From the NCBI GenBank assembly GCA_025055455.1, contig JANWXD010000024.1, positions 1-62,250 on the forward strand: a DNA stretch of 62,250 nt, given 5' to 3'. Position numbers and translations under genes: made by a program. Positions 1 through 62,250 of this stretch are shown here, piece after piece. This stretch comes from Bryobacteraceae bacterium. Its GTDB lineage: Bacteria; Acidobacteriota; Terriglobia; Bryobacterales; Bryobacteraceae. The notes below the pieces were generated by a model. The model was not told where the DNA came from. It saw only the letters and a program-made list of their open reading frames with translations, and did not search any database. How positions within the stretch are numbered: position 1 is the first letter of the stretch; each line of letters opens with the position of its first letter.

Positions 1-536
1 CAGCAGCCCGTATAAACCTTCGACTGTGGCAAGTAGAGCGGATTTTCCCGCTCGATGTCCCAAGCCGAGACGTCGTTGGCCAGCGTGTAGCCGAGCACCT
101 TGCCCTTGCTGCCCAGGATGAGCGCCAGTTCGGGCTCGGGCGCTGTGAAACGGGAATCGGGGCGAATGCCGATCGGGCGCCCCGGACCGACGCAGACGCG
201 CGCCGTGCCTTTGAAGAAAATCTCGGGGCGCGGCTCGCGGTAGGCGGCGGCGTAGAAGCCCTCGCGCGTGCCATGTTCGGCGTCACGGAAAGCCGCGCTG
301 GCCTCGTACGTGCACCCGCAGGCCCACACCTCCACCGGCTGGAGGGGAATGACCGGCTCGACGGGTTCCGCGTGGTGGCTGGCGTTCTCGGCCGCCAATT
401 CCGCCAGTTCCACGCCCTCTTTCTCGGATTTATGAATCAGTTCCAACACCGTGTAGCCCGGAATCGGCCGGGCCGCGCCGTTTTCGAAAACGGCCGCCGT
501 GACCTTGCCGTCCAGACGAATTTGTCCCAAACGCAT
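1..536 (-). CDS. Fumarylacetoacetate hydrolase family protein (3' end cut by window edge)
   Basis: I translated this frame directly; it opens with ATG at 536-534 and stays open to base 1, giving about 178 residues without the C-terminus. The stretch FKGTARVCVGPG followed by a TAPEPELALILGSKG segment and GYTLANDVSAWDIERENPLY is the metal-binding fumarylacetoacetase-fold core. The family includes 2-keto-3-deoxy-pentonate dehydratases. It lies 6 nt after a semialdehyde dehydrogenase, and the pair fits 2-keto-3-deoxy-pentonate to 2-oxoglutarate semialdehyde to 2-oxoglutarate (Weimberg-type pentose oxidation). The fold is clear; the substrate is inferred from the neighbour only. Other FAH-fold hydrolases remain possible. 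Confidence 0.8.
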   Translation of the reverse strand, partial: MRLGQIRLDGKVTAAVFENGAARPIPGYTVLELIHKSEKEGVELAELAAENASHHAEPVEPVIPLQPVEVWACGCTYEASAAFRDAEHGTREGFYAAAYREPRPEIFFKGTARVCVGPGRPIGIRPDSRFTAPEPELALILGSKGKVLGYTLANDVSAWDIERENPLYLPQSKVYTGC

Positions 537-542
537 AGCGTC

Positions 543-1988
<1,446 letters not shown>

Positions 1989-2000
1989 TTCCGCCGCTCC

Positions 2001-2567
2001 TCAGAACGCCACTTTCGGCACGGTGCGCGCCGCCGGCTCGGCGCGGAAGTAGTCGTCATTGCGGGTGAAGCCAAACACGGATGCCACAAGGTTGTTGGGG
2101 AACAGAGCGATCGTCGTGTTGTACTTCTGTACCGCCTCATTATACTTGCGGCGCTCGACCGCGATACGGTTCTCGGTGCCCGCCAGTTCGTCTTGCAAGC
2201 GGAGGAAGTTCTCGTTGGACTTCAGTTGCGGGTAGTTCTCGACCACGACGAGCAAACGGCCGATGGCGGCATCCAGCTCCTGGTTGGCGGCGATGCGCTC
2301 CCGGGGGGTGCGAGCGGCCAAGAGCGCCGCCCGGGCGCTGGTGACCGCCTGCATCACCTGAAGTTCCTGTTTGGCGAAGCCCTTGACGGTTTCGACCAGG
2401 TTGGGGATCAAGTCGGCCCGCCGTTGGATGGCTACGTCTACCTGCTGCCACTGTGCGGTGATGGCCTCCCGCTGCGTGACCAGCTCGTTGTAGATGCCCT
2501 TCATGCTCAAGCCGGCAATCAGCGCCACGGCTAGGAGCGCGATTCCCACAACTGCCGCAACTTTCAT
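2001..2567 (-). CDS. lemA: LemA family protein
   Basis: 188 residues with one N-terminal membrane anchor (about 5-24), then the long helical LemA domain. The characteristic stretch QWQQVDVAIQRRADLIPNLV and the following VKGFAKQE are present, as is the late FGFTRNDDYF segment near the C-terminus. LemA proteins are anchored in the inner membrane and often neighbour TPM-domain proteins; their biochemical role is not settled. Here the TPM gene is two genes upstream, with a nucleotidyltransferase-fold gene between, and the spacing to both neighbours is about 10 nt. Confidence 0.92.
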   Translation of the reverse strand: MKVAAVVGIALLAVALIAGLSMKGIYNELVTQREAITAQWQQVDVAIQRRADLIPNLVETVKGFAKQELQVMQAVTSARAALLAARTPRERIAANQELDAAIGRLLVVVENYPQLKSNENFLRLQDELAGTENRIAVERRKYNEAVQKYNTTIALFPNNLVASVFGFTRNDDYFRAEPAARTVPKVAF

Positions 2568-2576
2568 CCCTTCACC

Positions 2577-3296
2577 TCACCTTTCCAGTCGATCGACCGC
2601 GCCGAGGACCGTCTCGATGCCCCGCAAGTAGGCTTCGAACAGCGGCAGCGGTTCCACCTCTCTGAGCTTCAGCTTCTGCTCGCGCAGATCGAGGATCCGA
2701 TGAAAAGGGGTCGGATCCAGCCCGAAATACTGTTGCGCCTGCTCGAGGATTCGCCGCTTTTCGAAGGCGGCGCTCACGCCGGCCAAGCGCAGCGCGTGGC
2801 GGAACAGGATGCAGAACGTCGAGACGGAATCGATCAGCAAAGTGCGCAGCAAGTCCTTATCCTGAAGCACGCCGGCCGCCTTCTGGCGGAGACGGAGCAG
2901 CTTGGCGCGAAGCTCGTGTTCGACCTGGGCGCGGTAGAAGGCGTCGTCGATCTCCAGCCCGGCGATGACGTCCTCGCCGTACAGCACGCGGCGGCGTTCC
3001 TGGATGTCGTGGAACTCGATGGGGAAGCAGTCCGTCGAGGTGCGCACCTCGTCGCGGCCCAGCAACAGCGGCGCGGGATTGCCGAGCGCGCGCCACCAGC
3101 GGAACACAGGCGCTGACTCGCCCAGCTCGCGGGGCGTGACGCGCTGCAACACGCACAGGATGTTGAGGTCGGAGTACCGGCCGTGGTGGTCGCCGACCGC
3201 CGCCGAACCGTAGAGCACCACGGAAACCAAGCGGTCTCCGTGGCTTTTCTTGAGACGTTCGACCAACTCGTGGAGCACCCGTTCCATGTTCTTCAC
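2577..3296 (-). CDS. Nucleotidyltransferase-fold protein
   Basis: 239 residues. The N-terminus carries the minimal nucleotidyltransferase signature, VVLYGSAAVGD followed by YSDLN, so the usual DxD metal pair is reduced to D-L-N. Catalytic activity is therefore uncertain and the protein may be a pseudo-enzyme. A helical segment of about 150 residues follows. The GTG at 3296 overlaps the TPM stop by 4 nt (GTGA), which favours translational coupling; an in-frame ATG lies three codons later at 3287. The substrate cannot be read from the sequence. The TPM-NTase-LemA order suggests a cell-envelope function, an inference from linkage only. Confidence 0.7.
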   Translation of the reverse strand: MKNMERVLHELVERLKKSHGDRLVSVVLYGSAAVGDHHGRYSDLNILCVLQRVTPRELGESAPVFRWWRALGNPAPLLLGRDEVRTSTDCFPIEFHDIQERRRVLYGEDVIAGLEIDDAFYRAQVEHELRAKLLRLRQKAAGVLQDKDLLRTLLIDSVSTFCILFRHALRLAGVSAAFEKRRILEQAQQYFGLDPTPFHRILDLREQKLKLREVEPLPLFEAYLRGIETVLGAVDRLER

Positions 3297-4099
3297 CAGC
3301 TACTCGAAGCACCGCCTCCTCCGGCATCACCCCCGCCGAAGCCGCCGAAGCTGTCAGAGGAGTCGAAACCGCCGAAGCCGCCGCTGGCGCGGCCGAACCC
3401 GCGGGGTCCGCTGAGAACTTGGGCTGCCAACAGCGCCGGAACCCAATCGTTGTCATAGGCGCGGTAACTGCGATACGCCCACCGGCGCCGGTTGGTTCGG
3501 GCAGCAGCCAGAACGAGAGCCAGTCCCGCCAGCCCGGCCAGAAGAGCGGCCCACGGAAGATCCGGGTTCGGCGGCGGACTCCGCCGGGGCAGTTCCACCT
3601 CGAGGCGGACCCCCTTGGCCGCCGCAATCCGCTCGCCCAAGGTTTGAGCTGCTTCCACCAGCGCGTCCCCGTAGCGTCCTTCCCGCAGCGCGGGCCGCAT
3701 GGAGCGCAGCACCTGCCCAGCGAAACCATCCGGGATAATCGGTTCCAGCCCGTAGCCCACCTCGAGCCGCATGCGCCGATCCTGGATCACGAGCAGCAAC
3801 AGCAGTCCCTCGTTGGTCTCTTTACGCCCGATACCCCATTTTCGGAACAGGAGGTTAGCTACGTCCTCGACCGGTTCGCCACCGAGCGTGGGCAAGGTGA
3901 CCAGCGCCATTTGCACGCCCGCGCGGTCCTCGAGCCCTTTGGCGTACCGTTCCAGTTGAGCCCGAGTCGCCGGATCGAGCACCCGGGCGAAGTCGCTGAC
4001 GTAGCCTTCGGGCTTGAGCGCGCCGAAGTCGGCCGCGGCGGCCAGGGTCGTGGCCATCAGGATCGGCAGAGCACACCGCAACCCACCCGGCATGGCCAT
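3293..4099 (-). CDS. TPM-domain membrane protein (YgcG/Psb32-like)
   Basis: About 268 residues from the ATG at 4099, which has GAGGG four bases upstream; a longer reading from 4138 would overlap the preceding gene. A short signal-like hydrophobic N-terminus is followed by the TPM domain (VSDFARVLDP, then QMALVTLPTLGGEPVEDVAN, FRKWGIG, EVGYGLE and IPD). A membrane segment follows (about residues 205-225), and the tail is very rich in Gly and Ser and ends in SSSW. TPM domains face the periplasm and often occur next to LemA, as here. Gly-rich tails are typical of the family. The function is not established. Confidence 0.85.
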   Translation of the reverse strand: MAMPGGLRCALPILMATTLAAAADFGALKPEGYVSDFARVLDPATRAQLERYAKGLEDRAGVQMALVTLPTLGGEPVEDVANLLFRKWGIGRKETNEGLLLLLVIQDRRMRLEVGYGLEPIIPDGFAGQVLRSMRPALREGRYGDALVEAAQTLGERIAAAKGVRLEVELPRRSPPPNPDLPWAALLAGLAGLALVLAAARTNRRRWAYRSYRAYDNDWVPALLAAQVLSGPRGFGRASGGFGGFDSSDSFGGFGGGDAGGGGASSSW

Positions 4100-4131
4100 G
4101 GAGCCCTCAGTGTAGCGGAGCCGGCGCGAAT

Positions 4132-5418
4132 TCAGCACGTCAAGTCTTCGCGTCGGATGCGGAAACCTTTCAAGTTGCCCAGCACCGCCAGCGCCACATG
4201 CTCGGAGCGGAAGAGATCCTGGGCCACTTGCTGCACATCCTCAGCGGTCACCTGTTCGATGCTTTCCATGAGTTCGCTCACCGAGAAAAATCGGCCGAAA
4301 TACAGGTGCTGACGCGCGAGGTTCGACATGCGGCTGTTGGTGGACTCCAGTCCCAGCACGAAGGACCCTTTCAGGTGATCCTTGGCCCGCCGGAGCTCCT
4401 CCTCGCTCACCCTCTCCTGCTTGAGTTTGCGGAACTCATCGAGGATGAGCCCGATCACCTTACGGCCGCTTTCCACCGAGGTTCCGGCATACACGGACAA
4501 GCAACCCGTGTCTCGGTAGCTGGTGATCTCCGAGAAGACGGCGTAGGCCAGCCCCCGCTGCTCGCGGATGTTTTGGAACAGGCGGGAGCTCATCCCGCCG
4601 CCGAGCAACGTGTTGAGGACGTAGCAGGCATAACGTTTTTCGTGGGCGAAGGGGTAGCAGGGCACCCCAACGCACAAGTGCAATTGCTCCAAAGACTTGT
4701 TGTTGCGCTGCGTGATCCGCGCGTGCACCGAAGCCGGCGGACTGGGAGGAACCTGTCCGTTCGGGGCCAGAGCGGCGAAGCGCTCGCCCGCCAACTCCAC
4801 CAGCCGCTCGTGCGTGATGTTGCCGGCGGCCGTAATCACCATGTTGGATGGAACGTAAATCTTGCGATAGTACTCCTCGATCCGGTCTCGACAAAAACGG
4901 CGCACCGTTTCCCGGGTCCCCAGAATCGGCTTGCCCAAGGGATGGTCCTTCCAGAAGTTGTTCGTGAAGATTTCATGGATGAGGTATTCCGGGTTGTCCG
5001 CCTCCATCTTAAGTTCCTCGAGGACAACGCCCTTTTCCTTTTCGATGTCCTCGGGACGGAACAGGGGATGGAGCACCATGTCGGAGAGAACGTCAAAAGC
5101 CAGGGGAAGATGCTCGTCGAGCACCTTCGCACTGTAGCTGACCATCTCCTTGGCCGTGAAGGCGTCCAGGTTTCCCCCGGTGGAGTCCACCGCGCGGGCA
5201 ATCTCTTCGGCCGTGCGGGATGTGGTTCCTTTGAAGAGCATGTGCTCGATGAAATGGGAGACCCCGTTTTCCTCGGGCCGCTCCTGGCGCGAGCCTGTCC
5301 CCATCCAAATCCCGATGGAGACCGAGCGGACCTGAGGCATGGTCTCGCTGATGAGGACCACGCCGTTGGGGAGCCGAGAGATTTCAATATCCCTGGCGGT
5401 CGTGGTGAGGTCTGGCAT
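4132..5418 (-). CDS. M16 family zinc peptidase (processing-peptidase-like)
   Basis: 428 residues from the ATG at 5418. A longer frame to 5565 exists but would run over the divergent rlmN start. The inverted zinc motif HFIEH (55-59) and the third ligand in VVLEE (Glu134 or 135) are intact, so this is the catalytic, not the dead, type of M16 subunit. LPNGVVLISE at the N-terminus and the LAYAVFSE and NLARQHLYFGR segments in the C-terminal half are typical of the single-chain bacterial family (PqqL/YmxG-like). It is the first gene of the leftward operon leading to TPM, NTase, lemA and the pentose-oxidation genes. Confidence 0.92.
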   Translation of the reverse strand: MPDLTTTARDIEISRLPNGVVLISETMPQVRSVSIGIWMGTGSRQERPEENGVSHFIEHMLFKGTTSRTAEEIARAVDSTGGNLDAFTAKEMVSYSAKVLDEHLPLAFDVLSDMVLHPLFRPEDIEKEKGVVLEELKMEADNPEYLIHEIFTNNFWKDHPLGKPILGTRETVRRFCRDRIEEYYRKIYVPSNMVITAAGNITHERLVELAGERFAALAPNGQVPPSPPASVHARITQRNNKSLEQLHLCVGVPCYPFAHEKRYACYVLNTLLGGGMSSRLFQNIREQRGLAYAVFSEITSYRDTGCLSVYAGTSVESGRKVIGLILDEFRKLKQERVSEEELRRAKDHLKGSFVLGLESTNSRMSNLARQHLYFGRFFSVSELMESIEQVTAEDVQQVAQDLFRSEHVALAVLGNLKGFRIRREDLTC

Positions 5419-5528
5419 GGCTCGGGGGGAGGGCTGACGCCCCTCTATCCTTCTAGCATGTCCCGGGAGCCCCTGCAAGTCGGTGCTTTCGCCTTTTATT
5501 TGCCCGAAAGCGCGCCCCCTCGGAGTGG

Positions 5529-5534
5529 TAGACT
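5529..5534 (+). promoter_or_regulatory. -10-like hexamer just upstream of rlmN
   Basis: TAGACT ends 8 nt before the rlmN ATG at 5543. At this spacing transcription would begin at or next to the start codon, giving a leaderless mRNA. The GGAGG at 5536-5540 is only 2 nt from the ATG, too close for a normal Shine-Dalgarno site. No -35 element is obvious. The same arrangement recurs at 8598, 26630 and 56627. Confidence 0.35.
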
Positions 5535-5542
5535 CGGAGGTG

Positions 5543-6583
5543 ATGCCGGAGGCGTTGCTCGGCAAGGACGTTGCGGATCTTCGGGAGCTCCTTGGCTCCG
5601 GCGAGCGGCCGTACCGAGCCCGTCAGCTCTACCACGCGCTCTACCGGCAGCCGGCGAGGGAGATCGAGGAGATCACGACGTTGCCCGCAGGATTACGGCG
5701 CGAGCTAGCGGAGCGATACTGCGTGGGCTGGCCGCGGATCGAGCAACGCTTCGATTCCGTGGATGGAACCCGGCGGTACTTGTTGCGGCTCGCCGATGGG
5801 CGCACCGTCGAGGCCGTCTATATGCCCGAGCAGGTCCGTCACACGTTCTGCATTTCCACCCAAGTGGGCTGTCCGGCGGGGTGCAAGTTTTGCCTGACGG
5901 CGCTCATGGGATTGGAGCGCAACCTCAGCGCCGGTGAGATCGTGGGGCAGGTTCTCGTTCTGGCGCATGACAACCGGCTCGAACTGGGCCGCGACCGGGT
6001 CAACATCGTGATGATGGGGATGGGGGAGCCGCTGCTCAACCTGGACAACGTGCTCAAGGCCTCGCGGCTGCTGATGGATCCCGACGGCGTGGGGATTTCG
6101 CCGCGTCGGGTAACCCTATCCACGGTGGGGATCACCCCGAAGATCGTCGAGTTGGGCCAAGCGGAGGTGCGGCCAAAGCTGGCGGTTTCGCTCAATGCCT
6201 CCAGCCAGGAGCAGCGGCTGCGGCTCATGCCCGTGGCGAGAAAATATCCGCTGGACGAACTGCTGGAGGTTTGCCGGACCTATCCGCTGCGACCCTGGGA
6301 GCGGCTGACGTTCGAGTACGTGCTGCTCAAAGGAGCGAACGACTCGGAGGCGGACGCCCGCGCGGTGGTCCGCTTGCTGGCCCGAATCAAGTGCAAGGTC
6401 AATTTGATCGCGCTCAATCCCGGGCCGGGCATCCCGTTCGAGACTCCGGAGCCGGAGAGGGTGCTCGCGTTCCAGCGCATCCTCCGACGCTCGATGCCCT
6501 GCTTTATCCGCAAGCCGCGGGGGCGGGATATCTACGCCGCTTGCGGGCAGTTGCGGCGAATGTCGGTGGAAGCGGCGGCGTGA
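5543..6583 (+). CDS. rlmN: Dual-specificity 23S rRNA/tRNA adenine-C2 methyltransferase
   Basis: 346 residues. A radical-SAM enzyme that methylates C2 of A2503 in 23S rRNA and A37 in some tRNAs. The cluster motif is CPAGCKFC (Cys110, Cys114, Cys117), then [10 protein letters not shown] for SAM binding, and the C-terminal Cys334 in YAACGQL that carries the methyl intermediate. The start is chosen at ATG 5543, because the next upstream codons do not align with the family N-terminus, which begins close to LLGKDVADL. It is divergent from the M16 peptidase operon, with about 124 nt between them. Confidence 0.95.
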
Positions 6584-6847
6584 AGTCGCGGGCGCGGCAT
6601 CCGGAGTGATGTGACGGCGCATGCCGAACGCCTCCGCCATATCCTCCGGTAAAGTGTCGAAGTCGGGGGCGAGCCAAATTTCGCCCGCCATCGCGCCCGG
6701 CTTTCGAGGACCCGCGGCCCCGCGATAGGGTATCGGACGTGCGACCGGCTGGCCCGCCTTGGCGATGATCACCTCGCCGCCTTTTTGGACTTCCTCGATC
6801 AGGGCCGAGAGCTCCGCTTTGGCCTGACTGATGTTCCGAACCTTCAC
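6116..6847 (-). pseudogene. Orphan Phd/YefM-type antitoxin with run-on C-terminus
   Basis: The first 80 or so residues (6847 down to about 6608) match the prevent-host-death antitoxin pattern: MKVRNISQAKAELSALIEEV, then a VIIAKAGQPVARPIPY segment and a tail ending FDTLPEDMAEAFGMR. Family members normally stop here and a PIN-domain toxin follows. Instead the frame runs on for about 160 codons through the antisense of rlmN to 6116, with no toxin gene. I read this as an antitoxin whose stop and partner toxin were lost by deletion. The antitoxin core may still be expressed; the antisense extension has no recognisable domain. Confidence 0.6.
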
Positions 6848-6952
6848 AGCCCCGAGGTTAGTAGACCAGACTAGATCTGGTCGAGCCCTCCCCGAACCTT
6901 TCGGTGACGCTTTCGAGATTTAGGTCGCAACCCTAGGCCTCAGTGGATCATT

Positions 6953-8590
6953 TCACTGGCGCAGCAACAGCAGCCAGTCGCCCTCCGCAGGCGCTTTCAG
7001 TTCGACCCCGCGGATGGGCTCCCACCGGCCGGCCGGCGAGCGCGCGCCGGTGCGCGGGTCGATCCATTCGCCTCGTACGGGGCCTCGAAAGGAGGCAAGG
7101 TCGAGCTTGACCGTGGGATTCGCCGGCAAGTACAGCAGCGCGAAGCGACCGTCCTCGGAGCGCGCCGGCATGATGTAGGCACGAAACTCTGGGTCTTGCA
7201 CGTCTTCGGCGAGCAGGGTGCGGTCTGGACGGAGTTTCCACCACTCGACCGAGTCGAAGACGTCCCGCAGAATTTTCATCTGGTGCGCCCCGGGGTAGTC
7301 GAGGCACTCCCACCACGGATCGGCGACCCCGGTGTTGGGGTGATCGAGCGGCACCTCGGGCTTGCGGGCCCAGAACCAGATGCCGTGGGCTCCGTAGGAG
7401 ACGCCGGCGGGGGGCGCGGCCAGCAGGCTGTAGTAGACGGCGCGTCGGACGTCGGCGTCGGTGATGCGGGCGCGGGCGTGGTAGGAGAGGTGTCCCTCGT
7501 AGTTCGGCTCACCGTCGATCACGGGGCGCGGTGGGTCGAGCCTCCAGTCCTTGGCTGGTCCTTCGGTGGCGTTCCAGCGCCATTTTCGGGCGTCGCTTCC
7601 GTGACCGCTCTGATACAAAAAGAAGTCCAGCCACGGCTCATCCTTGTACTCCGGCCACGGCGACTGCATACCTTGGGGGTGCAGCGTCACAGGACGCCGC
7701 GGCTCGCCGGGCGGGAAGACAGCACGGCCGATCGCCTTCCAGCGCTCGGCATTCGCGCCCCGGTAGTCGCCGTCGCCGCCGAGGAACCAGATCACATGAA
7801 AGGCGCCGTAGCGGGCCACCATGTAGCGCGCCAGTAGGATGGCTTGGTCGGTCGGCAGCCATGCGCCGGGGCTCTCTTTGTCTTTCGAGCTGAGAGCCCA
7901 TAGCAGCACGGGCACGGCGACCAGCCCGTGGCGGTTGATGGCCTCGAACTTGGCATCCATGCGCTGAAAAAAACGAGGATGGATTTGGATGCGGTCGGTT
8001 CCAGTGAAGGCCACCTGACCGAGCTCGTCGGCTCGCCCGGCGCGCCATTGGGTCAGGACGAACTGCACCGCAGTGAAGCGCTTGGAGACGCGATGGGCGA
8101 GGTAGCGCTCCCACTCTTCGCGGGTCGAAAGCAGGGCCCCGTTCCAGGCGGTGTCACTCAGGAAAAACCACGGCGTGCCGTCAGCGTGGACGAAGTAGCG
8201 ACGGTTGGCGGACAAGCGGGGCGCCCCGCGCCGATACAGCTCGTTGGGGCCGCGGTAGGCGGTCACGCGGAAACGGCCCGTGCGGCCCTCCAGACCGGCG
8301 TCCGAAGGATTCGAACTTCGGGAGCGCCACATCCATTCGCCCGGGGTTTCCGGCGAGAAACGGACCTTCCAGACGCGCTCACCGTCCCAGAAAGCGCGGG
8401 CCTCATGCAAGGCGCCGCCAGGACCACGGAACTCGACCGTAACCTCGACGTCGCGCAGCGGGTCGGCGTAGTCCCTGGCCGCGGTGAGGGCGGCTTCGAA
8501 AAGCCCGTGCCGGTGGACCTGAGCTGCCGCCACATAGGCCAGGGAGAGGCCAAATATGCAGACTGCGGCGGAGCGGCGTGCCACTCGCAT
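6953..8590 (-). CDS. Secreted DUF5060/DUF4038 glycoside-hydrolase-like protein
   Basis: 545 residues from the ATG at 8590 (a second ATG sits at 8599). An N-terminal signal peptide ends near AYVAAAQ. An Ig-like DUF5060 domain follows (FRGPGG, then FSPETPGEW), then the DUF4038 TIM-barrel domain (YFVHADGTPWFFLSDTAW; WRAG; LLWALSS; HVIWFLGGDGDY; VIDGEPNYEG; GAHGIWFWA), and a C-terminal beta domain similar to the putative collagen-binding module. The Glu in DGEPNYEG is a candidate catalytic residue. Such proteins act outside the cytoplasm on polysaccharides; the substrate is unknown. It is transcribed alone toward rlmN. Confidence 0.85.
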   Translation of the reverse strand: MRVARRSAAVCIFGLSLAYVAAAQVHRHGLFEAALTAARDYADPLRDVEVTVEFRGPGGALHEARAFWDGERVWKVRFSPETPGEWMWRSRSSNPSDAGLEGRTGRFRVTAYRGPNELYRRGAPRLSANRRYFVHADGTPWFFLSDTAWNGALLSTREEWERYLAHRVSKRFTAVQFVLTQWRAGRADELGQVAFTGTDRIQIHPRFFQRMDAKFEAINRHGLVAVPVLLWALSSKDKESPGAWLPTDQAILLARYMVARYGAFHVIWFLGGDGDYRGANAERWKAIGRAVFPPGEPRRPVTLHPQGMQSPWPEYKDEPWLDFFLYQSGHGSDARKWRWNATEGPAKDWRLDPPRPVIDGEPNYEGHLSYHARARITDADVRRAVYYSLLAAPPAGVSYGAHGIWFWARKPEVPLDHPNTGVADPWWECLDYPGAHQMKILRDVFDSVEWWKLRPDRTLLAEDVQDPEFRAYIMPARSEDGRFALLYLPANPTVKLDLASFRGPVRGEWIDPRTGARSPAGRWEPIRGVELKAPAEGDWLLLLRQ

Positions 8591-8597
8591 GGCGAGC

Positions 8598-8603
8598 ATT
8601 ATC
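8598..8603 (-). promoter_or_regulatory. -10-like hexamer, possible leaderless start of the DUF5060/DUF4038 gene
   Basis: Read on the minus strand, GATAAT is followed by exactly 7 nt and then the ATG at 8590. No TTGACA-like -35 is visible 17 nt upstream. The spacing would put the transcription start on the A of the ATG. Confidence 0.35.
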
Positions 8604-8901
8604 CCACCGACGAGGAGATAGCGGAGACCGGCCCGAGTCAGGCCGAACCGGGAGGAAAGAGGTTTTGCACAGAAGGGAACGACTTAGCTTGCACACGACA
8701 CCCGTATCGCTTCCCGGAAGCGTAATGCGGGTCGCGGCGACACGATGACCGCCCTTGCCCTGTGCGTGCCGTGACGGCGCGGGTGCAACCGCGTCACGGC
8801 CGGTTCGTCCCCTAGCCTCGCACCCTGAGAGCCGGCGCGGCAACCGCCGCTGCGGTGACGGAGACCGGGGCACGGCTGAGTGGACTCGAGCGGGCCGCCG
8901 G
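8604..8901. other. Intergenic region between the exopolysaccharide operon end and the DUF5060/DUF4038 gene
   Basis: I see no convincing protein-coding frame here. The stretch is GC-rich and carries one strong inverted repeat (8768-8801), listed separately as a possible transcription end, and the -10-like hexamer at its left edge. Confidence 0.6.
8768..8801 (-). terminator. GC-rich hairpin after the exopolysaccharide operon
   Basis: GCCGTGA plus CGCGG on one side can pair with CCGCG plus TCACGGC on the other, about 12 bp with a 3-nt bulge and a 6-nt loop. It lies about 100 nt past the stop of the last exopolysaccharide gene in the direction of transcription. There is no U-run after it on either strand, so calling it an intrinsic terminator is tentative. 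Confidence 0.3.
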
Positions 8902-10311
8902 TCAATAGGCGCCCGAGCGGGTGAGAACGGCGCGTGCGGTTCGCGCCAGGATGTGAAGGTCCAGCCAGAGAGACCAGTTGCGGATGTAGTAGGCGTCGAG
9001 GGCTCGCAAGACTTCGAGGTCGCCGTCACTGCGCGGGCCGACTTGCCAAAGGCCGGTCAGTCCCGGTCGCACCCGGCGCCGCAGGGCGCGAAAGGCGCCG
9101 TCGAAGCGCTCCAGGTGATAGCTGGGCAACGGCCGGGGCCCCACTAGGCTCATCTCCCCTTTGAGCACGTTCCACAATTGGGGCAACTCGTCCAGGCTGG
9201 TGCGGCGCAAGAAGAAGCCGACTCGCGGCAGCACGCGCGGATCGCGCCGCAGTTTCACGTAGCGCTCCCATTCGGCACGGGCGGCCTCGTTCGACGCCAG
9301 ATAGCCGCGGAGGCGCTCGTCGGCGTCGGGGTACATGGTGCGCAGCTTGCAGATGCGGATCGGACGCCCTCCCTCGCCTTCGCGCTCCTGCCAGTAGAAG
9401 GCCCGTCCGGGGCTGACGCGCTTGATCCACAAGGCTGCGACGGCGATCACCGGGGCGGCAAGGAGACCGGCGGCAACAGCCAGAGACACGTCGAGCAACC
9501 GTTTGACGACACGGTTCGCGGGGACCAGGAGGTTTTGCCGCACCTCCAGGCCGAGCATGCCGCCCAAGTCGCTCGCGGAAACCCAGAGCGTGCCTAGGCC
9601 GTCGAGCTCGGGAACGATCGTGAGCCGGCGAAAGGCGTGCGCTGCGCGTTCCACCACCTGGTCCCAACGGGCGGTCGTCGCGGGCACAGCGAGGACGGCA
9701 TGCCGAATGCCGCACTGGGAGGCGAGCGCCGTGGCGGCGTCACCATCCACGCAAGCCACTGGACGCAGGCCTAGTTCGGGGCGGTTCGTAAGCTCACGGG
9801 CGATGCGCCGGGCGGCTGGCTCCGAGCCGAGTACGAAGACGGGGACGCCCCACCAACGTCGGCGGGAGCACCAGTCTCGCGCGACGGCGCGCGCGCAGGG
9901 TACGAAAAACAGCGAAAAGGCCCATGACGTCAAGAAAATGCCGCGCGAGGTGGAGGCGGCGCCTTTGGTCAAGAACAGCAAGGCGGAAGCCAGTAGGTAA
10001 ACCAGGCTCGCGCCGAGGACCGTGCGGCGCAATTCTTCGACGGGGCTCAGGCCGGCGGCGGGGTATAGACCGAGCCACGAGTAGACCAACAACGCCGCGA
10101 CCCACACGGGCATCAGACTCGGGGCGGGCTCCAAACCGATACCAGGTTTGACCCAATTCCAAACCAGGATGCCGAGGCCGGCGGCGACGCCGAGCGCCAC
10201 GGCGTCGCTCACGAACAGCGGCAATCCGGTGAAGAACGGACGGAGGGCCGCGACGCGTCGCGACGCGACGGTCAACTGGCGCGGCGCAGCGGACTTGACA
10301 GCGGTTGCCAC
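8902..10311 (-). CDS. Polyprenyl-phosphate sugar-1-phosphate transferase (WbaP/exopolysaccharide initiating enzyme)
   Basis: About 469 residues if the GTG at 10311 is used; the frame extends further upstream, but only inside the preceding wecG-like gene. Four or five membrane segments and a CoA-binding-like middle domain precede the transferase domain: [13 protein letters not shown] with its membrane segment, [20 protein letters not shown], then [20 protein letters not shown] followed by PRPLP, and [12 protein letters not shown]. The enzyme starts a repeat unit by moving a sugar-1-phosphate from UDP-sugar onto undecaprenyl phosphate at the inner membrane. It is the last gene of the operon, unusual for the initiating step. 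Confidence 0.9.
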
Positions 10312-10333
10312 GGCGGGCTCAGTCCCGGAGCGG

Positions 10334-11059
10334 CTAGACCAAGAACAATGCGACGGAGCGGGGATTGTGTTCGCGGTAGCGGCGCCACAGCCGGCGCGGC
10401 TCGGTGGCCAGGCGGAACAGCCACTCCAGGCCCGCCCCTTGCATCCAAACCGGCGCCTGGGACTTGGTGCCCGCCAGAAAATCGAACGCCGCCCCAACGC
10501 CCAGCATCACTGCCGGGATGCGGCCGCGATGCGCCGCCATCCAGTGCTCCTGCTTGGGCGTGCTCGAGCCGACCAGCAGAAGCCGCACTCCCGAGGCTCG
10601 GATGGCGGCCGTAACGGCCGCGTCCTCTTCGGGGCGCAAGGGGCGGAAGGGAGGCGCGAAAGCGTAGCGGATGGCCGGCTGGGGCCAGCGCCGTTGGACT
10701 GTGGCCCGCAGTTGGGCCAGCACTTCGGCCGTGCACCCATAAAAGCCCACCGGCGGGCCTTCTGCGGCGGCCGCTGTGAGCACGTGCTCGGTGAGCCGGG
10801 GGCCGTAGACCCGCGTCGCCTCGGGAAGGCCGAGCCGCCGCTGGGCCCACACGAACGGCATGCCGTCGGGAGTGACCAGATCGGCGATGTTCGTGACGGC
10901 GCGAAGGTCGGGCGAGTCGCAGGCCTCCATGACGTTGTTGACCAAGGCGAAGCCGACGTAGCGCGGCTCACCGCGCTGGGCCCAGGCGAGAATACGATTT
11001 GTGGCCGCACTGTACGTGCAGGCATGGAGCTGCATGCCCAAGATTGGACGCGCCAGCAT
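10334..11059 (-). CDS. WecG/TagA/CpsF family glycosyltransferase
   Basis: 241 residues. Family motifs are NNVMEACDSPDLR, the active-site segment ADLVTPDGMPFVW with its key Asp, GFYGC, VRLLLVGSSTPKQEHWM and GVGAAFDFLAGT. These GT26 enzymes add the second sugar (for example ManNAc-type residues) to an undecaprenyl-linked acceptor at the membrane face. It lies directly before the initiating transferase, as expected for the first two steps of repeat-unit assembly. The donor sugar cannot be told. Confidence 0.92.
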   Translation of the reverse strand: MLARPILGMQLHACTYSAATNRILAWAQRGEPRYVGFALVNNVMEACDSPDLRAVTNIADLVTPDGMPFVWAQRRLGLPEATRVYGPRLTEHVLTAAAAEGPPVGFYGCTAEVLAQLRATVQRRWPQPAIRYAFAPPFRPLRPEEDAAVTAAIRASGVRLLLVGSSTPKQEHWMAAHRGRIPAVMLGVGAAFDFLAGTKSQAPVWMQGAGLEWLFRLATEPRRLWRRYREHNPRSVALFLV

Positions 11060-11067
11060 CTCACCAC

Positions 11068-12033
11068 CTAGTAGAACGGTTCCCGGACGAGGTAAAGCAT
11101 GCGATGCAGCAGTTGGGCGAACGGCGACTCATAGGCGAGCCATGCCAGGCTCCGCCATCGGAAGGCCAGCCAACCAGGCAGGTCGGTCCAGGCGCGTTCC
11201 AAGCGGAACGGCGCTTTGCGGAACTCGTCCAGCTGCCGGTTGCATTCGGCCTCGGCCAGCGATCGAACGCCTTGCCGTCGGCAGCCCTCCCGCAGATGGG
11301 GCACCTGCCTGGGCGAGAAACCGAGTAACTCGGCCATGGCTAGATCTGCAAACAGCACGCTGTCGCTCACGAGCAGCCAGTTGAGTTCCACGGGCTCCCC
11401 GCGCATGGGCCCGTTGCGGTTCAGGCCCCAGCGGCCGTCCATCACCACCAGCGTCCGCGGCAGCGCTTGGTGAATGGCCCAAATTACGGCACTGAAGCAC
11501 GGGTGCAGCCGCAGCCGCACGGTCGGATCGGGGATCACCCCCCACTGATTCTTTACCGCCCCGCTGAGGACCGTGTTGGCATGCACCTTTGGGACCGGCA
11601 CGGTCACCAACAGGTCAACCTCATGTAGCAGCCAGGCAGGCAGCGGCACCTCGAGCCTGCGCCAGCGTGTGGGGACGCGGATGCGCTGCTGGGGCAGCCG
11701 GCTTAGGTTGAGCAAGCGGATGCCGTAGCGCCGCGCCAGATCGTCCAGTCCGGTGGCCCGAAAGACGTCTTCCACGCAAAAGCGGTTGTAACCGCCCGAG
11801 TCCGCCTCGCAGATCGAGATCGTGTCCGTGTACTCACGCAGCCCCTCGACGACCGCCTGGATGGCTTCCAGCGTCGTCATGACACCCGGGCGGAAATGCG
11901 GGAAGGTGAGGTTGGGCTTGACGGCTACGCGCACGCCGGGCCGCAACCCGGTGGCCGGGCCAAGAAATTCCAGACCGGCGGCCAGGACCCTCCGATAGCC
12001 GCCGTTGAGCCAGTCAACGAAGACTTTCGGCAT
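11068..12033 (-). CDS. DUF362 domain protein
   Basis: 321 residues from the ATG at 12033, which overlaps the upstream glycosyltransferase by 20 nt; a longer frame to 12150 lies wholly within that gene. DUF362 features seen are RVAVKPNLTFPHFRPGVMTT, a CEADSGGYNRF segment, and VPKVHANTVLSGAVKNQWG. DUF362 proteins are of unknown biochemistry, and some are fused to ferredoxin domains; here no Cys cluster is present. Its place between sugar-assembly genes suggests a role in polysaccharide modification or regulation, but this is inference from linkage. Confidence 0.75.
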   Translation of the reverse strand: MPKVFVDWLNGGYRRVLAAGLEFLGPATGLRPGVRVAVKPNLTFPHFRPGVMTTLEAIQAVVEGLREYTDTISICEADSGGYNRFCVEDVFRATGLDDLARRYGIRLLNLSRLPQQRIRVPTRWRRLEVPLPAWLLHEVDLLVTVPVPKVHANTVLSGAVKNQWGVIPDPTVRLRLHPCFSAVIWAIHQALPRTLVVMDGRWGLNRNGPMRGEPVELNWLLVSDSVLFADLAMAELLGFSPRQVPHLREGCRRQGVRSLAEAECNRQLDEFRKAPFRLERAWTDLPGWLAFRWRSLAWLAYESPFAQLLHRMLYLVREPFY

Positions 12034-13216
12034 AGGCGGAGGCCGGAACGTCAGCGGAGTGGTCCAGCACATCGCTGTAAACGGCGAGCATGCGCCGATA
12101 GAAAGCCTCGAATTCGAACTCCTCCAGGAAACGCTGGCGGCCGGCGGCACCCATGCGGCGGCGCAAAGCAGCGTCAGCTAGGAGCCGATCGAGAGCCTGC
12201 GCCAGATCTTCTGCATCCCCCGGTCGGACCAGAAATCCGGTTACGCCATCTACGATTTGCTCGGGGGTTCCCCCGGTGGCCGTGCCGACCACCGGTTTGC
12301 TCATAGCCATGGCCTCAATGACGATGTTGGCGAACGGCTCGGGAAGCACCGAACACAGCGCCACCACGTCCAAGGCGGCGTACACGACGGGCATCTCGCG
12401 CACTTCGCCGGCTAGCACCACGTGTCCTTCCAGGCGGCGTTGTTGGATCCTGCGCACGACTTCTTGGTAGTGCTGTTCGTTGCCCGGAAATGGGCTGCCG
12501 ACGATGAGAAACCGTGCTGCCGGATGTCTTTCCCGGAGCTTGGCAGCGGCTTCCACGAATACTTCCTGTCCTTTTCGCCGAAGCTTGATCCGCCCCGGCA
12601 GGCCCACGAGAACGGTTGCTGTGCCCCCGTAGCTTCGCCGAAAGCCGGAGATGCGGGAAGGTAACGGCGCCTGGAACTCCGCTGCGGGGCACCCGTCGTG
12701 GATCGCAAGGACCTTGCCCCGCAAGGAATACCGTTTGAATTGCGAGGCGACAGCTCGAGAGACTGCGACAACGCGGTCGGCCAGAACCGTCATCAGACGC
12801 CCGTGGACTTCCCATAGCCGCGGAAATTCGGTGAAGAGCTCCCGGATGTGCCAGACATGAGGCACCCGACACACACGGCTCGCCAACGGGCTGGAGAGAA
12901 TCAGGGCGGTGTTGGTGTGCACGAGCTCCGCCCGATAGCCGCGGATTAGCCGAGTCAGGGCTAGGACGGAGGACGGAAGACGCGACAACTTTGCAACCAT
13001 CTGGCCCGCGCTCAACCAGCCGCGATCCACGTAAACTAGCTCGGGCAGGCACTCAGTCCTGACGTCGGCTCGCGCCAATTCCTCATTCAGAGGACCGCGG
13101 CCAGGCAAGACCACTGTCACCTGGTGCCGGTCCCGGCGCAGCCGTACCGCGAGACGCAACAGAGCCCGGCTCGCACCGTAGAGGTCCACAGTACTGTGTA
13201 CAAGCAAGATGTTCAT
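12014..13216 (-). CDS. GT4-family glycosyltransferase
   Basis: 400 residues with a two-Rossmann GT-B layout. The N-terminus (MNILLVHSTVDLYGASRALL) carries the glycine-containing acceptor loop; the C-terminal half has LVGLPGRIKLRRKGQEVFVE, then the EX7E donor motif in PEPFANIVIEAMAMSKPVVG followed by TATGGTPE. It would transfer a nucleotide-activated sugar in the cytoplasm with retention of configuration. Its overlap with the DUF362 gene indicates coupling. Confidence 0.9.
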   Translation of the reverse strand: MNILLVHSTVDLYGASRALLRLAVRLRRDRHQVTVVLPGRGPLNEELARADVRTECLPELVYVDRGWLSAGQMVAKLSRLPSSVLALTRLIRGYRAELVHTNTALILSSPLASRVCRVPHVWHIRELFTEFPRLWEVHGRLMTVLADRVVAVSRAVASQFKRYSLRGKVLAIHDGCPAAEFQAPLPSRISGFRRSYGGTATVLVGLPGRIKLRRKGQEVFVEAAAKLRERHPAARFLIVGSPFPGNEQHYQEVVRRIQQRRLEGHVVLAGEVREMPVVYAALDVVALCSVLPEPFANIVIEAMAMSKPVVGTATGGTPEQIVDGVTGFLVRPGDAEDLAQALDRLLADAALRRRMGAAGRQRFLEEFEFEAFYRRMLAVYSDVLDHSADVPASAYAESLR

Positions 13217-13231
13217 AGCTGATCCGACCAG

Positions 13232-14614
13232 CTAGTTCGCAAACGCCCGCGTCCCCCCGGGGAGCAACCTGTGCCGCGGAACATAGCCGAAACCGGAAAC
13301 CCGACGTTGGATGACTGGGAGGCGCCTCTGAAGGGATCCGCTACCTGAGAAGGCATACGCTAGCAGCATCGCATACGCGACGCCCCCAGCCGTTGAGGAA
13401 GCCGAGAGGATGTTCTCGACACTCAACGCCAAGAATATTCCCGGTAGAATCGCGATCCCCGCCCACGCGTCGCCCCCTCCCCGTATCGCACAGAGAAACA
13501 GTTCGAGGGTCAAAGCCGCCGACAGTCCGACGACAAGACTCACACCAATGAGGCCCCACTCGTATGCCGCGCGTAAAAACTCGTTGTGCATAATCCGATT
13601 CGCGTCGATCCTCTCCAAAGGGACCCGAGGATTATAAGTGAGTAAGAAGCTGATACTGCTGCCAGTTCCGAGTCCGAAAATCTGGTGACGTAACTCGCGT
13701 GTGGCGAGAGCCGCAGCTGCCTCTCGATAGATGCTCAAACGCCACACCCAGGTCCCTGTGCGCTCCCAGACCTTCCGGCCGTAAGGATCCGGTCCAAAGA
13801 TTGTCGCGAAGCGATTGTTTGGAAACCGAGCGATATATGCCTGAAACAACATTGCCACCGCCAGCAGCGCAAAAATTCCCCCGCGAACGCGTGCGGACAG
13901 GCCTCGAACGCGGGACAAGCGAAACAGCCACATGAGCGCCGCCAGCAACGCCCCGATGCCCGCGGCGAGGCTCGCGTAGCGACTACCTGAAAGAAAGATG
14001 CCGACGATAATCGCGCACAAGTGAATCCACCGTCGCCGGATGCGGCATTGTGCAAATAAGAGCCAGATGAAGAAGGCCAGCAGGAATCCAGCGAAGCTTT
14101 GGGGAGAAATGAACGATGTAAACCGCCCTTCGGTATTCCGCAACACGCCAGGCGTCAGATAGGTTTGCACCATCGCTAAGATCAACGCAATCCACAATGC
14201 AGCAAGTAAACCGTTGGGTGTGAGGTGGCCAGCGTTCCAGGCGCGCCAAAATAGACAGAACAATAGAGCGTAGCCGACCAGGTATCCTAGGGCTTTGCAC
14301 GCAGGAAGAAAGAAAGGACTCCACAGCGCTGCCACGCCGGCATAGATCGTGAGGAGTATCCAGAAGGTCGTTGTCCAGCGACAAGAGTTCATGGGCGTTT
14401 TTCTCATGCGTAACAGAAGCAGAGCGGGTAGCCCTAATAGCTTGATAGTATTTTCGATGCCGAGGTGTGTGGCTGCAGAATGGCTCAGGGCAGACAAATC
14501 GAGATGCGCCAGGGTCAGATAGGCAGGCAAGGCGAAGCGCAAAGGGAGGCAGAGCGCGTGTAGGGTGATGGCCCAGAAGACTAGTCGAAGGGCTAGATGG
14601 AGGTCAGTTGCCAT
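13232..14614 (-). CDS. O-antigen ligase/polymerase-like membrane protein (Wzy/WaaL family)
   Basis: About 460 residues from the ATG at 14614 (overlapping the preceding glycosyltransferase by 11 nt), with 10-12 hydrophobic segments. The large periplasmic loop contains NRIMHNEFLRAAYEWGLIG, the H-N-E signature of the Wzy_C domain. It would polymerise or ligate lipid-linked repeat units on the periplasmic side. As the only candidate polymerase in the operon it is probably the Wzy. Local base composition looks lower in GC than in the flanking housekeeping genes. Confidence 0.82.
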   Translation of the reverse strand: MATDLHLALRLVFWAITLHALCLPLRFALPAYLTLAHLDLSALSHSAATHLGIENTIKLLGLPALLLLRMRKTPMNSCRWTTTFWILLTIYAGVAALWSPFFLPACKALGYLVGYALLFCLFWRAWNAGHLTPNGLLAALWIALILAMVQTYLTPGVLRNTEGRFTSFISPQSFAGFLLAFFIWLLFAQCRIRRRWIHLCAIIVGIFLSGSRYASLAAGIGALLAALMWLFRLSRVRGLSARVRGGIFALLAVAMLFQAYIARFPNNRFATIFGPDPYGRKVWERTGTWVWRLSIYREAAAALATRELRHQIFGLGTGSSISFLLTYNPRVPLERIDANRIMHNEFLRAAYEWGLIGVSLVVGLSAALTLELFLCAIRGGGDAWAGIAILPGIFLALSVENILSASSTAGGVAYAMLLAYAFSGSGSLQRRLPVIQRRVSGFGYVPRHRLLPGGTRAFAN

Positions 14615-15959
14615 GTCGCGTAGTGCCAGGGGGGTGCGCGTGATCGGTGAGCTTGGCCGCGTCAATAGGGATGTGGGTCGGCCGCGCAGTCGGGTGCCGG
14701 AGCTGGGCTGCGGCGGCGCCGGCCAGAGAACGGTGCTCCAGTTGCCGGGTGAGGACAGCGGCCCACGCGGCGGCGAGGGCGTCTTGCGAGTAAGCTCGGA
14801 CGGTGTGGTACGCGGCTGAGCCCATCGCTGCTCGGCCGTGTGGGCCCAGTTCGAGGAGGATTCGCAAGCCGCGGGCCACAGCGCTCGGCGTTCGTTCTAC
14901 GACGATCGCGTTACGTCCTGGGCAAACGAAATCAGCGACGCCATGTACAGGGGTGACGAGAAGCGGGAGGTGGGCGGCGGCGGCCTCGAGAACGACCAGT
15001 GGAAAGACCTCATAGGACGACAGCAGAGCGAGGGCATCGCTGCTCCACAGGTAAGGCCGCACATCCATCTGGAAGCCGACACAGACAAGTTGAGCTGCCA
15101 CGTCGAGGCTTTTGGCTTTGGATCTAGCTTCACGGATGGCGTCCCACGTGCCCCCGACCACCAGAACCTTCAATCGGCGTTCTCCAAGCTCGCGCAGAGC
15201 TTGGAGAAGCACCCCTAAACCTTTGGCTTCGAAGTCTCCCAGCGCGACAAATGCTATGGCGACGTCACTAGCCTCCAGCCCTAAGCGTCTGCGAAACTCC
15301 CAGCGGTCGAATTCCGGAGACGGAGCAAAATCAGGCGGTATGGCGTTCGGTACCACGGTCAACTTAGGAGCCGCGGCGGGGTAAACCTGGGCCAGCTCCC
15401 GCGCCAGTCCCGCCGACGGGGTGACGATTTCTCGCGCACGCCGGAAAACAAAAGGCTCGATCGCGGCACGCAACGCGTGATTAACCCATCGCGCTAAGCG
15501 ATGCATACCCCGGCGGCCTGATTGAGAAAATCGAGTTTCGATGTAGTAGCGATGACAGAAGTGTGCATAACAGATGTTCGGTAGGAGGAAATTGCTCTCG
15601 ACACTCAACACCAGGTCGAAGTTGCGCCCGCGCGCCTTCTCGATGAGATATGCCAGCAGCGCGGTAACGTGGAAACACACAAAGAGCGCCCCCAGAGGCC
15701 TGCGAAACCAAACTGGCACGCGCACCCACCGGATGCGGCTTGGCCGCGGATTGTCAAACTCTACAGCGAAGACTGTGAAGTCAAAGCTGTCCGCCAGCTG
15801 CCGAAGAAGCCCCAGCCAGCAATTCCCGCTCGGGCTCGTTCTGGTAACGAAATAATCGAAAATAGCAATGCGGGGGCGGGTGTCGCCGAGGGAATTAGCG
15901 GACGTGGCTGGCAAGGGAGGATCTCCCGTGCTGCACTTCGAAGTAGATGTGGGGGGCAA
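14604..15959 (-). CDS. GT4-family glycosyltransferase
   Basis: Up to 451 residues. The frame opens with TTG at 15959, 65 nt inside the methyltransferase gene, and I see no ATG or GTG before the first conserved strand (RPRIAIFDYFVTR), so the start is uncertain. The C-terminal Rossmann domain shows IAFVALGDFEAKGLGVLLQA, then KVLVVGG and the EX7E-like YEVFPLVVLEAAAAHLPLLV followed by TPVHGVADFV. It is a retaining cytoplasmic sugar transferase of unknown donor. The C-terminal 40 residues are low-complexity. Confidence 0.85.
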   Translation of the reverse strand: MPPTSTSKCSTGDPPLPATSANSLGDTRPRIAIFDYFVTRTSPSGNCWLGLLRQLADSFDFTVFAVEFDNPRPSRIRWVRVPVWFRRPLGALFVCFHVTALLAYLIEKARGRNFDLVLSVESNFLLPNICYAHFCHRYYIETRFSQSGRRGMHRLARWVNHALRAAIEPFVFRRAREIVTPSAGLARELAQVYPAAAPKLTVVPNAIPPDFAPSPEFDRWEFRRRLGLEASDVAIAFVALGDFEAKGLGVLLQALRELGERRLKVLVVGGTWDAIREARSKAKSLDVAAQLVCVGFQMDVRPYLWSSDALALLSSYEVFPLVVLEAAAAHLPLLVTPVHGVADFVCPGRNAIVVERTPSAVARGLRILLELGPHGRAAMGSAAYHTVRAYSQDALAAAWAAVLTRQLEHRSLAGAAAAQLRHPTARPTHIPIDAAKLTDHAHPPGTTRHGN

Positions 15960-16707
15960 ACAGAGTAGGCCAAAGGCGGCCCAACCAACCTAAGCCGAGT
16001 CCCGCGCCGGCAAGCCGCCGTGGTGCTCGGTCTGCGAGCCGATAGAGGACCGGAAGCGCGGACCAGTGGAAATGCTCCCCGGTCAGCCGGCACTGAGTAA
16101 AGCCTGCGTCGCGGAACAGCCGACGAAGCGTCGGAAAGGTAAAAAAGCGCAGATGTGGGTCCCGCCACGGCGCATCGAGGGAGGTGTATGGCGAGCCTCC
16201 TGGGTTAAAATAACCGCACGCCATCAGTAAGCGGTTGGGCCAGAACGCGATGTTCGGCACTGACCCCACGAGCCACCCGTCTGGGCGCAAGATGCGGCGA
16301 ATGTCCGACAGGCAGCGTTCTGGCAGGAAGAGATGCTCAAGGAGCTCGAAGCCCAGCACCACATGAAATTGCGCCTCGCGAAATGGCAGCGACTCCTCCA
16401 CGTCCGCGACGCACGCGACGGCGCCTCGCTTGCGGCACGCTGCAGCCGCCTCGAAAGCAAGGTCGACGCCAACATAGTTGGCCCCCAGTTCCAGCACCTT
16501 ACCTGCGAGGCGCCCGTCACCGCACCCGACATCGAGAACTGTCATGCCTGGGCGGAGGTGCCGTTGTAGGAGGCGAAGCTCTTCGGGGCGTGCCGGACAG
16601 TTTCCCGGCGTCCAGTTGCCAAGCCCCTGGCGCCAATAAGCCTGGTAGTAGTGTAAGGCGCGCGAGCGAAAGCCGGCCTTAGCGCTGCAGAGCGTGGTGG
16701 CACTCAT
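15895..16707 (-). CDS. Class I SAM-dependent methyltransferase
   Basis: 270 residues from the ATG at 16707, which overlaps the upstream sulfatase-like stop as ATGA. Motif I is VLDVGCGDGRLAGKVLE, followed by YVGVDLAFEAA, ADVEESLPFREAQFHVVLGF and the post-motif LLEHLF and ILRPDGWLVGSVPN, the pattern of UbiE/Methyltransf_11 enzymes. In this setting it may methylate a sugar of the polysaccharide or its chain end; small-molecule targets are also possible. Confidence 0.88.
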   Translation of the reverse strand: MSATTLCSAKAGFRSRALHYYQAYWRQGLGNWTPGNCPARPEELRLLQRHLRPGMTVLDVGCGDGRLAGKVLELGANYVGVDLAFEAAAACRKRGAVACVADVEESLPFREAQFHVVLGFELLEHLFLPERCLSDIRRILRPDGWLVGSVPNIAFWPNRLLMACGYFNPGGSPYTSLDAPWRDPHLRFFTFPTLRRLFRDAGFTQCRLTGEHFHWSALPVLYRLADRAPRRLAGAGLGLGWLGRLWPTLFAPHIYFEVQHGRSSLASHVR

Positions 16708-18311
16708 GGATCGTCCCTGAACGAACCGGGTCGCCACGACAGCTGGGGGCTTGCACGCTGACGCTCCAGCCAATCCGCTGCCTCCGACGGGGTGGCCAGC
16801 GCACCGCGCAAGATGGCAGCAACCAATTTTCCCGCGACAATCGTGTTGAATTCGCGTCGGTACACAATCGCGTCCGACATGCCTGGAAAGCGCAGGACAA
16901 ACGGGATTCGCGGGTCGTACGCCTGTCGGAGCGCTCGCGCACCACGAAAGCTGTGGTCCGAGGTGAGTAACACAGCCGTCCGATCCCACAAGCCTGCTCG
17001 TTGGAGCGCTTCTCTGATTTCTCGGACTGAGTGATCCACTACCTCTAACTGATCTAAATAACCTGCCGCTAAACTGTTGCCGCGATCGAAACGCTTTCGC
17101 ACGCGATCATAGAAATATGGGGCGTGCGGCACCGGTAGGTGAGCAAAGATCAAGTGAAGCGTCGGGTCTCCGAGCAATCGCACGAGGTGGTCCATCATCG
17201 AGCGCCACGTTTGGTAGTGATCTGCCGCGAGTCCTGACTGCCCGAAGGGCGAAAAATTAGTAGTCTCCACCAGACTTCTTAGCTGCCAACCCGTAATCTC
17301 GGCAAGGGTGCTGCCTTTGCTCGTGTGTCGGACGCTGGTCTCCCACCAACAACACTCGGCCAATAGGGCGCGGTAGAGCCGGCAGTAGGGAACCGCCCAG
17401 CCGACGACGGCGACCCGATCGCCGGAGGCGGCGAGTTCTCGGAACACACTGCGAGCCTCGGACCATTTGACCGGTTCGGGTTGGCCGTGGAGTATGAGCC
17501 ACGCGTCGGTTCGGCTGAAAGGTTGCACGCGCCAGACCGGCAATCCGGTGAGCATTGCGCTGATCGAAGTCAGCGTGTGCCGACCGGGCGGGAGCGCGTG
17601 GCTGGCGAAGAGGGATTGCTGCCTCCATAGGTCGAGCTCGGGCAGTGCGACTCCCGGAGGGCGCCGTTCAAAAGTCAGTCGATAGTCCCATTCGTCGAAA
17701 ACGATCCACGCCAGCCGTCTGTTATGGTTCAGCGGGGTGCGCGGCAACGAGGGCGAAAGCCTTTCAGGGGCTGGGTGCGCCGTCTTGGAACTCCGAAGGG
17801 CGCCCCAAAGGGCTTGGCCTATCGTAACCGGCAACAGTGGCAGGAATGTCACGGCGACGGCTAGCGGGAGTCGGTGAATCACGCTGCGAAAGCGCCACAC
17901 TGTTAGGACTGCAAGGAACACCAACAGCGCCGCCAAACCTACCACCCCCGCAGTACCGACGACTCCCACGAGTGGTTGGCGGAGGTAGACGTAGAGCGAT
18001 GGTGCTTCTTCGGATATGACGATACGGAGGGCGTTCAGCGGCACCACCAGGCACCCGACCGACGCGAGACGGATCAGCGGAGCGAATAAGCCAGACCGTA
18101 TGCGTCGAAGCAGCAAGATGAAGAAATACGCTGCAAATCCCAGACTCAGCACGCCAACTAGAGCGGCGACATAGTGCGTCCGTGAAAATTCAGTAAGTCG
18201 AGTGAATTGGGTGTCGACCTTGTGATTGAAGAGTTCCGACCACACTCGGAGGTAGCACAAATTCGCCCACGACAGGCAACACAGGAGCATCGTTGTGTGT
18301 TTGATCGTCAC
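16704..18311 (-). CDS. Membrane-anchored sulfatase/alkaline-phosphatase superfamily protein
   Basis: 535 residues. Four or five N-terminal membrane helices are followed by a periplasmic hydrolase domain of the LtaS/EptA-like superfamily: LAWIVFDEWDYRLTF (metal-binding Asp), HTLTSISAMLTGLPV (nucleophile Ser/Thr region), FAHLPVPHAPYFYD and VLLTSDHSFRGARA (metal-binding Asp-His). Such enzymes move phospho-glycerol or phospho-ethanolamine groups, or remove sulfate or phosphate. Within this operon it probably decorates the polysaccharide, but the group is not known. It lies 21 nt after the Wzc-type gene. Confidence 0.82.
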   Translation of the reverse strand: MTIKHTTMLLCCLSWANLCYLRVWSELFNHKVDTQFTRLTEFSRTHYVAALVGVLSLGFAAYFFILLLRRIRSGLFAPLIRLASVGCLVVPLNALRIVISEEAPSLYVYLRQPLVGVVGTAGVVGLAALLVFLAVLTVWRFRSVIHRLPLAVAVTFLPLLPVTIGQALWGALRSSKTAHPAPERLSPSLPRTPLNHNRRLAWIVFDEWDYRLTFERRPPGVALPELDLWRQQSLFASHALPPGRHTLTSISAMLTGLPVWRVQPFSRTDAWLILHGQPEPVKWSEARSVFRELAASGDRVAVVGWAVPYCRLYRALLAECCWWETSVRHTSKGSTLAEITGWQLRSLVETTNFSPFGQSGLAADHYQTWRSMMDHLVRLLGDPTLHLIFAHLPVPHAPYFYDRVRKRFDRGNSLAAGYLDQLEVVDHSVREIREALQRAGLWDRTAVLLTSDHSFRGARALRQAYDPRIPFVLRFPGMSDAIVYRREFNTIVAGKLVAAILRGALATPSEAADWLERQRASPQLSWRPGSFRDDP

Positions 18312-18332
18312 AATGTAAGTCGAGCGCGTATG

Positions 18333-20525
18333 CTATAGTGTCGTTTGTCGGTAATATCGGTAGTATTTCTTATAGTGGTAATAACTTTCGACATCTGCGC
18401 CTACCTCGTTGAGCACAACACCTAGGACGCCTGCCCGCAAGCGTTGGAGAGCGGTGAGCACCGAGCCCACTGCCTTGCGGCTGGTCTCGCCGGCACGCGC
18501 TATCACGATCACTCCGTCGACGGCGCGGGCCATCTCCAGAGGTTCGGCAAAGCCCAGCAGGGGCGGTCCATCGAGCAGAATCAGGTCATAATGACGCGCC
18601 GCCTCCTCCAAGATCGCGGCTAGTGTGTCGCCCACCAGATCTGGGGCCCGACGTGAGGGCGGGCCGGCCGGCAAGAGATCGAGCTCGGGGATGAGGGCCG
18701 CGGGCACGATCGCTTGCCGCCAGGAAACTTCCCCCAGCAGCACGCTCGAGAGTCCCGGGGCCGCGGGCACATCGAAACGCCGATGCACGCTCGGCCGGCG
18801 CAGATCGCCATCGATGAGGAGCGTCCGGCGCCGCTGCCCGGCATGGGCTAGGGCCAGATGGACGGCGATCGTCGACTTGCCTTCCCCTGGCGCGGCGCTG
18901 GTGATCAGCAGCGACCGCAGGCGGCGCTCGAAGTCCACGAGCAGAATGGAATTGCGCAAGGTGCGGATGCTTTCGTCGTAGCCGACGGCGCCCGCGTCCG
19001 CTGGCGTGAGCGCCACGCCCTTGCCGTTGGTGCGTGCCGCCACCGGCACCGGCCGCCCGCGCCAGTCCTTCACAACCGGCAGCGTTCCGATCACGTCGAC
19101 GGCCAACAGGCGGGCAACCTGCTCGGGATCCCGCACGGTGTCGTCGAGAGCGTCGCTCACGACCGCCGCCCCCACGGCAATCAGCAGGGAAAACAAGAAC
19201 GCCAGCGCCAGGTTGAGCTTCATTTTCGGGAAGACCGGCTTGACCGGCGGTCGGGCCGGGTCCGCCAGCCGGATGGAGCTGTCCTGGAAGCTGGCATTGA
19301 TTCCCGCCTCCTTGATTTTCCGCACCAGCTCCTCGTAAAGCTTCTTGTCCGCTTCCGCTTCGCGCTTGAGCGCCTGGTACTCGAAGGAGCGCGCGTTGAG
19401 CCGGTCGAATTCCGCCTTGGTTTCGTTGACTGCCCCTTGGAGCATCTGCTCGCGCCGCAGCGCCTCCTCGTACTCGATCTGGACGCGCTCGCGGATGTTC
19501 CGCCGGGTCTGATCGATCAACCGCTCAATCTCGCCGAGCTGAGCTGCGGCCTTACGATATTCCGGGTGGTTCGCGCCGTAGTGGGCTCGCACGCGGGCGA
19601 AGTTTTCCTGCGCCTCTTGGAGCCGTTCCACCAGCCGCCGGAGGGATTCGCCCTGGCTAGAAGCCTGCGCGGCTTCCAGGTCCCCGTCGCGCACGGACTG
19701 CCAGGCCGCCTCCCGGCGCAGACGCTCGGCTTGAGCGTTGGTGTACTCGGTGTTGAGCTGGAGCAGACGGGCCGAGAGGATGCTGGTCTTCTCCTCCGGG
19801 TGGATCACGTTCAGCTCCCGCTCGAATTGCGCTAACGCCGCGCTCGAGCGTTCCATTTTGGCTTTGAGCTCCTCGAGTTGCTTCTCCATGAAGGCCGACA
19901 GACTCGCCGAGGAGCGGAACCGGATTTTGTAGGTGTGCTCGAGGTAGGAATGGGCGATGGCGTTGGCCACGTCGGCGGCGAGTTTTGGATCCGCCGCGCG
20001 GTAACTGATCAGCAGCAGATACGTGTTGGTGGGGCGCGTGACCTTCAGCCGTTTCAGCACCACGGGCGCTTGCGCGGCGCGACCCGATCGAACGGTTTCC
20101 TCTCGGGCGTCCCAGCCTTCCAGTTCCCGGAGCCGATAGGCCTCGGCCACGGGCCGCAAGACGCTGTCGGACTGGATCAGCTTGATCTGCGTGGCCAGAA
20201 ACTGGTCGGCGTCGTTGGCGGGAATGCGGAGCGCTTCCTCGCCGACAATGCCCGAAGGCGCTTCCCGGTCCACGTCGATCGTCGCCGTGGCCTCGTAGAG
20301 GGGCGTCAGGCGCGCCGAGATCACGGCGGTCGCCACCACGCTGGCGGCCACAAAGGCCAAGATCCGCCAGCGGTGCCGCCGCAGCAGCCACAAATAGTGC
20401 GCCAAAGGCGTCCCCTGCTCGGCGAGGCCGGTCTCGGCCCCCCATGCGGGTGTCGGCGGGCCGGCAGCGGGAATGCGACCGGGCAGCGCTACGGAGCTAA
20501 TGCTGTCCTGATTTCGGCTCATCAA
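18333..20525 (-). CDS. Wzc-type polysaccharide co-polymerase and tyrosine autokinase
   Basis: 730 residues. The N-terminal Wzz domain has two membrane helices (near residue 55 and near 435) around a long coiled-coil periplasmic part. The cytoplasmic BY-kinase has Walker A SAAPGEGKST (543-552), Walker A' LLIDGDLRRP (569-578) and Walker B ILLDGPP (649-655). The C-terminus holds seven tyrosines in eleven residues (715-725), the autophosphorylation cluster. The protein controls chain length and export with the Wza-type protein encoded just upstream. All motifs needed for activity are intact. Confidence 0.95.
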   Translation of the reverse strand: MMSRNQDSISSVALPGRIPAAGPPTPAWGAETGLAEQGTPLAHYLWLLRRHRWRILAFVAASVVATAVISARLTPLYEATATIDVDREAPSGIVGEEALRIPANDADQFLATQIKLIQSDSVLRPVAEAYRLRELEGWDAREETVRSGRAAQAPVVLKRLKVTRPTNTYLLLISYRAADPKLAADVANAIAHSYLEHTYKIRFRSSASLSAFMEKQLEELKAKMERSSAALAQFERELNVIHPEEKTSILSARLLQLNTEYTNAQAERLRREAAWQSVRDGDLEAAQASSQGESLRRLVERLQEAQENFARVRAHYGANHPEYRKAAAQLGEIERLIDQTRRNIRERVQIEYEEALRREQMLQGAVNETKAEFDRLNARSFEYQALKREAEADKKLYEELVRKIKEAGINASFQDSSIRLADPARPPVKPVFPKMKLNLALAFLFSLLIAVGAAVVSDALDDTVRDPEQVARLLAVDVIGTLPVVKDWRGRPVPVAARTNGKGVALTPADAGAVGYDESIRTLRNSILLVDFERRLRSLLITSAAPGEGKSTIAVHLALAHAGQRRRTLLIDGDLRRPSVHRRFDVPAAPGLSSVLLGEVSWRQAIVPAALIPELDLLPAGPPSRRAPDLVGDTLAAILEEAARHYDLILLDGPPLLGFAEPLEMARAVDGVIVIARAGETSRKAVGSVLTALQRLRAGVLGVVLNEVGADVESYYHYKKYYRYYRQTTL

Positions 20526-20549
20526 CCCGCGTCACGAGGCGTCGCGCCC

Positions 20550-21497
20550 TCAGCGCCGCCAAATGAGGATCCCGGAAAGGGTCGCCGCGCCGAACCCAGT
20601 AATGCGGTCGAGCACGGAGGCGGTGAGGCGGCGGTTGTTATTATCCGGAACATAAAAGATGTCGCCAGCTTCGAGAGGTGCGTCGGGCGCCTTGCGTTCC
20701 AAGATGCGTTTCAGCTCGACGGGTATTTCCCGACGCACACCGGTCTGCGGATCGCGGCGGTAGATGTAGGCCCGCTTGGCGGCATACGGCGCCAGCCCCT
20801 CGGCCAAGGCCAAGGCGCGCAGCACGGAGCTGTCGGCGTCTTCTTGCAGCACGAAGGCGCCCGGCCGGCGCACGCAACCGACGACGAAAATCCGTCCGGC
20901 TTCAGGCACGCGGATCTCCTCGCCGCCTTCCAAGGTGAGGTTGAAGGCGGGATCGGCCGCCTCGATCAACTCCTTCACCGGGATGCGAGCCACCTCCGAT
21001 GAAGGACCTTCGTCGGAGCGGCGGCTTACGAGGATCACCGGTCCGGCTTCCGGACTCAAGCCGCCGGCTCGGGCCACGGCGTCAAGCAAGGTGATGCGGC
21101 CGGCGGCCTGAAAGGTTACTGGATGTTTCACCGCTCCCACCACACGCACCGGACGGCTTCGGTACTCCACCACCGTGACCGTGACGACGGGCTCCACGAG
21201 CAACTTCTCCGCGCGCAGGGCTTCACTGACCGCCGCTTCCAGTTCCGACGGCAGCCGGCCTGCGGCCAACACCGCTTGCGCCAGCATCGGGAGGCGGATC
21301 CGACCGTCGGCGCCCACCCGCACCGTACGGCTGAACTCGGGCGCCTCGTAGACCGAGATCCGCAGCAGGTCGTGGGGCCCGATGCGCTGCGCGGGCAGGT
21401 TATCCGGCTCCGGCAGCCCCCCGTTTTGCGCCACAGCCAGCAGCGCGACGCCGAACAGACTCAAGGCCGCCGCCACGGTCCTCCGAAGGCTCCTCAT
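20550..21497 (-). CDS. Wza-type polysaccharide export protein (SLBB domains)
   Basis: 315 residues from the ATG at 21497; the longer frame to 21854 is antisense-like noise over the small upstream gene. A signal peptide (RTVAAALSLFGVALLAVAQ) has no lipobox cysteine. The Poly_export domain follows (GPHDLLRISVYEAPEFSRTV), then two SLBB domains (VVGAVKHPVTFQAAGRITLL; IFVVGCVRRPGAFVL). It should form the outer-membrane or periplasmic export channel that works with the Wzc-type partner 24 nt downstream. The ATG overlaps the preceding small gene as ATGA. Confidence 0.93.
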   Translation of the reverse strand: MRSLRRTVAAALSLFGVALLAVAQNGGLPEPDNLPAQRIGPHDLLRISVYEAPEFSRTVRVGADGRIRLPMLAQAVLAAGRLPSELEAAVSEALRAEKLLVEPVVTVTVVEYRSRPVRVVGAVKHPVTFQAAGRITLLDAVARAGGLSPEAGPVILVSRRSDEGPSSEVARIPVKELIEAADPAFNLTLEGGEEIRVPEAGRIFVVGCVRRPGAFVLQEDADSSVLRALALAEGLAPYAAKRAYIYRRDPQTGVRREIPVELKRILERKAPDAPLEAGDIFYVPDNNNRRLTASVLDRITGFGAATLSGILIWRR

Positions 21498-21748
21498 CCG
21501 AGTCGCTCCAAACGCTCGAGCAAACGCGCCACGCGGGATTCCAGCTTGCCGATGCTCCGCGCCAGCCGCGCGATGCCGGCGCGCGCCGCCGCAGCGCCCG
21601 GCTGACTCACTTGCTCCAGAACCGCCAGGCGCACGAAATCCGACAGGCTCCGCGCGCTGTCGCGACGGCAGGCCGCCAGCAGCCGCCGATACTCGGCCTC
21701 GCTCAGCCGGAAAATCACCAGCCGGTTCCTTGGTTGCCAAACCACCAT
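21494..21748 (-). CDS. Small ribbon-helix-helix-like protein, first gene of the exopolysaccharide operon
   Basis: 84 residues. The N-terminal half (RLVIFRLSEAEYRRLLAACR, then SARSLSDFVRLAVLEQV) has the strand-helix-helix pattern of MetJ/Arc-type or MobC-like DNA-binding proteins. The C-terminal half is a predicted coiled coil with regular Leu and Arg (LARSIGKLESRVARLLERLE). It shares an ATGA overlap with the export gene. It could autoregulate the operon from the promoter about 200 nt upstream. I do not know a named family, so the fold assignment is by pattern only. Confidence 0.65.
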   Translation of the reverse strand: MVVWQPRNRLVIFRLSEAEYRRLLAACRRDSARSLSDFVRLAVLEQVSQPGAAAARAGIARLARSIGKLESRVARLLERLERLG

Positions 21749-21943
21749 GGGGCCAGCGGATCCAAGCCGGTGCGCGGAGGCGTAAGGCTGGCGCTCTGGC
21801 CGTGCGCGAGCACAGCTTGCGCTCTGTGAGTCCCATTACGGAACCCGCGCACACACTCTGACTCTCGGGGGAGGATGCTCAGGGGGAGGTTCGGGCCGCT
21901 GACGCCGCCGCACGCATCTTCGCGCCGCAGCCCGTGCGTCTTA
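21749..21943 (-). other. Long 5' leader of the exopolysaccharide operon
   Basis: About 190 nt between the predicted transcription start (near 21942) and the first start codon at 21748. It contains a small hairpin (CACAG at 21811-21815 with CTGTG at 21824-21828) and G-rich runs near 21870-21890. I do not recognise a known riboswitch. An open frame through it (to 21854) has no plausible protein. Confidence 0.4.
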
Positions 21944-21948
21944 CAGGT

Positions 21949-21976
21949 AGTATACGGAACCCTGACGCAATGTCAA
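21949..21976 (-). promoter_or_regulatory. Near-consensus sigma-70 promoter of the exopolysaccharide operon
   Basis: On the minus strand TTGACA (21976-21971) and TATACT (21954-21949) are separated by 16 nt: a perfect -35 and a 5/6 -10. It points toward the RHH-like gene and the whole polysaccharide operon. It lies 66 nt after the stop of the cobA-hemD gene, so the operon is transcribed separately from the heme genes. Confidence 0.75.
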
Positions 21977-22042
21977 GAGAAAAATCGCGAATTCGTTAGT
22001 GAGCCACTCCCAGCCCCGCTTGTTTCCGGATTCGAGCCGGCG

Positions 22043-23530
22043 TCAGGCCCGCGGGGAGGCCGCGAGAATCGCCGCGACCAGTCCCTCCACGGTGTAGGGG
22101 CGCGCCTCGGCAGCGACCTCGAGCCCGAAACGCCGCACCGTGGCGGAGGTCACCGGGCCGATGGAGGCGATACGCACGCCCTCCAGCAAGCCGGCGCCGC
22201 CGGCCTCCATGAAGTTTTTCACCGTCGAGGAGCTCGTGAAAGTGATCCACTGCGGTTTCGGCTGCGTGCCGAAAATTTCCCGGACGTGCGTGGCCAGGTG
22301 GGCGGGGGGCTCGGTGCGGTAGGCTTCGACCACGTCCACGTACGCGCCGCGCCGGCGCAACTCGGCCGGAACCACGTCGCGCGCTACGGCAGCTCGTGGC
22401 AACAGAATGCGCTTGCCCGCCAGGTCTTCGGAGGCGAAGGCTCGGACCAAACTTTCCGCCACGTACTCTTCCGGCATCAGGTCCACTTTGAGATGGAGGG
22501 CTTCCAGAGCCTGTCGCGTGGCTGGGCCGATGGCGCACAGGCGCGCTTTCAATGCCCGCAAATCGGTCGAAGAGGCGTCCAGGCGCTCCAAGAAAAACCG
22601 TACGCCGTTGGCGCTGGTGAAGATCAACCAGTCGTAGGAGCCCAGGCACGCGAGCGCCCGGTCCAGGGGCCCGTAATCCGCCGCGGGGCGGATCTCGATC
22701 GTCGGCAGCTCGATGACCTCCGCGCCGAGGTCCCGCAAGCGGGTTGCGAGCTCTCCCGCCTGCTCCCGCGCCCGGGTGACGACCACCCGGCGCCCGAACA
22801 GCGGAAGCCGCTCGAACCAGTTGAGCTTTTCGCGAAGGCGCACCACTTCGCCCACGATGATCGTCGCCGGCGGCTTCATGCGGTGCTCCTGGATCAAACG
22901 AGGCAGCGTGGCAAGCGTACCGACGAGCGTCTGCTGGTCGCGGCGTGTGGCCCAGCGCACAGCGATGGCGGGCGTATCCGGAGAGCGCCCGCGAGCCATC
23001 AACTCCGCGGCGATTTGACCGAAGGTCGTAAGCCCCATGAAGATGACCAGCGTTTCGTTGCGCCCCACGCGCTCCCAATCGATGCGCCGCAGCTCGTGTC
23101 CGGTGACGAACGTCACGGCGGAGGTGTGTTCGCGGTGCGTGAGAGGCACGCCCGCATACGCTGCCAGGCCGAGCGGCGCCGTCACCCCGGGTACGATCTC
23201 GAAGGGGATGCCCGCCTCGGCGAGCGCCTCGGCCTCCTCACCCCCGCGGCCGAAAATCAAGGGATCGCCGCCTTTGAGGCGCACCACGGTGAGGCCGCGC
23301 CGGGCCCGCTCGATCATCATGCGGCAGATTTCCTCCTGCGGTACGGCGTGCACGGCGCGTTTCTTGCCCACGTAGAGGCGTTCGGCCTGCGGTGGCACCA
23401 GCTCGAGCAGCTCCCGGGGCGCCAGGTGGTCGTAGAGCACGGCGTCGGCTTGTTGAAGAACGCGCCGGCCCTTGAGAGTGACGAGCTCCGGATCTCCCGG
23501 GCCCGCGCCGACCAGATAGACCTTGCTCAT
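22043..23530 (-). CDS. cobA-hemD: Fused uroporphyrinogen-III methyltransferase and uroporphyrinogen-III synthase
   Basis: 495 residues from the ATG at 23530, which overlaps the hemC stop as ATGA. Residues 1-245 are the SUMT (CobA/SirA) domain: KVYLVGAGPGDPELVTLKG, VVRLKGGDPLIFGRGGEE, then VPGVTAP and VPLTHRE. From about 255 the HemD domain follows: RRVVVTRAREQAGELATRLR, ending with a TFTSSSTVKNF segment and SIGPVTSATV. HemD cyclises hydroxymethylbilane to uroporphyrinogen III and CobA methylates C2 and C7 to precorrin-2, feeding siroheme or B12. The fusion is common in Gram-positive and acidobacterial genomes. Confidence 0.94.
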   Translation of the reverse strand: MSKVYLVGAGPGDPELVTLKGRRVLQQADAVLYDHLAPRELLELVPPQAERLYVGKKRAVHAVPQEEICRMMIERARRGLTVVRLKGGDPLIFGRGGEEAEALAEAGIPFEIVPGVTAPLGLAAYAGVPLTHREHTSAVTFVTGHELRRIDWERVGRNETLVIFMGLTTFGQIAAELMARGRSPDTPAIAVRWATRRDQQTLVGTLATLPRLIQEHRMKPPATIIVGEVVRLREKLNWFERLPLFGRRVVVTRAREQAGELATRLRDLGAEVIELPTIEIRPAADYGPLDRALACLGSYDWLIFTSANGVRFFLERLDASSTDLRALKARLCAIGPATRQALEALHLKVDLMPEEYVAESLVRAFASEDLAGKRILLPRAAVARDVVPAELRRRGAYVDVVEAYRTEPPAHLATHVREIFGTQPKPQWITFTSSSTVKNFMEAGGAGLLEGVRIASIGPVTSATVRRFGLEVAAEARPYTVEGLVAAILAASPRA

Positions 23531-24450
23531 GAGACGCTGGGCCGCGAAGTGGCCCCGTAGACCGCTTCGAGGACACGGCGCGCTCCGGCCGCCAGCAGGC
23601 GGCTGCCTAAGCGCCAGCCCACCTGTTCGGCCTCCGCGGCGGGCCCGCGATCGCTCAGTCGGATCAAGCTCGAGCCGTCGGGCGCGGCCACTACGGCCAT
23701 CAGATGCACCACGCCGTCCGCGACGCGGGCGCAAGCGCCGAGCGGAATCTGGCAGCCGCCGCCGACGGCACGGAGCACGGCGCGCTCGGCCGTGACCGCC
23801 GCGCGGGTGTCCGGGTGGTCCAGGCGGCGGCAAATGTCATGCGCGCGTCCGGCGTCGTCGCGGGTCTCGACTGCCAGGGCGCCCTGGCCCACGGCCGGGC
23901 ACATCAGCGCAGGTTCCAGCACTTCCGCAATGCGGCTCTCGTATCCCAAACGCTTCAGACCCGCGCAGGCGGCCACGATGGCGTGGTAGCGTCCTTCGTC
24001 GAGTTTGCGCAGGCGCGTGTCGAGGTTGCCGCGGAGCGGCTCGATGACGAGGTCTGGGCGAAGTGCCCGGAGCTGCGCCGCGCGTCGCAGAGAGCTCGTG
24101 CCGATGCGAGCCCCGGCGGGCAGGTCGGCCAGGCGCGCGCCGACCATCGCGTCACGCGGATCCTCCCGTTCGGGAACCGCGGCGAGGGTGAGGCCGCGGG
24201 GCAACTCGGTGGGCAGATCTTTCAGGCTGTGGACCGCCACGTCCACACGGCCCTCGAGCAGGGCTTCTTCGATTTCCTTGGTGAACAAACCCTTGCTGCC
24301 GACTTTGGCCAGCGGCACGTCGGTGATCTTGTCGCCGGTGGTCCGAATGATTTCGATGGCCGACGGCTCGCCGAGTTCCTCCAGCCGCTGCGCCACCCAC
24401 CGAGCTTGCCAGAGCGCCAGTTGCGAGCCGCGGGAACCGATGCGCAGCAT
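23527..24450 (-). CDS. hemC: Hydroxymethylbilane synthase (porphobilinogen deaminase)
   Basis: 307 residues. It joins four porphobilinogens into hydroxymethylbilane in the cytoplasm. IGSRGSQLALWQA, the DKITDVPLAKVGSKGLFTKE segment, HSLKDLPTELP, GTSSLRRAAQL and GNLDTRLRKL are all present, and Cys233 in GGGCQIPLGA is the residue that holds the dipyrromethane cofactor. It sits between hemA (1-nt gap) and the cobA-hemD fusion (4-nt overlap), in pathway order. Confidence 0.96.
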   Translation of the reverse strand: MLRIGSRGSQLALWQARWVAQRLEELGEPSAIEIIRTTGDKITDVPLAKVGSKGLFTKEIEEALLEGRVDVAVHSLKDLPTELPRGLTLAAVPEREDPRDAMVGARLADLPAGARIGTSSLRRAAQLRALRPDLVIEPLRGNLDTRLRKLDEGRYHAIVAACAGLKRLGYESRIAEVLEPALMCPAVGQGALAVETRDDAGRAHDICRRLDHPDTRAAVTAERAVLRAVGGGCQIPLGACARVADGVVHLMAVVAAPDGSSLIRLSDRGPAAEAEQVGWRLGSRLLAAGARRVLEAVYGATSRPSVS

Positions 24451-24451
24451 G

Positions 24452-25717
24452 TCATTCGTCCAGGCGGAACAGACGGCGGATCAGCTCGACCGTCTGCATG
24501 CCGTCGGGCGTGCCGGCCTGCCGGCGCAGCTCGGAGATCGGCGCGTGGGCGATTTTGTTGATCAGGCCGCGCGTGAGCGCCTCGATGGCCTCCTGTTGTT
24601 GCGGGGTGAGGGTGCCCAACTTGCTGCGCACGCGCTCCAGCTCGGCCTGGCGCCACTGTTCCAGTTGCTGCTGCAGACTCACGATGGTGGGGGCGACTTC
24701 CCGCGCCTTCAGGCGTTCCAACAGGCGGTCCACTTCCTGAGCGATGATCTCTTCGGCCTGTTCGGCCTCTTTGAGGCGCTCCCGGCGGTTGGCTTCCACC
24801 ACGCGCTCGAGGTCGTCGATGTCGTACAGGAAGACATGATCGAGCTCGTTGATGGCTGGGTCGATGTTGCGCGGCACGGCGATGTCGATGAGAAACACCG
24901 GGCGGTTGCGGCGCGCCTCGATCACCCGGCGCATGTCTTCCTTGCGGAGGAGGTAGTGCGGGGCGCCACTGGAGGCGATGAGGATATCGATTTCCGGCAA
25001 GCGGCTCAGGAACGCGTGGTAGGGAATCGTCGAGCCGCCGAACAGACGGGCCAATTCGACGGCGCGGTCCTCCGTGCGGTTGGTCACGAAGATCTGACTG
25101 GCGCCCGAGCGGTGCAAATATCGCGCCGCCAGCTCCGACATCTTGCCGGCGCCGATCAGCAGCACCTTCTTGCCGGCCAGCGAACCGAAGATCTCGCGCG
25201 CCAGCTCCACCGCCGCGAAGCTCACCGAGACGGCGCTGCGGCCGATGCCCGTTTCCGAGCGCACACGCTTGGCGACGCGAAAGGCGGCGGTGAGGGCCGT
25301 CTCGAGGGGGCCCCCGAGGGTGCCGTGGGCTTTGGCGGCGGCATAGGCGGCCTTCATCTGGCCGAGAATCTGCGGCTCGCCCACGACCATGGAGTCCAGA
25401 CTCGCCGCCACGCGGAACATATGGCGGACCGCCTCACGGTTTTCGTGGTGGTACAGATGCGGCTGGACGAGGTCCGGCGCCACGCGACGAGAGGCGGCGA
25501 AAAACTCCGCCACGATCGTGCGCATGTCGGCGTGGTCCTCGGAGGCCGCCGCCACTTCCACGCGGTTGCAGGTGGACAGGATGAGGGCTTCCTGCACGCC
25601 ATCGCGAGAGCGCAGCGCTTTGAGGGCGGCGGGCAGCGCCGCGGCATCGAATGCTAGCCGTTCCCGCACCTCCACTGGCGCCGTGCGATGGTTCAGGCCG
25701 GTCACCGTGAGCTTCAT
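24452..25717 (-). CDS. hemA: Glutamyl-tRNA reductase
   Basis: 421 residues from the ATG at 25717, which overlaps the ccsA stop as ATGA. TGLNHRTAPVEVRERL and LSTCNRVEVAA with nucleophile Cys50 mark the catalytic domain; the NADPH domain shows KKVLLIGAGKMSELAARYL and FVTNRTEDRAVELA; a C-terminal dimerisation helix follows. It reduces glutamyl-tRNA to glutamate-1-semialdehyde, the first step of C5 tetrapyrrole synthesis. No hemL or hemB is nearby, so the rest of the pathway must lie outside the window. Confidence 0.96.
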   Translation of the reverse strand: MKLTVTGLNHRTAPVEVRERLAFDAAALPAALKALRSRDGVQEALILSTCNRVEVAAASEDHADMRTIVAEFFAASRRVAPDLVQPHLYHHENREAVRHMFRVAASLDSMVVGEPQILGQMKAAYAAAKAHGTLGGPLETALTAAFRVAKRVRSETGIGRSAVSVSFAAVELAREIFGSLAGKKVLLIGAGKMSELAARYLHRSGASQIFVTNRTEDRAVELARLFGGSTIPYHAFLSRLPEIDILIASSGAPHYLLRKEDMRRVIEARRNRPVFLIDIAVPRNIDPAINELDHVFLYDIDDLERVVEANRRERLKEAEQAEEIIAQEVDRLLERLKAREVAPTIVSLQQQLEQWRQAELERVRSKLGTLTPQQQEAIEALTRGLINKIAHAPISELRRQAGTPDGMQTVELIRRLFRLDE

Positions 25718-26535
25718 GGTCCAGTCAGGAGGTTGCGCAAGCCGGAGTGGGTGACCCACGTCAGCGCCGAGCAGGCCACGACCGTGAGGGCCAGCAGGGC
25801 AGCCTTCCGTCCGCGCCAGCCGGCGTTAATGCGCAGGAAGACCATGGCCAAATAAAAGACCCAAGTGAACAACGCCACCACGACCTTCGGTTCGCGGATC
25901 CACCGCGTGCCGGACTCGACGGACGCCCACGTGCTACCGGCAACCACGGCCAGCGTGATGAGCACAAATCCCAACGCCATGGACTTGGAGATCAGCTCGT
26001 CGAGCGTGCCGAGCGGCGGCAGGCGAGCGAACCAAGCCGTGGGGCGCTTGTGCTTGAGGTGACGTTCCTGAATCAGGTAGGCCAGAGAAGCGGCGGTCAT
26101 CACCAGCAGAGCGGCATAGCCCAGCAGCACCAGCGCCACGTGCACCGTCAGCCAGGCGTCTCGCACCGCCCGGCTGCTCCACGAGGCCACCGGGCTCTCC
26201 AAAGCTCCGAGCAGTGTCAATACGAACACCAGCGGAAATAGAAATACGCTGAGGGTAGCAAATTCATACCGCCAGTAAACGACTAAGAACACCACGGCGA
26301 TCAGGAAGGCGCACAGCGAAACGGATTCGTAGAAGTTGTTGAGCGGGAAGTGGCCCGCGTGGATCCCGTCTTCGACGATGGACACCATGTGGAGCACCAC
26401 GCCGACCGTGAAGGCCGCCATCGCCGGACGGAACAGCTCGAAGGAGCGGCGGAGGAGGACCGCCAAGGCATGCACCAAGCCGGCGGCATAGAGAACGGCG
26501 GCCACCCGGAGCCACATCGTGCTGGTATCAGGCAT
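25714..26535 (-). CDS. CcsA/HemX-like cytochrome c assembly membrane protein
   Basis: 273 residues with eight hydrophobic segments. FPLNNFYES and the later STWASVESGTRWIREPK resemble the conserved loops of CcsA/ResC-family heme handling proteins. Members next to hemA are often called HemX and are thought to influence HemA level or heme export for cytochrome c maturation. Position as first gene of the hem operon fits the HemX type. The full WWD heme motif of CcsA is only loosely matched. Confidence 0.85.
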   Translation of the reverse strand: MPDTSTMWLRVAAVLYAAGLVHALAVLLRRSFELFRPAMAAFTVGVVLHMVSIVEDGIHAGHFPLNNFYESVSLCAFLIAVVFLVVYWRYEFATLSVFLFPLVFVLTLLGALESPVASWSSRAVRDAWLTVHVALVLLGYAALLVMTAASLAYLIQERHLKHKRPTAWFARLPPLGTLDELISKSMALGFVLITLAVVAGSTWASVESGTRWIREPKVVVALFTWVFYLAMVFLRINAGWRGRKAALLALTVVACSALTWVTHSGLRNLLTGP

Positions 26536-26575
26536 GGAAGGGATCGTTGCGGCGCTGCAAAGAGTTTCGCTTTCC

Positions 26576-26581
26576 AGTATA
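26576..26581 (-). promoter_or_regulatory. -10 element for the ccsA-hem operon
   Basis: TATACT on the minus strand, about 40 nt before the ccsA start. A clear -35 is not visible at the normal distance. It shares the 100-nt divergent region with the SDR gene. Confidence 0.35.
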
Positions 26582-26629
26582 GCGCCCGAGCTCGGACGAG
26601 CCGCGGCCGAGGGCCGGCGCAGCGCTTGG

Positions 26630-26635
26630 CATAAT
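26630..26635 (+). promoter_or_regulatory. -10-like hexamer, possible leaderless start of the SDR gene
   Basis: CATAAT (5 of 6 to TATAAT) followed by exactly 7 nt and the ATG at 26643. There is no Shine-Dalgarno-like sequence between them. The geometry is the same as at 8598-8603. Confidence 0.4.
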
Positions 26636-26642
26636 GGCGGGC

Positions 26643-27359
26643 ATGGAAAAAGATTTGGCAGGCAAGATCGCCGTAGTGACCGGAGGATCCCGTGGCATCG
26701 GTCGAGCCATTGCGGAACGTCTGCTGCGGGACGGCGCGCAGGTGGCCATTTGCAGCCGCTCGGCGGCCGCTGTTCGCCAGGCGGTGCGGGAGCTGGCGGA
26801 GGCCACCGGCGGGATCGTGGACGGCCACGTGGCGGACGTGTCGGACCTCGAACAGGTGCGAGCGTTCTTCCGCTTTGTGGACCAGCGCTTCGGGGGACTG
26901 GACATTCTGGTGAACAATGCGGGAATCGGGATCTTCGCCCCGGTCGCGGACTTGACTGCGGAGCAATGGCGCCGCACGATCGAGACCAACCTCACTGGCG
27001 TTTACTATTGTTGCCACGAAGCGCTGCCCCGCTTCCGAAACCGCGGCGGCGGCTTCATCATCAATATAAGTAGTCTGGCCGCGAAGAACGCGTTCGCCGG
27101 GGGAGCGGCGTACAATGCCTCCAAGTTCGGACTCAACGGGTTTACCGAGGCGCTGATGTTGGATCACCGTTATGAAAATGTGCGCGTTTGTTCGGTAATG
27201 CCGGGCAGCGTGGCGACAGAGTTCAGTGCGCGCGCCCCCGATTCAAGTTGGAAGATCGCACCCGAAGACGTCGCGGATGTGGTTTCGTTCGTGTTGCGCA
27301 TGCCGGCGCGGACGCTGGTCAGTCGTGTGGAAATCCGGCCGTCCCGGCCAGCGCGCTGA
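26643..27359 (+). CDS. Short-chain dehydrogenase/reductase (FabG-like)
   Basis: 238 residues from the ATG at 26643; an ATG three codons upstream also exists, but the -10-like hexamer overlaps it. TGGSRGIG binds NAD(P); NNAGIG follows; catalytic Ser143 or 144 (NISSLA), Tyr157 and Lys161 (YNASK) complete the triad. A basic SR pair after the second strand (CSRS) suggests NADP(H). Such enzymes reduce 3-oxoacyl or other ketones; the substrate is unknown. It is transcribed alone, divergent from the hem operon. Confidence 0.9.
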   Translation: MEKDLAGKIAVVTGGSRGIGRAIAERLLRDGAQVAICSRSAAAVRQAVRELAEATGGIVDGHVADVSDLEQVRAFFRFVDQRFGGLDILVNNAGIGIFAPVADLTAEQWRRTIETNLTGVYYCCHEALPRFRNRGGGFIINISSLAAKNAFAGGAAYNASKFGLNGFTEALMLDHRYENVRVCSVMPGSVATEFSARAPDSSWKIAPEDVADVVSFVLRMPARTLVSRVEIRPSRPAR

Positions 27360-27462
27360 GCTTGCTTGAACGTATCGGCGGCCGCAGGCCACTTAGTTTG
27401 CAGGGGGGTTTTGTAAGGGCGATGCGATGAAGCGCCGCGGTTCTGCCGATATGACACTCGTG

Positions 27463-27478
27463 TGGCACGCGGCGTGCA
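27463..27478 (+). promoter_or_regulatory. Sigma-54-type promoter candidate
   Basis: TGGCACGCGGCGTGCA matches the -24/-12 consensus TGGCACG-N4-TTGCW at all but one position (G for the first T of TTGC), with the essential GG and GC at the correct 10-nt spacing. It lies 52 nt upstream of the AAA+ ATPase start at 27530. No sigma-54 activator gene is adjacent. Confidence 0.5.
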
Positions 27479-27529
27479 ACGAGTTTCGATGGTAGGGCTC
27501 GCGACGCGGAGGAGGGCCAGGGAGCTTTT

Positions 27530-28702
27530 ATGGTGCGGCTGAACAAAGTACTGGATCCCAGCCGGACCGGTCGGGACGCGGAGGCTCTCGAACGGAACCT
27601 GCGACGTCTGATCGTAGGACAGGACGAGGCGATTCAGCACATCGTCAACGTCTACCAGATGTACTTGACGGGGATGACGAGCCCGGGGCGCCCCGTGGGC
27701 AACTTCTTGTTTCTCGGGCCGACGGGTTCCGGCAAGACGCGCATCGTCGAAGCCACCGCCGAGAGCCTGGTGGGAACCGCCCGTGCGGTCATCAAGATCG
27801 ATTGCGGCGAGTTCCAGCACAGCCATGAAATCGCCAAGCTGATTGGCTCGCCGCCAGGCTACCTCGGCCACCGGGAGACGCACCCGCTGCTGAGTCAGGA
27901 AGTGCTCAACCAATACCATACGGACCGCGTCAAGCTGAGCTTCGTGCTGTTTGACGAGATCGAGAAAGCCAGCGACGCGCTTTGGAATCTGCTGCTCGGC
28001 ATTCTCGACAAGGCCACCCTCACGCTGGGCGACAACCGCCGCGTGGATTTTTCCCGGGCCATGATCTTCATGACTAGCAATCTGGGGGCGCACCAGATGA
28101 GTGCCATTTTGAGACCCACTTTGGGATTTGCCGCCGCGGATCGCCCGGCGGATCCCACGGGGCGCACCAGCCAGAAGCTGGCCGCGAAGATCACCCGCGC
28201 CGGCGAGGAGGCGGCCCGGCGCAAGTTCACGCCCGAGTTCATCAACCGGCTGGACAAGATCGTAGTCTTCAAGCCGCTGGGGGAGGCGGAGCTAAAAAAG
28301 ATTCTGGACATCGAGCTGAGCCTGCTTCAGCAGCGCGTGTTCGAGTCCACGGGCCAGAACAGTTTTATCTTTCAGGTGACGGAGCCGGCCCGGCAGTACC
28401 TGCTGCGGGAAGGAACGGATCTGAAGTACGGCGCCCGGCACTTGAAGCGGGCCATCGAGCGGTTGATCGTGCAGCCCATATCGAACTTGATCGCCACCGA
28501 GCAGTTGCGCGGTGGCGATTTGCTGCGCATCGATTACGACCCGCAGACGAACGCCATGACCTTCGTCAAGGAGGCCGAGGGGATCGAGCTGCAAGTCATG
28601 GCGGCCATGGCCGGCCTGCCGGCGCCAATGGCCGCCGCCGCCGCCACCAGCAGCGCGCCGGCGGAGACCTACAAGACCGCGCGCACGTCGCGGCGGGGTT
28701 GA
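27530..28702 (+). CDS. Single-ring AAA+ ATPase of the ClpA/ClpB C-terminal (D2) type
   Basis: 390 residues. VGQDEAIQHIV begins the domain; Walker A is GPTGSGKT (63-70), Walker B FVLFDEIEKA (138-147), sensor 1 MTSNLG (181-186), the arginine-finger region KFTPEFINRLDKIVVFKPLG, and sensor 2 KYGARHLKRAIERL. ClpB proteins carry an N-domain, D1 and a middle coiled coil before such a ring; all are missing here, and no ClpP-binding IGF/L loop is obvious. The C-terminal 60 residues are Ala/Met-rich. It is likely a stand-alone unfoldase with an unknown partner. Candidate sigma-54 control suggests conditional expression. Confidence 0.85.
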   Translation: MVRLNKVLDPSRTGRDAEALERNLRRLIVGQDEAIQHIVNVYQMYLTGMTSPGRPVGNFLFLGPTGSGKTRIVEATAESLVGTARAVIKIDCGEFQHSHEIAKLIGSPPGYLGHRETHPLLSQEVLNQYHTDRVKLSFVLFDEIEKASDALWNLLLGILDKATLTLGDNRRVDFSRAMIFMTSNLGAHQMSAILRPTLGFAAADRPADPTGRTSQKLAAKITRAGEEAARRKFTPEFINRLDKIVVFKPLGEAELKKILDIELSLLQQRVFESTGQNSFIFQVTEPARQYLLREGTDLKYGARHLKRAIERLIVQPISNLIATEQLRGGDLLRIDYDPQTNAMTFVKEAEGIELQVMAAMAGLPAPMAAAAATSSAPAETYKTARTSRRG

Positions 28703-28776
28703 GCTTGCCGTTGGTGTGCGATTCGGGCGGGGTTGGGCATCGGGACGGTCGGCGCGGCTACAGAACGCGGCTGTGC

Positions 28777-28782
28777 TAGAAT
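28777..28782 (+). promoter_or_regulatory. -10 element of the tRNA-Val gene
   Basis: TAGAAT preceded by TGTGC; the expected start of transcription is about 11 nt before the mature tRNA 5' end. The -35 region is not clear. Confidence 0.4.
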
Positions 28783-28799
28783 CTTGCTGTGCCCCGCCC

Positions 28800-28876
28800 G
28801 GGCCCGTAGCTCAGTTGGTTAGAGCGCTACCTTGACACGGTAGAGGTCTGGCGTTCGAGTCGCCACGGGCCCACCA
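28800..28876 (+). tRNA. tRNA-Val (anticodon GAC)
   Basis: The acceptor arms GGGCCCG and CGGGCCC pair perfectly, with A73 and an encoded CCA (28874-28876). The D-loop is AGCTCAGTTGGTTAGAGC; the anticodon stem CTACC/GGTAG holds the loop TTGACAC with anticodon GAC; the T-arm is GGCG-TTCGAGT-CGCC. All invariant positions are in place. No integrated element follows it. Confidence 0.96.
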
Positions 28877-29267
28877 CCGCACCGGCGCCATCGATTCTCC
28901 TCGTTACAGCCTTTGGCGACGGGGTGTCCCCGGCGGGGGCGAACCCTTCTGCGAGGAACTGGCCTTCGTTTTCCGCCAGCTCCACCCTTGACAGGGTCCT
29001 GGTGAAGATCGAAAGCGGGTCGGTCGTTACTAGTTGACCTCGCCCAGGCCTCCCCAGGGTGTCCGGATGGCCCGGGGTCGATGATGACGCAACGTTGCAG
29101 TGGCTTCGCTCCGAGAGGTTACGACGTCTTTTGTACTAGTACTGCAAAAGTGCTGTCGGAGTATTGACAGAATCGAGCAACTGTGCGATCATTCACTTTT
29201 TATCGTGGCGCCAACACACATGAGTGGGCCGCGCTCAATCCAATGAGAAAGGGGTACTTGTCGAGAG
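28877..29267. other. Intergenic region between tRNA-Val and the PEP-CTERM gene
   Basis: No coding frame is convincing. The right half holds the first copy of a 60-nt dispersed element (29117-29176). Within it TTGACA (29164-29169), with GATCAT 17 nt later (29187-29192), could serve as promoter for the PEP-CTERM gene. Confidence 0.5.
29117..29176 (+). repeat. Dispersed 60-nt intergenic element, copy A
   Basis: GGTTACGACGTC, 4 variable bases, the palindrome-centred GTACTAGTACT, 20 mostly variable bases, then TTGACAGAATCGA. The second copy at 49806-49865 has the same three blocks at identical spacing and the same orientation relative to the downstream gene. GTACTAGTAC is a perfect 10-bp palindrome. 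It may be a regulator site with an attached -35 box, or part of a small non-autonomous mobile element. Confidence 0.7.
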
Positions 29268-29936
29268 ATGCTGCGATTGGTTTTGTTTGTGCTTCTGTCG
29301 GTCTCGGGCTCGGCCCTCGCCGCGCCGGTGCTGCTGTGGTACAACGGCGACTATGACTACCTGAATGCTTTGGCCAATGAGCGAAATACTGCCAACCCAC
29401 CGGCCGCGGTTTATGACAACTTCAACGTGCCGGATCCAGGATGGTTGATCACACGCATCTTTTCCAATAATGTTACGATGCAGATTACGTCCCCCATCAC
29501 CACGGCGGATTGGGAAATCCGGTCGGGAGTAACGGAAGGTGATGGCGGAACGCTGATTGCCTCAGGCACAGGGGCGCCCGCCAGCTGGACGCCAACGGGA
29601 CGTTCTCTTGCCCATTTTATTGAATATCAACTGGCCGTGGATGGCTTGAGTGTGAGTCTACCTCCGGGCCAGTATTGGCTCATGGTGCGCCCTGTGGGTT
29701 CTGGCGTCGGCCGATCTTTTCTCTCCAAGACGAGCGGCGCCAACGGGGTGAATGCTCTGCTCGACGGGAATCATTTCCTCACTAGACTGGACGAGGGTCA
29801 TTATTTTAGTCGTTTTTTCAGTGACACGGGGGCGGACTTCTCGATGGGAGTTTACGGCTATGTGCTGCCCGAGCCAACGACCATGGGTCTGGCCGCGGCG
29901 GGTCTGCTGAGCTTGCTTTTCCGGCGTCGGCGCTGA
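29268..29936 (+). CDS. PEP-CTERM sorting domain protein
   Basis: 222 residues. A signal peptide (1-18, ending ALAAP) precedes a beta-rich extracellular domain of no named family. The C-terminus is a complete exosortase signal: PEPTTMGLAAAG, a hydrophobic helix and a final run of four arginines. The protein is expected to be cleaved by an exosortase (EpsH) and placed at the cell surface, a system usually linked to exopolysaccharide. No exosortase gene is in the window. The domain resembles those of other short acidobacterial PEP-CTERM proteins, whose role is unknown. Confidence 0.9.
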   Translation: MLRLVLFVLLSVSGSALAAPVLLWYNGDYDYLNALANERNTANPPAAVYDNFNVPDPGWLITRIFSNNVTMQITSPITTADWEIRSGVTEGDGGTLIASGTGAPASWTPTGRSLAHFIEYQLAVDGLSVSLPPGQYWLMVRPVGSGVGRSFLSKTSGANGVNALLDGNHFLTRLDEGHYFSRFFSDTGADFSMGVYGYVLPEPTTMGLAAAGLLSLLFRRRR

Positions 29937-30336
29937 AGTTCCGCTGACAGGCGCTATCGCTCAGGGGCAGTGCAGGCTTCGCTGCCGCGGCCCCCCCGGT
30001 TGCCGCCAAGTTTCCGGGCTCTCCGGCAGACGAAAAAAGGCCACGGCGCCCACGTAGCCGGCGATCGTGGAGAGTCGCGGCGCTCCCGGTAGGTCCCATT
30101 TATTGAGGCGTCGCCAGGGAACTCCGAAGGCCTTATAGACGTTAGGCTAGATAGTTAGTGCGCACGCCGGTGTGCAGAATGGCGACGGACTCGCTGCCGA
30201 GTCGGACAAACGTAGACGACGGTCATCGTGGCACGGCCGGACTCGGTTACGGTTTGGGTTGACGCTCTCGAAAGTTGAAAGTTATCTTTTTTGCATTTAT
30301 GTTGTCGCCCCGGCCAGCTTATGGGTTTGCGACACG
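29937..30336. other. Convergent intergenic region with a possible gene remnant
   Basis: This stretch lies between the converging PEP-CTERM and cobyric acid synthase genes. On the minus strand 30140-29961 is a 59-codon open frame with a protein-like composition (YKAFGVPWRRLNKWDLPGAP and further, ending at a TGA) but no start codon or ribosome site; I read it as a possible 3' fragment of a lost gene. On the plus strand TTGACG (30259-30264) and TTATCT (30282-30287), 17 nt apart, form a promoter-like pair pointing into the antisense of cbiP. Confidence 0.35.
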
Positions 30337-31770
30337 CTACTGACATACCATTCTACCGCCGCTCCCCGACAAGTATATCTTCTCGAAGCCGCAATTGTGT
30401 TCCTCGAACCAGTCGGCGAGCCGATTGGCGATTTCGTCGAAGGCCGGGGCAAGCCGGGCCGCCAGCCCCAAAACCCGCCGGACGAACTCCGCCGACCGCA
30501 AGGCGCCGTGCAGATACGTCGCGACCACGCCGGGCAACCGCACACCTTCCGGAGCGCCATCTTCGAGAGTGAACAACGCGGGCAGCGGTTCGGCAGGCAC
30601 GGTGACGCCCATGTGGATTTCGTAACCTTCCACGCGCAATCCCTCCGCCGTGCGCCCGATTCTGCGTCGCACCTGCTTGTCCGGCGCCATGGTCGTCACC
30701 ACCGGCAGCAGGTCCAAACCCGGCTCCGTTGTCGGCGGGCCTTCGATTCCCAGCGGATCTTCAACCCGCCGGCCCAGCATTTGATAGCCGCCACAAATGC
30801 CCACCACCTGGCTGCCGGCACGGTGTTGCGCTCGAATCCAGTGGTCGAGTCCGCGCTGCTTCAGCCAGCGCAGATCGGCGATCGTGTTTTTCGTCCCCGG
30901 CAAAACAATCGTATGAAACCGTTGCGGCACGGGCCGATCGATCCAGACGGCGCCCTCCAGTAACTCGAAGTCGGTGGAATTGGAGATTCGCGGCAGACGA
31001 ACGATGGCGCAGGTAGCCTCAGGTGGAATCGTCTCCGTGACCGGCGGCACGGACAAACTATCTTCGGCTTCGAGCACCACGTCGTCTAGAAACGGGAACA
31101 CGCCGAGGCAGGGCAGCCCGCTGGCGGCTTCCAGATATTGCTTTCCTTCATCGAACAAGGAGCGGTCGCCCCGAAAGCGGTTGATGGCGAAGGAGCGCAC
31201 TAGCCGACGGTCCTCGGCGGGCAGCAACTGCAAGGTGCCGAGCAAGGAAGCGAAGACGCCGCCGCGGTCGATGTCCGCCACCAGCAGTGCTGGGGCGCCG
31301 ACGCGGCGGGCGAAGCCGAAGTTGACCAGATCGAACGGCTGCAAGTTCACCTCGGCCACGCTGCCGGCGCCTTCGATGAGGAGGAACTCATAGCGGGCCG
31401 CAAGCTCGCTCCAGGCCCGCAGGACTTCCTCTCGCAACGCTTCGCAGTGCTGGTAGTATTCCCGCGCCGAGACCGTCTTCCAGACTTTGCCGCGCACCAC
31501 TACCTGGCAACGGGAATCGCCCGCCGGCTTGAGCAGGATCGGGTTCATGGCGGTCTCGGGTTCCAGCCCGCAGGCCCAGGCTTGCACGACTTGGGCCCGG
31601 CCGATCTCGCCGCCATCGATGCACGGGTAAGAATTGTTGGACATGTTCTGCGCCTTGAAGGGCGCGACCGAGATCCCCCGTCGGCGCAGCCAGGCGCCCA
31701 TGGCGGTGACGAACCAGCTCTTGCCGACGTGGGACGCCGTGCCGCCGACGAACAGACATCTTGCGGGCAT
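30337..31770 (-). CDS. cobQ/cbiP: Cobyric acid synthase (glutamine-hydrolysing)
   Basis: 477 residues. It amidates four side chains of adenosylcobyrinic acid a,c-diamide. The N-terminal synthetase domain has the P-loop FVGGTASHVGKS (residues 7-18), FKAQNMSNNS and ADIDRGGVFAS; the C-terminal triad glutaminase domain has nucleophile Cys326 in VVGICGGYQMLG and the late His in TYLHGAL. It is the last gene of the riboswitch-led operon, 38 nt after the ChlI-ChlD fusion. Confidence 0.95.
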   Translation of the reverse strand: MPARCLFVGGTASHVGKSWFVTAMGAWLRRRGISVAPFKAQNMSNNSYPCIDGGEIGRAQVVQAWACGLEPETAMNPILLKPAGDSRCQVVVRGKVWKTVSAREYYQHCEALREEVLRAWSELAARYEFLLIEGAGSVAEVNLQPFDLVNFGFARRVGAPALLVADIDRGGVFASLLGTLQLLPAEDRRLVRSFAINRFRGDRSLFDEGKQYLEAASGLPCLGVFPFLDDVVLEAEDSLSVPPVTETIPPEATCAIVRLPRISNSTDFELLEGAVWIDRPVPQRFHTIVLPGTKNTIADLRWLKQRGLDHWIRAQHRAGSQVVGICGGYQMLGRRVEDPLGIEGPPTTEPGLDLLPVVTTMAPDKQVRRRIGRTAEGLRVEGYEIHMGVTVPAEPLPALFTLEDGAPEGVRLPGVVATYLHGALRSAEFVRRVLGLAARLAPAFDEIANRLADWFEEHNCGFEKIYLSGSGGRMVCQ

Positions 31771-31808
31771 GGCTCAGCTCCTCTGCCGGATGCGCGACGT
31801 GGCAGCGT

Positions 31809-33524
31809 TCATGGATGGAACAGCGGGCTCGTCGGGTTTGGCCCGGCTCCTGTGCGGGCCAGCTCGAGCACGCCCTCCGTGGTCAGTTCCTCCAACGAGA
31901 TCAATCTGGCCCCCATGGTGCGCGCCAGCTCGGCCAGCCGAGGTTCTCCCGTGGTCGAGCAATCCACCACCAGGGCCGGGCAACGGATCCGAGCCGCTTG
32001 TTCGAGAGCCTCACTCCATGGGTCTCCTCTGGAGAGGGCGACGTTGGCCTGTCCGTCGGTGAGCAGCACGGTGCACAGGTGTGCTTGCGGATATTCGGCC
32101 GCCAGCTGCAAGGCGTGCGCCAGGGGCGTTCTTCCTCCGCACGGGACATACTCCAGACAGCGTCGCGCTCGCTCGATATCTCCGTCGGGAGGAAGGAGAA
32201 TTTCGGCGCGAGCGCCGCGAAAGACGATGACGCTCACCTGGCAGGCTTGTCGCGCGGATTGCTCGAGCAGACCGATGACGACCCCTTTGACGGTGCGGAT
32301 ACGCTGCCGCGCCGCCAGCGAGCTGCTAACATCCACCACGAACAGGAAGCACGTGGGCGCACCGGTAACCCCAGGACGACGGACCAAATACTCCGGGTGC
32401 AGCTGAGGCTGAGCCGTCCCCACCGTGGCTTTGCGGAGGCTGGCGTGGAGCTGAATCGACGTCTCGGATCCCGCGCTCCCCGGTGGACTGGCGGTGGTCC
32501 GAACGGATTCCGCCGCCGCTCGGTCGGCGGGCCGTGCGCCCGGGTCTGCGCGGGCCCGCAACGTGGGCACGGGCACGTCCTCTGGCAAGAAGACGCGCTC
32601 GTCGGCGCTGCCCGCCTGAACCTCTGCCGGCTTCGAGGAAGACGGCGAAGGAGCGACGGGCTGCTCCTTCGGCGGCCGGCCGTCTTGGCGGCGATGAAGC
32701 AGCACCAACGGCGCCACGCGATCGATGTCGGCCTCGGTAACGGCGGTGCGGCCTTCCCAAGCCGCCAGGGCGCGGCAGGCGCGGTGCAGGGCCAGGTCGG
32801 CGCGGAGCGAAGCCACTCCGTGACGCGTGACCAACTCGGCGATCCGAATCCCCACCGCCGGGGGCACTGCGACGTTGGCTCGCAGCTGGCGTGCGGCGGC
32901 CACGCGATGGCGCAGAGCTTCCTCCGCTTCCTCGAATCGGGCGCAAAACGCCTTCGGGTCGGCGTCGAACTCCTCACGAGATCGCACGATGGCCGACCGT
33001 TCGGCGGGATCCGTGGGCGGCCGAACCTGGACGGCAAGGGCGAAGCGGTCCCGTAACTGCGGCCGCAGCGTGCCTTCTTCCGGATTCATCGTTCCGAGCA
33101 GGATGAATTCACTTTGGGCGACGAGCGAAAAGCCGTCGCGCTCCAGCCGGTAGACGCCGCTGGCCAGCACGTCCAGCAACGCATCCGCCAGCGCATCCGG
33201 CAGCAGGTTCACTTCGTCAAGGTAGAGCACGCCGCCGCAGGCGCTTTGCACCAGCCCCGGTTTGAGCCGCGCCTGGCCGGAGAAGGCCGCCTCCAGATCC
33301 AGGCCGCCGAGCAGCCGGTCCTCGGTGACGCCGATCGGCACTTCCACGAACGGCGCGGGGGGCGGAAGCAGCTGTGCGAGCGCGCGCGCCGCTGTCGATT
33401 TGCCACTTCCTTTTTCGCCGAAGGCCAACACGCTCAATCGCGGGTCTACCGCCGCCAGCGCGAGCGCCAGTCGCAGCTCTTCGAGTCCGACCAGGGCCGA
33501 AAACGGGTATGCCGGCTGACTCAC
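31809..33524 (-). CDS. Fused ChlI-ChlD-type chelatase subunit (AAA+ plus VWA)
   Basis: 571 residues from the GTG at 33524, which overlaps the cobN stop as GTGA. Residues 1-280 form a ChlI-like AAA+ domain: Walker A GEKGSGKS (36-43), Walker B LYLDEVN (100-106) and LLGTMNPEEG. A Pro/Ser-rich linker (about 280-390) leads to a VWA domain with an intact MIDAS motif, DVSSS (398-402), and LLTDGQANVA. In magnesium chelatase the two parts are usually separate (ChlI, ChlD); here one chain could supply both ATPase and MIDAS functions to the CobN-type large subunit encoded upstream. Confidence 0.93.
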   Translation of the reverse strand: MSQPAYPFSALVGLEELRLALALAAVDPRLSVLAFGEKGSGKSTAARALAQLLPPPAPFVEVPIGVTEDRLLGGLDLEAAFSGQARLKPGLVQSACGGVLYLDEVNLLPDALADALLDVLASGVYRLERDGFSLVAQSEFILLGTMNPEEGTLRPQLRDRFALAVQVRPPTDPAERSAIVRSREEFDADPKAFCARFEEAEEALRHRVAAARQLRANVAVPPAVGIRIAELVTRHGVASLRADLALHRACRALAAWEGRTAVTEADIDRVAPLVLLHRRQDGRPPKEQPVAPSPSSSKPAEVQAGSADERVFLPEDVPVPTLRARADPGARPADRAAAESVRTTASPPGSAGSETSIQLHASLRKATVGTAQPQLHPEYLVRRPGVTGAPTCFLFVVDVSSSLAARQRIRTVKGVVIGLLEQSARQACQVSVIVFRGARAEILLPPDGDIERARRCLEYVPCGGRTPLAHALQLAAEYPQAHLCTVLLTDGQANVALSRGDPWSEALEQAARIRCPALVVDCSTTGEPRLAELARTMGARLISLEELTTEGVLELARTGAGPNPTSPLFHP

Positions 33525-36500
33525 CGCGTCTTCCTCGTTTCCTCGGCCAGCTCGATGGCGTCGGCCGCGGCCCGCTCGCCGGCCCGCAAGGCCTCGAGCA
33601 AGGAGGGCTCGGCGCCCTGCCACAGTCCGCGCTCCGCCGCTTCGAGCAGCCGGCGACAGATCGATTGCAAGGCCCACGGATTGGCCTGCATGAGGAACTC
33701 CCGCATCTCCGCGTCGGCGGCGTAATTCTGAGCGACGCCGTGCCAGACGAAGTCGGGAATGACGTCCGCGGTGGCGTCAAAACCGAAGATGTAGTCGACG
33801 GTGGCCGCTAGCTCCAAGCCGCCTTTGAAGCCATGGCGCCGGATGCTGGCGAGCCATTTGGGATTGACGACGCGCGAGCGGTACACGCGCAGCACTTCTT
33901 CGCGCAGGTCTCGCACCACGACGCACTCCGGCCGGGAGCTGTCCCCGAACCACGCCTTCGGTTTACGCCCGGTCAAGGAGCGAATGGACGCCACCAATCC
34001 GCCGTGGAACTCGAAGTAATCGTCGGCATCGAAGATATCGTGCTCTCGGTTGTCCTGGTTCTGGAGGGCGATTTCGACCTCGGTCAGGCGCTCGGCGAGG
34101 ACCTCTTGGGCTTCGACCCCGTCCGAATCCCGGCCGTAGGCATAGCCTCCCCATTGCAGGTAGATCGCGGCCAAGTCATGCACGTCTGTCCAGTTGCCCG
34201 CCTCCACGGCTTCCAATAACCCACAGCCATAAGCGCCCGGCTTCGAGCCAAAGATGCGAAAGCGGGCGCGCTGCTCGACTTCCTCGAGCGGGAGTTCGCC
34301 GTGACGACGCTGGAACTCCAACAAATGTTTCCGCGGGTAATTCATCTCTGGCGGCTCGTCCTGGCCCATGGCCAGCTCCACGGCTTCGTCGAGCAGAACG
34401 ACGACGTGCGGGATGGAGTCGCGCAGGAACCCGGAGATCCGTATGACCACGTCGATGCGGGGGCGGCCGAGCTCCTCGAGCGGGATCGGCTCGAGCCCTT
34501 CGATCGTGCGCGAGACCGGATGCCAAACCGGCCGGATGCCGAGCAGCGCCAGCACCTCGGCGACATCGTCGCCCTGGGTCCGCATCTGAGAAGTGCCCCA
34601 GAGGGTCAGTGCGACGGTTTCCGGCCAGCGGCCCTCCTCGGCGCGATAGCGCTCGAGGACTTGCTGGGCCAGCTGCTGACCAATCTCCCAGGCGGCGGGC
34701 GAGGGCACGTTACGCGGATCGACGGCGTAGAAGTTGCGGCCGGTCGGCAGCAACCACGCTGCGCCCCGCGTGGGCGCACCCGATGGGCCGGCGGGCACGT
34801 AGCGTCCGTCCAAGCCATCGAGCAGGTGTAAGATCTCGTCGCAGGTGCGCTCCAGGGCGGGCACGATCTGCTCGCAGACGAAGTCGAGCACGCGCATCGT
34901 GGCCGAGGACGTCGCGCCCAAAATCGAGTCGCAGATCTGCGGGACTTGCGCTTGGCGAAAGCCCGTGGTTTCCAGAGCCGCCAGCAGCTCGACGGATTTG
35001 GCTTCGGCCTGCTCGAGCAAGTCCGCATGCGAACGGCATTCGCGACCGAGGAAGAGCACCGGCGCAGGCAAGCGCTGGCCCGGCTGCCGGGCCAAAGAGC
35101 TGTAGTCAAAGCCGCTTGCCTGGAGCAGGGAGCCCGGCAGGCTGGGCACCGCGCCGTTCGGTAGCCGCGTCAGCGAAAGCAGCGTCTCCGGCAGCGGGGG
35201 CGTTTCGCCGAGAATGTGCAAGCCGTCCCGGATTTGAGCCAACCCCAACTCGCAAAGATAGCCGTCCAGGTCCTGAATCCAGTGCGCCACTTGCACGCCG
35301 CTCATCTCCGCTAAGGTGACCGGCACCCCGTCGGGCGTCAACGTCTCGTCCCACTCGTGCTTGTGCGTGCCGTGATCTTGGCGGAAACGGCTGCGAAGCT
35401 CCAAGTCCTGTTGTAGCTCGGTCTCCTGAATCAGCTCCCAGATCCGCTTCTGGATGACCGGCAGCTTGGCCGGATCCAGGGCCTCCAAGGTGTAATACTC
35501 GTTGACGAGGTGATTCAGTTCCGCTAACGCGCCGTAGGTTTCTGCTCGGGTCATCGGGGGCATGAGGTGATCGACGATGACGGCATGAGCGCGGCGCTTG
35601 GCTTGGCAGCCCTCGCCCGGGTCGTTGATGATGAACGGATAAAAGAGCGGCGCTGCCCCGAGCGCAACGTCCGGGAAACACTCTTGCGAGAGGCCGACGC
35701 TCTTGCCCGGCAGCCATTCGAGCGTGCCATGCTTGCCCAGCTGCACGATCGCGCAGGCCCCGAAGCCGCCTGCGCTCGGCTCCGCTGTCAGCCAGCGGTA
35801 GAAGGCCAAGTAGTGATGAGTGGGAGGCAGATCCGGGGTGTGATAGATCGCGTCCGGATCCAGGTTGTAGCCGCGCGGGGGCTGGAGCGCTATCAAAACG
35901 TTGCCAAAGACGACCGCGGAAAACAAATAATCGTCTTCTGAGCGGTAAGGGCAGTGCGGTTCCCCGAGCGGCGGTCCCCACTGTTTCTCCACCCGGCGTC
36001 GCACGCTCTCCGGCAAGTGGCGATACCACTCCATGTAAGCGGCCCCAGAGAGTCGGTGTGGGGTGAGCTCGTCCAGGGGGTGCTCCTCGCTGTAGGCGCC
36101 CCGGGAGAGCACCCGGTGCATCAACTCGGTGGGATCCTCCGGCCACGGATCTACGGTGTAGCCGCGACTCCGCAAAGCGGCCAGCAAGCGGCCGAGGCTT
36201 GCGGGCGTGTCCAGACCGACGGCTTCGCCCGCCTTCACCGTGCGGCCCGAGGCGCAATTGAGCACGATGGCGATGCGCTTTTCAGCGGGCGGGATCCGGC
36301 GCAGGGCCGTCAGCTTTTCGGCGAAAGAGGCCACGCGTGCGCAGCGATTCGCTTCCGCGCGATAGACGGGCGCGGGGAGTTCTGCATCTCGCTCCTTGAA
36401 GCAGATCGGTACGGTGATGATGCGGCCGTCCAGCTCCGGCAACGCGACGTGGATTGCGGTTTCGAGCGGCGACAGGCCGGATTTGGAAAGCGACCAGGTC

Positions 36501-37789
36501 GAGGCGGGCATGCTGGCGGGGATCGCTTGCAAGACAGGTAAGTCAAGCGCTTGGAAAACGCCCCCTTCGTCGGCCGTCGGTCGCGCACTGCGATGGTGAG
36601 CAAAGGCGAGCGTCGAGACGATTACGTCCGCGCGGCCACGGACGAGCTCCAGTGCCGCCGGCAGCTGGTCCCCCGGGGCATTCAAACTGGAGGTGTAGAT
36701 ACACAGCGGTTCCAGACCGTGCTGCTCGAGCGCCTCCGCCAAGGCGTCCACGAAGGCCGTGTTGCCGCTCAGGAGGTGGGCACGGTAGAACAGCACGGCG
36801 GCCACGGGCCGCCTTGGATCGCGACGCGATTGCCAGTCCTCGAAGGTGGCCTGCTCGACGTCGGGCAGGTAAATTCCCGTCTCGGGCATCGCGACCGGGG
36901 GAAGCAGCGGGTAGTCAGTCCCCAAGACAGCGTTGGCGCAGAGCTTGAGCGCCTCCGCAACGTTTCCCGGACCGCCGTGAAGCAGGTATGCGGTCATCTG
37001 GTAGAGCACGGCGCCGGGGGCCGTGGACTCCCGCTCGAGATGCGGATCCAGCTCCCCCGGCCCGCTGAGCAACAGCAGGTGACGCCCGAACCCCCGCAGA
37101 TGGTCCCGGAGCTGGGGCCAACCGGGAACCCGCTCGGGCGCGCCATGCAGGCGCAGCACTGCAGCTGCGGCACGGCCCAGCGGCCCGGCCAGCAGCGACT
37201 CCATCACGCGCTCCTCCCGGACCAAGCTCAGGGAAATGCCGAGCACCTGCAACTCTGGGGGGAGCAATCCCCGAGCCCGCTCGAGCGCGATCAGGTCTGT
37301 ATCCGCGTGGGTCAGAAACGCGATCAGGCGCGGTTCGACTGCCGCAGCAGGATCCGACGCCGTGAGCTCGTGCGGCCGCACCTCCCAGTCGTAGTACTGA
37401 AACTGAAACGGCGCCAGCTCGGGGGGCGGCGGCAGGATGCGATCGGCCGCCAGCATCTGCTCGATGTAGTCGTAAAGCAGCCTCACCTGCCAGTCGGCGG
37501 CAAACGAATGAAACCACAGGGATCGGCCGTCGAACAACAGACACACGACGTTGGCCAGCGGGCAAGGCCCCAAGCAACCCGCGCGGGTGAGGTGAACGAC
37601 GTTTCGGATTTTTCGCCGCAACCACTCCTGCTTGAACAAGTCCGCAGGGATCGCGGGGTATCCTCGCTCGGTGTGCCCGCAGCAACAGCCGAACGCGCAG
37701 TACAACAGATGGGCCCGCTTTTGCACGACTTGAATGATGCGACCATCGCTGCGGGCGACGCGCTGCCGGTAGGGGGTCGTGTAGCTCAA
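33521..37789 (-). CDS. cobN: CobN-family metal chelatase large subunit with N-terminal Fe-S ferredoxin-like domain
   Basis: 1422 residues from the TTG at 37789. The first 110 residues hold a Cys-rich domain (Cys31, Cys35, Cys36, Cys37, then Cys72 and Cys76 in CLGPC) of the thioredoxin-like [2Fe-2S] ferredoxin type. The rest is the CobN/BchH-like large subunit, with its hallmark IVQLGKHGTLEWLPGKSVGL and FIINDPGEGCQAKRRAHAVI. CobN inserts Co2+ into hydrogenobyrinic acid diamide with ATP-hydrolysing partners; the ChlI-ChlD fusion downstream is the likely partner. HmuS-type CobN homologues in heme-uptake operons act on heme, so substrate and direction are not proven. Confidence 0.9.
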   Translation of the reverse strand: MSYTTPYRQRVARSDGRIIQVVQKRAHLLYCAFGCCCGHTERGYPAIPADLFKQEWLRRKIRNVVHLTRAGCLGPCPLANVVCLLFDGRSLWFHSFAADWQVRLLYDYIEQMLAADRILPPPPELAPFQFQYYDWEVRPHELTASDPAAAVEPRLIAFLTHADTDLIALERARGLLPPELQVLGISLSLVREERVMESLLAGPLGRAAAAVLRLHGAPERVPGWPQLRDHLRGFGRHLLLLSGPGELDPHLERESTAPGAVLYQMTAYLLHGGPGNVAEALKLCANAVLGTDYPLLPPVAMPETGIYLPDVEQATFEDWQSRRDPRRPVAAVLFYRAHLLSGNTAFVDALAEALEQHGLEPLCIYTSSLNAPGDQLPAALELVRGRADVIVSTLAFAHHRSARPTADEGGVFQALDLPVLQAIPASMPASTWSLSKSGLSPLETAIHVALPELDGRIITVPICFKERDAELPAPVYRAEANRCARVASFAEKLTALRRIPPAEKRIAIVLNCASGRTVKAGEAVGLDTPASLGRLLAALRSRGYTVDPWPEDPTELMHRVLSRGAYSEEHPLDELTPHRLSGAAYMEWYRHLPESVRRRVEKQWGPPLGEPHCPYRSEDDYLFSAVVFGNVLIALQPPRGYNLDPDAIYHTPDLPPTHHYLAFYRWLTAEPSAGGFGACAIVQLGKHGTLEWLPGKSVGLSQECFPDVALGAAPLFYPFIINDPGEGCQAKRRAHAVIVDHLMPPMTRAETYGALAELNHLVNEYYTLEALDPAKLPVIQKRIWELIQETELQQDLELRSRFRQDHGTHKHEWDETLTPDGVPVTLAEMSGVQVAHWIQDLDGYLCELGLAQIRDGLHILGETPPLPETLLSLTRLPNGAVPSLPGSLLQASGFDYSSLARQPGQRLPAPVLFLGRECRSHADLLEQAEAKSVELLAALETTGFRQAQVPQICDSILGATSSATMRVLDFVCEQIVPALERTCDEILHLLDGLDGRYVPAGPSGAPTRGAAWLLPTGRNFYAVDPRNVPSPAAWEIGQQLAQQVLERYRAEEGRWPETVALTLWGTSQMRTQGDDVAEVLALLGIRPVWHPVSRTIEGLEPIPLEELGRPRIDVVIRISGFLRDSIPHVVVLLDEAVELAMGQDEPPEMNYPRKHLLEFQRRHGELPLEEVEQRARFRIFGSKPGAYGCGLLEAVEAGNWTDVHDLAAIYLQWGGYAYGRDSDGVEAQEVLAERLTEVEIALQNQDNREHDIFDADDYFEFHGGLVASIRSLTGRKPKAWFGDSSRPECVVVRDLREEVLRVYRSRVVNPKWLASIRRHGFKGGLELAATVDYIFGFDATADVIPDFVWHGVAQNYAADAEMREFLMQANPWALQSICRRLLEAAERGLWQGAEPSLLEALRAGERAAADAIELAEETRKTR

Positions 37790-38763
37790 AACCGCCTCCA
37801 GATGGACCAAATCAGGTATGGCCCGCCGATGAAGGCCATCACGGCGCCGGTGGGCAACTCCGCAGGCGCTGTCACCGTGCGGGCGATCGTGTCGGCCAGA
37901 GCCAGCAGAGCGCCGCCGCCCAAAAAGGAGCACGGCAGCAACAGGCGATGGTCGGCGCTGATGAGGCGTCGCGCCAGATGCGGCACGAGTAGGCCCACAA
38001 AGCCGATCGGACCAGCCAAGGACACGGCGGCGGCCGTCAGCAGGGACCCGGCGGCGAGGCCGGCGGCCAGGACGCGCGCTGGGCGGATGCCCCGGGTGGC
38101 CGCCCAGTCCTCGCCCACCGCCATCAGGTTCAAGGCGCGTGCTTGGGCCAGCAGCACGGCCAAGCTCGCGGCGGCCACGGCCGCAAGGCTCACGATTGCC
38201 ACTGGTCGGACGGCTTCGATCGAGCCGATGAGCCACTGCGTGATGGTCATGGCGCGATGCTCGCGCGCCGCGCCGACCATCGTCAGGGTAGCGGCGGAAA
38301 AAATGGCATTGAGGGAGATGCCGGCCAGCAGCATCCGCAAGGAAGATAACTGACCCCCGGCTCGGCCCAACAGGGCGACAGCTCCGGTGACGGCCGCCGC
38401 CCCGGCCCAGGCCGCCAGCCACGTCACGGGCAATCCCGCCCATTCCGTCGCCCCCAGCACCGTCGCCGTGGCGACGGCGAAAGCCGCGCCGGAGGCGACG
38501 CCCAGGGTATAGGGCGTGGCCAGAGACTCTCGCAACAACGCTTGAAAGACAGCGCCGGCGACCCCCAGACAACCTCCCACCAAGAGCCCGAGCAAGGTCC
38601 GGGGGAGGCGTAACTCGAGCAAGATGGCGCGCTCCGGTCCCGCTTGGGCGAACGCCCGCCGCAGATCCAGGTCCGAGGGCCCAAACCAGGGTGACAACAG
38701 GCCGGCCAGCACGAAGAGAAATCCGGACAGGGCAAGACTCCGCGCCGGCTTGCCACGGTCCAT
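37786..38763 (-). CDS. FecCD/BtuC-type ABC transporter permease (transporter 2)
   Basis: 325 residues from the ATG at 38763, which shares one base with the ATPase stop. About nine membrane helices. Family segments are LRLPRTLLGLLVGGCLGVAG, TPYTLGVASGAA, AAAVSLAGPIGFVGLLVPHL and ADTIART. It forms the membrane channel for corrinoid, heme or siderophore import together with the ATPase just upstream and the binding protein before it. Its position immediately before cobN, with TTGA coupling, links import and chelation. Confidence 0.92.
   Translation of the reverse strand: MDRGKPARSLALSGFLFVLAGLLSPWFGPSDLDLRRAFAQAGPERAILLELRLPRTLLGLLVGGCLGVAGAVFQALLRESLATPYTLGVASGAAFAVATATVLGATEWAGLPVTWLAAWAGAAAVTGAVALLGRAGGQLSSLRMLLAGISLNAIFSAATLTMVGAAREHRAMTITQWLIGSIEAVRPVAIVSLAAVAAASLAVLLAQARALNLMAVGEDWAATRGIRPARVLAAGLAAGSLLTAAAVSLAGPIGFVGLLVPHLARRLISADHRLLLPCSFLGGGALLALADTIARTVTAPAELPTGAVMAFIGGPYLIWSIWRRF
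37795..37799 (-). promoter_or_regulatory. Shine-Dalgarno site that sets the TTG start of cobN
   Basis: GGAGG on the minus strand ends 5 nt before TTG at 37789. The TTG overlaps the permease stop as TTGA. No ATG or GTG in the correct place has such a site: a GTG about 20 codons further in lacks one, and upstream starts lie deep inside the permease gene. Confidence 0.65.
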
Positions 38764-39530
38764 CAGTACCGGACCCACGCTTGACCTTGATCCCATAGCT
38801 CCAGTCGGAGTCTCGGGCTCAGCCGCGCCAGCCAGGAGCGGCTGCTCACGGCTTCTTCGCGCGACAAGTCGGCCGCCAGGTTGCCGTCCTCGAGCAGAAT
38901 CAGCCGAGTGCCGTAGCGCAGGGCGAGATTGACATCGTGCAGAACGGTGACGATGAGCCGCCCCTGCTCGCACTCCTGCCGCAACAGCTCCATGACGGCG
39001 AGCTGATGTTCCACGTCGAGAAAGGTGACGGGCTCATCGAGGAGCCAGATCTGCGCTTCCTGGGCCAGGCAGGCTGCCAGGAACACGCGCTGGCGCTCGC
39101 CGCCGCTGAGCGTAGAAATGCGCCGGTTGCGAAACTCCGTAAGGGCGAGCCGCTCGAGGGCGCGGAGGCAGGCGTGCTCGTCGCGCTCGGACTCGAACCA
39201 GTGCTCGGCGCTAGCATAGCGCCCCATCAGAACGATCTGCTCGACCGTGAAGCCGAGCTCGGTGCGCTGAAGCTGAGGCAGGTGGCAGATCCAACGCGGA
39301 CGCTGGCGCGCCGGGAGGGTGGCGAGCCGCTGCCCTGCCACGCGAATCTCCCCAACGGACGGCGCCAGCAGGCCGGCGAGCAAGTTCACCAGCGTGGACT
39401 TGCCGGAGCCATTGCGTCCGAGCACGGCGATCATTTCGCCCCGGTGCGCTTCGAGACGGCTCAGGCGCAGGCAAAACTGGTAGCCGCGGCGAAATTCGAC
39501 TTGGGTGGCCTGCAGGAGTGGTTCCGTCAT
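38763..39530 (-). CDS. ABC transporter ATP-binding protein, BtuD/FecE type (transporter 2)
   Basis: 255 residues from the ATG at 39530, an ATGA overlap with the binding-protein gene. Walker A GRNGSGKS (38-45), the Q-loop in CHLPQLQ, signature LSGGERQR, Walker B with WLLDEPVTFLDVEH, and the H-loop in TVLHDVNLA. Gln-rich loops and MGRYASAEHW match the vitamin B12/iron-chelate importer class. It powers the permease encoded next. Confidence 0.93.
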   Translation of the reverse strand: MTEPLLQATQVEFRRGYQFCLRLSRLEAHRGEMIAVLGRNGSGKSTLVNLLAGLLAPSVGEIRVAGQRLATLPARQRPRWICHLPQLQRTELGFTVEQIVLMGRYASAEHWFESERDEHACLRALERLALTEFRNRRISTLSGGERQRVFLAACLAQEAQIWLLDEPVTFLDVEHQLAVMELLRQECEQGRLIVTVLHDVNLALRYGTRLILLEDGNLAADLSREEAVSSRSWLARLSPRLRLELWDQGQAWVRY

Positions 39531-40480
39531 CGGTGTGTGCCCCGGATCATCGCGGCTAACCGCTCCAGTACTGCCAGCACGCGCGGTCCGGGCCGCAACA
39601 TCCAGTCTTCGGTTAGCGCCACGACCCGGCCCGCGCGCACCGCGGTCAGTTCGCGGCGTTGCAACCAGGGTTGCAAGAGTCGCGCTGCCAACGCATCGCG
39701 CTCCCGTTCCTCGGCGGTCGTGGCGGAGGCATCCAAGATGAGCTCCGGGTCCCACGCCAGGATGGTTTCCAGCGACACGCGGGGGGAGCGGGGCAAATCC
39801 GGACCGACCACATTGACCGCGCCAGCCACTTCCGCCAGCGCGCCGAGCCAGGATTTCGGCCCGACGACGATGACGCCCCGCAGCGCGTCCGGCTGTCGGC
39901 CCACCACGATCAGGGTTCGGGGCCGACGGGGCGGGGGACGGTGGCGCAGCGCCTCCACGCCCTCCCGAATGCGGATCACCATTTCTTCGGCCTGTTGTCG
40001 TCGCTCAAGTGCCTGCCCGACCTGGAGCAGGGAATGGAAAACGTCCTCAAGCGAGTCCTGCTCGACGACGAGCGTGCGGAGACCCAAGGCCTCCAGACGG
40101 TTTCGCAGGTCGCCCCGATACCCGTGCAGGAGGACCAGATCGGGCCGCAGGGCAGCGATGCGTTCCGGATCCGGACGGGTGTAGGTGCCGATCCGGGGCA
40201 GGCGGAGGACATCGGGCGGATAGTTGCAATGTGCCGACACGCCCACCACCCGACTGCCTGCCCCCAGGGCGAAGACGGTCTCGGTCAGCGAAGGCGCTGT
40301 GGTCACGATGCGCGAGGGTTGTGCGAGCCCGTGCCCGGCCGTCGCCCAAAGCAGCGCGATGAGGCACCCGTGGCGCAGCTGCGGAACCCCAGTCGGGCGA
40401 CGGCTCCCGACAGCTGCCGACTGCGGCGGAGCCGCATGCCGCTCGACGTCAGTTGCCGATTTGGATCCCCACCAGCGCAT
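39527..40480 (-). CDS. BtuF-like periplasmic corrinoid/metal-chelate binding protein (transporter 2)
   Basis: About 317 residues if the ATG at 40480 is used, which overlaps the receptor gene by 32 nt. No other ATG, GTG or TTG stands between there and the hydrophobic signal (CLIALLWATAGHGLAQ), so the n-region would be unusually long. The mature part is PeriBP_2 class III: RIVTTAPSLTETVFALGAGS, CNYPPDVLRLPRIGTYTRPD, RPDLVLLHG and a late DPELILDASATT segment. It would deliver the ligand to the transporter 2 permease. Confidence 0.82.
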   Translation of the reverse strand: MRWWGSKSATDVERHAAPPQSAAVGSRRPTGVPQLRHGCLIALLWATAGHGLAQPSRIVTTAPSLTETVFALGAGSRVVGVSAHCNYPPDVLRLPRIGTYTRPDPERIAALRPDLVLLHGYRGDLRNRLEALGLRTLVVEQDSLEDVFHSLLQVGQALERRQQAEEMVIRIREGVEALRHRPPPRRPRTLIVVGRQPDALRGVIVVGPKSWLGALAEVAGAVNVVGPDLPRSPRVSLETILAWDPELILDASATTAEERERDALAARLLQPWLQRRELTAVRAGRVVALTEDWMLRPGPRVLAVLERLAAMIRGTHR

Positions 40481-42893
40481 AGCGGCCCGGCGCGCGCCAG
40501 CCGTTCTGATAGTAGGTGCGGTCCAGAACATTCTCGACTTTGACGAACACCCGCGCGAATTTCGTCGAAGATTCCCAGATGCGGTAGCTACTCGTGAAAT
40601 CGACTTTAGTAAATCCGGGGAACCGGAAGGCTCGCGAGCGGTTGACGGCGAAATACGAGTTGAAATATTCACCTTGCGTGTAGATATCAGCGTTGGTCTC
40701 GAACCGCCGCCCCCACTGCTTGAAAACGACCAGCGAGGCGGTATGCCGAGGCACCTGGAATACACGGAAGAAGCCGCGCACGGTAATGTCCCGATCCAGG
40801 TTGGCATTGGTGTACGTGTAGGCGCCATTGAGGATCAGACTGCGGCTGGGGCGTCCCTCGACGCCGAGCTCCACGCCGCGGCTGATGCCTCCGCTGCCGT
40901 TGATATAGCCGACCGTGCGGCGGTAGGGGTCGGTTTGCGGGCGAATCGCGCCGCTCGAGTCAAAGGCCGTGATGGAGACCACTCGGATGTAGAACCAAGT
41001 CGCGGAGAGCCGGAGACGGTCGCTCCAGAGATATTGGTCCAGGCCGGCATCCACAGAATTGTAGCGGTCGGGCCGCAGCAGAGGATCACCGTAGGGAGTG
41101 AATTCGACGAAGGCCCCGGCCGGGTTGGCGCTGAAGCCGCCGCCGAAACGTTCGTACAGCGACGGCGCCCGGTAGCTGTTGCCGGCATGCACCCGGAATT
41201 TGGTCCCCGTGGACGGCGCCAGGTAAGCCAGGGAGAAGTCGCCCGTCAAAGCGCTGGGGGGCGCGTCAATCGGCACGCGATCGTAGTTGTTCGCGGTGCC
41301 GGTCAACTGGAACCGGGGGCGCCGCAAGCTAAAGAACTGGCCCCGGCCGGATAGGTTAATTTGGAGTTTACGATCCAAAAAGGCTGCTTGCAGGGCGGCG
41401 TAACTCGCCAGGGCGCGTTGCGTGATTTCGGTTTGGGTCGCCACCCGGCGCGGCGCCGGCAGGTTGTTATCCTGACGATCGAAGTAGCGCTCGCGTTCCC
41501 ACTCCAAGCCGCCCGAAAACGTCAGCCAGCGGGTGGGTAGGGCATGGAGCCGGGCGTCCACCGTGTCGATGTCGCCCACGTAATTGCCGAAGTTGGCCGC
41601 CGCCGGCTGCGGGCTGAGACCGGCGGGGCCATTTTCGAAGATGCGGGACGTGTGGACGCGCTGGTAGCTCGCTTGCAGGTTCGCTTGGGGACTGAAGTGG
41701 TGCCGGAACAGTGCGGCCGTGGTCCCAAACCGCGAGGAGCGGCGGTTATCCGGATCGTCGCGCCCCGGCAGGAGCGTGATCCCGCGGTAGTCGGGCCGGC
41801 TACCGGCCAGCAGCAGGCGCACTTGATCCGGGGGCAGAATTTGGGCCGGGATGACCCCGTCGGCGGGGAAATTGGCAGCGGGAACACCGGTCGTGCCCGG
41901 GCTAATGTTCAGCTGAACGAAATCATCGGACGCCCAAAGTCGCCCGCTCAGGCTGGTGCGCGACGCCAGGTCATAGCGGCCGAAAAATTGACCACCAGTG
42001 CTGCGGTTGGCGTCGTTGCCATCCACGCCCTCGGAGACGTTCAGGTGAAGGAGGCCGGCCGAATACCGGAACCGATTGTCCCGATAGCCACCACTGGCGC
42101 CCACCCGGCCGCGGAACAGGCCCAGGCCGCCTCCCTCGAACAAGAGGTGGCCGCGAAAGGGCGAACCGCCTTCGTGGGTGATGACGTTGATGGCCCCGCC
42201 GACGGCGTTGGTGCCGTAAATCGAGGAAGCCGAACCGCGGAGCACCTCTAAGCGCTCGACCTCGATCAGGTTCAGCGTCGAAACAAACGAAGTCGCGTCT
42301 CCTTGCGTGGTCGAGGCGTCGCGGAACCGCAGGCCGTCGATGAGGACCGCCGACGCGTCCGGCCGCACCCCACGGATGCGAATCGTCGTGAAAGCTCCCG
42401 GTCCCCCTGTGCTGGAGATGAGGACGCCTGGCAGGGGCCGCAAGGCTTCCGCCAGTGAGAACTCGTCGCGGCGGTCGATCTCGGCCGCCGTGACCAGGCT
42501 GGTCGCCTTGGCTACCTCGTCTGTGGTTTGCGGCAAAGCGTTCGCCGTCACGAGGATGGTTTCCGACAGACCGTCCAGTTCGAGACGGATCTCGACCTCC
42601 TGCTGGTCAGCGCGTTGAAGGTGCACCACTTGCACCCGATCCCGAAATCCGCTGGCGGACACTTCCACGTACATCGGCCCAGGCAGAAGGCCGTCTGCGC
42701 GGAAGCGGCCGCTTTCATCCGTCACCAGGCGGATGTCACCCGTGGCGTCGGTGCGGTAGAGCCGCACGCTGGCCCTGCCCACTCCGCTCCCTTGCGGGTC
42801 AAGCACCCGGCCGACGAGGGTCACGCTATCTTGCGCGGTCGTGAGCATGACTCCGAGCATCCACAACGCACAGACGTTTACGATCCCTCGCAT
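40449..42893 (-). CDS. TonB-dependent outer-membrane receptor (BtuB-like)
   Basis: 814 residues. Signal peptide 1-20; residues about 22-110 are a carboxypeptidase-regulatory-like Ig domain (GRVLDPQGSGVGRASVRLY), common in acidobacterial and bacteroidal receptors; a TonB-box-like ETILVTA near 112; then the plug (LRPLPGVLIS, IRIRGVRPDASAVLIDGLR, VERLEVLRGSASSIYGTNAV) and the beta barrel. Between two B12-type ABC importers and under a cobalamin riboswitch, it is most likely a corrinoid receptor. It overlaps the ATPase gene upstream by 16 nt. Confidence 0.9.
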   Translation of the reverse strand: MRGIVNVCALWMLGVMLTTAQDSVTLVGRVLDPQGSGVGRASVRLYRTDATGDIRLVTDESGRFRADGLLPGPMYVEVSASGFRDRVQVVHLQRADQQEVEIRLELDGLSETILVTANALPQTTDEVAKATSLVTAAEIDRRDEFSLAEALRPLPGVLISSTGGPGAFTTIRIRGVRPDASAVLIDGLRFRDASTTQGDATSFVSTLNLIEVERLEVLRGSASSIYGTNAVGGAINVITHEGGSPFRGHLLFEGGGLGLFRGRVGASGGYRDNRFRYSAGLLHLNVSEGVDGNDANRSTGGQFFGRYDLASRTSLSGRLWASDDFVQLNISPGTTGVPAANFPADGVIPAQILPPDQVRLLLAGSRPDYRGITLLPGRDDPDNRRSSRFGTTAALFRHHFSPQANLQASYQRVHTSRIFENGPAGLSPQPAAANFGNYVGDIDTVDARLHALPTRWLTFSGGLEWERERYFDRQDNNLPAPRRVATQTEITQRALASYAALQAAFLDRKLQINLSGRGQFFSLRRPRFQLTGTANNYDRVPIDAPPSALTGDFSLAYLAPSTGTKFRVHAGNSYRAPSLYERFGGGFSANPAGAFVEFTPYGDPLLRPDRYNSVDAGLDQYLWSDRLRLSATWFYIRVVSITAFDSSGAIRPQTDPYRRTVGYINGSGGISRGVELGVEGRPSRSLILNGAYTYTNANLDRDITVRGFFRVFQVPRHTASLVVFKQWGRRFETNADIYTQGEYFNSYFAVNRSRAFRFPGFTKVDFTSSYRIWESSTKFARVFVKVENVLDRTYYQNGWRAPGRYALVGIQIGN

Positions 42894-43684
42894 AAGGCTT
42901 CCTCCCTCCTTGGATGAAAAATCACATATGGGGTACCGGAACCCGCCCGACCGATCTCAGTGCGCACCTGGAAGACGGACGTCAGCACCGGGTCCGGCAC
43001 ACCCTCCCTGGGAGAGCCGTCGTGGACGCAGCGGCCCCGGTCGAGCACCACCAGCCGGTCAGCGAAGCGCAGCGCCGAGGCCAGATCGTGCGTGGCGACG
43101 ATGACGCCACGTCCCTCGGCCGCGAGCCGGCGTGCCAGGACAAAAAGGTCCAGAGCGTGCCGAACGTCGAGATTGGCGGTGGGCTCATCGAGCAGCAAGA
43201 ACTCCGGCTCAGCCGCCAGCCCTCGTGCGATGGCCACGCGCTGTTTTTCGCCGCCCGAAAGCGTGCTCACCAGGCGAGCCGCTAGCGGGGCTAGGTCGCA
43301 AAGCTCCAAGCTGCGCGCGACGGCGGCGCGGTCAGCGCCGGCCGGAGGGCTCCAGCGCGAGCGATGGGCGTACCGTCCCATGGTGACCAGCTCCTCGACG
43401 GTGAAAATCCCGTCGAAGCGGTTCTCCTGTGGCACGAGCATGATCTGCCGCGCCAGGGCGCGCCGCGACAGGGAGAACACGGAGACCCCGTCATAGCGCA
43501 CGTCGCCGCGATCGGGGCGCCAGAGGGCGCAAAGCACGCGCAACAGGGAACTTTTGCCGCTGCCGTTCGGGCCCGCCAGCACGTGGACCCGGCCCGGGGC
43601 AAAGGACAGGTCGATGTCGGAGAGAATCGGCCGTCCGCCCCGCACCAACGTCACGCCGTGTACTTCCAAGGTCGCCCTCACCAA
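42878..43684 (-). CDS. btuD: ABC transporter ATP-binding protein, BtuD type (transporter 1)
   Basis: 268 residues. Walker A AGPNGSGKSS (37-46), MLVPQENRFDGIFTVEELV with the Q-loop, signature LSGGEKQRVAIARGL, Walker B with LLLDEPTANLDVRH and the H-loop ATHDLASAL are all intact. It pairs with the permease just upstream (7-nt overlap). It belongs to the B12/heme/iron-chelate importer class, and the riboswitch favours corrinoid. Confidence 0.92.
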   Translation of the reverse strand: MVRATLEVHGVTLVRGGRPILSDIDLSFAPGRVHVLAGPNGSGKSSLLRVLCALWRPDRGDVRYDGVSVFSLSRRALARQIMLVPQENRFDGIFTVEELVTMGRYAHRSRWSPPAGADRAAVARSLELCDLAPLAARLVSTLSGGEKQRVAIARGLAAEPEFLLLDEPTANLDVRHALDLFVLARRLAAEGRGVIVATHDLASALRFADRLVVLDRGRCVHDGSPREGVPDPVLTSVFQVRTEIGRAGSGTPYVIFHPRREEALCEGS

Positions 43685-44730
43685 GCCCAGCCCTCGCGAT
43701 GGCGCCGCAGCAGCAACGCGATGAAGAGCGGTCCGCCCACCAATGCCGTGACCACCCCGAGGCGAATCTCCAGGGGCGGGCGGAGCGTCCGCGCCAGCAG
43801 GTCACAGGCGAGCAACAGGATCGCTCCGGCCAAGGCGCTGGACGGCAGCAGCCAGCGGTGGGACGATCCGAGGATCAGACGCATGGCGTGGGGGGCCACC
43901 AGCCCCACGAAGCCGATGACGCCGGCGACGGCCACGGCCGCGCCGGTCAGAATCGCCGCGCAGGCGATGAGAACCCGCTTGACGGTCTCGACCTCGACAC
44001 CCAGCGCAGCCGCTGTTTCTTCGCCTTGCTGCATGAGATCCAGTTCGCGGCAGTAGGTGGCGGCGCACACCAGCCCGATACCAGCAAACGGCAGGCACAG
44101 CCACACGTGGGTCCAGGTGCGCGCCTCCAGGCCGCCTAAGGTCCAAAACAAAATCTCCTGCGCCACTTGCCAATTCGTGATCTGAAGCGAAAGAATCAAG
44201 CCGGCGGCCGCCGACAGCAACGAGCTCACCGCCACCCCCGCCAGCAGCAGGGTGGGAATCGGTGTCACGCCGCCGCGAGTCGCCATGGCGTAGACCGTGA
44301 GCAAGGCCAGGAGCGCGCCGGACATCGCCGCCAAAGGCAGGGCGATCGGTTCGGCCGCACTCCAGCCCATGGCGAATGCCACCACGGCGCCGAAGACCGC
44401 GCCGGCGCTCGCCCCCGTCAGTCCCGGCTCGGCGAGAGGATTCCGGAACAAGGCCTGGAGCACGGCGCCCGCGACGGCCAAGGCCGAACCCACGAAGGTG
44501 CCGACGACGACCCGCGGCAGGCGCAAATCCCACACCACGGCGAAGTGGACCGGCTTCAGGCCCGAAAGGTCCACCAGGCCCTCGGGCAGCAGGCGGCCAG
44601 CGAGCACGCGCAACGTGGTGCTGGGCCGCATCCCCGTCGGACTCGCCAGCACCGCCGCGACGAGCAGCCCGCCCAGAACTAGTGGCGCCACCGTGAAAAA
44701 CAGCCAGCGTCTAACTTGCTGCCTGCTCAT
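43678..44730 (-). CDS. btuC: FecCD/BtuC-type ABC transporter permease (transporter 1)
   Basis: 350 residues with about nine or ten membrane helices. WDLRLPRVVVGTFVGSALAV, NPLAEPGLTGASAGAVFGAV, AGVIGFVGLVAPHAMRLILG and ACDLLARTL are FecCD hallmarks. It overlaps the binding-protein gene by 20 nt and the ATPase gene by 7 nt, as expected for one transcription and translation unit. Confidence 0.93.
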   Translation of the reverse strand: MSRQQVRRWLFFTVAPLVLGGLLVAAVLASPTGMRPSTTLRVLAGRLLPEGLVDLSGLKPVHFAVVWDLRLPRVVVGTFVGSALAVAGAVLQALFRNPLAEPGLTGASAGAVFGAVVAFAMGWSAAEPIALPLAAMSGALLALLTVYAMATRGGVTPIPTLLLAGVAVSSLLSAAAGLILSLQITNWQVAQEILFWTLGGLEARTWTHVWLCLPFAGIGLVCAATYCRELDLMQQGEETAAALGVEVETVKRVLIACAAILTGAAVAVAGVIGFVGLVAPHAMRLILGSSHRWLLPSSALAGAILLLACDLLARTLRPPLEIRLGVVTALVGGPLFIALLLRRHREGWAW

Positions 44731-45709
44731 ACAAAGCGGCTCCCAGGGCGTCCAAAAACAGCCGCACGTAGGGCGACATCGCCGAAAACACGCGGTTTTC
44801 GAAGACCAAGATTCGTCCGGATTGGCCGGCCGCGGTAACGGCGATCGCCGGATCAGACAGAAGCTGCGCCACGCGTTCTTTCAGCCGCCCGGGATCGGCG
44901 CCGCACACGATCCAGTCCGGGTTCCAAATCGCGATCTGCTCCGAGCTGACGGGGTCGTAGCCACGAAGGCCGCCTTCGGCGCCTACGTTGACGGCGCCCA
45001 GGGTTTTGAGGATGTCGTGAAACAAGGTCTCCGAGCCGTAGCTGTAGCGGCCACCGAGACCCAGCACGCGCGGCGGCGTCGTTGCCGCCGGCCTGCGCCG
45101 GCGAGCCCGCTCGATCGCTTCCCGGAGCAGGGCCCGCTCGCGAGCTGCGGCGGCTTCGTGCCCTGTCAGATGGCCGACCACGACAATGGCTTGCTCGACT
45201 TCTTCGAGCGTGCGAAACCAAGTGTGCATCCGGAACACGCTCAGCCCTGTGCTGCGCACTGCGGCGGTGTAGTCCGCGCGCGCCGAGCTGGAAACGAACA
45301 CAAGGTCGGGTTCCGCCAGCAGCACCTGCTCCGGATCTCGAGCAATGATCGGCCGGTAACGCCGGACGTGTTCGAGCACATTGCTGATGCGGGCTTGGTA
45401 TGCACTTTCGCTGACGCCCTTTACGCGCTCGGGCGGCACGATCGTATAGACGAACTCGTCGATGGACCAAAACTGCGAAACCACGCCCCGGACGGGCCGG
45501 GCCATGCGGACGATGCGACCGTCGCGGTCCGTGGCTTCACGCACGGAGGCATCGGTCCGGATGCGGTAATCCGGCGGACGCGCCGACGTGCTCGCCCGCA
45601 GGGGCACGATGGCCGCCACGCGCGGCGCCTTCACGGCCACGAACGCCGCTGCGGCGGCGACAGCGCCGGCAAGCCATGCCGACGGGAGCCACGACAGTGT
45701 GCGGGTCAT
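44711..45709 (-). CDS. Periplasmic corrinoid/iron-chelate binding protein (transporter 1)
   Basis: 332 residues from the ATG at 45709 (ATGA overlap with the gene before). An N-terminal hydrophobic segment (WLAGAVAAAAAFVAV) acts as signal or anchor. The PeriBP_2 fold is seen in RMARPVRGVVSQFWSIDEFV, RYRPIIARDPEQVLLAEPDL and WNPDWIVCGADPGRLKER. It differs clearly from the transporter 2 binding protein, so the two systems may bind different ligands or corrinoid forms. Confidence 0.85.
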   Translation of the reverse strand: MTRTLSWLPSAWLAGAVAAAAAFVAVKAPRVAAIVPLRASTSARPPDYRIRTDASVREATDRDGRIVRMARPVRGVVSQFWSIDEFVYTIVPPERVKGVSESAYQARISNVLEHVRRYRPIIARDPEQVLLAEPDLVFVSSSARADYTAAVRSTGLSVFRMHTWFRTLEEVEQAIVVVGHLTGHEAAAARERALLREAIERARRRRPAATTPPRVLGLGGRYSYGSETLFHDILKTLGAVNVGAEGGLRGYDPVSSEQIAIWNPDWIVCGADPGRLKERVAQLLSDPAIAVTAAGQSGRILVFENRVFSAMSPYVRLFLDALGAALYEQAAS

Positions 45710-46284
45710 TCGCTTCCCGGGGCGCTTTCCGGCCACGGCGCGTTCGCGGCCAGCTCGAAATCTTCGGGGAAGGGCTCGCCGAGCCAGGCGTGCCGCAACT
45801 GGTAATACAAGCGCAAGCGGGACCAATCGGGCTCCCGCACCGGCCGCATCTGATCGTCGAGGTGCGGATTGGGCAGAAAAATCGTCAGCATCTGCTCGCC
45901 GAAGCCGTTCCAAAATCGCAGCCCCCAACTGCGACCGCCGCCGCAGCCTCCACCCCGCGTCTCGAAAAAGGCAGCGCGATGTACGGGACGTTTCTGGCGC
46001 AGCTCCTCGCTACGGTTCCCCTGGTGGGGTCCGGTACACAGGTGAAAGTGCCAAGGACCGGCATCCACGGTCAGATAGCCGTCCTGGAAGCGCACGGCGG
46101 GCGGCTTTTCCAAGCGCAGCTCAAAGACTGCCCCCTCGAGCACCGGGCCAAAGGTGATCTCCCTCCAGTGTTCGCGGAACAACTCCTCGAGCAGCACGCG
46201 GAGCTTTTCCGGCGGCAGCTGGAAGTCGGTGTACCGCGTCGCGACGCCGTCAGAGCGTCTCTCGATGGAAATGGAACGAGTCAT
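45706..46284 (-). CDS. Uncharacterised protein of the corrinoid operon
   Basis: 192 residues from the ATG at 46284; the longer frame to 46563 is antisense-like over the adenosyltransferase. There is no signal or membrane segment. A distinctive core reads GPWHFHLCTGPH (two His and one Cys, possibly metal- or corrin-binding), then SWGLRFWNGFGEQMLTIFLP and the acidic-aromatic EPDWSRLRLYYQLRHAWLG. I believe related proteins occur near cobalamin genes elsewhere, but I cannot name the family with confidence. It lies between the adenosyltransferase and the transporter 1 binding protein. Confidence 0.7.
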   Translation of the reverse strand: MTRSISIERRSDGVATRYTDFQLPPEKLRVLLEELFREHWREITFGPVLEGAVFELRLEKPPAVRFQDGYLTVDAGPWHFHLCTGPHQGNRSEELRQKRPVHRAAFFETRGGGCGGGRSWGLRFWNGFGEQMLTIFLPNPHLDDQMRPVREPDWSRLRLYYQLRHAWLGEPFPEDFELAANAPWPESAPGSE

Positions 46285-46307
46285 GGTGGGTTCCTCCGCA
46301 GGCAGAT

Positions 46308-46886
46308 TCACCAGGCGCGCGACCAGCGAGGCCCGGGCCGCTGGGTTCGGTGTCGCAGCGAACTGTCGACGCCGGCCTCGCTCTCGAGCTTGCGGCCATA
46401 CAGCCACAGCAGGTCCGAGAGGCGATTCATGTAGGCCAGGATGGTCTCTTGCACCGGCTCGCCCGCCTCGCGCAAACGCACGATCTGGCGCTCGGCACGC
46501 CGGCAGATAGTGCGGGCCAGATCGAGAGCGGCGGCCGCGGTATGCTCGCCCGGAATGGACCAATCCGAGAGGATGCCTTCCTGCTGCTCGATTTCATGCA
46601 CTTGACGCGTCAGCTCGTCCACGAGTTCGGGGCCGATGTCCACCTGCGGTTTGCGACTCGCCGGCGGGGTCGCCAGCGCCGACCCGATACGAAACAACTG
46701 CTCCTGAATGGCGCGAATCCGCTGGCGCAGGTCGTCGTGGGAACACAGAGCCCGCGCCAGTCCCAACGCGGAGTTGAGCTCGTCTACGGTGCCGTAGGCC
46801 TCCACGCGCAGGTGAGCCTTGCTGACGCGCAGGCCGCCGGCTAAGGAAGTCTCGCCGCCGTCACCGCGTCGAGTGGAAATGCTCAT
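46308..46886 (-). CDS. PduO-type ATP:cob(I)alamin adenosyltransferase
   Basis: 192 residues. TRRGDGGETSLAGGLRVSKA (the ATP loop), EAYGTVDELNSALG, and RRAERQIVRL plus MNRLSDLLWLYGRKLE in the C-terminal helices are family signatures. It transfers the adenosyl group from ATP to cob(I)alamin or cobinamide in the cytoplasm. It is the first gene after the riboswitch. A GGAGG at 46896-46900 lies 9 nt before the ATG at 46886. Confidence 0.94.
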   Translation of the reverse strand: MSISTRRGDGGETSLAGGLRVSKAHLRVEAYGTVDELNSALGLARALCSHDDLRQRIRAIQEQLFRIGSALATPPASRKPQVDIGPELVDELTRQVHEIEQQEGILSDWSIPGEHTAAAALDLARTICRRAERQIVRLREAGEPVQETILAYMNRLSDLLWLYGRKLESEAGVDSSLRHRTQRPGPRWSRAW

Positions 46887-46906
46887 GGGTTTCTGCCTCC
46901 AGGTTT

Positions 46907-47009
46907 CGGCAGACTTTCCACGAGCGCATCCTCGGCAGCGCTTTCCTCAAGTCCGGATGGCAACCGAATGGAGTGTGCATCCTTTCCGTGCTCCGCAGAA
47001 AGTCAGCCG
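46907..47009 (-). promoter_or_regulatory. Long-range stem between riboswitch and adenosyltransferase start
   Basis: On the minus strand CGGCTGACTTTC (47009-46998) can pair with GAAAGTCTGCCG (46918-46907): 11 of 12 pairs, with one T-T mismatch. The 3' arm ends 6 nt before the GGAGG ribosome site. It may be part of the expression platform of the cobalamin riboswitch. This is a pairing seen by eye, not an energy calculation. Confidence 0.45.
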
Positions 47010-47014
47010 GTGTG

Positions 47015-47195
47015 TGCCTCAGGTAGGTCTCCTGGCTCGGAGGCTGTGGCTCGTTTCTGCGGCCACTGGCGTGCTCCCCTTCCCCGCGGCTTCTCGCCCC
47101 GAGTGGTTTGGAGCCCGCCCACCTCGCTCACAGTGGCGGCACCGCGCCGGATTTTCACCGGTCTTCCCTGTTATGACCCTCGCGGGTTCACCTGA
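47015..47195 (-). promoter_or_regulatory. Cobalamin riboswitch
   Basis: Read on the minus strand the leader has GGGAAGACCGGTGAAAATCC, then GGCGCGGTGCCGCCACTGTG (containing the B12-box core GCCACTG), the variable arm, and the closing AGCCAGGAGACCTACCTG. These are the conserved J-elements and L5-L13 region of the B12 class aptamer in the correct order and spacing. It should bind adenosylcobalamin or another cobalamin and lower expression of the downstream adenosyltransferase-to-cbiP operon. The exact ends are approximate. Confidence 0.93.
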
Positions 47196-47205
47196 GACAG
47201 CCCTC

Positions 47206-47235
47206 AGCTTACCATGACACGCCGCTGCCTGACAA
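47206..47235 (-). promoter_or_regulatory. Candidate promoter of the riboswitch transcript
   Basis: TTGTCA (47235-47230) and TAAGCT (47211-47206) on the minus strand, 18 nt apart. The -10 box contains the TAA stop of cbiB, so the promoter would overlap the end of that gene. Transcription would begin close to the aptamer 5' end. The -10 is weak (TAnnnT). Confidence 0.4.
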
Positions 47236-48213
47236 GATTTTTGTGAGCACCGACGCCAAGGCGGCGACGGCGGCAGCCGCCGCAAACGAACTTGCAATGA
47301 GAATCAGTCGGAGGGCGCGCCTTAAATCCTCGGGTTCACCCGCGGGTGGATCGGAAGGCTCGCCGATCCAGAGGTCCGTCACCAATTGGCCTTGGACGTA
47401 AATCGGTCCCACCAAGCGTCGGCGCAAAGCGCCCGCCACCGCCGCTTCGCTCCATCCGGCATTCGGTCCCGGAACCAAGCTGTGATCCCGCCACGCCCGG
47501 CGCAGGGACGCGCGCGGGTCGCAGCCTGGCTCTAACACGGCCGCTGCGGCAATAAAGAGAACCGAGAGTCGAGCGGGCGCAAGATTCATCAGGTCGTCCC
47601 AACGGGCGCCGGCCCAACCGAAGTGAAGGTAGGCGGGCGTGCGGTAGCCGACCATCGAGTCCAAGGTGCTCGCCACCTTGAACAGGACCAAGCCCGGAAC
47701 TCCGGCGAGCACGTACCAGAACAACGGGCTCAGGACCCCGTCGGTAAAGTTTTCCGCTAAGCTCTCGACGGCGGCTCGGCGGCACGCGGCTGCATCCATG
47801 CCACTGACGTCGCGGCCCACCAAACGCGCCACCGCCTGCCGCGCTCCATCGAGATCCCCGACGTCGGCGGCACGGCCCACGGCGGCCACGTGATCCACAA
47901 GCGAGCGCAGCGCCAGCAGAGAGTAGACCAGGAACGTGTGCCCCAGGATTGCGAGAATGCGGTGAACGCGCCCGAGGATCCACAGTGCCGCGAGCGATAA
48001 ACCGAGCCACTGGCCCGCTACGAGCACGCAGAGCAAGATGCCGCCCCACCGCCCCTCCCAGCCGCGACGACGCAAACGGTTCTCCCACGCCGTGATGGAG
48101 ACGCCGATACGTCGGACGGGGTGCCAGCGGTACTCTGGGTCGCCCAGGAGGGCGTCGGCCACCAGCCCGGCCACCAGAAGCTCGACGGAGGGCCCGATCA
48201 GGAGGGTTTCCAC
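47209..48213 (-). CDS. cbiB/cobD: Adenosylcobinamide-phosphate synthase
   Basis: 334 residues from the GTG at 48213, overlapping cbiZ by 16 nt. A membrane protein that attaches aminopropanol phosphate to adenosylcobyric acid. Family segments are ADALLGDPEYRWHPVRRIG, ESLAENFTDGVLSPLFWYVL, KVASTLDSMVGYRTPAYLHF (then GWAGARWDDLMN) and PNAGWSEAAVAGAL. It precedes the riboswitch rather than following it. Confidence 0.95.
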   Translation of the reverse strand: METLLIGPSVELLVAGLVADALLGDPEYRWHPVRRIGVSITAWENRLRRRGWEGRWGGILLCVLVAGQWLGLSLAALWILGRVHRILAILGHTFLVYSLLALRSLVDHVAAVGRAADVGDLDGARQAVARLVGRDVSGMDAAACRRAAVESLAENFTDGVLSPLFWYVLAGVPGLVLFKVASTLDSMVGYRTPAYLHFGWAGARWDDLMNLAPARLSVLFIAAAAVLEPGCDPRASLRRAWRDHSLVPGPNAGWSEAAVAGALRRRLVGPIYVQGQLVTDLWIGEPSDPPAGEPEDLRRALRLILIASSFAAAAAVAALASVLTKILSGSGVSW

Positions 48214-49385
48214 TTCTGGGCCCACCCGAGGCAGATTGCCGCGGCCACGAACGCCGCCGGGCGCTCTGGGTCCGGCTCGGGGAGCTGCGCTCTCAGCTCG
48301 GGCCAGCGAGCCGGTTGCGCGGCGATGGCGGCCGCAAGGCAAGCACCTTGGTCGCGCAGAGCTTCGCCCACGCAAGCCGGCGGCAGCACGCCATACCGGC
48401 TCCGATCGAGCACGGCCGCCAGCGCATAGGCCGCCGCCGCCGCTGTTGGTTCGAAGAACACGGCGTGTGGATTGTTCCGCAACAGCTCCAACTGCTCTGC
48501 GGTCAACAACGAGCGAGCCTCGTCAAAAAAGGCTTCTTCCTGAAGTCCGTAGCGCCGCAGGGCGTGAAAGACGCTGCGGGTCAAGCTGGGTTCCAACCCG
48601 TTCTGCCATCGCAAGGCTTCGAGGATGGCTTCTCGTACGGCAACTCCAATCCACTGGCCGAGCTGAACGTGGGTGGACGCGGAGCTCGAGGGCGGACGGC
48701 CGTCGTCCGCGGCTGCGATGCAGAATTGATCCGTCCCGGTGCCCGTCGCCACCTCCCGCGAGTAAAGGCTTCCGACACCCAGTTGCCAAAGGGCTGACGA
48801 CTTGGCCTCGGTGAGGACCATGGCCGCTTGCACGAGAGCCGAGTCCCGCAGGGGCCGGTTGATCAGAAGAATCGTGTTGATGGTTCCCGCCGTCGAAGGG
48901 ATCTTCTCCCAACGGTCGTCTTGCTCGCGCCATCGTGCCGGGTCGCCCGCGGCGGTCGCGTTGTTCTGCACCCCGGCAGTGACGATGGCGGTGACGCGGC
49001 TTTCTCTGTCCCCGACCTGTTTCACGCTGGCGTATCGCATGTTGGCGGCCGTTCCCAACACCGCGGCTCGATGGGGTTCGACACCGGCCTGGGCGCACAC
49101 GTAGGCGTGATAGCCCTCCCGGCCCAGGCTACGGATCCAGTCGTAGCGCTCCTGGTGCGCCTTACCCTCGCAGCTTTGATGGTTGATCAAGACGTTCAAG
49201 TCCCGCCGGAGGCCGCCGTTACAAGCGGAGGTACTGAGAACGCTATGGGGCAAGAGGAGGCGAACGCGAAGGAAACGGCCGCATCGCTCGGCGACGAACT
49301 CTCGTTGTTCGGCGACGAGGTCCCAGCTTCCCGTCGGCTCGACGTCGGTGCTCGATTTCTTCGGTTCGGCTTCTGCTTTCGGCAT
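48198..49385 (-). CDS. cbiZ: Adenosylcobinamide amidohydrolase
   Basis: 395 residues. CbiZ cleaves the amide bond of imported adenosylcobinamide or pseudocobalamin to give cobyric acid, which CbiB can reuse. The core has STSACNGGLRRDLNVLINHQ, TAIVTAGVQNNATAAGDP, STAGTINTILLINRPL, a LTEAKSSALWQLGV segment and SREVATGTGTDQFCIA. The C-terminal 170 residues are longer than in minimal CbiZ. Its presence argues for salvage and remodelling of external corrinoids. Confidence 0.93.
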   Translation of the reverse strand: MPKAEAEPKKSSTDVEPTGSWDLVAEQREFVAERCGRFLRVRLLLPHSVLSTSACNGGLRRDLNVLINHQSCEGKAHQERYDWIRSLGREGYHAYVCAQAGVEPHRAAVLGTAANMRYASVKQVGDRESRVTAIVTAGVQNNATAAGDPARWREQDDRWEKIPSTAGTINTILLINRPLRDSALVQAAMVLTEAKSSALWQLGVGSLYSREVATGTGTDQFCIAAADDGRPPSSSASTHVQLGQWIGVAVREAILEALRWQNGLEPSLTRSVFHALRRYGLQEEAFFDEARSLLTAEQLELLRNNPHAVFFEPTAAAAAYALAAVLDRSRYGVLPPACVGEALRDQGACLAAAIAAQPARWPELRAQLPEPDPERPAAFVAAAICLGWAQKWKPS

Positions 49386-49805
49386 GGTCCGGGTATTCTC
49401 ACTCTAAGCTAGCAAGGCAGCCCGCCGGTCGGTCTCCGGCGTCGGGTTCGCTGGCGTGGTTGAGCAAAAGTTCCATTGGGCAGGGCGCAGGGGCCTGGCG
49501 GCTCACTCCCCGCCCAGCCCATGTGTGAGTTGCTCCCGGGGGTGGAAGGCCCCGAGCCCTGCCAGCAACAGATCGGTGTGGCGTGCGGACAGAGACATGC
49601 GGTGCGGCCCTCTTGGTGCGGTCCGTCCCGAGATGCACCGGATACGCCCGCAATGTCTGAAACTCGCCTTCGCGCTGCTTGGTGGCTCGCTCCTCGCCCG
49701 TCTTGCGATGGTGTGCGCACAGGAAAACTCGCGGCGCAACGCGCAAGTCTCACGTGACAGCGTGGCTTTTGGGTGCTATTGCTGGAGGGATCCTTGGTTG
49801 CTTCG

Positions 49806-49865
49806 GGTTACGACGTCATAGGTACTAGTACTCACAAGATTTCAAGGGGCGCTTGACAGAATCGA
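49806..49865 (+). repeat. Dispersed 60-nt intergenic element, copy B
   Basis: It carries the same three conserved blocks as 29117-29176 at identical spacing: GGTTACGACGTC, GTACTAGTACT and TTGACAGAATCGA. The bases between blocks differ, so the blocks look selected rather than recently copied. It lies 130 nt upstream of the ffh start codon. Confidence 0.7.
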
Positions 49866-49918
49866 AGGAGATACAGTGCTCGCGGCAGATGCAGGCCCGC
49901 TCCGCCTAGAGCTTGCAT

Positions 49919-49948
49919 TTGAATCGAGCCGAACGGCCGCTCTACAAT
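49919..49948 (+). promoter_or_regulatory. Promoter candidate of the ffh operon
   Basis: TTGAAT (49919-49924) and TACAAT (49943-49948) with an 18-nt spacer; the expected start near 49956 gives a leader of about 40 nt. Confidence 0.45.
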
Positions 49949-49994
49949 TAGAATAAGCATCCTTCTTCCCGCGGGATCGCGGCCCGGCAGAATC

Positions 49995-51335
49995 ATGTTC
50001 GATAACCTGACGGAAAAGCTTCAGCGCGTCTTCAAGAACCTGCGCGGCGAAGGCAAGCTGACGGCGGAGAATATGGAAGCCGCGCTGCGGGAGATCCGCG
50101 TGGCGCTACTCGAAGCCGACGTCCACTTTCGCGTTGTCAAGCAATTTCTCGAAGCGGTCCGCCAGAAAGCGATGGGCGAAGAGGTCCTCACCGCTCTTTC
50201 GCCCTCCCAGCAGGTGGTCAAGATTGTCCACGAGGAGTTGGTCCGGCTCCTGGGAAGCCAGCACAGCCGCCTGCGGTTCTCCAACGACCCGCCCAGCGTA
50301 ATGCTGCTCGTGGGCTTACAAGGCTCGGGCAAGACAACGACCGCGGGAAAACTGGCGCGGTACTTGTCCCAGACGGGCCACCGCCCGCTCGTGGTTTCCG
50401 TGGACGTCTACCGGCCCGCGGCGCGCCAGCAACTCAGCGTCATCGCCCGCCAGATCGGCGTGCCGATTTGGGAGGGGGAACCGGGGGCCAGCGACCCCGT
50501 CGAGCTGGCGCGTCAAGCTCGGCGCGAAGCGACGCAAACCGGTCGCGATGTCGTGTTGGTGGACACGGCCGGTCGTCTCCACATCGATGAAGAGCTCATG
50601 GCGGAGCTCGAGCGCCTCAAGCAGGCTCTCTCGCCGGTCGAGATCCTCTTCGTGGCCGACGCCATGACGGGTCAGGATGCCGTCAAGTCGGCCGAGGAGT
50701 TCCACCGGCGGCTGGGCATCACCGGAGTCATTCTGACGAAAATGGACGGCGACGCCCGGGGCGGGGCGGCCCTTTCGATTCGCCAGGTCACAGGCCAGCC
50801 GCTGAAGTTCATCGGGGTGGGCGAAAAATTCGACGCGCTCGAGCCCTTTCATCCGGAACGGGCGGCTTCGCGGATCCTGGGCATGGGGGACGTGCTCTCC
50901 TTCATCGAGAAGGTCGAGCAGGCCGTAGACCGGAAACGGGCCGAGGAGATCGAGCGCAAGCTGCTCGAGGACGAGTTCACTCTGGAGGACTTCCGCGACC
51001 AATTGAAGCAGCTGAAGAAAATGGGACCCCTCGAGTCGATCCTTAAGCTGATGCCCGGTATCGGCCCGTTCAAGGGCTTGAAGGACGTTGCGATCGACGA
51101 CAAACAGATCACGCGCGTCGTGGCGATCATTGACTCGATGACTCCCAAGGAGCGCGCCAATCATACGATCATCAATGGGTCCCGACGGCGCCGCATCGCC
51201 CGCGGCAGCGGGACCACGGTGCAGGAAGTCAACCAAGTCCTCAAGCAGTACGCGCAGATGCGCAAGATGATGAAAAGTTTGACGAGTGGTTCGCTCGCCC
51301 GCCGGCTGGGCACGTTCCGCCTTCCGGGTCTGTGA
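49995..51335 (+). CDS. ffh: Signal recognition particle GTPase Ffh
   Basis: 446 residues. N-domain, then the G-domain with GLQGSGKTTT (107-116), DVYRPAARQQL, VDTAGRLHIDEELM and TKMDGDARGGAAL, then the M-domain, which ends with the RNA-binding helix MTPKERANHTIINGSRRRRI, followed by ARGSGTTVQEVN. It targets nascent membrane and secreted proteins to the FtsY receptor. The Gly/Met-rich tail of many Ffh proteins is absent; the chain ends soon after the 4.5S-RNA-binding site. First gene of the rightward housekeeping operon. Confidence 0.97.
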   Translation: MFDNLTEKLQRVFKNLRGEGKLTAENMEAALREIRVALLEADVHFRVVKQFLEAVRQKAMGEEVLTALSPSQQVVKIVHEELVRLLGSQHSRLRFSNDPPSVMLLVGLQGSGKTTTAGKLARYLSQTGHRPLVVSVDVYRPAARQQLSVIARQIGVPIWEGEPGASDPVELARQARREATQTGRDVVLVDTAGRLHIDEELMAELERLKQALSPVEILFVADAMTGQDAVKSAEEFHRRLGITGVILTKMDGDARGGAALSIRQVTGQPLKFIGVGEKFDALEPFHPERAASRILGMGDVLSFIEKVEQAVDRKRAEEIERKLLEDEFTLEDFRDQLKQLKKMGPLESILKLMPGIGPFKGLKDVAIDDKQITRVVAIIDSMTPKERANHTIINGSRRRRIARGSGTTVQEVNQVLKQYAQMRKMMKSLTSGSLARRLGTFRLPGL

Positions 51336-51395
51336 TGCCGCGGGGGCGAGCCGCAAGAGGGAACACAGAAAAGCGACACAGAGGGAAGCCGAGAA

Positions 51396-51653
51396 ATGCT
51401 GATGATCCGACTGGCGCGATTCGGCGCCAAGAAGAAACCGACCTACCGTGTAGTGGTGATCGAGAAGGAGCGGGCGCGGGACGGCCGCGCCGTGGAAGTG
51501 GTGGGTTTTTATGATCCGCGGAAGGATCCGCCCCTGGTGCGCCTGAATCACGAGCGCATCGCCCACTGGATGAAGGTTGGCGCGAAACCCTCCGACGCTG
51601 TGGCGCGCTTGCTCCAGAGCCATCCGGCTCCAGCTGCACAGCCGGCCGCCTGA
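51396..51653 (+). CDS. rpsP: 30S ribosomal protein S16
   Basis: 85 residues. IRLARFGAKKKPTYRVVVIE, GRAVEVVGFYDPR and ERIAHWMKVGAKPSDAVARL are the S16 signatures. The listed ATG at 51396 is followed two codons later by another ATG; either gives a normal N-terminus. An Ala/Pro tail extends it slightly. Confidence 0.97.
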   Translation: MLMIRLARFGAKKKPTYRVVVIEKERARDGRAVEVVGFYDPRKDPPLVRLNHERIAHWMKVGAKPSDAVARLLQSHPAPAAQPAA

Positions 51654-51738
51654 GCGCTAGCCGCCGCCGCAGCCCGAGGGCCGTCCTCGTGTCTTCAAAT
51701 CCGGGTGGTATCATCGAAGCAGAACAGGAGGCGCAGGG

Positions 51739-51978
51739 ATGGCTGGGATGAAGGAGTTGGTGGAAGAGATCGCGAAAGCGCTCGTAGACATCCCCGAGCA
51801 AGTCTCCGTGCGGGAAGTGCAAGGAGAGCAGGTGACCGTCCTCGAACTGAAAGTCGCGCCGAGTGACCTCGGCAAAGTGATCGGCAAGCAGGGACGGACC
51901 GCCCGGTCAATCCGCACCATCCTAGGCGCCGCCGGGATGAAACTCAACCGGCGGTTCACGCTGGAGATTCTGGAGTAG
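51739..51978 (+). CDS. khpA: KH-domain RNA-binding protein KhpA
   Basis: 79 residues, one KH domain with the [15 protein letters not shown] loop (a GxxG variant). KhpA proteins bind small RNAs and ribosomal complexes and often sit between rpsP and rimM, as here. A perfect AGGAGG lies 8 nt before the ATG, and TATCAT about 30 nt upstream could be an internal -10. Confidence 0.95.
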
Positions 51979-52020
51979 GAACTGGCTTCGGAGGGTCGCC
52001 CCGACGGGCCGTGGGTTACG

Positions 52021-52530
52021 GTGGCCGTCCTGATCCGCCCGTGGGGGAATCGAGGCGAGTTGATCGCCACGGCTTTGACGAGCCGGAGCGAGCGCCTGCA
52101 AGCGGTGCGGGAAATTTTCTTGTTCCCTCGGGACGCGGAGCTGGGGCGCTCGGTCCGGATCGAGCGGGTATGGGAACACCGGGGCCGTCTCGTGTTCAAG
52201 TTCCACGGCGTGGACACGATCGAGCAGGCCGAAGCCTTGCGCGGTGCTGAGGTCCGGCTCCCGTTGAGCGAACGGCCGGAGCTGCCGCCGGGGGAATACT
52301 ATCACTCGGATCTGATCGGCTGCGAGGTGATCGAGCGTTCGAGCGGAGAGAGTCTCGGGCAAGTGGCTGGCTGGGAGGAGTACGGAGGTCCGCCCTTGCT
52401 GCGGGTCGTGGGCGCCGGGGCCGGGCGCGAGCTGTTGATCCCGTTCGCCCGGTCCATTTGCGTCGAGATCGATTTACCGCAGCGGCGCATTCTGGTGGAC
52501 CTGCCAGAGGGGTTGAAGGAACTGGAATAA
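52021..52530 (+). CDS. rimM: 16S rRNA processing protein RimM
   Basis: 169 residues from the GTG at 52021. The RimM N-terminal beta-barrel (RPWGNRGELIATALTSRSER; FHGVDTIEQAEALRGAEVRL) and the PRC-barrel domain (LIGCEVIERSSGESLGQVAG; LIPFARSICVEID) are complete. The start is uncertain: family members begin a few residues earlier (W-V-T-V), and those codons are in frame here, but no ATG, GTG or TTG precedes them after the khpA stop, which lies in the same frame. It assists 30S maturation. Confidence 0.93.
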   Translation: MAVLIRPWGNRGELIATALTSRSERLQAVREIFLFPRDAELGRSVRIERVWEHRGRLVFKFHGVDTIEQAEALRGAEVRLPLSERPELPPGEYYHSDLIGCEVIERSSGESLGQVAGWEEYGGPPLLRVVGAGAGRELLIPFARSICVEIDLPQRRILVDLPEGLKELE

Positions 52531-53238
52531 ATGACGTTCCACGTGCTGACCATTTTTCCCGGGTTTTTCCGGGGACCGTTCGAGCACGGGGTCGTCGCCC
52601 GCGCCGCCCAGTCGGGGCGAATCCGCCTTTGCGTGCACAACCTCCGGGACTGGACGACGGACAAGCACCGAACGGTGGACGACCGGCCGTTCGGCGGTGG
52701 GGAGGGCATGGTGCTCAAGCCCGAGCCGATTTTCCGCGCGGTGGAAGCAATCTGGCCGGAGCGGCAACCCGGCCAGCGCGTGATTCTGCTAACGCCGCAG
52801 GGCAGACTTTTCAACCATGCCGTGGCGCGGCGCCTGGCTCAGGAACGCGAATTGCTCTTGATCTGCGGCCGCTACGAGGGCGTCGACGAACGGGTCGCCG
52901 AGCACCTGGCCGATGAGGAGCTCTCGATCGGTGATTACGTTCTGAGCGGGGGCGAGTTGGCGGCCTGCGTGGTCATCGATGCGGTGGCGCGCCTGATCCC
53001 AGGGGTGCTAGGTAACGAGGACTCCGCAACGCAGGAATCCTTCGCCGCTCCGGGGGACGAATTGGGGATTCTGGATTATCCCCAGTACACCCGGCCGGCC
53101 GACTTCCGCGGCTGGAAAGTCCCGGAAGTGCTGCTCAGTGGCCACCACGAGGAGATCCGCCGCTGGCGGCGCCAGGCGGCTCTGGCCAAAACCGCGCGTC
53201 TGCGACCGGAACTGCTGGAAAAGCCGGTTCCACGCTAG
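52531..53238 (+). CDS. trmD: tRNA (guanine-37-N1)-methyltransferase
   Basis: 235 residues starting directly after the rimM stop. The deep trefoil-knot SPOUT fold shows [31 protein letters not shown] (112-123) and [14 protein letters not shown] (132-145). It makes m1G37 in tRNAs that read CNN codons, preventing +1 frameshifts. The C-terminal domain is standard. Confidence 0.97.
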
Positions 53239-53294
53239 GTCCGGTTGGCGGCCGCCGCGCCGGCTGCGACAATAAGAGGATTGAGGCGAATGTC

Positions 53295-53642
53295 ATGACG
53301 AACGCATTGCTGACCAAGTTCATCAACAAGCACAAGCGTACGGACATACCGCAGTTCCGGCCGGGTGATACCGTGCGCGTGCACGTCAAGATCAAGGAGG
53401 GTGACAAGGAACGGATTCAGGCGTTCGAGGGTACGGTCATCGCTCGCAAGAACACGGGCATGGGCGAAACCATCACGGTCCGCAAGATCAGTTTCGGGCA
53501 CGGGGTGGAGCGGATTTTTCCGCTGCACGCACCCGTCATCGACCGCATCGAGGTCGTGCGCACGGGCAAGGTCCGCCGCGCCAAGCTGTATTATCTGCGG
53601 GAGCTCAAAGGCAAGGCGGCCCGGCTGCGAGAGCGGGAGTAG
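53295..53642 (+). CDS. rplS: 50S ribosomal protein L19
   Basis: 115 residues. [40 protein letters not shown], then [19 protein letters not shown] and [20 protein letters not shown] are the family pattern. It sits at the subunit interface. It follows trmD as in most bacteria; a TGCGACAAT upstream may be an internal extended -10. Confidence 0.97.
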
Positions 53643-53652
53643 CCCGACCAGG

Positions 53653-54309
53653 ATGGGGCGCGCGCTGTGCCATAGCCGGTTCGAGTGGACGCTGCGCCGC
53701 GCCGGATTCTGCCGGATCGCTGGTGTGGACGAGGCGGGCCGGGGCGCGCTGTTCGGACCGGTTTTCGCGGCGGCGGTAATCCTGGCGCCCGGCTGTGGCA
53801 TTCGCGGTCTCCGGGACAGCAAGCAACTGGACGCACGGAGCCGCGAGCTGCTGGCGGAGAAAATCCGGCGGTCCGCGCTCGCATGGGCCGTAGCGTCTGC
53901 GGATGCCGCCGAGATCGACCGGATCAATGTCTACCAGGCCTCGCGGCTGGCCATGAAACGTGCCGTCGAGCAACTTCGCCCCGCGCCGGATTTTCTGCTG
54001 GTGGACGCTCTGAGCGTGGACGTGGCCATACCGCAGCGCGCCCTGATCCGGGGCGACGCGCGCTGCCGCTCCATTGCGGCGGCTTCCATCCTGGCCAAGG
54101 TGCATCGGGACCAGTGTTTGCAAGGGTGGGATGCCGTCTACCCCCAATACGGTCTTGGCCGCAACAAGGGTTACGGCACGCCGGAGCACAAGCGTGCTTT
54201 GGCCAAGTATGGGCCCACGCCAGAGCACCGGCGCAGTTTCCTGCCCGTGCGCCAGAATGTGCCGTCTCCTCAACCGGAATCGATGCGAAGCTGGGGGGCG
54301 GCGCGATGA
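53653..54309 (+). CDS. rnhB: Ribonuclease HII
   Basis: 218 residues from the ATG at 53653. IAGVDEAGRGALFGPVFAAA gives the first acidic residues (DEAGRG), GLRDSKQLDARSREL the conserved DSK, LLVDALSVDV the third Asp and AAASILAKVHRD the late acidic site. It removes ribonucleotides from DNA-RNA hybrids. The last 20 residues are a low-complexity tail, and the stop overlaps the next ATG. Confidence 0.95.
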   Translation: MGRALCHSRFEWTLRRAGFCRIAGVDEAGRGALFGPVFAAAVILAPGCGIRGLRDSKQLDARSRELLAEKIRRSALAWAVASADAAEIDRINVYQASRLAMKRAVEQLRPAPDFLLVDALSVDVAIPQRALIRGDARCRSIAAASILAKVHRDQCLQGWDAVYPQYGLGRNKGYGTPEHKRALAKYGPTPEHRRSFLPVRQNVPSPQPESMRSWGAAR

Positions 54310-54608
54310 CGCCGGCGCAACCCCAGCCACCCGCTGCCCCCGAGGCCCCGGCCACGGCCGAGTGGAAGGCGCCTCTTCTGCTGCGGCTGGCCGGCGCCAC
54401 CATCGCCTTGATGGCTGGTCTGGCCCTGTTGATCCTGCCCTGGGTGGATTCCTGGGAGCAAAACTACTTCGCGAATTTCGGTGCGGGCTGGAAGACGTTT
54501 TGGATGAATTCCTATTTCCGCGGCGCAGTGAGCGGCTTGGGAGCGGCGAATTTGTATGTGGCGCTGGCGGATCTGCTCTGGCTGCGCCGGTGCACGCGGC
54601 CCAATTGA
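54306..54608 (+). CDS. Small two-helix membrane protein
   Basis: 100 residues from the ATG at 54306 (ATGA overlap with rnhB). A Pro/Ala-rich N-terminus, one clear membrane helix (LLLRLAGATIALMAGLALLI) and a second weaker one (VSGLGAANLYVALADLLWL). No named domain. The coupling with rnhB and position before lepB suggest it is expressed with the operon; its function is unknown. Confidence 0.75.
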   Translation: MTPAQPQPPAAPEAPATAEWKAPLLLRLAGATIALMAGLALLILPWVDSWEQNYFANFGAGWKTFWMNSYFRGAVSGLGAANLYVALADLLWLRRCTRPN

Positions 54609-54662
54609 TCCCGAATCGAAGCCTGCCGGAGCCGCGCTAGAATAGGAGACATCGGTGAGCGG

Positions 54663-55451
54663 ATGGCGGTGAACCAGAAAGAGCGGACGGCCGCTGAAAG
54701 CATGCCTGCGCGAGGTCAGGCCACCGGCCCGCGCGGCACGATCGCGGAGTGGACCGTCACGATCATCCTGCTGTTGTTCGGCACAACCGCGTTGGTGCAG
54801 GCCTTCGTGATCCCGACGGGATCCATGGAGGAGACGTTGTTGATCGGCGACCACCTGCTGGTGGACAAGCTGGCCTATGCCCCTCCCGGTCCGGTGAGTA
54901 AGTACCTGCTTCCCTACAAGCCGATCCGGCGCGGCGATATCGTGGTGTTCCGTTATCCCGTCGACGTCACACAAACTTACGTCAAGCGCGTGATCGGCAT
55001 CCCCGGCGACCGAATCCGCATCGTCAACAAACAGCTGTATCGCAACGGGCAGAAGATCTACGAGCCGTACACCTATTTCAAAACGGACTACATCGACTCT
55101 TATCGCGACAACTTCCCGGGCACCCCCAACACGCGGATCACGGAAGGCGCTCAGGAGATGCTGGAGCGGCACGTCGTCAACGGGGAGGTGGTCGTGCCGC
55201 CGGGGCATTATTTCGTGATGGGCGACAACCGGGACTCCTCCTTCGACAGTCGCTACTGGGGCTTCGTGCCGCGGGAGAACATCATCGGCAAGCCGCTCAT
55301 CATTTACTGGTCCTACGACGCACCCACGGAGCGGCTGGCCACGACCTCCATCAGCCTGGACCATGCGCTGGATGTGGTGCAGAACTTTTTCACCAAGACG
55401 CGCTGGCGCCGTACCTTCAAGCTCATCCGCGGTTACTCCTTCCCCGAATGA
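54663..55451 (+). CDS. lepB: Signal peptidase I
   Basis: 262 residues. One N-terminal membrane anchor (about 28-48), catalytic Ser54 in IPTGSMEETL and general base Lys108 in TYVKRVIGIPGD, then GDNRDSSFDSRYWGFVP. It removes signal peptides on the periplasmic side. The insert between the catalytic boxes (about residues 117-165) and the C-terminal tail after the last box are longer than in the E. coli-type minimal core. TAGAAT at 54638-54643 is a possible own -10. Confidence 0.95.
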   Translation: MAVNQKERTAAESMPARGQATGPRGTIAEWTVTIILLLFGTTALVQAFVIPTGSMEETLLIGDHLLVDKLAYAPPGPVSKYLLPYKPIRRGDIVVFRYPVDVTQTYVKRVIGIPGDRIRIVNKQLYRNGQKIYEPYTYFKTDYIDSYRDNFPGTPNTRITEGAQEMLERHVVNGEVVVPPGHYFVMGDNRDSSFDSRYWGFVPRENIIGKPLIIYWSYDAPTERLATTSISLDHALDVVQNFFTKTRWRRTFKLIRGYSFPE

Positions 55452-55454
55452 CGC

Positions 55455-56531
55455 ATGGCGGCGGCTAACTACGGCCTGATCATGGCCGGCGGCCGGGGCA
55501 CTCGCTTCTGGCCTCGATCCCGCAAGCGCATGGCCAAGCAGGTCCTGCGGCTGTTCGGGGAGCGCTCCCTCATCCAGCAAACCGTCGACCGGCTGCGTCC
55601 CTTGATTCCGCCGGAACGCATTTGGATTCTGACGAATCCGTATCTGCGGGCGGAGATTGTCCGCCAGTTGCCGGAGGTGCCCAAGCGCCAGATTTTGGCC
55701 GAGCCGGCCCAGCGCAACACCTGCCCGTGTATTGGGCTGGCGGCACGCATTCTGGAGTCGCTGGATCCCGACGCCGTGATGGGCGTCTTTCCCTCCGACC
55801 ACGTCATCGCGCGGCCGGCCCGCTACCGGCGGATGCTGCGGCCGGCCTTTCGCGCTGCTCGCGACGGAAAGCTCGTGGTTTTGGGCATCCAACCGCGCTG
55901 GCCCGAGACCGGCTACGGCTACATCGAATTTCCCGAGGGCGTGCGCGCCGGCGCTCTCGAGCCCATTCCCGTGCTGCAATTTCGCGAGAAGCCCGACCTG
56001 GAGACGGCCCGCCAGTTCGTGGCCGCCGGGCGTTTCTTCTGGAACGCGGGAATGTTCTTCTGGCGCGCAAGCGTCTTCCTCGATGCCCTGCGGCGTTACT
56101 TGCCCCAGACCGCCCAGTTGCTCGATGAGCTGCCGCCCTTCGGCAGCCGGAAGTTCCACGAGGCCGTGGCGCGACTGTATCCTCGCTGCGAGAACATCTC
56201 TGTGGACTATGCCGTCATGGAGAAGGCCACAAACGTCGTGGGACTGGCGGCGGACGACATCGGCTGGAACGACGTCGGCAGCTGGAATGCGGTCTACGAG
56301 CTGCTGGCCCACGATCGCGACGGCAATGCCGCCCGCTCGGAGGCGCTGTTTGTCCACAGCTCCGGCAATTACGTGGACGCCGAAGGAAAACTCGTGGCGC
56401 TCGTCGGCGTCCGGGATCTGGTGGTGGTGGACACGCCCGATGCTCTGCTGGTGGCGGATCGCCGCCAGGCGCAAAAGGTGGGCGACGTGGTAAAGTTACT
56501 CGAGCAGCAAAAGCGGGACGAGTTGCTATAA
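55455..56531 (+). CDS. Mannose-1-phosphate guanylyltransferase
   Basis: 358 residues. GLIMAGGRGTRFWPRSRKRM is the nucleotide-binding loop; AEPAQRNTCPCIGLAA, VFPSDHVI, GYGYIEFPEG, FREKPDLETA and WNAGMFFWRASVFL follow in order. It makes GDP-mannose from GTP and mannose-1-phosphate. The isomerase domain of bifunctional ManC is absent. It could supply the exopolysaccharide operon at 8902-21748. Confidence 0.93.
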   Translation: MAAANYGLIMAGGRGTRFWPRSRKRMAKQVLRLFGERSLIQQTVDRLRPLIPPERIWILTNPYLRAEIVRQLPEVPKRQILAEPAQRNTCPCIGLAARILESLDPDAVMGVFPSDHVIARPARYRRMLRPAFRAARDGKLVVLGIQPRWPETGYGYIEFPEGVRAGALEPIPVLQFREKPDLETARQFVAAGRFFWNAGMFFWRASVFLDALRRYLPQTAQLLDELPPFGSRKFHEAVARLYPRCENISVDYAVMEKATNVVGLAADDIGWNDVGSWNAVYELLAHDRDGNAARSEALFVHSSGNYVDAEGKLVALVGVRDLVVVDTPDALLVADRRQAQKVGDVVKLLEQQKRDELL

Positions 56532-56626
56532 GTCTGGCCCGGCCGGGGGCAGTGCGCCGTTCCCGGAACTTTGTGCCAGCGATCGATCGGGCACCGGCAC
56601 GGCCGTATGCCGGTGCGCAGTTCCGC

Positions 56627-56632
56627 TACGCT
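56627..56632 (+). promoter_or_regulatory. -10-like hexamer, possible leaderless start of the EcsC gene
   Basis: TACGCT (TAnnnT type) followed by exactly 7 nt and a GTG at 56640 that is in frame with the EcsC protein. Confidence 0.3.
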
Positions 56633-56639
56633 AGGAACC

Positions 56640-57443
56640 GTGGAGCTGGGTTCCGCCACGATGGCGCCGGAGGACCGCGCCGCGCTGCGCGAAGCGGTTC
56701 GGCTGCTGGAAAGTCCGAGTTTTGCCGCCCGTCTGGCCAGTCGTGTGGGGATGCCCGCCGAGAAGCTGCTCAAGGCCATGCCGCGCGGGGTGTCCGAGTC
56801 GCTGCAGAGCTTGGTCCGCAGCACGCTCGAGAAGTGCCTGGAAGTCGCCGTGCACCGTATTGACCAGCCGGTGGCGGCCGAACCCGACAAGGCGCTGAAG
56901 ATCGCCGCGGGTTTGACGGGCGGCGCCGGCGGCTTCTTCGGTATGGCGGGTCTCGCGGTGGAATTGCCGGTGACCACCACCATCATGCTGCGCTCGATTG
57001 CCGAGATCGCGCGGCGCGAAGGCGAGGATTTCCGCTCGCCCGAGGCCCGGCTGGCCTGCCTCGAGGTCTTCGCGCTCGGCGGTCGCACGGGGGCCGACGA
57101 TGCCGTGGAATCCGGCTATTACGCCGTGCGGGCGGTGCTGGCGCGGGCGGTCTCCGAGGCGGCCCGCTATATCGCGCAGCGGGGGCTGGCCGAGGAGGGA
57201 GCGCCCGTGCTCGTGCGGCTGATTGCGGCCATCGCCTCGCGGTTCGGCCTGGTGGTTTCCGAAAAAGCCGCGGCCGCCGCGGTGCCGCTAGTGGGCGCGC
57301 TGGGCGGCGCCGCGATCAACGTCCTGTTCCTCGAGCACTTTCAGAACATCGCCCGGGGGCACTTCACCGTGCGCCGGCTCGAACGCAAGTATGGCGCTCC
57401 GCTCGTGCGGGCCGAGTACGAACGGCTTCGGGCGGCGCTGTGA
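56640..57443 (+). CDS. EcsC family protein
   Basis: About 267 residues from the GTG at 56640; an ATG seven codons later (56661) is the alternative, and the frame is open to 56571. The EcsC core is seen as LTGGAGGFFGMAGLAVELPV followed by TTTIMLRSIAEIARREGED, LEVFALGG and AAAAAVPLVGALGGAAINV. The two Gly/Ala-rich amphipathic stretches may associate with membranes. EcsC proteins are of unknown biochemical role; the name comes from the Bacillus ecs locus. It follows the guanylyltransferase by about 110 nt. Confidence 0.85.
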   Translation: MELGSATMAPEDRAALREAVRLLESPSFAARLASRVGMPAEKLLKAMPRGVSESLQSLVRSTLEKCLEVAVHRIDQPVAAEPDKALKIAAGLTGGAGGFFGMAGLAVELPVTTTIMLRSIAEIARREGEDFRSPEARLACLEVFALGGRTGADDAVESGYYAVRAVLARAVSEAARYIAQRGLAEEGAPVLVRLIAAIASRFGLVVSEKAAAAAVPLVGALGGAAINVLFLEHFQNIARGHFTVRRLERKYGAPLVRAEYERLRAAL

Positions 57444-57479
57444 AGCCGGGGCGCCGCTGCGGTGTACAATCGCAGGGGT

Positions 57480-58091
57480 GTGAGAGCGCTCATCTTTTCC
57501 GACATCCACAACGACTACCGCGCTCTGGAACGTCTGGTCGAAATCGAAGCGGACTACTATTTCGCCGCCGGCGACCTGGTGAGCTGGGAGCGGGGCCTGG
57601 ACCGCTGCGGCGAGATCTTGAAGCCGCGTGCCGACCGTGTCTACGTGCTGCCGGGCAATCACGAATCGCACGATATGATCTCGCGCTGGTGCCGCCGTTA
57701 CGGCTTCCATGATTTTCACGGCGAGCACATACGAGCCGGCGAATTCTTCATCGCCGGACTCGGCTACTCGAATCCCACTCCCTTCAACACGCCGGGCGAG
57801 TACAGTGAAGCGGAGATCGAACGCCGCCTGGCAGCCTTCGGCGCGCTCAAGCCCCTCGTGCTCGTCTGCCACTGTCCTCCGCTCGGAACGCTGCTGGACC
57901 GCGTCCGCGAGGGCGTCCATGCCGGCAGCCGCGCCGTGCGCGAGTTCCTGGAAAAGCACCGCCCGGCGGCGTTTTTTTGCGGCCATATCCACGAAGCGGC
58001 GGGCGTCGAGACGCAGCTCGGCCCCACCCTCGCCGTCAACACGGGTCCCCGTGGCTATCTGCTCGAGTTTGCTAAGCTGAAGACGAGATGA
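57480..58091 (+). CDS. Calcineurin-like metallophosphoesterase
   Basis: 203 residues from the GTG at 57480; a GTG at 57462 is also possible. FSDIHNDYRAL, FAAGDLVSWERG, VLPGNHES, VCHCPPLGT and FCGHIHEAAG supply all five metallophosphoesterase motifs. Substrate unknown; short members of this type hydrolyse cyclic nucleotides or phosphodiesters. TACAAT at 57465-57470 is 9 nt before the GTG. Its stop overlaps the prfB start as ATGA. Confidence 0.9.
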   Translation: MRALIFSDIHNDYRALERLVEIEADYYFAAGDLVSWERGLDRCGEILKPRADRVYVLPGNHESHDMISRWCRRYGFHDFHGEHIRAGEFFIAGLGYSNPTPFNTPGEYSEAEIERRLAAFGALKPLVLVCHCPPLGTLLDRVREGVHAGSRAVREFLEKHRPAAFFCGHIHEAAGVETQLGPTLAVNTGPRGYLLEFAKLKTR

Positions 58092-59228
58092 CCGTCGAGG
58101 ACCTCGAACGCGAATATCTCCCGCTCCGCCGGCAGGCTGAAGCCGTGCGGAGCTATCTTTGACACGCCTGCTAAGAAAGCGCAGCTTGCCCAGATCGAAG
58201 AGCAGATCGCTCGCCCGGATTTCTGGAGCCAGCCGGAGAAGTCGCAAAAGCTGCTCCAGGAGCGCAAGCGGCTGGAAGAGGTGCTGGAGCAGGATTCCCG
58301 AATCGCGCGTCTGACCTCGGATCTGGAAACGCTGCTCGAGCTGTACCGCGAGGGCGAACCGGTCCAGGACGACATCGAAGCCGAGATGCGCCAGCTGCGG
58401 GAGCAGTTGGTGAAGCTCGAAACCGAGATGCTCCTGTTCGGGGAAAACGACCAGCGCCCGGCCATCGTGACCATTCATCCGGGCGCTGGGGGGCTGGAGA
58501 GCCAGGATTGGGCGGAGATGCTGCTGCGGATGTACCTGCGGTGGGCCGAGCGGAAGCATTTCGAGACCGTGATCACGGACCGGCTGGACGGGGAAGGGGC
58601 GGGCATCAAGTCCGTGACGTTCGAAGTCAACGGAGAGAACGCCTACGGCCTGCTGTCTTCAGAAGTTGGTGTGCACCGGCTGGTGCGCATCTCCCCCTTC
58701 GACGCCAACGCCCGCCGGCACACGTCGTTCGCCTCCGTCTTTGTGTACCCGCAGATTGACGACGAAATCAAGATCGAAATCCGGCCAGAAGACCTGAGAA
58801 TCGACACGTTTCGCGCTAGCGGCGCCGGAGGGCAGCACGTGAACCGCACCGACTCGGCGGTGCGCATCACGCATTTGCCCACCGGCATCGTGGTGCAGTG
58901 CCAGAACGAGCGCTCGCAACACAAGAACCGTGCGGTGGCGCTCAAGCAACTGCGGGCGCGGCTGTACGAATACGAGCTCGAGAAGCGGCGGGAAGAGGAG
59001 CGCAAGATCGAAGCCAGCAAGCTGGACATCGACTTCGGTAGCCAGATCCGCAGCTATGTGCTGGCGCCCTACCGGCTCGTCAAAGACCACCGCACCAAGC
59101 TGGCCGTCGGGGACGTGGATCGCGTGCTCGACGGCGACATTGACGATTTCATCCACGCTTGGCTGGTGTGGCGCAAAACGGGCAAGACCGCAGGCGACGC
59201 CCGCGAAGAGCCGCCCGAGCAGCCGTGA
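58088..59228 (+). CDS. prfB: Peptide chain release factor 2 with programmed +1 frameshift
   Basis: A 24-codon first frame starts at ATG 58088 and ends at TGA 58160-58162; the main frame resumes at GAC 58161 after a +1 shift on CTT-TGA-C, giving about 379 residues. The main part has the RF2 anticodon tripeptide SPF (VRISPFDANARRHTS) and the GGQ loop (ASGAGGQHVNRTDSAVRITH). It reads UGA and UAA stops. The shift autoregulates RF2 level. An annotation using one frame only would lose the N-terminus. Confidence 0.97.
58151..58163 (+). promoter_or_regulatory. prfB: prfB programmed frameshift site
   Basis: AGC TAT CTT TGA C, with GGAG just upstream (58149-58152) in place of the AGGGGG stimulator of E. 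coli. The slippery CTT and in-frame TGA followed by C are exact. The internal Shine-Dalgarno-like stimulator is weaker than usual. Confidence 0.92.
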
Positions 59229-60196
59229 CCGACCGAGCCGCGCTGCGGCGCGCCGCGGAACTGATCCGGCAGGGCCGGCTGGTCGCCTTCCCCACGGAGA
59301 CGGTCTACGGCCTCGGTGCCAACGCCTTGGACGAAGCGGCCGTGCGGCGCATTTACGAGGTCAAGGGGCGCCCGCCTCAGAGTCCGCTGATCGTGCACGT
59401 GTCCTCGCTGGAGATGGCGCGCCGGCTGGCGGCCGAATGGCCCGAAGCGGCCGAACGACTCGCGCGGCGCTTTTGGCCCGGGCCGCTCACCCTCGTCCTG
59501 CCCAAGTGTCCGCAGATCCCCGACCTCGTCACCGCGGGCTTGCCCAGCGTGGGCCTGCGCATGCCCTCGCACCCGCTGGCGCTCGAGCTGATCCGCGAGG
59601 CAGGGGTGCCGGTGGCCGCGCCGAGCGCCAATCGCTTCTCGCGCCTGTCACCGACCACGGCGCAGCATGTCCGGGAGGGACTCGGTGACGCCGTAGACTT
59701 CATCCTCGACGGCGGCCCGACCACGGTGGGAATCGAGTCCACAGTGCTCTCCCTCGTGCACGTCCCGCCGCGCGTGCTCCGTCCCGGTATGGTCACGCGC
59801 GCCGAGATCGAAGCGGTAATCGGTCGCGTCGAGTCGGGGCGGCGCGTCGAGGACAGTCACACCCCGCATCTGTCGCCCGGCCTCCACGCTCGGCACTACA
59901 GCCCGGTGACGCCTTTGCTGCTTCTGCTCCCCGGTGAGCCGCTGCCGCCGGGCCGTGGAGCCTACCTCTGGCTCACCGCGCCCGCTCCCGCCGCACACAG
60001 TGTCGGTATGCCGCAGGAGGCCACGGCCTATGCCGCTGTCCTCTACGACGTGCTGCACCAAGAAGACGCCAAAGGATGGGACTGGATCGCGGTAGAACGC
60101 CCGCCCGGAGGGCCCGAGTGGGAGGCAATCCACGACCGGCTCGAGCGCGCCGCGCAACCGGAGCGGCGCCGGCTCAACCCGCCACCTCGATCGTGA
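59225..60196 (+). CDS. tsaC: L-threonylcarbamoyladenylate synthase (Sua5/TsaC family)
   Basis: 323 residues from the GTG at 59225, which overlaps the prfB stop as GTGA. The YrdC domain has PTETVYGLGANALDEAAV, KGRPPQSPLIVH, FWPGPLTLVLP, VGLRMPSHPLALELI and APSANRFSRLSPT. A C-terminal extension of about 110 residues (from HYSPVTPLLLLL) is the Sua5 domain. It makes threonylcarbamoyl-AMP for t6A37 in tRNA. Its 3' end overlaps the convergent methyltransferase by 23 nt. Confidence 0.94.
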   Translation: MTDRAALRRAAELIRQGRLVAFPTETVYGLGANALDEAAVRRIYEVKGRPPQSPLIVHVSSLEMARRLAAEWPEAAERLARRFWPGPLTLVLPKCPQIPDLVTAGLPSVGLRMPSHPLALELIREAGVPVAAPSANRFSRLSPTTAQHVREGLGDAVDFILDGGPTTVGIESTVLSLVHVPPRVLRPGMVTRAEIEAVIGRVESGRRVEDSHTPHLSPGLHARHYSPVTPLLLLLPGEPLPPGRGAYLWLTAPAPAAHSVGMPQEATAYAAVLYDVLHQEDAKGWDWIAVERPPGGPEWEAIHDRLERAAQPERRRLNPPPRS

Positions 60197-61466
60197 CCGG
60201 AGCGAAACACCGGCGGCCCAATCGCAGCTCCAAGCAGTGCCGTCCGGGTGAAAGTCCCCGTGGAAGCCGGAAGTTGATTTCGTGGCGGGGCGGCCCTGGA
60301 TCCACGCAGAAGACCTCTTTGTCCGAACAGAGTGCGCCGTCCACGCGCGCCTCCAGGCTGTCGGGATCCTGCGCCTCCTCCAGCGTGATTTTGACGTAAC
60401 CGGACTCGATGCGCGGGCCGGCCAGGAGATTGACGGCATCGGTAACGCTGACGATCCGCGGCACCATCGGACCCGGTGGGAGCAGCCGCACGATGGAGGC
60501 TGGGCAAAGCAGTTGGCCGTGCCGCAGCAGTGCGAATCGCTCCACGCCGCTCCTCAGACCGGGCGGCAAGGTGACGTTGATCTGCTGGAGCCCGTCCCGC
60601 TCGGGCGGTCCCACGTAATAGACCGTCCCCGCGCCTGTCCCGATTCGGGCGCCGAGGCTCAGGAGGTCGCAATCCGCGGGCAAACCTTCCACCCAAGCGG
60701 AAAGGGCAGCGAAACGCCCGCGGCACGGAATCACCGGCTCGGAACTGTGCGCATTCGTCAGGCGCCGGATGCGGCACGGCGCGGCGCGGCCGCCAGCCGT
60801 TAGTGGCGGCTTCATGGCTGTCACCCACATGTATTGCGTCATGACCCCCTCGAGTGCCAGCAGCCGAACACTCCAGGTGCGTGCGAATTCACGGATCTCC
60901 TCCGGGCGGATTCGGACCCCGCTCCAGGTGTCATAGGCCGGCGCCTCTTCCGGCAGCCCGTTCAACTGGCAGCGCAGCAGCCCGCCGGGCTTGAGCACCC
61001 GTACCGCTTCGGCAAGGTACCGGAAAACAACCTCGCGGCTCGGAATATGTTGGAACACGGCGTAGGAGTAGACGAAGTCGAACGTCGCATCGGCGAAGCC
61101 TGTCAGATCGGTGCCGTTACCCAGGTGAACGCGAGCATTGGCGACATCGTGGAGTTTGGCTCGGGCGAGGCGCACCATTTCTTCCGACACGTCCACGCCA
61201 TGGATCTCCTGGAAGTGCCGGCTCAAAGCTCGTAGCAGGCGTCCGGGGCCGCAGCCGATTTCTAGAGCCCGATCGAGGCGCCCACCGCGCGGCAGGATCC
61301 ACCGGAGTTCCTGCTCGAGGTTGCGGACCACGGGTGCGGCGGTCGCGAAAAACTCGGCGTCATCCTGACCCCGCCGGCCGAAAGCGGCGTAGTAGTAGGC
61401 GTCCTGGCGAGCGCGCTGATCCCAGTCGCGCCGCATCCATTCGAGCAGGGCTGCGTCTGTCTTCAT
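60174..61466 (-). CDS. SAM methyltransferase fused to beta-sandwich repeats like the Solibacter C-terminal domain
   Basis: 430 residues from the ATG at 61466 (ATGA overlap with the upstream gene). The N-terminal half is a class I methyltransferase: ALEIGCGPGRLLRALSRHF, HGVDVSEEMVRLARAKL, FDFVYSYAVFQHIPSREVVF and VLKPGGLLRCQLNG. The C-terminal 200 residues are beta-rich and show two repeat-like units, GLQQINVTLPPGLRSGVERF and, near the end, RHEINFRLPRGLSPGRHCLE. Such units usually sit at the end of secreted acidobacterial proteins; a link to a cytoplasmic-type methyltransferase is odd. Target unknown. Confidence 0.82.
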   Translation of the reverse strand: MKTDAALLEWMRRDWDQRARQDAYYYAAFGRRGQDDAEFFATAAPVVRNLEQELRWILPRGGRLDRALEIGCGPGRLLRALSRHFQEIHGVDVSEEMVRLARAKLHDVANARVHLGNGTDLTGFADATFDFVYSYAVFQHIPSREVVFRYLAEAVRVLKPGGLLRCQLNGLPEEAPAYDTWSGVRIRPEEIREFARTWSVRLLALEGVMTQYMWVTAMKPPLTAGGRAAPCRIRRLTNAHSSEPVIPCRGRFAALSAWVEGLPADCDLLSLGARIGTGAGTVYYVGPPERDGLQQINVTLPPGLRSGVERFALLRHGQLLCPASIVRLLPPGPMVPRIVSVTDAVNLLAGPRIESGYVKITLEEAQDPDSLEARVDGALCSDKEVFCVDPGPPRHEINFRLPRGLSPGRHCLELRLGRRCFAPVTIEVAG

Positions 61467-62250
61467 TCGTCCAGACAGCGGTTGCGTTCGATGCGGTTGC
61501 TGGCCCGGGAGATGCCGGGCGCAAAGCCGAGGCACCGCGCGCCCATCTTCCAGCCGGAGATCAGATTGTCGGCGATGACGTTGTTCCGCGCCGGATCGGG
61601 CCGTTCGGCGCGCCGGCCAAGGTAGATGCCCGATCGCATCAGGTCCGGTTCGTCCGGCCAGTGCGCGCACACAAAGCGCGCCGCACTTTCATGGCAGCGG
61701 GCCAGGTTCAGCCGGCGCAACTGGTTGCCGACGATCTGGTGGCCGGAACCGATGAGGAAAATCCCGCCGAATTTCGTCCCTTCGATCACGTTGCCGACCA
61801 CGACCACGTTGCGAGACGCCATCTGGGGGTTGGCATTGTTGAACACGATGCCGAAGTGACCGTGGGGATAGTCGTCGGCCGCGCCGCGGTTGGTGCAGAC
61901 GTTGTCGCGGACCTCGCCATGGTGGAAGCCGTCGAGATCCATGCACTTGCCGTTGATCTCCTCGAAGCGGTTGCGGAGGTACGCGCTGCGGTCCACGTTG
62001 CCGGCCGTGTCGATCGCTACCGGAATCCCGCCACCTTCGACGTCCACGGCTTCGGTCGGGAAGCCGATGCGAGCGCCGCGGTTGTCCTCGACGCGGACGG
62101 CGGTGGCGTGGCCCACTTGGATCGCATCGCGGCCGATCGTCCAGAAGTGGTTGCCCGCGATCACGCCCGGCCCGTTCCGCGGCGAGGCGGCGCGCGAGTG
62201 AGTCCACACGGCGTTGCCGAGCACGTTGCGGAAGATCGAATCCCGGACGG
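61463..62250 (-). CDS. Right-handed parallel beta-helix protein (5' part beyond the window)
   Basis: At least 262 residues; the frame is open to the window edge (62250), and the first ATG at 62224 lies inside a repeat, so the true start is outside. Repeats with N and G ladders (NHFWTIGRDAIQVGHATAV; GIVFNNANPQMASRNVVVVG followed by NVIEGTKFGGIFLIGSGHQI; NNVIADNLISGWKMGARCLG) are those of pectate-lyase-like beta-helices (Beta_helix/NosD). It is probably secreted and may bind or cut polysaccharide. It is coupled to the methyltransferase gene by an ATGA overlap. Confidence 0.85.
   Translation of the reverse strand, partial: VRDSIFRNVLGNAVWTHSRAASPRNGPGVIAGNHFWTIGRDAIQVGHATAVRVEDNRGARIGFPTEAVDVEGGGIPVAIDTAGNVDRSAYLRNRFEEINGKCMDLDGFHHGEVRDNVCTNRGAADDYPHGHFGIVFNNANPQMASRNVVVVGNVIEGTKFGGIFLIGSGHQIVGNQLRRLNLARCHESAARFVCAHWPDEPDLMRSGIYLGRRAERPDPARNNVIADNLISGWKMGARCLGFAPGISRASNRIERNRCLDE

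Follow-up and report, generated by a model that had tools for sequence, protein, structure and literature searches.

A cobaltochelatase with a predicted ferredoxin domain in a B12-uptake operon suggests import and in-house finishing of cobalt-free corrin rings

Results

A riboswitch-led operon contains BtuFCD-type importers and a chelatase

The window, meaning the whole stretch of DNA that was analyzed, comprises 62,250 nt of contig JANWXD010000024.1 (positions 1-62,250, forward strand) from Bryobacteraceae bacterium GCA_025055455.1. An operon on its minus strand is led by a cobalamin riboswitch and runs from PduO and DUF7676 through BtuFCD-type importers and a TonB receptor to CobN, ChlI-ChlD and CobQ, with cbiZ-cbiB just upstream (Table 1). 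A preceding sequence-only reading had reported the TonB receptor, two B12-type ABC importers, CobN, ChlI-ChlD, CobQ and the riboswitch, with CbiZ/CbiB nearby. We recovered all of these, and the operon additionally holds the PduO and DUF7676 genes, which that list lacked. The top NCBIfam model is B12 BtuC for the importer 1 permease (275 bits, cut-off 461) and TonB-B12 for the receptor (123.8 bits, cut-off 599.7), while the importer 2 permease best matches iron-siderophore permeases, again below cut-off. ChlID has both a Walker A motif (GEKGSGKS) and a MIDAS motif (DVSSS). Recognizable CbiB sequence begins at residue 67 of its ORF, and the true start is probably near 48190. The genome contains two cobalamin riboswitches, one being that at the operon head; the other (C52) appears to precede a TonB-receptor-like ORF.

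Table 1. Features of the pduO-to-cobQ operon and the adjoining cbiZ-cbiB genes
Feature	Coordinates	Strand	Evidence
cobQ, cobyric acid synthase	30337..31770	-	NF001989 523 bits (cut-off 273)
chlID, fused ChlI-ChlD AAA+ and VWA partner	31809..33524	-	TIGR02442 472.1 bits (below cut-off 779.45)
cobN, ferredoxin-fused cobaltochelatase large subunit, 1422 aa	33521..37789	-	PF02514 1248.5 bits; TIGR02257; tree
Predicted thioredoxin-like [2Fe-2S] ferredoxin domain of CobN, residues about 24-135	37385..37720	-	alignment, AF2, Foldseek, VIA
FecCD-type permease, importer 2, immediately 5' of cobN	37786..38763	-	PF01032 268.2 bits
ATPase, importer 2	38763..39530	-	PF00005 104.5 bits
BtuF-like binding protein, importer 2	39527..40387	-	PF01497 95.5 bits; BtuF model 84.5 bits (below cut-off 234)
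TonB-dependent outer-membrane receptor	40449..42893	-	PF07715 plug 78.9 bits
BtuD-like ATPase, importer 1	42878..43684	-	PF00005 110.4 bits
BtuC-like permease, importer 1	43678..44730	-	PF01032 302.8 bits
BtuF-like binding protein, importer 1	44711..45709	-	PF01497 71.9 bits
DUF7676 protein, predicted HutX/ChuX/HemS-like tetrapyrrole-carrier fold	45706..46284	-	PF24724 185.4 bits
PduO-type ATP:corrinoid adenosyltransferase	46308..46886	-	TIGR00636 164.4 bits (cut-off 108.45); PF01923 183.5 bits
Cobalamin (B12) riboswitch, head of the operon	47005..47210	-	RF00174 76.4 bits (gathering 31.5)
cbiB ORF, domain from residue 67	47209..48375	-	PF03186 299.1 bits; TIGR00380 198 bits (cut-off 165.9)
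cbiZ, adenosylcobinamide amidohydrolase	48198..49385	-	PF01955 174.4 bits

We found no description of DUF7676 in the open-licence literature. Its AF2 model (pLDDT 83.8, from 5 sequences) aligns in VIA with ChuX 6u9j (Z 10.5, rmsd 3.3, 132 aligned), and 11 of the 14 best rows (Z 10.5-5.7) are titled ChuX, HutX, HemS, ChuS, PhuS or heme-binding; the other three lack a functional title, and the next row falls to Z 5.1. The predicted fold is thus that of the HutX/ChuX/HemS heme carriers, so a role of the locus with porphyrins is conceivable.

No ring enzyme beyond SUMT was found in the genome

The sequence-only reading had seen no ring-methylation or contraction genes and had proposed a search of the rest of the genome. 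For the families searched, the absence extends genome-wide: profile searches of the assembly (98.75% complete) returned no CbiC and two TP_methylases, a SUMT-HemD fusion inside the window and RsmI, leaving no ring enzyme beyond SUMT. This search covered two families, CbiC and TP_methylase. A full aerobic cobalamin pathway, defined by ring methyltransferases plus CobH/CbiC, was therefore not recovered. The set expected for cobyrinate(-diamide) salvage (CobQ/CbiP, CbiB, CobU, CobS, CobT and an adenosyltransferase, with no ring genes) is also incomplete, since CobS was not found in the genome; CobB was not found there either. Without CobS, known enzymes cannot complete the cofactor unless cobS lies in an assembly gap. 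CobS is likewise missing from the nearest relative (G101, CobN 73% identical), from G116 and from G122, which does have CbiC, and is present in G118. The cobalt importer CbiM is encoded outside the operon.

We rejected an assembly gap as the cause of the missing ring genes, as the same pattern recurs elsewhere. Among 101 genomes of the family, CbiC occurs in one (G039, 85% complete, without a CobN match) and CobN-type proteins in 24. The Herpetosiphon aurantiacus genome, complete according to its title, has CobN without CbiC, as does the genome studied here.

The chelatase groups with CobN and apart from HmuS

CobN is a single-copy gene whose translation starts at TTG. The protein passes the CobN equivalog model TIGR02257 (1102.8 bits, cut-off 822.05), and its matches to BchH (726.3 bits, cut-off 829) and to five more CobN models (PRK names) stay below their own cut-offs. 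In a comparison with the PDB, CobN 7c6o scored best (1007 bits), against 310 for HmuS. We built the tree of CobN, HmuS and BchH that the sequence-only reading had called for (50 rows, quick search, LG+G4 without a mixture model, midpoint root). The window protein falls on the CobN side, within a 27-row set that includes 6 canonical CobNs of ring-synthesis operons (SH-aLRT 100), though it is among the rows flagged in warnings of long branches and odd letter make-up. The ferredoxin-CobN clade has a support of 100, and the HmuS-type and BchH groups are separate; being outside the BchH clade and under the BchH cut-off, the protein is not a BchH/ChlH member. The tree omits partial or duplicate ferredoxin-CobNs (L029, L061, L062, L063, L066, L068, L072), HmuS-type proteins L035, L039, L041 and L043, and the BchH-like L048. 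That reading had held that a firm CobN placement together with a full ring pathway would make this an ordinary cobaltochelatase; the placement is firm, and the pathway was not found.

The 24 CobN-type proteins of the family are not mostly one thing, a possibility that we rejected by sorting 20 fetched regions. One holds a ferredoxin-CobN (L029), one a BchH-like protein (L048), and 18 a protein 26-34% identical to window CobN over best segments. The tree includes 14 of the 18, all of them in a single clade. HmuS was the best PDB match for each of the five compared (604, 675, 456, 463 and 551 bits), by a small margin in L032 (463 versus 440 bits for CobN). On the strength of the single clade and these five matches, we named all 14 HmuS-type; fragmentary matches (G009, G016, G024, G042, G068) and second copies (G036, G056, G099, G101) were not all placed.

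The active-site comparison proposed earlier was only partly informative. Where the HmuS test motif reads LSLDHxxEFMGG, with His1209, window CobN reads FDADDYFEFHGG, and Asp1257 stands in place of the second active-site His of HmuS. Asp occupies this position in 20/20 other ferredoxin-CobNs and 5/6 canonical CobNs, but the His is also missing in 7 of the 14 HmuS-type proteins, so the motif alone cannot decide between CobN and HmuS. The C-terminus of window CobN has no hydrophobic stretch corresponding to the HmuS membrane anchor: its hydropathy is 0.47, versus 1.50-2.73 in 14/14 HmuS-type proteins tested, three of which are under the usual threshold of 1.6. A fused AAA+/VWA partner, ChlID, adjoins cobN. 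Between the two directions that the sequence-only reading had left open, the tree, the ATPase partner and the missing anchor together lean toward cobalt insertion and give no support to heme demetallation.

CobN carries a predicted N-terminal ferredoxin domain

The possible redox domain noted earlier in this CobN proved to be real, with a predicted thioredoxin-like [2Fe-2S] ferredoxin fold. Across 23 aligned rows (alignment A2, without L057, L059, L062, L063 and L072), C31, C36, C37, C72 and C76 are invariant (23/23) and C35 is nearly so. The AF2 model of the domain (pLDDT 81.8) retrieved 5abr in Foldseek (E 7.2e-4), and VIA aligned it with this FeSI structure at Z 11.3 (rmsd 2.7, 96 aligned). 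Sequence-level support is weak (NF041613 22.6 bits, below cut-off; 5abr E 3.4e-4), a Pfam search of the domain gave zero matches, and DUF1636, a candidate stand-alone form, reached profile scores of at most 5.0 bits. We found no description of a ferredoxin-CobN fusion in the open-licence literature.

Most relatives with ferredoxin-CobN lack CbiC

In 8 of 24 relatives with ferredoxin-CobN, CbiC is present and the fusion protein is the sole CobN; both genes share one contig in 4 of the 8. The remaining 16 keep CobN without CbiC, a count resting partly on draft MAGs for which the search gives no completeness. Ring state changes four times on the tree, three times without draft L073, and twice if the count is restricted to isolates plus the window. 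Three Herpetosiphon copies, from genomes without CbiC, are under purifying selection (dN/dS 0.034-0.047); values for window CobN against L050 and L067 are 0.13-0.15.

BtuR lies immediately upstream of ferredoxin-CobN at 15/24 loci, and in Herpetosiphon aurantiacus BtuR bears a ferredoxin domain of its own. Cobalt importer genes are near ferredoxin-CobN at 5 of 26 loci, four of them in CbiC-less genomes, and the other 21 loci have no adjacent cobalt importer. In some ring-less relatives cobalt importers, CobB and CobQ sit beside ferredoxin-CobN. On a Spirosoma plasmid, CobB-CobN-ChlID-CobQ is accompanied by CbiB, CobU, an adenosyltransferase and an ABC importer; the stretch read contains no ring genes. 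Among the loci scanned, a cobalamin-class riboswitch was present at 16/20 with ferredoxin-CobN versus 0/7 of HmuS type.

Discussion

A proposed late half-pathway for imported metal-free corrins

A cobalt-insertion enzyme in a B12-uptake operon, in a genome where no ring genes were found, suggests that cobalt-free rings made by neighbors are imported and finished in-house. We give a probability of roughly 0.6 to the operon being such an import-and-finish module, a late half-pathway that puts cobalt into imported metal-free corrin. The TonB receptor and the two BtuFCD-type importers would take up corrinoids, and ferredoxin-CobN with ChlID would drive ATP-dependent Co2+ insertion into a putative imported metal-free corrin that the cell does not make. 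The retention of CobQ, with CobB not found, makes hydrogenobyrinic acid a,c-diamide the simplest candidate substrate. The fused ferredoxin probably donates electrons to the new cobalt center, and this reduction of Co(II) to Co(I) would enable PduO, or BtuR in relatives, to adenosylate it. Amidation by CobQ and attachment of the aminopropanol arm by CbiB would follow, and CbiZ may supply these same intermediates from imported cobinamides. Against this reading stand the failure to find CobB and CobS, the location of CbiM outside the operon and the 21 of 26 loci with no cobalt importer beside ferredoxin-CobN; the importers and CbiZ-CbiB could also be accounted for by simple uptake and remodelling.

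Insertion could instead occur at a later level, into metal-free cobyric acid, cobinamide or a cobamide analogue in place of the diamide. With CobB and CobS not found, such a substrate is conceivable, and a similar idea, cobalt entering exogenous cobalamin, is quoted for Chlorobaculum tepidum in PMC8620254; yet the operon retains CobQ, and CobB in several relatives points to early corrin acids, leaving this variant unlikely. Slightly less likely again is that the enzyme takes cobalt out of imported corrinoids or exchanges their metal, perhaps to recover cobalt or dispose of wrong-metal corrins. An uptake operon in a genome with no ring genes found would suit this, but the neighboring genes encode an adenosyltransferase, CobQ or CobB and, among certain relatives, cobalt importers. 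Cobalt is held very firmly by corrins. Scavenging it from B12 would call for expression while B12 is plentiful, whereas cobalamin riboswitches usually repress under that condition. HmuS does provide a precedent for a superfamily member working in reverse (PMC12583661).

HmuS, a CobN homologue, de-chelates heme (PMC12583661), and window CobN might likewise strip imported heme or another metalloporphyrin. Its TonB plus ABC surroundings, the heme-carrier fold predicted for DUF7676 and an older prediction of metalloporphyrin salvage by BtuS (Rodionov et al. 2003, as quoted by Rocha et al.) fit this idea. We set it aside as improbable on the separate clade, the missing anchor and the ChlID partner, to which the motif adds weak support; the B12 riboswitch also speaks against it, and one relative (G041) encodes a separate, additional protein whose best match is HmuS. 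Least probable is that the cobaltochelatase, inherited or transferred, is a relic whose substrate is gone. The ring-state changes and the missing CobS and CobB would allow this, but the stop-free reading frames, the low dN/dS values and the retention of ChlID and CobQ alongside CobN oppose it.

Relation to known systems

The import-and-finish reading has a broader form, which we offer tentatively and hold to be somewhat less probable than its converse. Metal-free corrin (hydrogenobyrinic acid or its a,c-diamide) could be a traded vitamin precursor, with the ring made by some microbes, imported through dedicated TonB/ABC systems by others, and supplied with cobalt by ferredoxin-CobN. Members of Acidobacteriota, Bacteroidota and Chloroflexota would take part, with three or four ring-state changes, and Bryobacteraceae would have gained two extra parts, DUF7676 as a HutX-like corrin carrier and another importer beside cobN. 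B12 salvage, in the literature as far as we could cover it, means uptake of cobalt-containing compounds. If bare rings are taken up and receive cobalt in the importing cell, cobalt and ring could be supplied by different community members, and a stray cobN would place a genome scored as B12-auxotrophic in a recognizable partner class. In bacteria carrying it, the ferredoxin fusion may provide the electrons for the reduction that follows cobalt insertion and precedes adenosylation.

Among the closest known systems, the aerobic (late) cobaltochelatase, in which CobN works with ChlI/ChlD or CobS/CobT, shares family, tree placement, ATPase partner and next steps (adenosyltransferase, CobQ, CbiB). 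Window CobN differs in its N-terminal ferredoxin fusion and in being encoded among uptake genes, with no ring genes found in the genome. The cobyrinate and cobyrinate-diamide auxotroph variants Aba and Acbr likewise combine a late half-pathway and predicted uptake with no ring genes; their rows in PMC6593275 name neither CobN nor ChlID, and these variants therefore start from cobalt-containing rings, whereas the window genome keeps metal insertion and CobS was not found there. HmuS (PMC12583661) and BtuS of Bacteroides (PMC6460266) belong to the same superfamily and have TonB and ABC neighbors, but are membrane-anchored and have His in the second active-site motif, with no ChlID named in the accessible parts of those reports. 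Chlorobi chelatase clusters (CobN with BchH/I/D genes) adjoin cobalamin transport genes, as here, and insertion into exogenous cobalamin has been speculated for them; in that Chlorobium, part of the population has anaerobic ring genes, and the accessible text mentions no ferredoxin-CobN fusion (PMC8620254). The Chloroflexus aurantiacus operon described as complete for cobalamin (PMC3150298) groups cobO, cobN and cbiMNQO as does the ring-less locus L054, but includes ring genes, unlike L054 and the window. The HutX/ChuX/HemS heme carriers resemble DUF7676 in predicted fold, while DUF7676 belongs to a different Pfam family and sits in a B12 operon.

Organization of the operon and its nearest relatives

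The window belongs to a genome of 3.95 Mb in 145 contigs (completeness rating 98.75%). Its minus strand carries, in order, cbiZ, cbiB, a cobalamin riboswitch, pduO, DUF7676, importer 1 (btuF-btuC-btuD), the gene of a TonB receptor, importer 2 (btuF-btuD-btuC), cobN, chlI-chlD fused into one gene, and cobQ. From pduO to cobQ, adjacent genes overlap or lie no more than 61 bases apart. The closest named relatives of the locus are Bryobacteraceae (Acidobacteriota) MAGs. One of these, L050, shares this order from cbiB through cobQ and has a CobN of 73% identity; a second, L067, has the same order from pduO to chlID and a CobN of 62% identity, with cobQ, cbiB and cobD together at another site in its genome. 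We infer both the substrate of the window CobN, an imported metal-free corrin, and the direction of metal transfer, cobalt insertion. The two importers are a diverged FecCD-type pair within one operon (permeases 36% alike), and the importer adjoining cobN may carry a ligand different from that of the other. The second cobalamin riboswitch of the genome lies directly ahead of a TonB-receptor-like ORF.

Coordinates of features discussed in the text
Feature	Sequence	Positions	Strand
Cobalamin riboswitch	window	47210-47005	minus
DUF7676, family of unknown function	window	45706-46284	minus
Importer 1	window	42878-45709	minus
Importer 2	window	37786-40387	minus
BtuR adenosyltransferase, Herpetosiphon aurantiacus	L057	8847-9983	
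Short protein with [2Fe-2S] ferredoxin match	L065	16020-16814	
Second cobalamin riboswitch	L170	7539-7716	

The genome lacks detectable corrin-ring genes

The sequence-only reading had described an operon without ring-methylation or contraction genes, and a search of the whole genome for two families agrees. HMM searches found no CbiC and only two TP_methylase genes, RsmI and a SUMT-HemD fusion that lies in the window and adjoins hemC and hemA. The genome has one CobN. The window CobQ is the one strong scorer among its CobB/CobQ-type amidotransferases (149.3 bits, against at most 34.3 bits for three other matches), and CobB was therefore not found. The absence of a CobS match in this genome leaves a real gap in the cobalt-insertion reading; CobS was not found in 4 of the 25 genomes searched, including G122, which has CbiC. 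All of these absence calls come from HMM searches of genomes that are partly draft.

The chelatase groups with CobN

We placed the window protein in a tree of CobN, HmuS-type and BchH proteins (50 rows, 1161 columns, quick LG+G4, midpoint root), where it falls on the CobN side, away from the HmuS-type and BchH groups. It sits within the ferredoxin-CobN group (SH-aLRT 100). This group clusters in turn with CobNs from Sphingobium, Paracoccus, Neorhizobium, Kovacikia, Comamonas and Halorussus (27 rows in all, SH-aLRT 100); annotated ring genes adjoin those of Sphingobium, Paracoccus and Halorussus. The 14 HmuS-type proteins form a separate group (SH-aLRT 100). A third group (SH-aLRT 99) unites BchH and seven ChlH-like second copies from Chloroflexota. 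The tree program flagged long branches (Neorhizobium with Paracoccus, and BchH with these second copies) and an unusual residue composition in 13 rows, including that of the window protein. Compared with Protein Data Bank entries, the window protein scores 1007 bits with CobN 7c6o, 450 with ChlH and 310 with HmuS, and the second homologue of the relative G041 scores 604 with HmuS, 434 with ChlH and 391-393 with CobN. A C-terminal hydrophobic stretch was present in all 14 HmuS-type proteins tested (1.50-2.73, three below 1.6) and was found neither in the window protein (0.47) nor in any of eight CobNs tested (at most 0.63).

Comparison of active-site residues was less decisive. All 50 tree rows retain the superfamily His (H687). 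Where HmuS has its second His (1209), the window protein has Asp1257, as do 20/20 other ferredoxin-CobNs and 5/6 canonical CobNs; His occupies this site in BchH and in the ChlH-like rows (9/9). The HmuS-type clade is split here (7 His, 6 Asp, 1 Glu), and the residue by itself is therefore not diagnostic of CobN. Asp1257 does set the window protein apart from characterised HmuS. These mixed residues lower the weight of the motif, on which alone the case for CobN was never built. The seven Asp/Glu proteins, all from Bryobacteraceae (L032, L037, L040, L044, L045, L046, L047), possibly have a different substrate or chemistry.

A predicted ferredoxin domain is fused to CobN

The possible redox domain noticed earlier in CobN is now predicted to have a thioredoxin-like [2Fe-2S] ferredoxin fold. 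Its AlphaFold2 model (pLDDT 81.8) resembles such ferredoxins; Foldseek gave 5abr as the best match and the sole one below 0.001 (E 7.2e-4), and VIA gave Z 11.3 (rmsd 2.7, 96 aligned). C31, C36, C37, C72 and C76 are invariant across the window protein and 22 relatives, three of which are stand-alone domains. BtuR is encoded just upstream of ferredoxin-CobN in 15/24 loci, with a contig end there in 3 of the other 9, and the BtuR just upstream of cobN in Herpetosiphon aurantiacus has its own N-terminal [2Fe-2S] ferredoxin domain. The ferredoxin domain of CobN would serve the reduction that has to take place after cobalt insertion and before adenosylation. Just after ferredoxin-CobN and ChlID, L065 encodes a short protein with a [2Fe-2S] ferredoxin match and a weak CbiX match (20.6 bits, short of the cut-off of 22).

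Ferredoxin-CobN occurs with and without the ring pathway

Our scan found 27 loci. Of these, 24 hold a ferredoxin-CobN, and the other 3 hold a stand-alone ferredoxin domain, in genomes where no CobN was matched. CbiC was found in 8 of the 24 ferredoxin-CobN genomes, which have 7-9 TP_methylase matches, and not in the remaining 16, which have 2-4. Ferredoxin-CobN is the sole CobN in all 8 CbiC genomes (fragmented in G113, G114 and G119 and partial in G123), sharing a contig with CbiC in G111, G114, G121 and G122, and is kept in the 16 others; the subfamily therefore serves genomes with ring genes and persists where these are gone. A ChlH-like second homologue was placed by the tree in 7/16 genomes without CbiC (G103, G105, G106, G107, G109, G112, G117; one checked against the Protein Data Bank). 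The tree needs four changes of ring state (three without the draft L073, two counting only isolates and the window), with gain and loss indistinguishable. The dN/dS of cobN is 0.034-0.047 in three Herpetosiphon species without CbiC, and for the window 0.13 against L050 and 0.15 against L067, where synonymous sites are close to saturated.

Genes for cobalt import and for the biosynthetic steps that follow are the neighbours expected of a chelatase that inserts metal. Cobalt importer genes occur at 5 of 26 loci examined (the 24 plus Granulicella and Spirosoma): CbiM and CbiQ downstream of CobN in L054 and L058, CbtA-like genes upstream of it in L059 (tblastn 35%) and L073 (41%), and annotated CbtB and CbtA in Granulicella. 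The source genomes of these four L loci lack CbiC. The Thermoflexales locus L054 reads CobB, CbiZ, BtuR, CobN, CbiM, CbiQ, ATPase, CbiB, CobD-like, CobQ, and NCBIfam confirmed CobB in L052, L054, L064 and Herpetosiphon aurantiacus. A Spirosoma plasmid carries CobB, CobN, ChlID, CobQ, an aminotransferase, CbiB and a nitroreductase, in our reading BluB-like, on one strand, and CobU, an adenosyltransferase and an ABC importer on the other. Cobalamin-class riboswitches were found in 16/20 ferredoxin-CobN loci scanned (none in L058, L059, L063 and L066), on the cobN strand and ahead of cobN in 15 of the 16 and on the other strand only in L146; that of L070 is barely above threshold (32.6 bits), and that of L073 matches the AdoCbl model. 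The 7 HmuS-type loci scanned, out of 18 fetched, gave none.

Gut genomes are known to include late-pathway salvage types that lack ring genes, the Aba and Acbr variants (PMC6593275); the rows for these variants list no CobN, whereas the window operon keeps it. Cobalt insertion into exogenous cobalamin has been speculated for Chlorobaculum tepidum (as quoted in PMC8620254), and BtuS was proposed in 2003 as a third CobN type (as quoted in PMC6460266). Beside these, the window system would be a form of late-pathway salvage in which metal insertion is retained and CobN carries a fused ferredoxin.

DUF7676 is predicted to resemble heme-handling proteins

A DUF7676 model (five sequences, pLDDT 83.8) matches the HutX/ChuX/HemS fold. 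Of its best 14 VIA rows (Z 10.5 to 5.7; next row 5.1), 11 are titled ChuX, HutX, HemS, ChuS, PhuS or heme-binding, and the other 3 have no functional title. DUF7676 may be a corrin carrier or, given this predicted fold, may have a role with porphyrins; DUF7676 had no match in the 18 HmuS-type regions. H79, H81, C83 and H87 are invariant in 5/5 sequences and could bind a metal. DUF7676 lies directly 3' of a TonB receptor gene in all 7 plasmid regions read (14 records matched), followed by ABC importer genes in 5. Three cyanobacteria (L173, L174, L178) encode, after a TonB receptor, a longer DUF7676 protein annotated as ferredoxin or Fe-S protein, the added, ferredoxin-like part showing weak similarity to the window CobN ferredoxin domain (5.8-12.6 bits). 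Near that of Gloeocapsopsis (L173) are GTP-binding proteins, FolE, HisI and ThrS, a neighbourhood that may resemble a zinc-starvation regulon.
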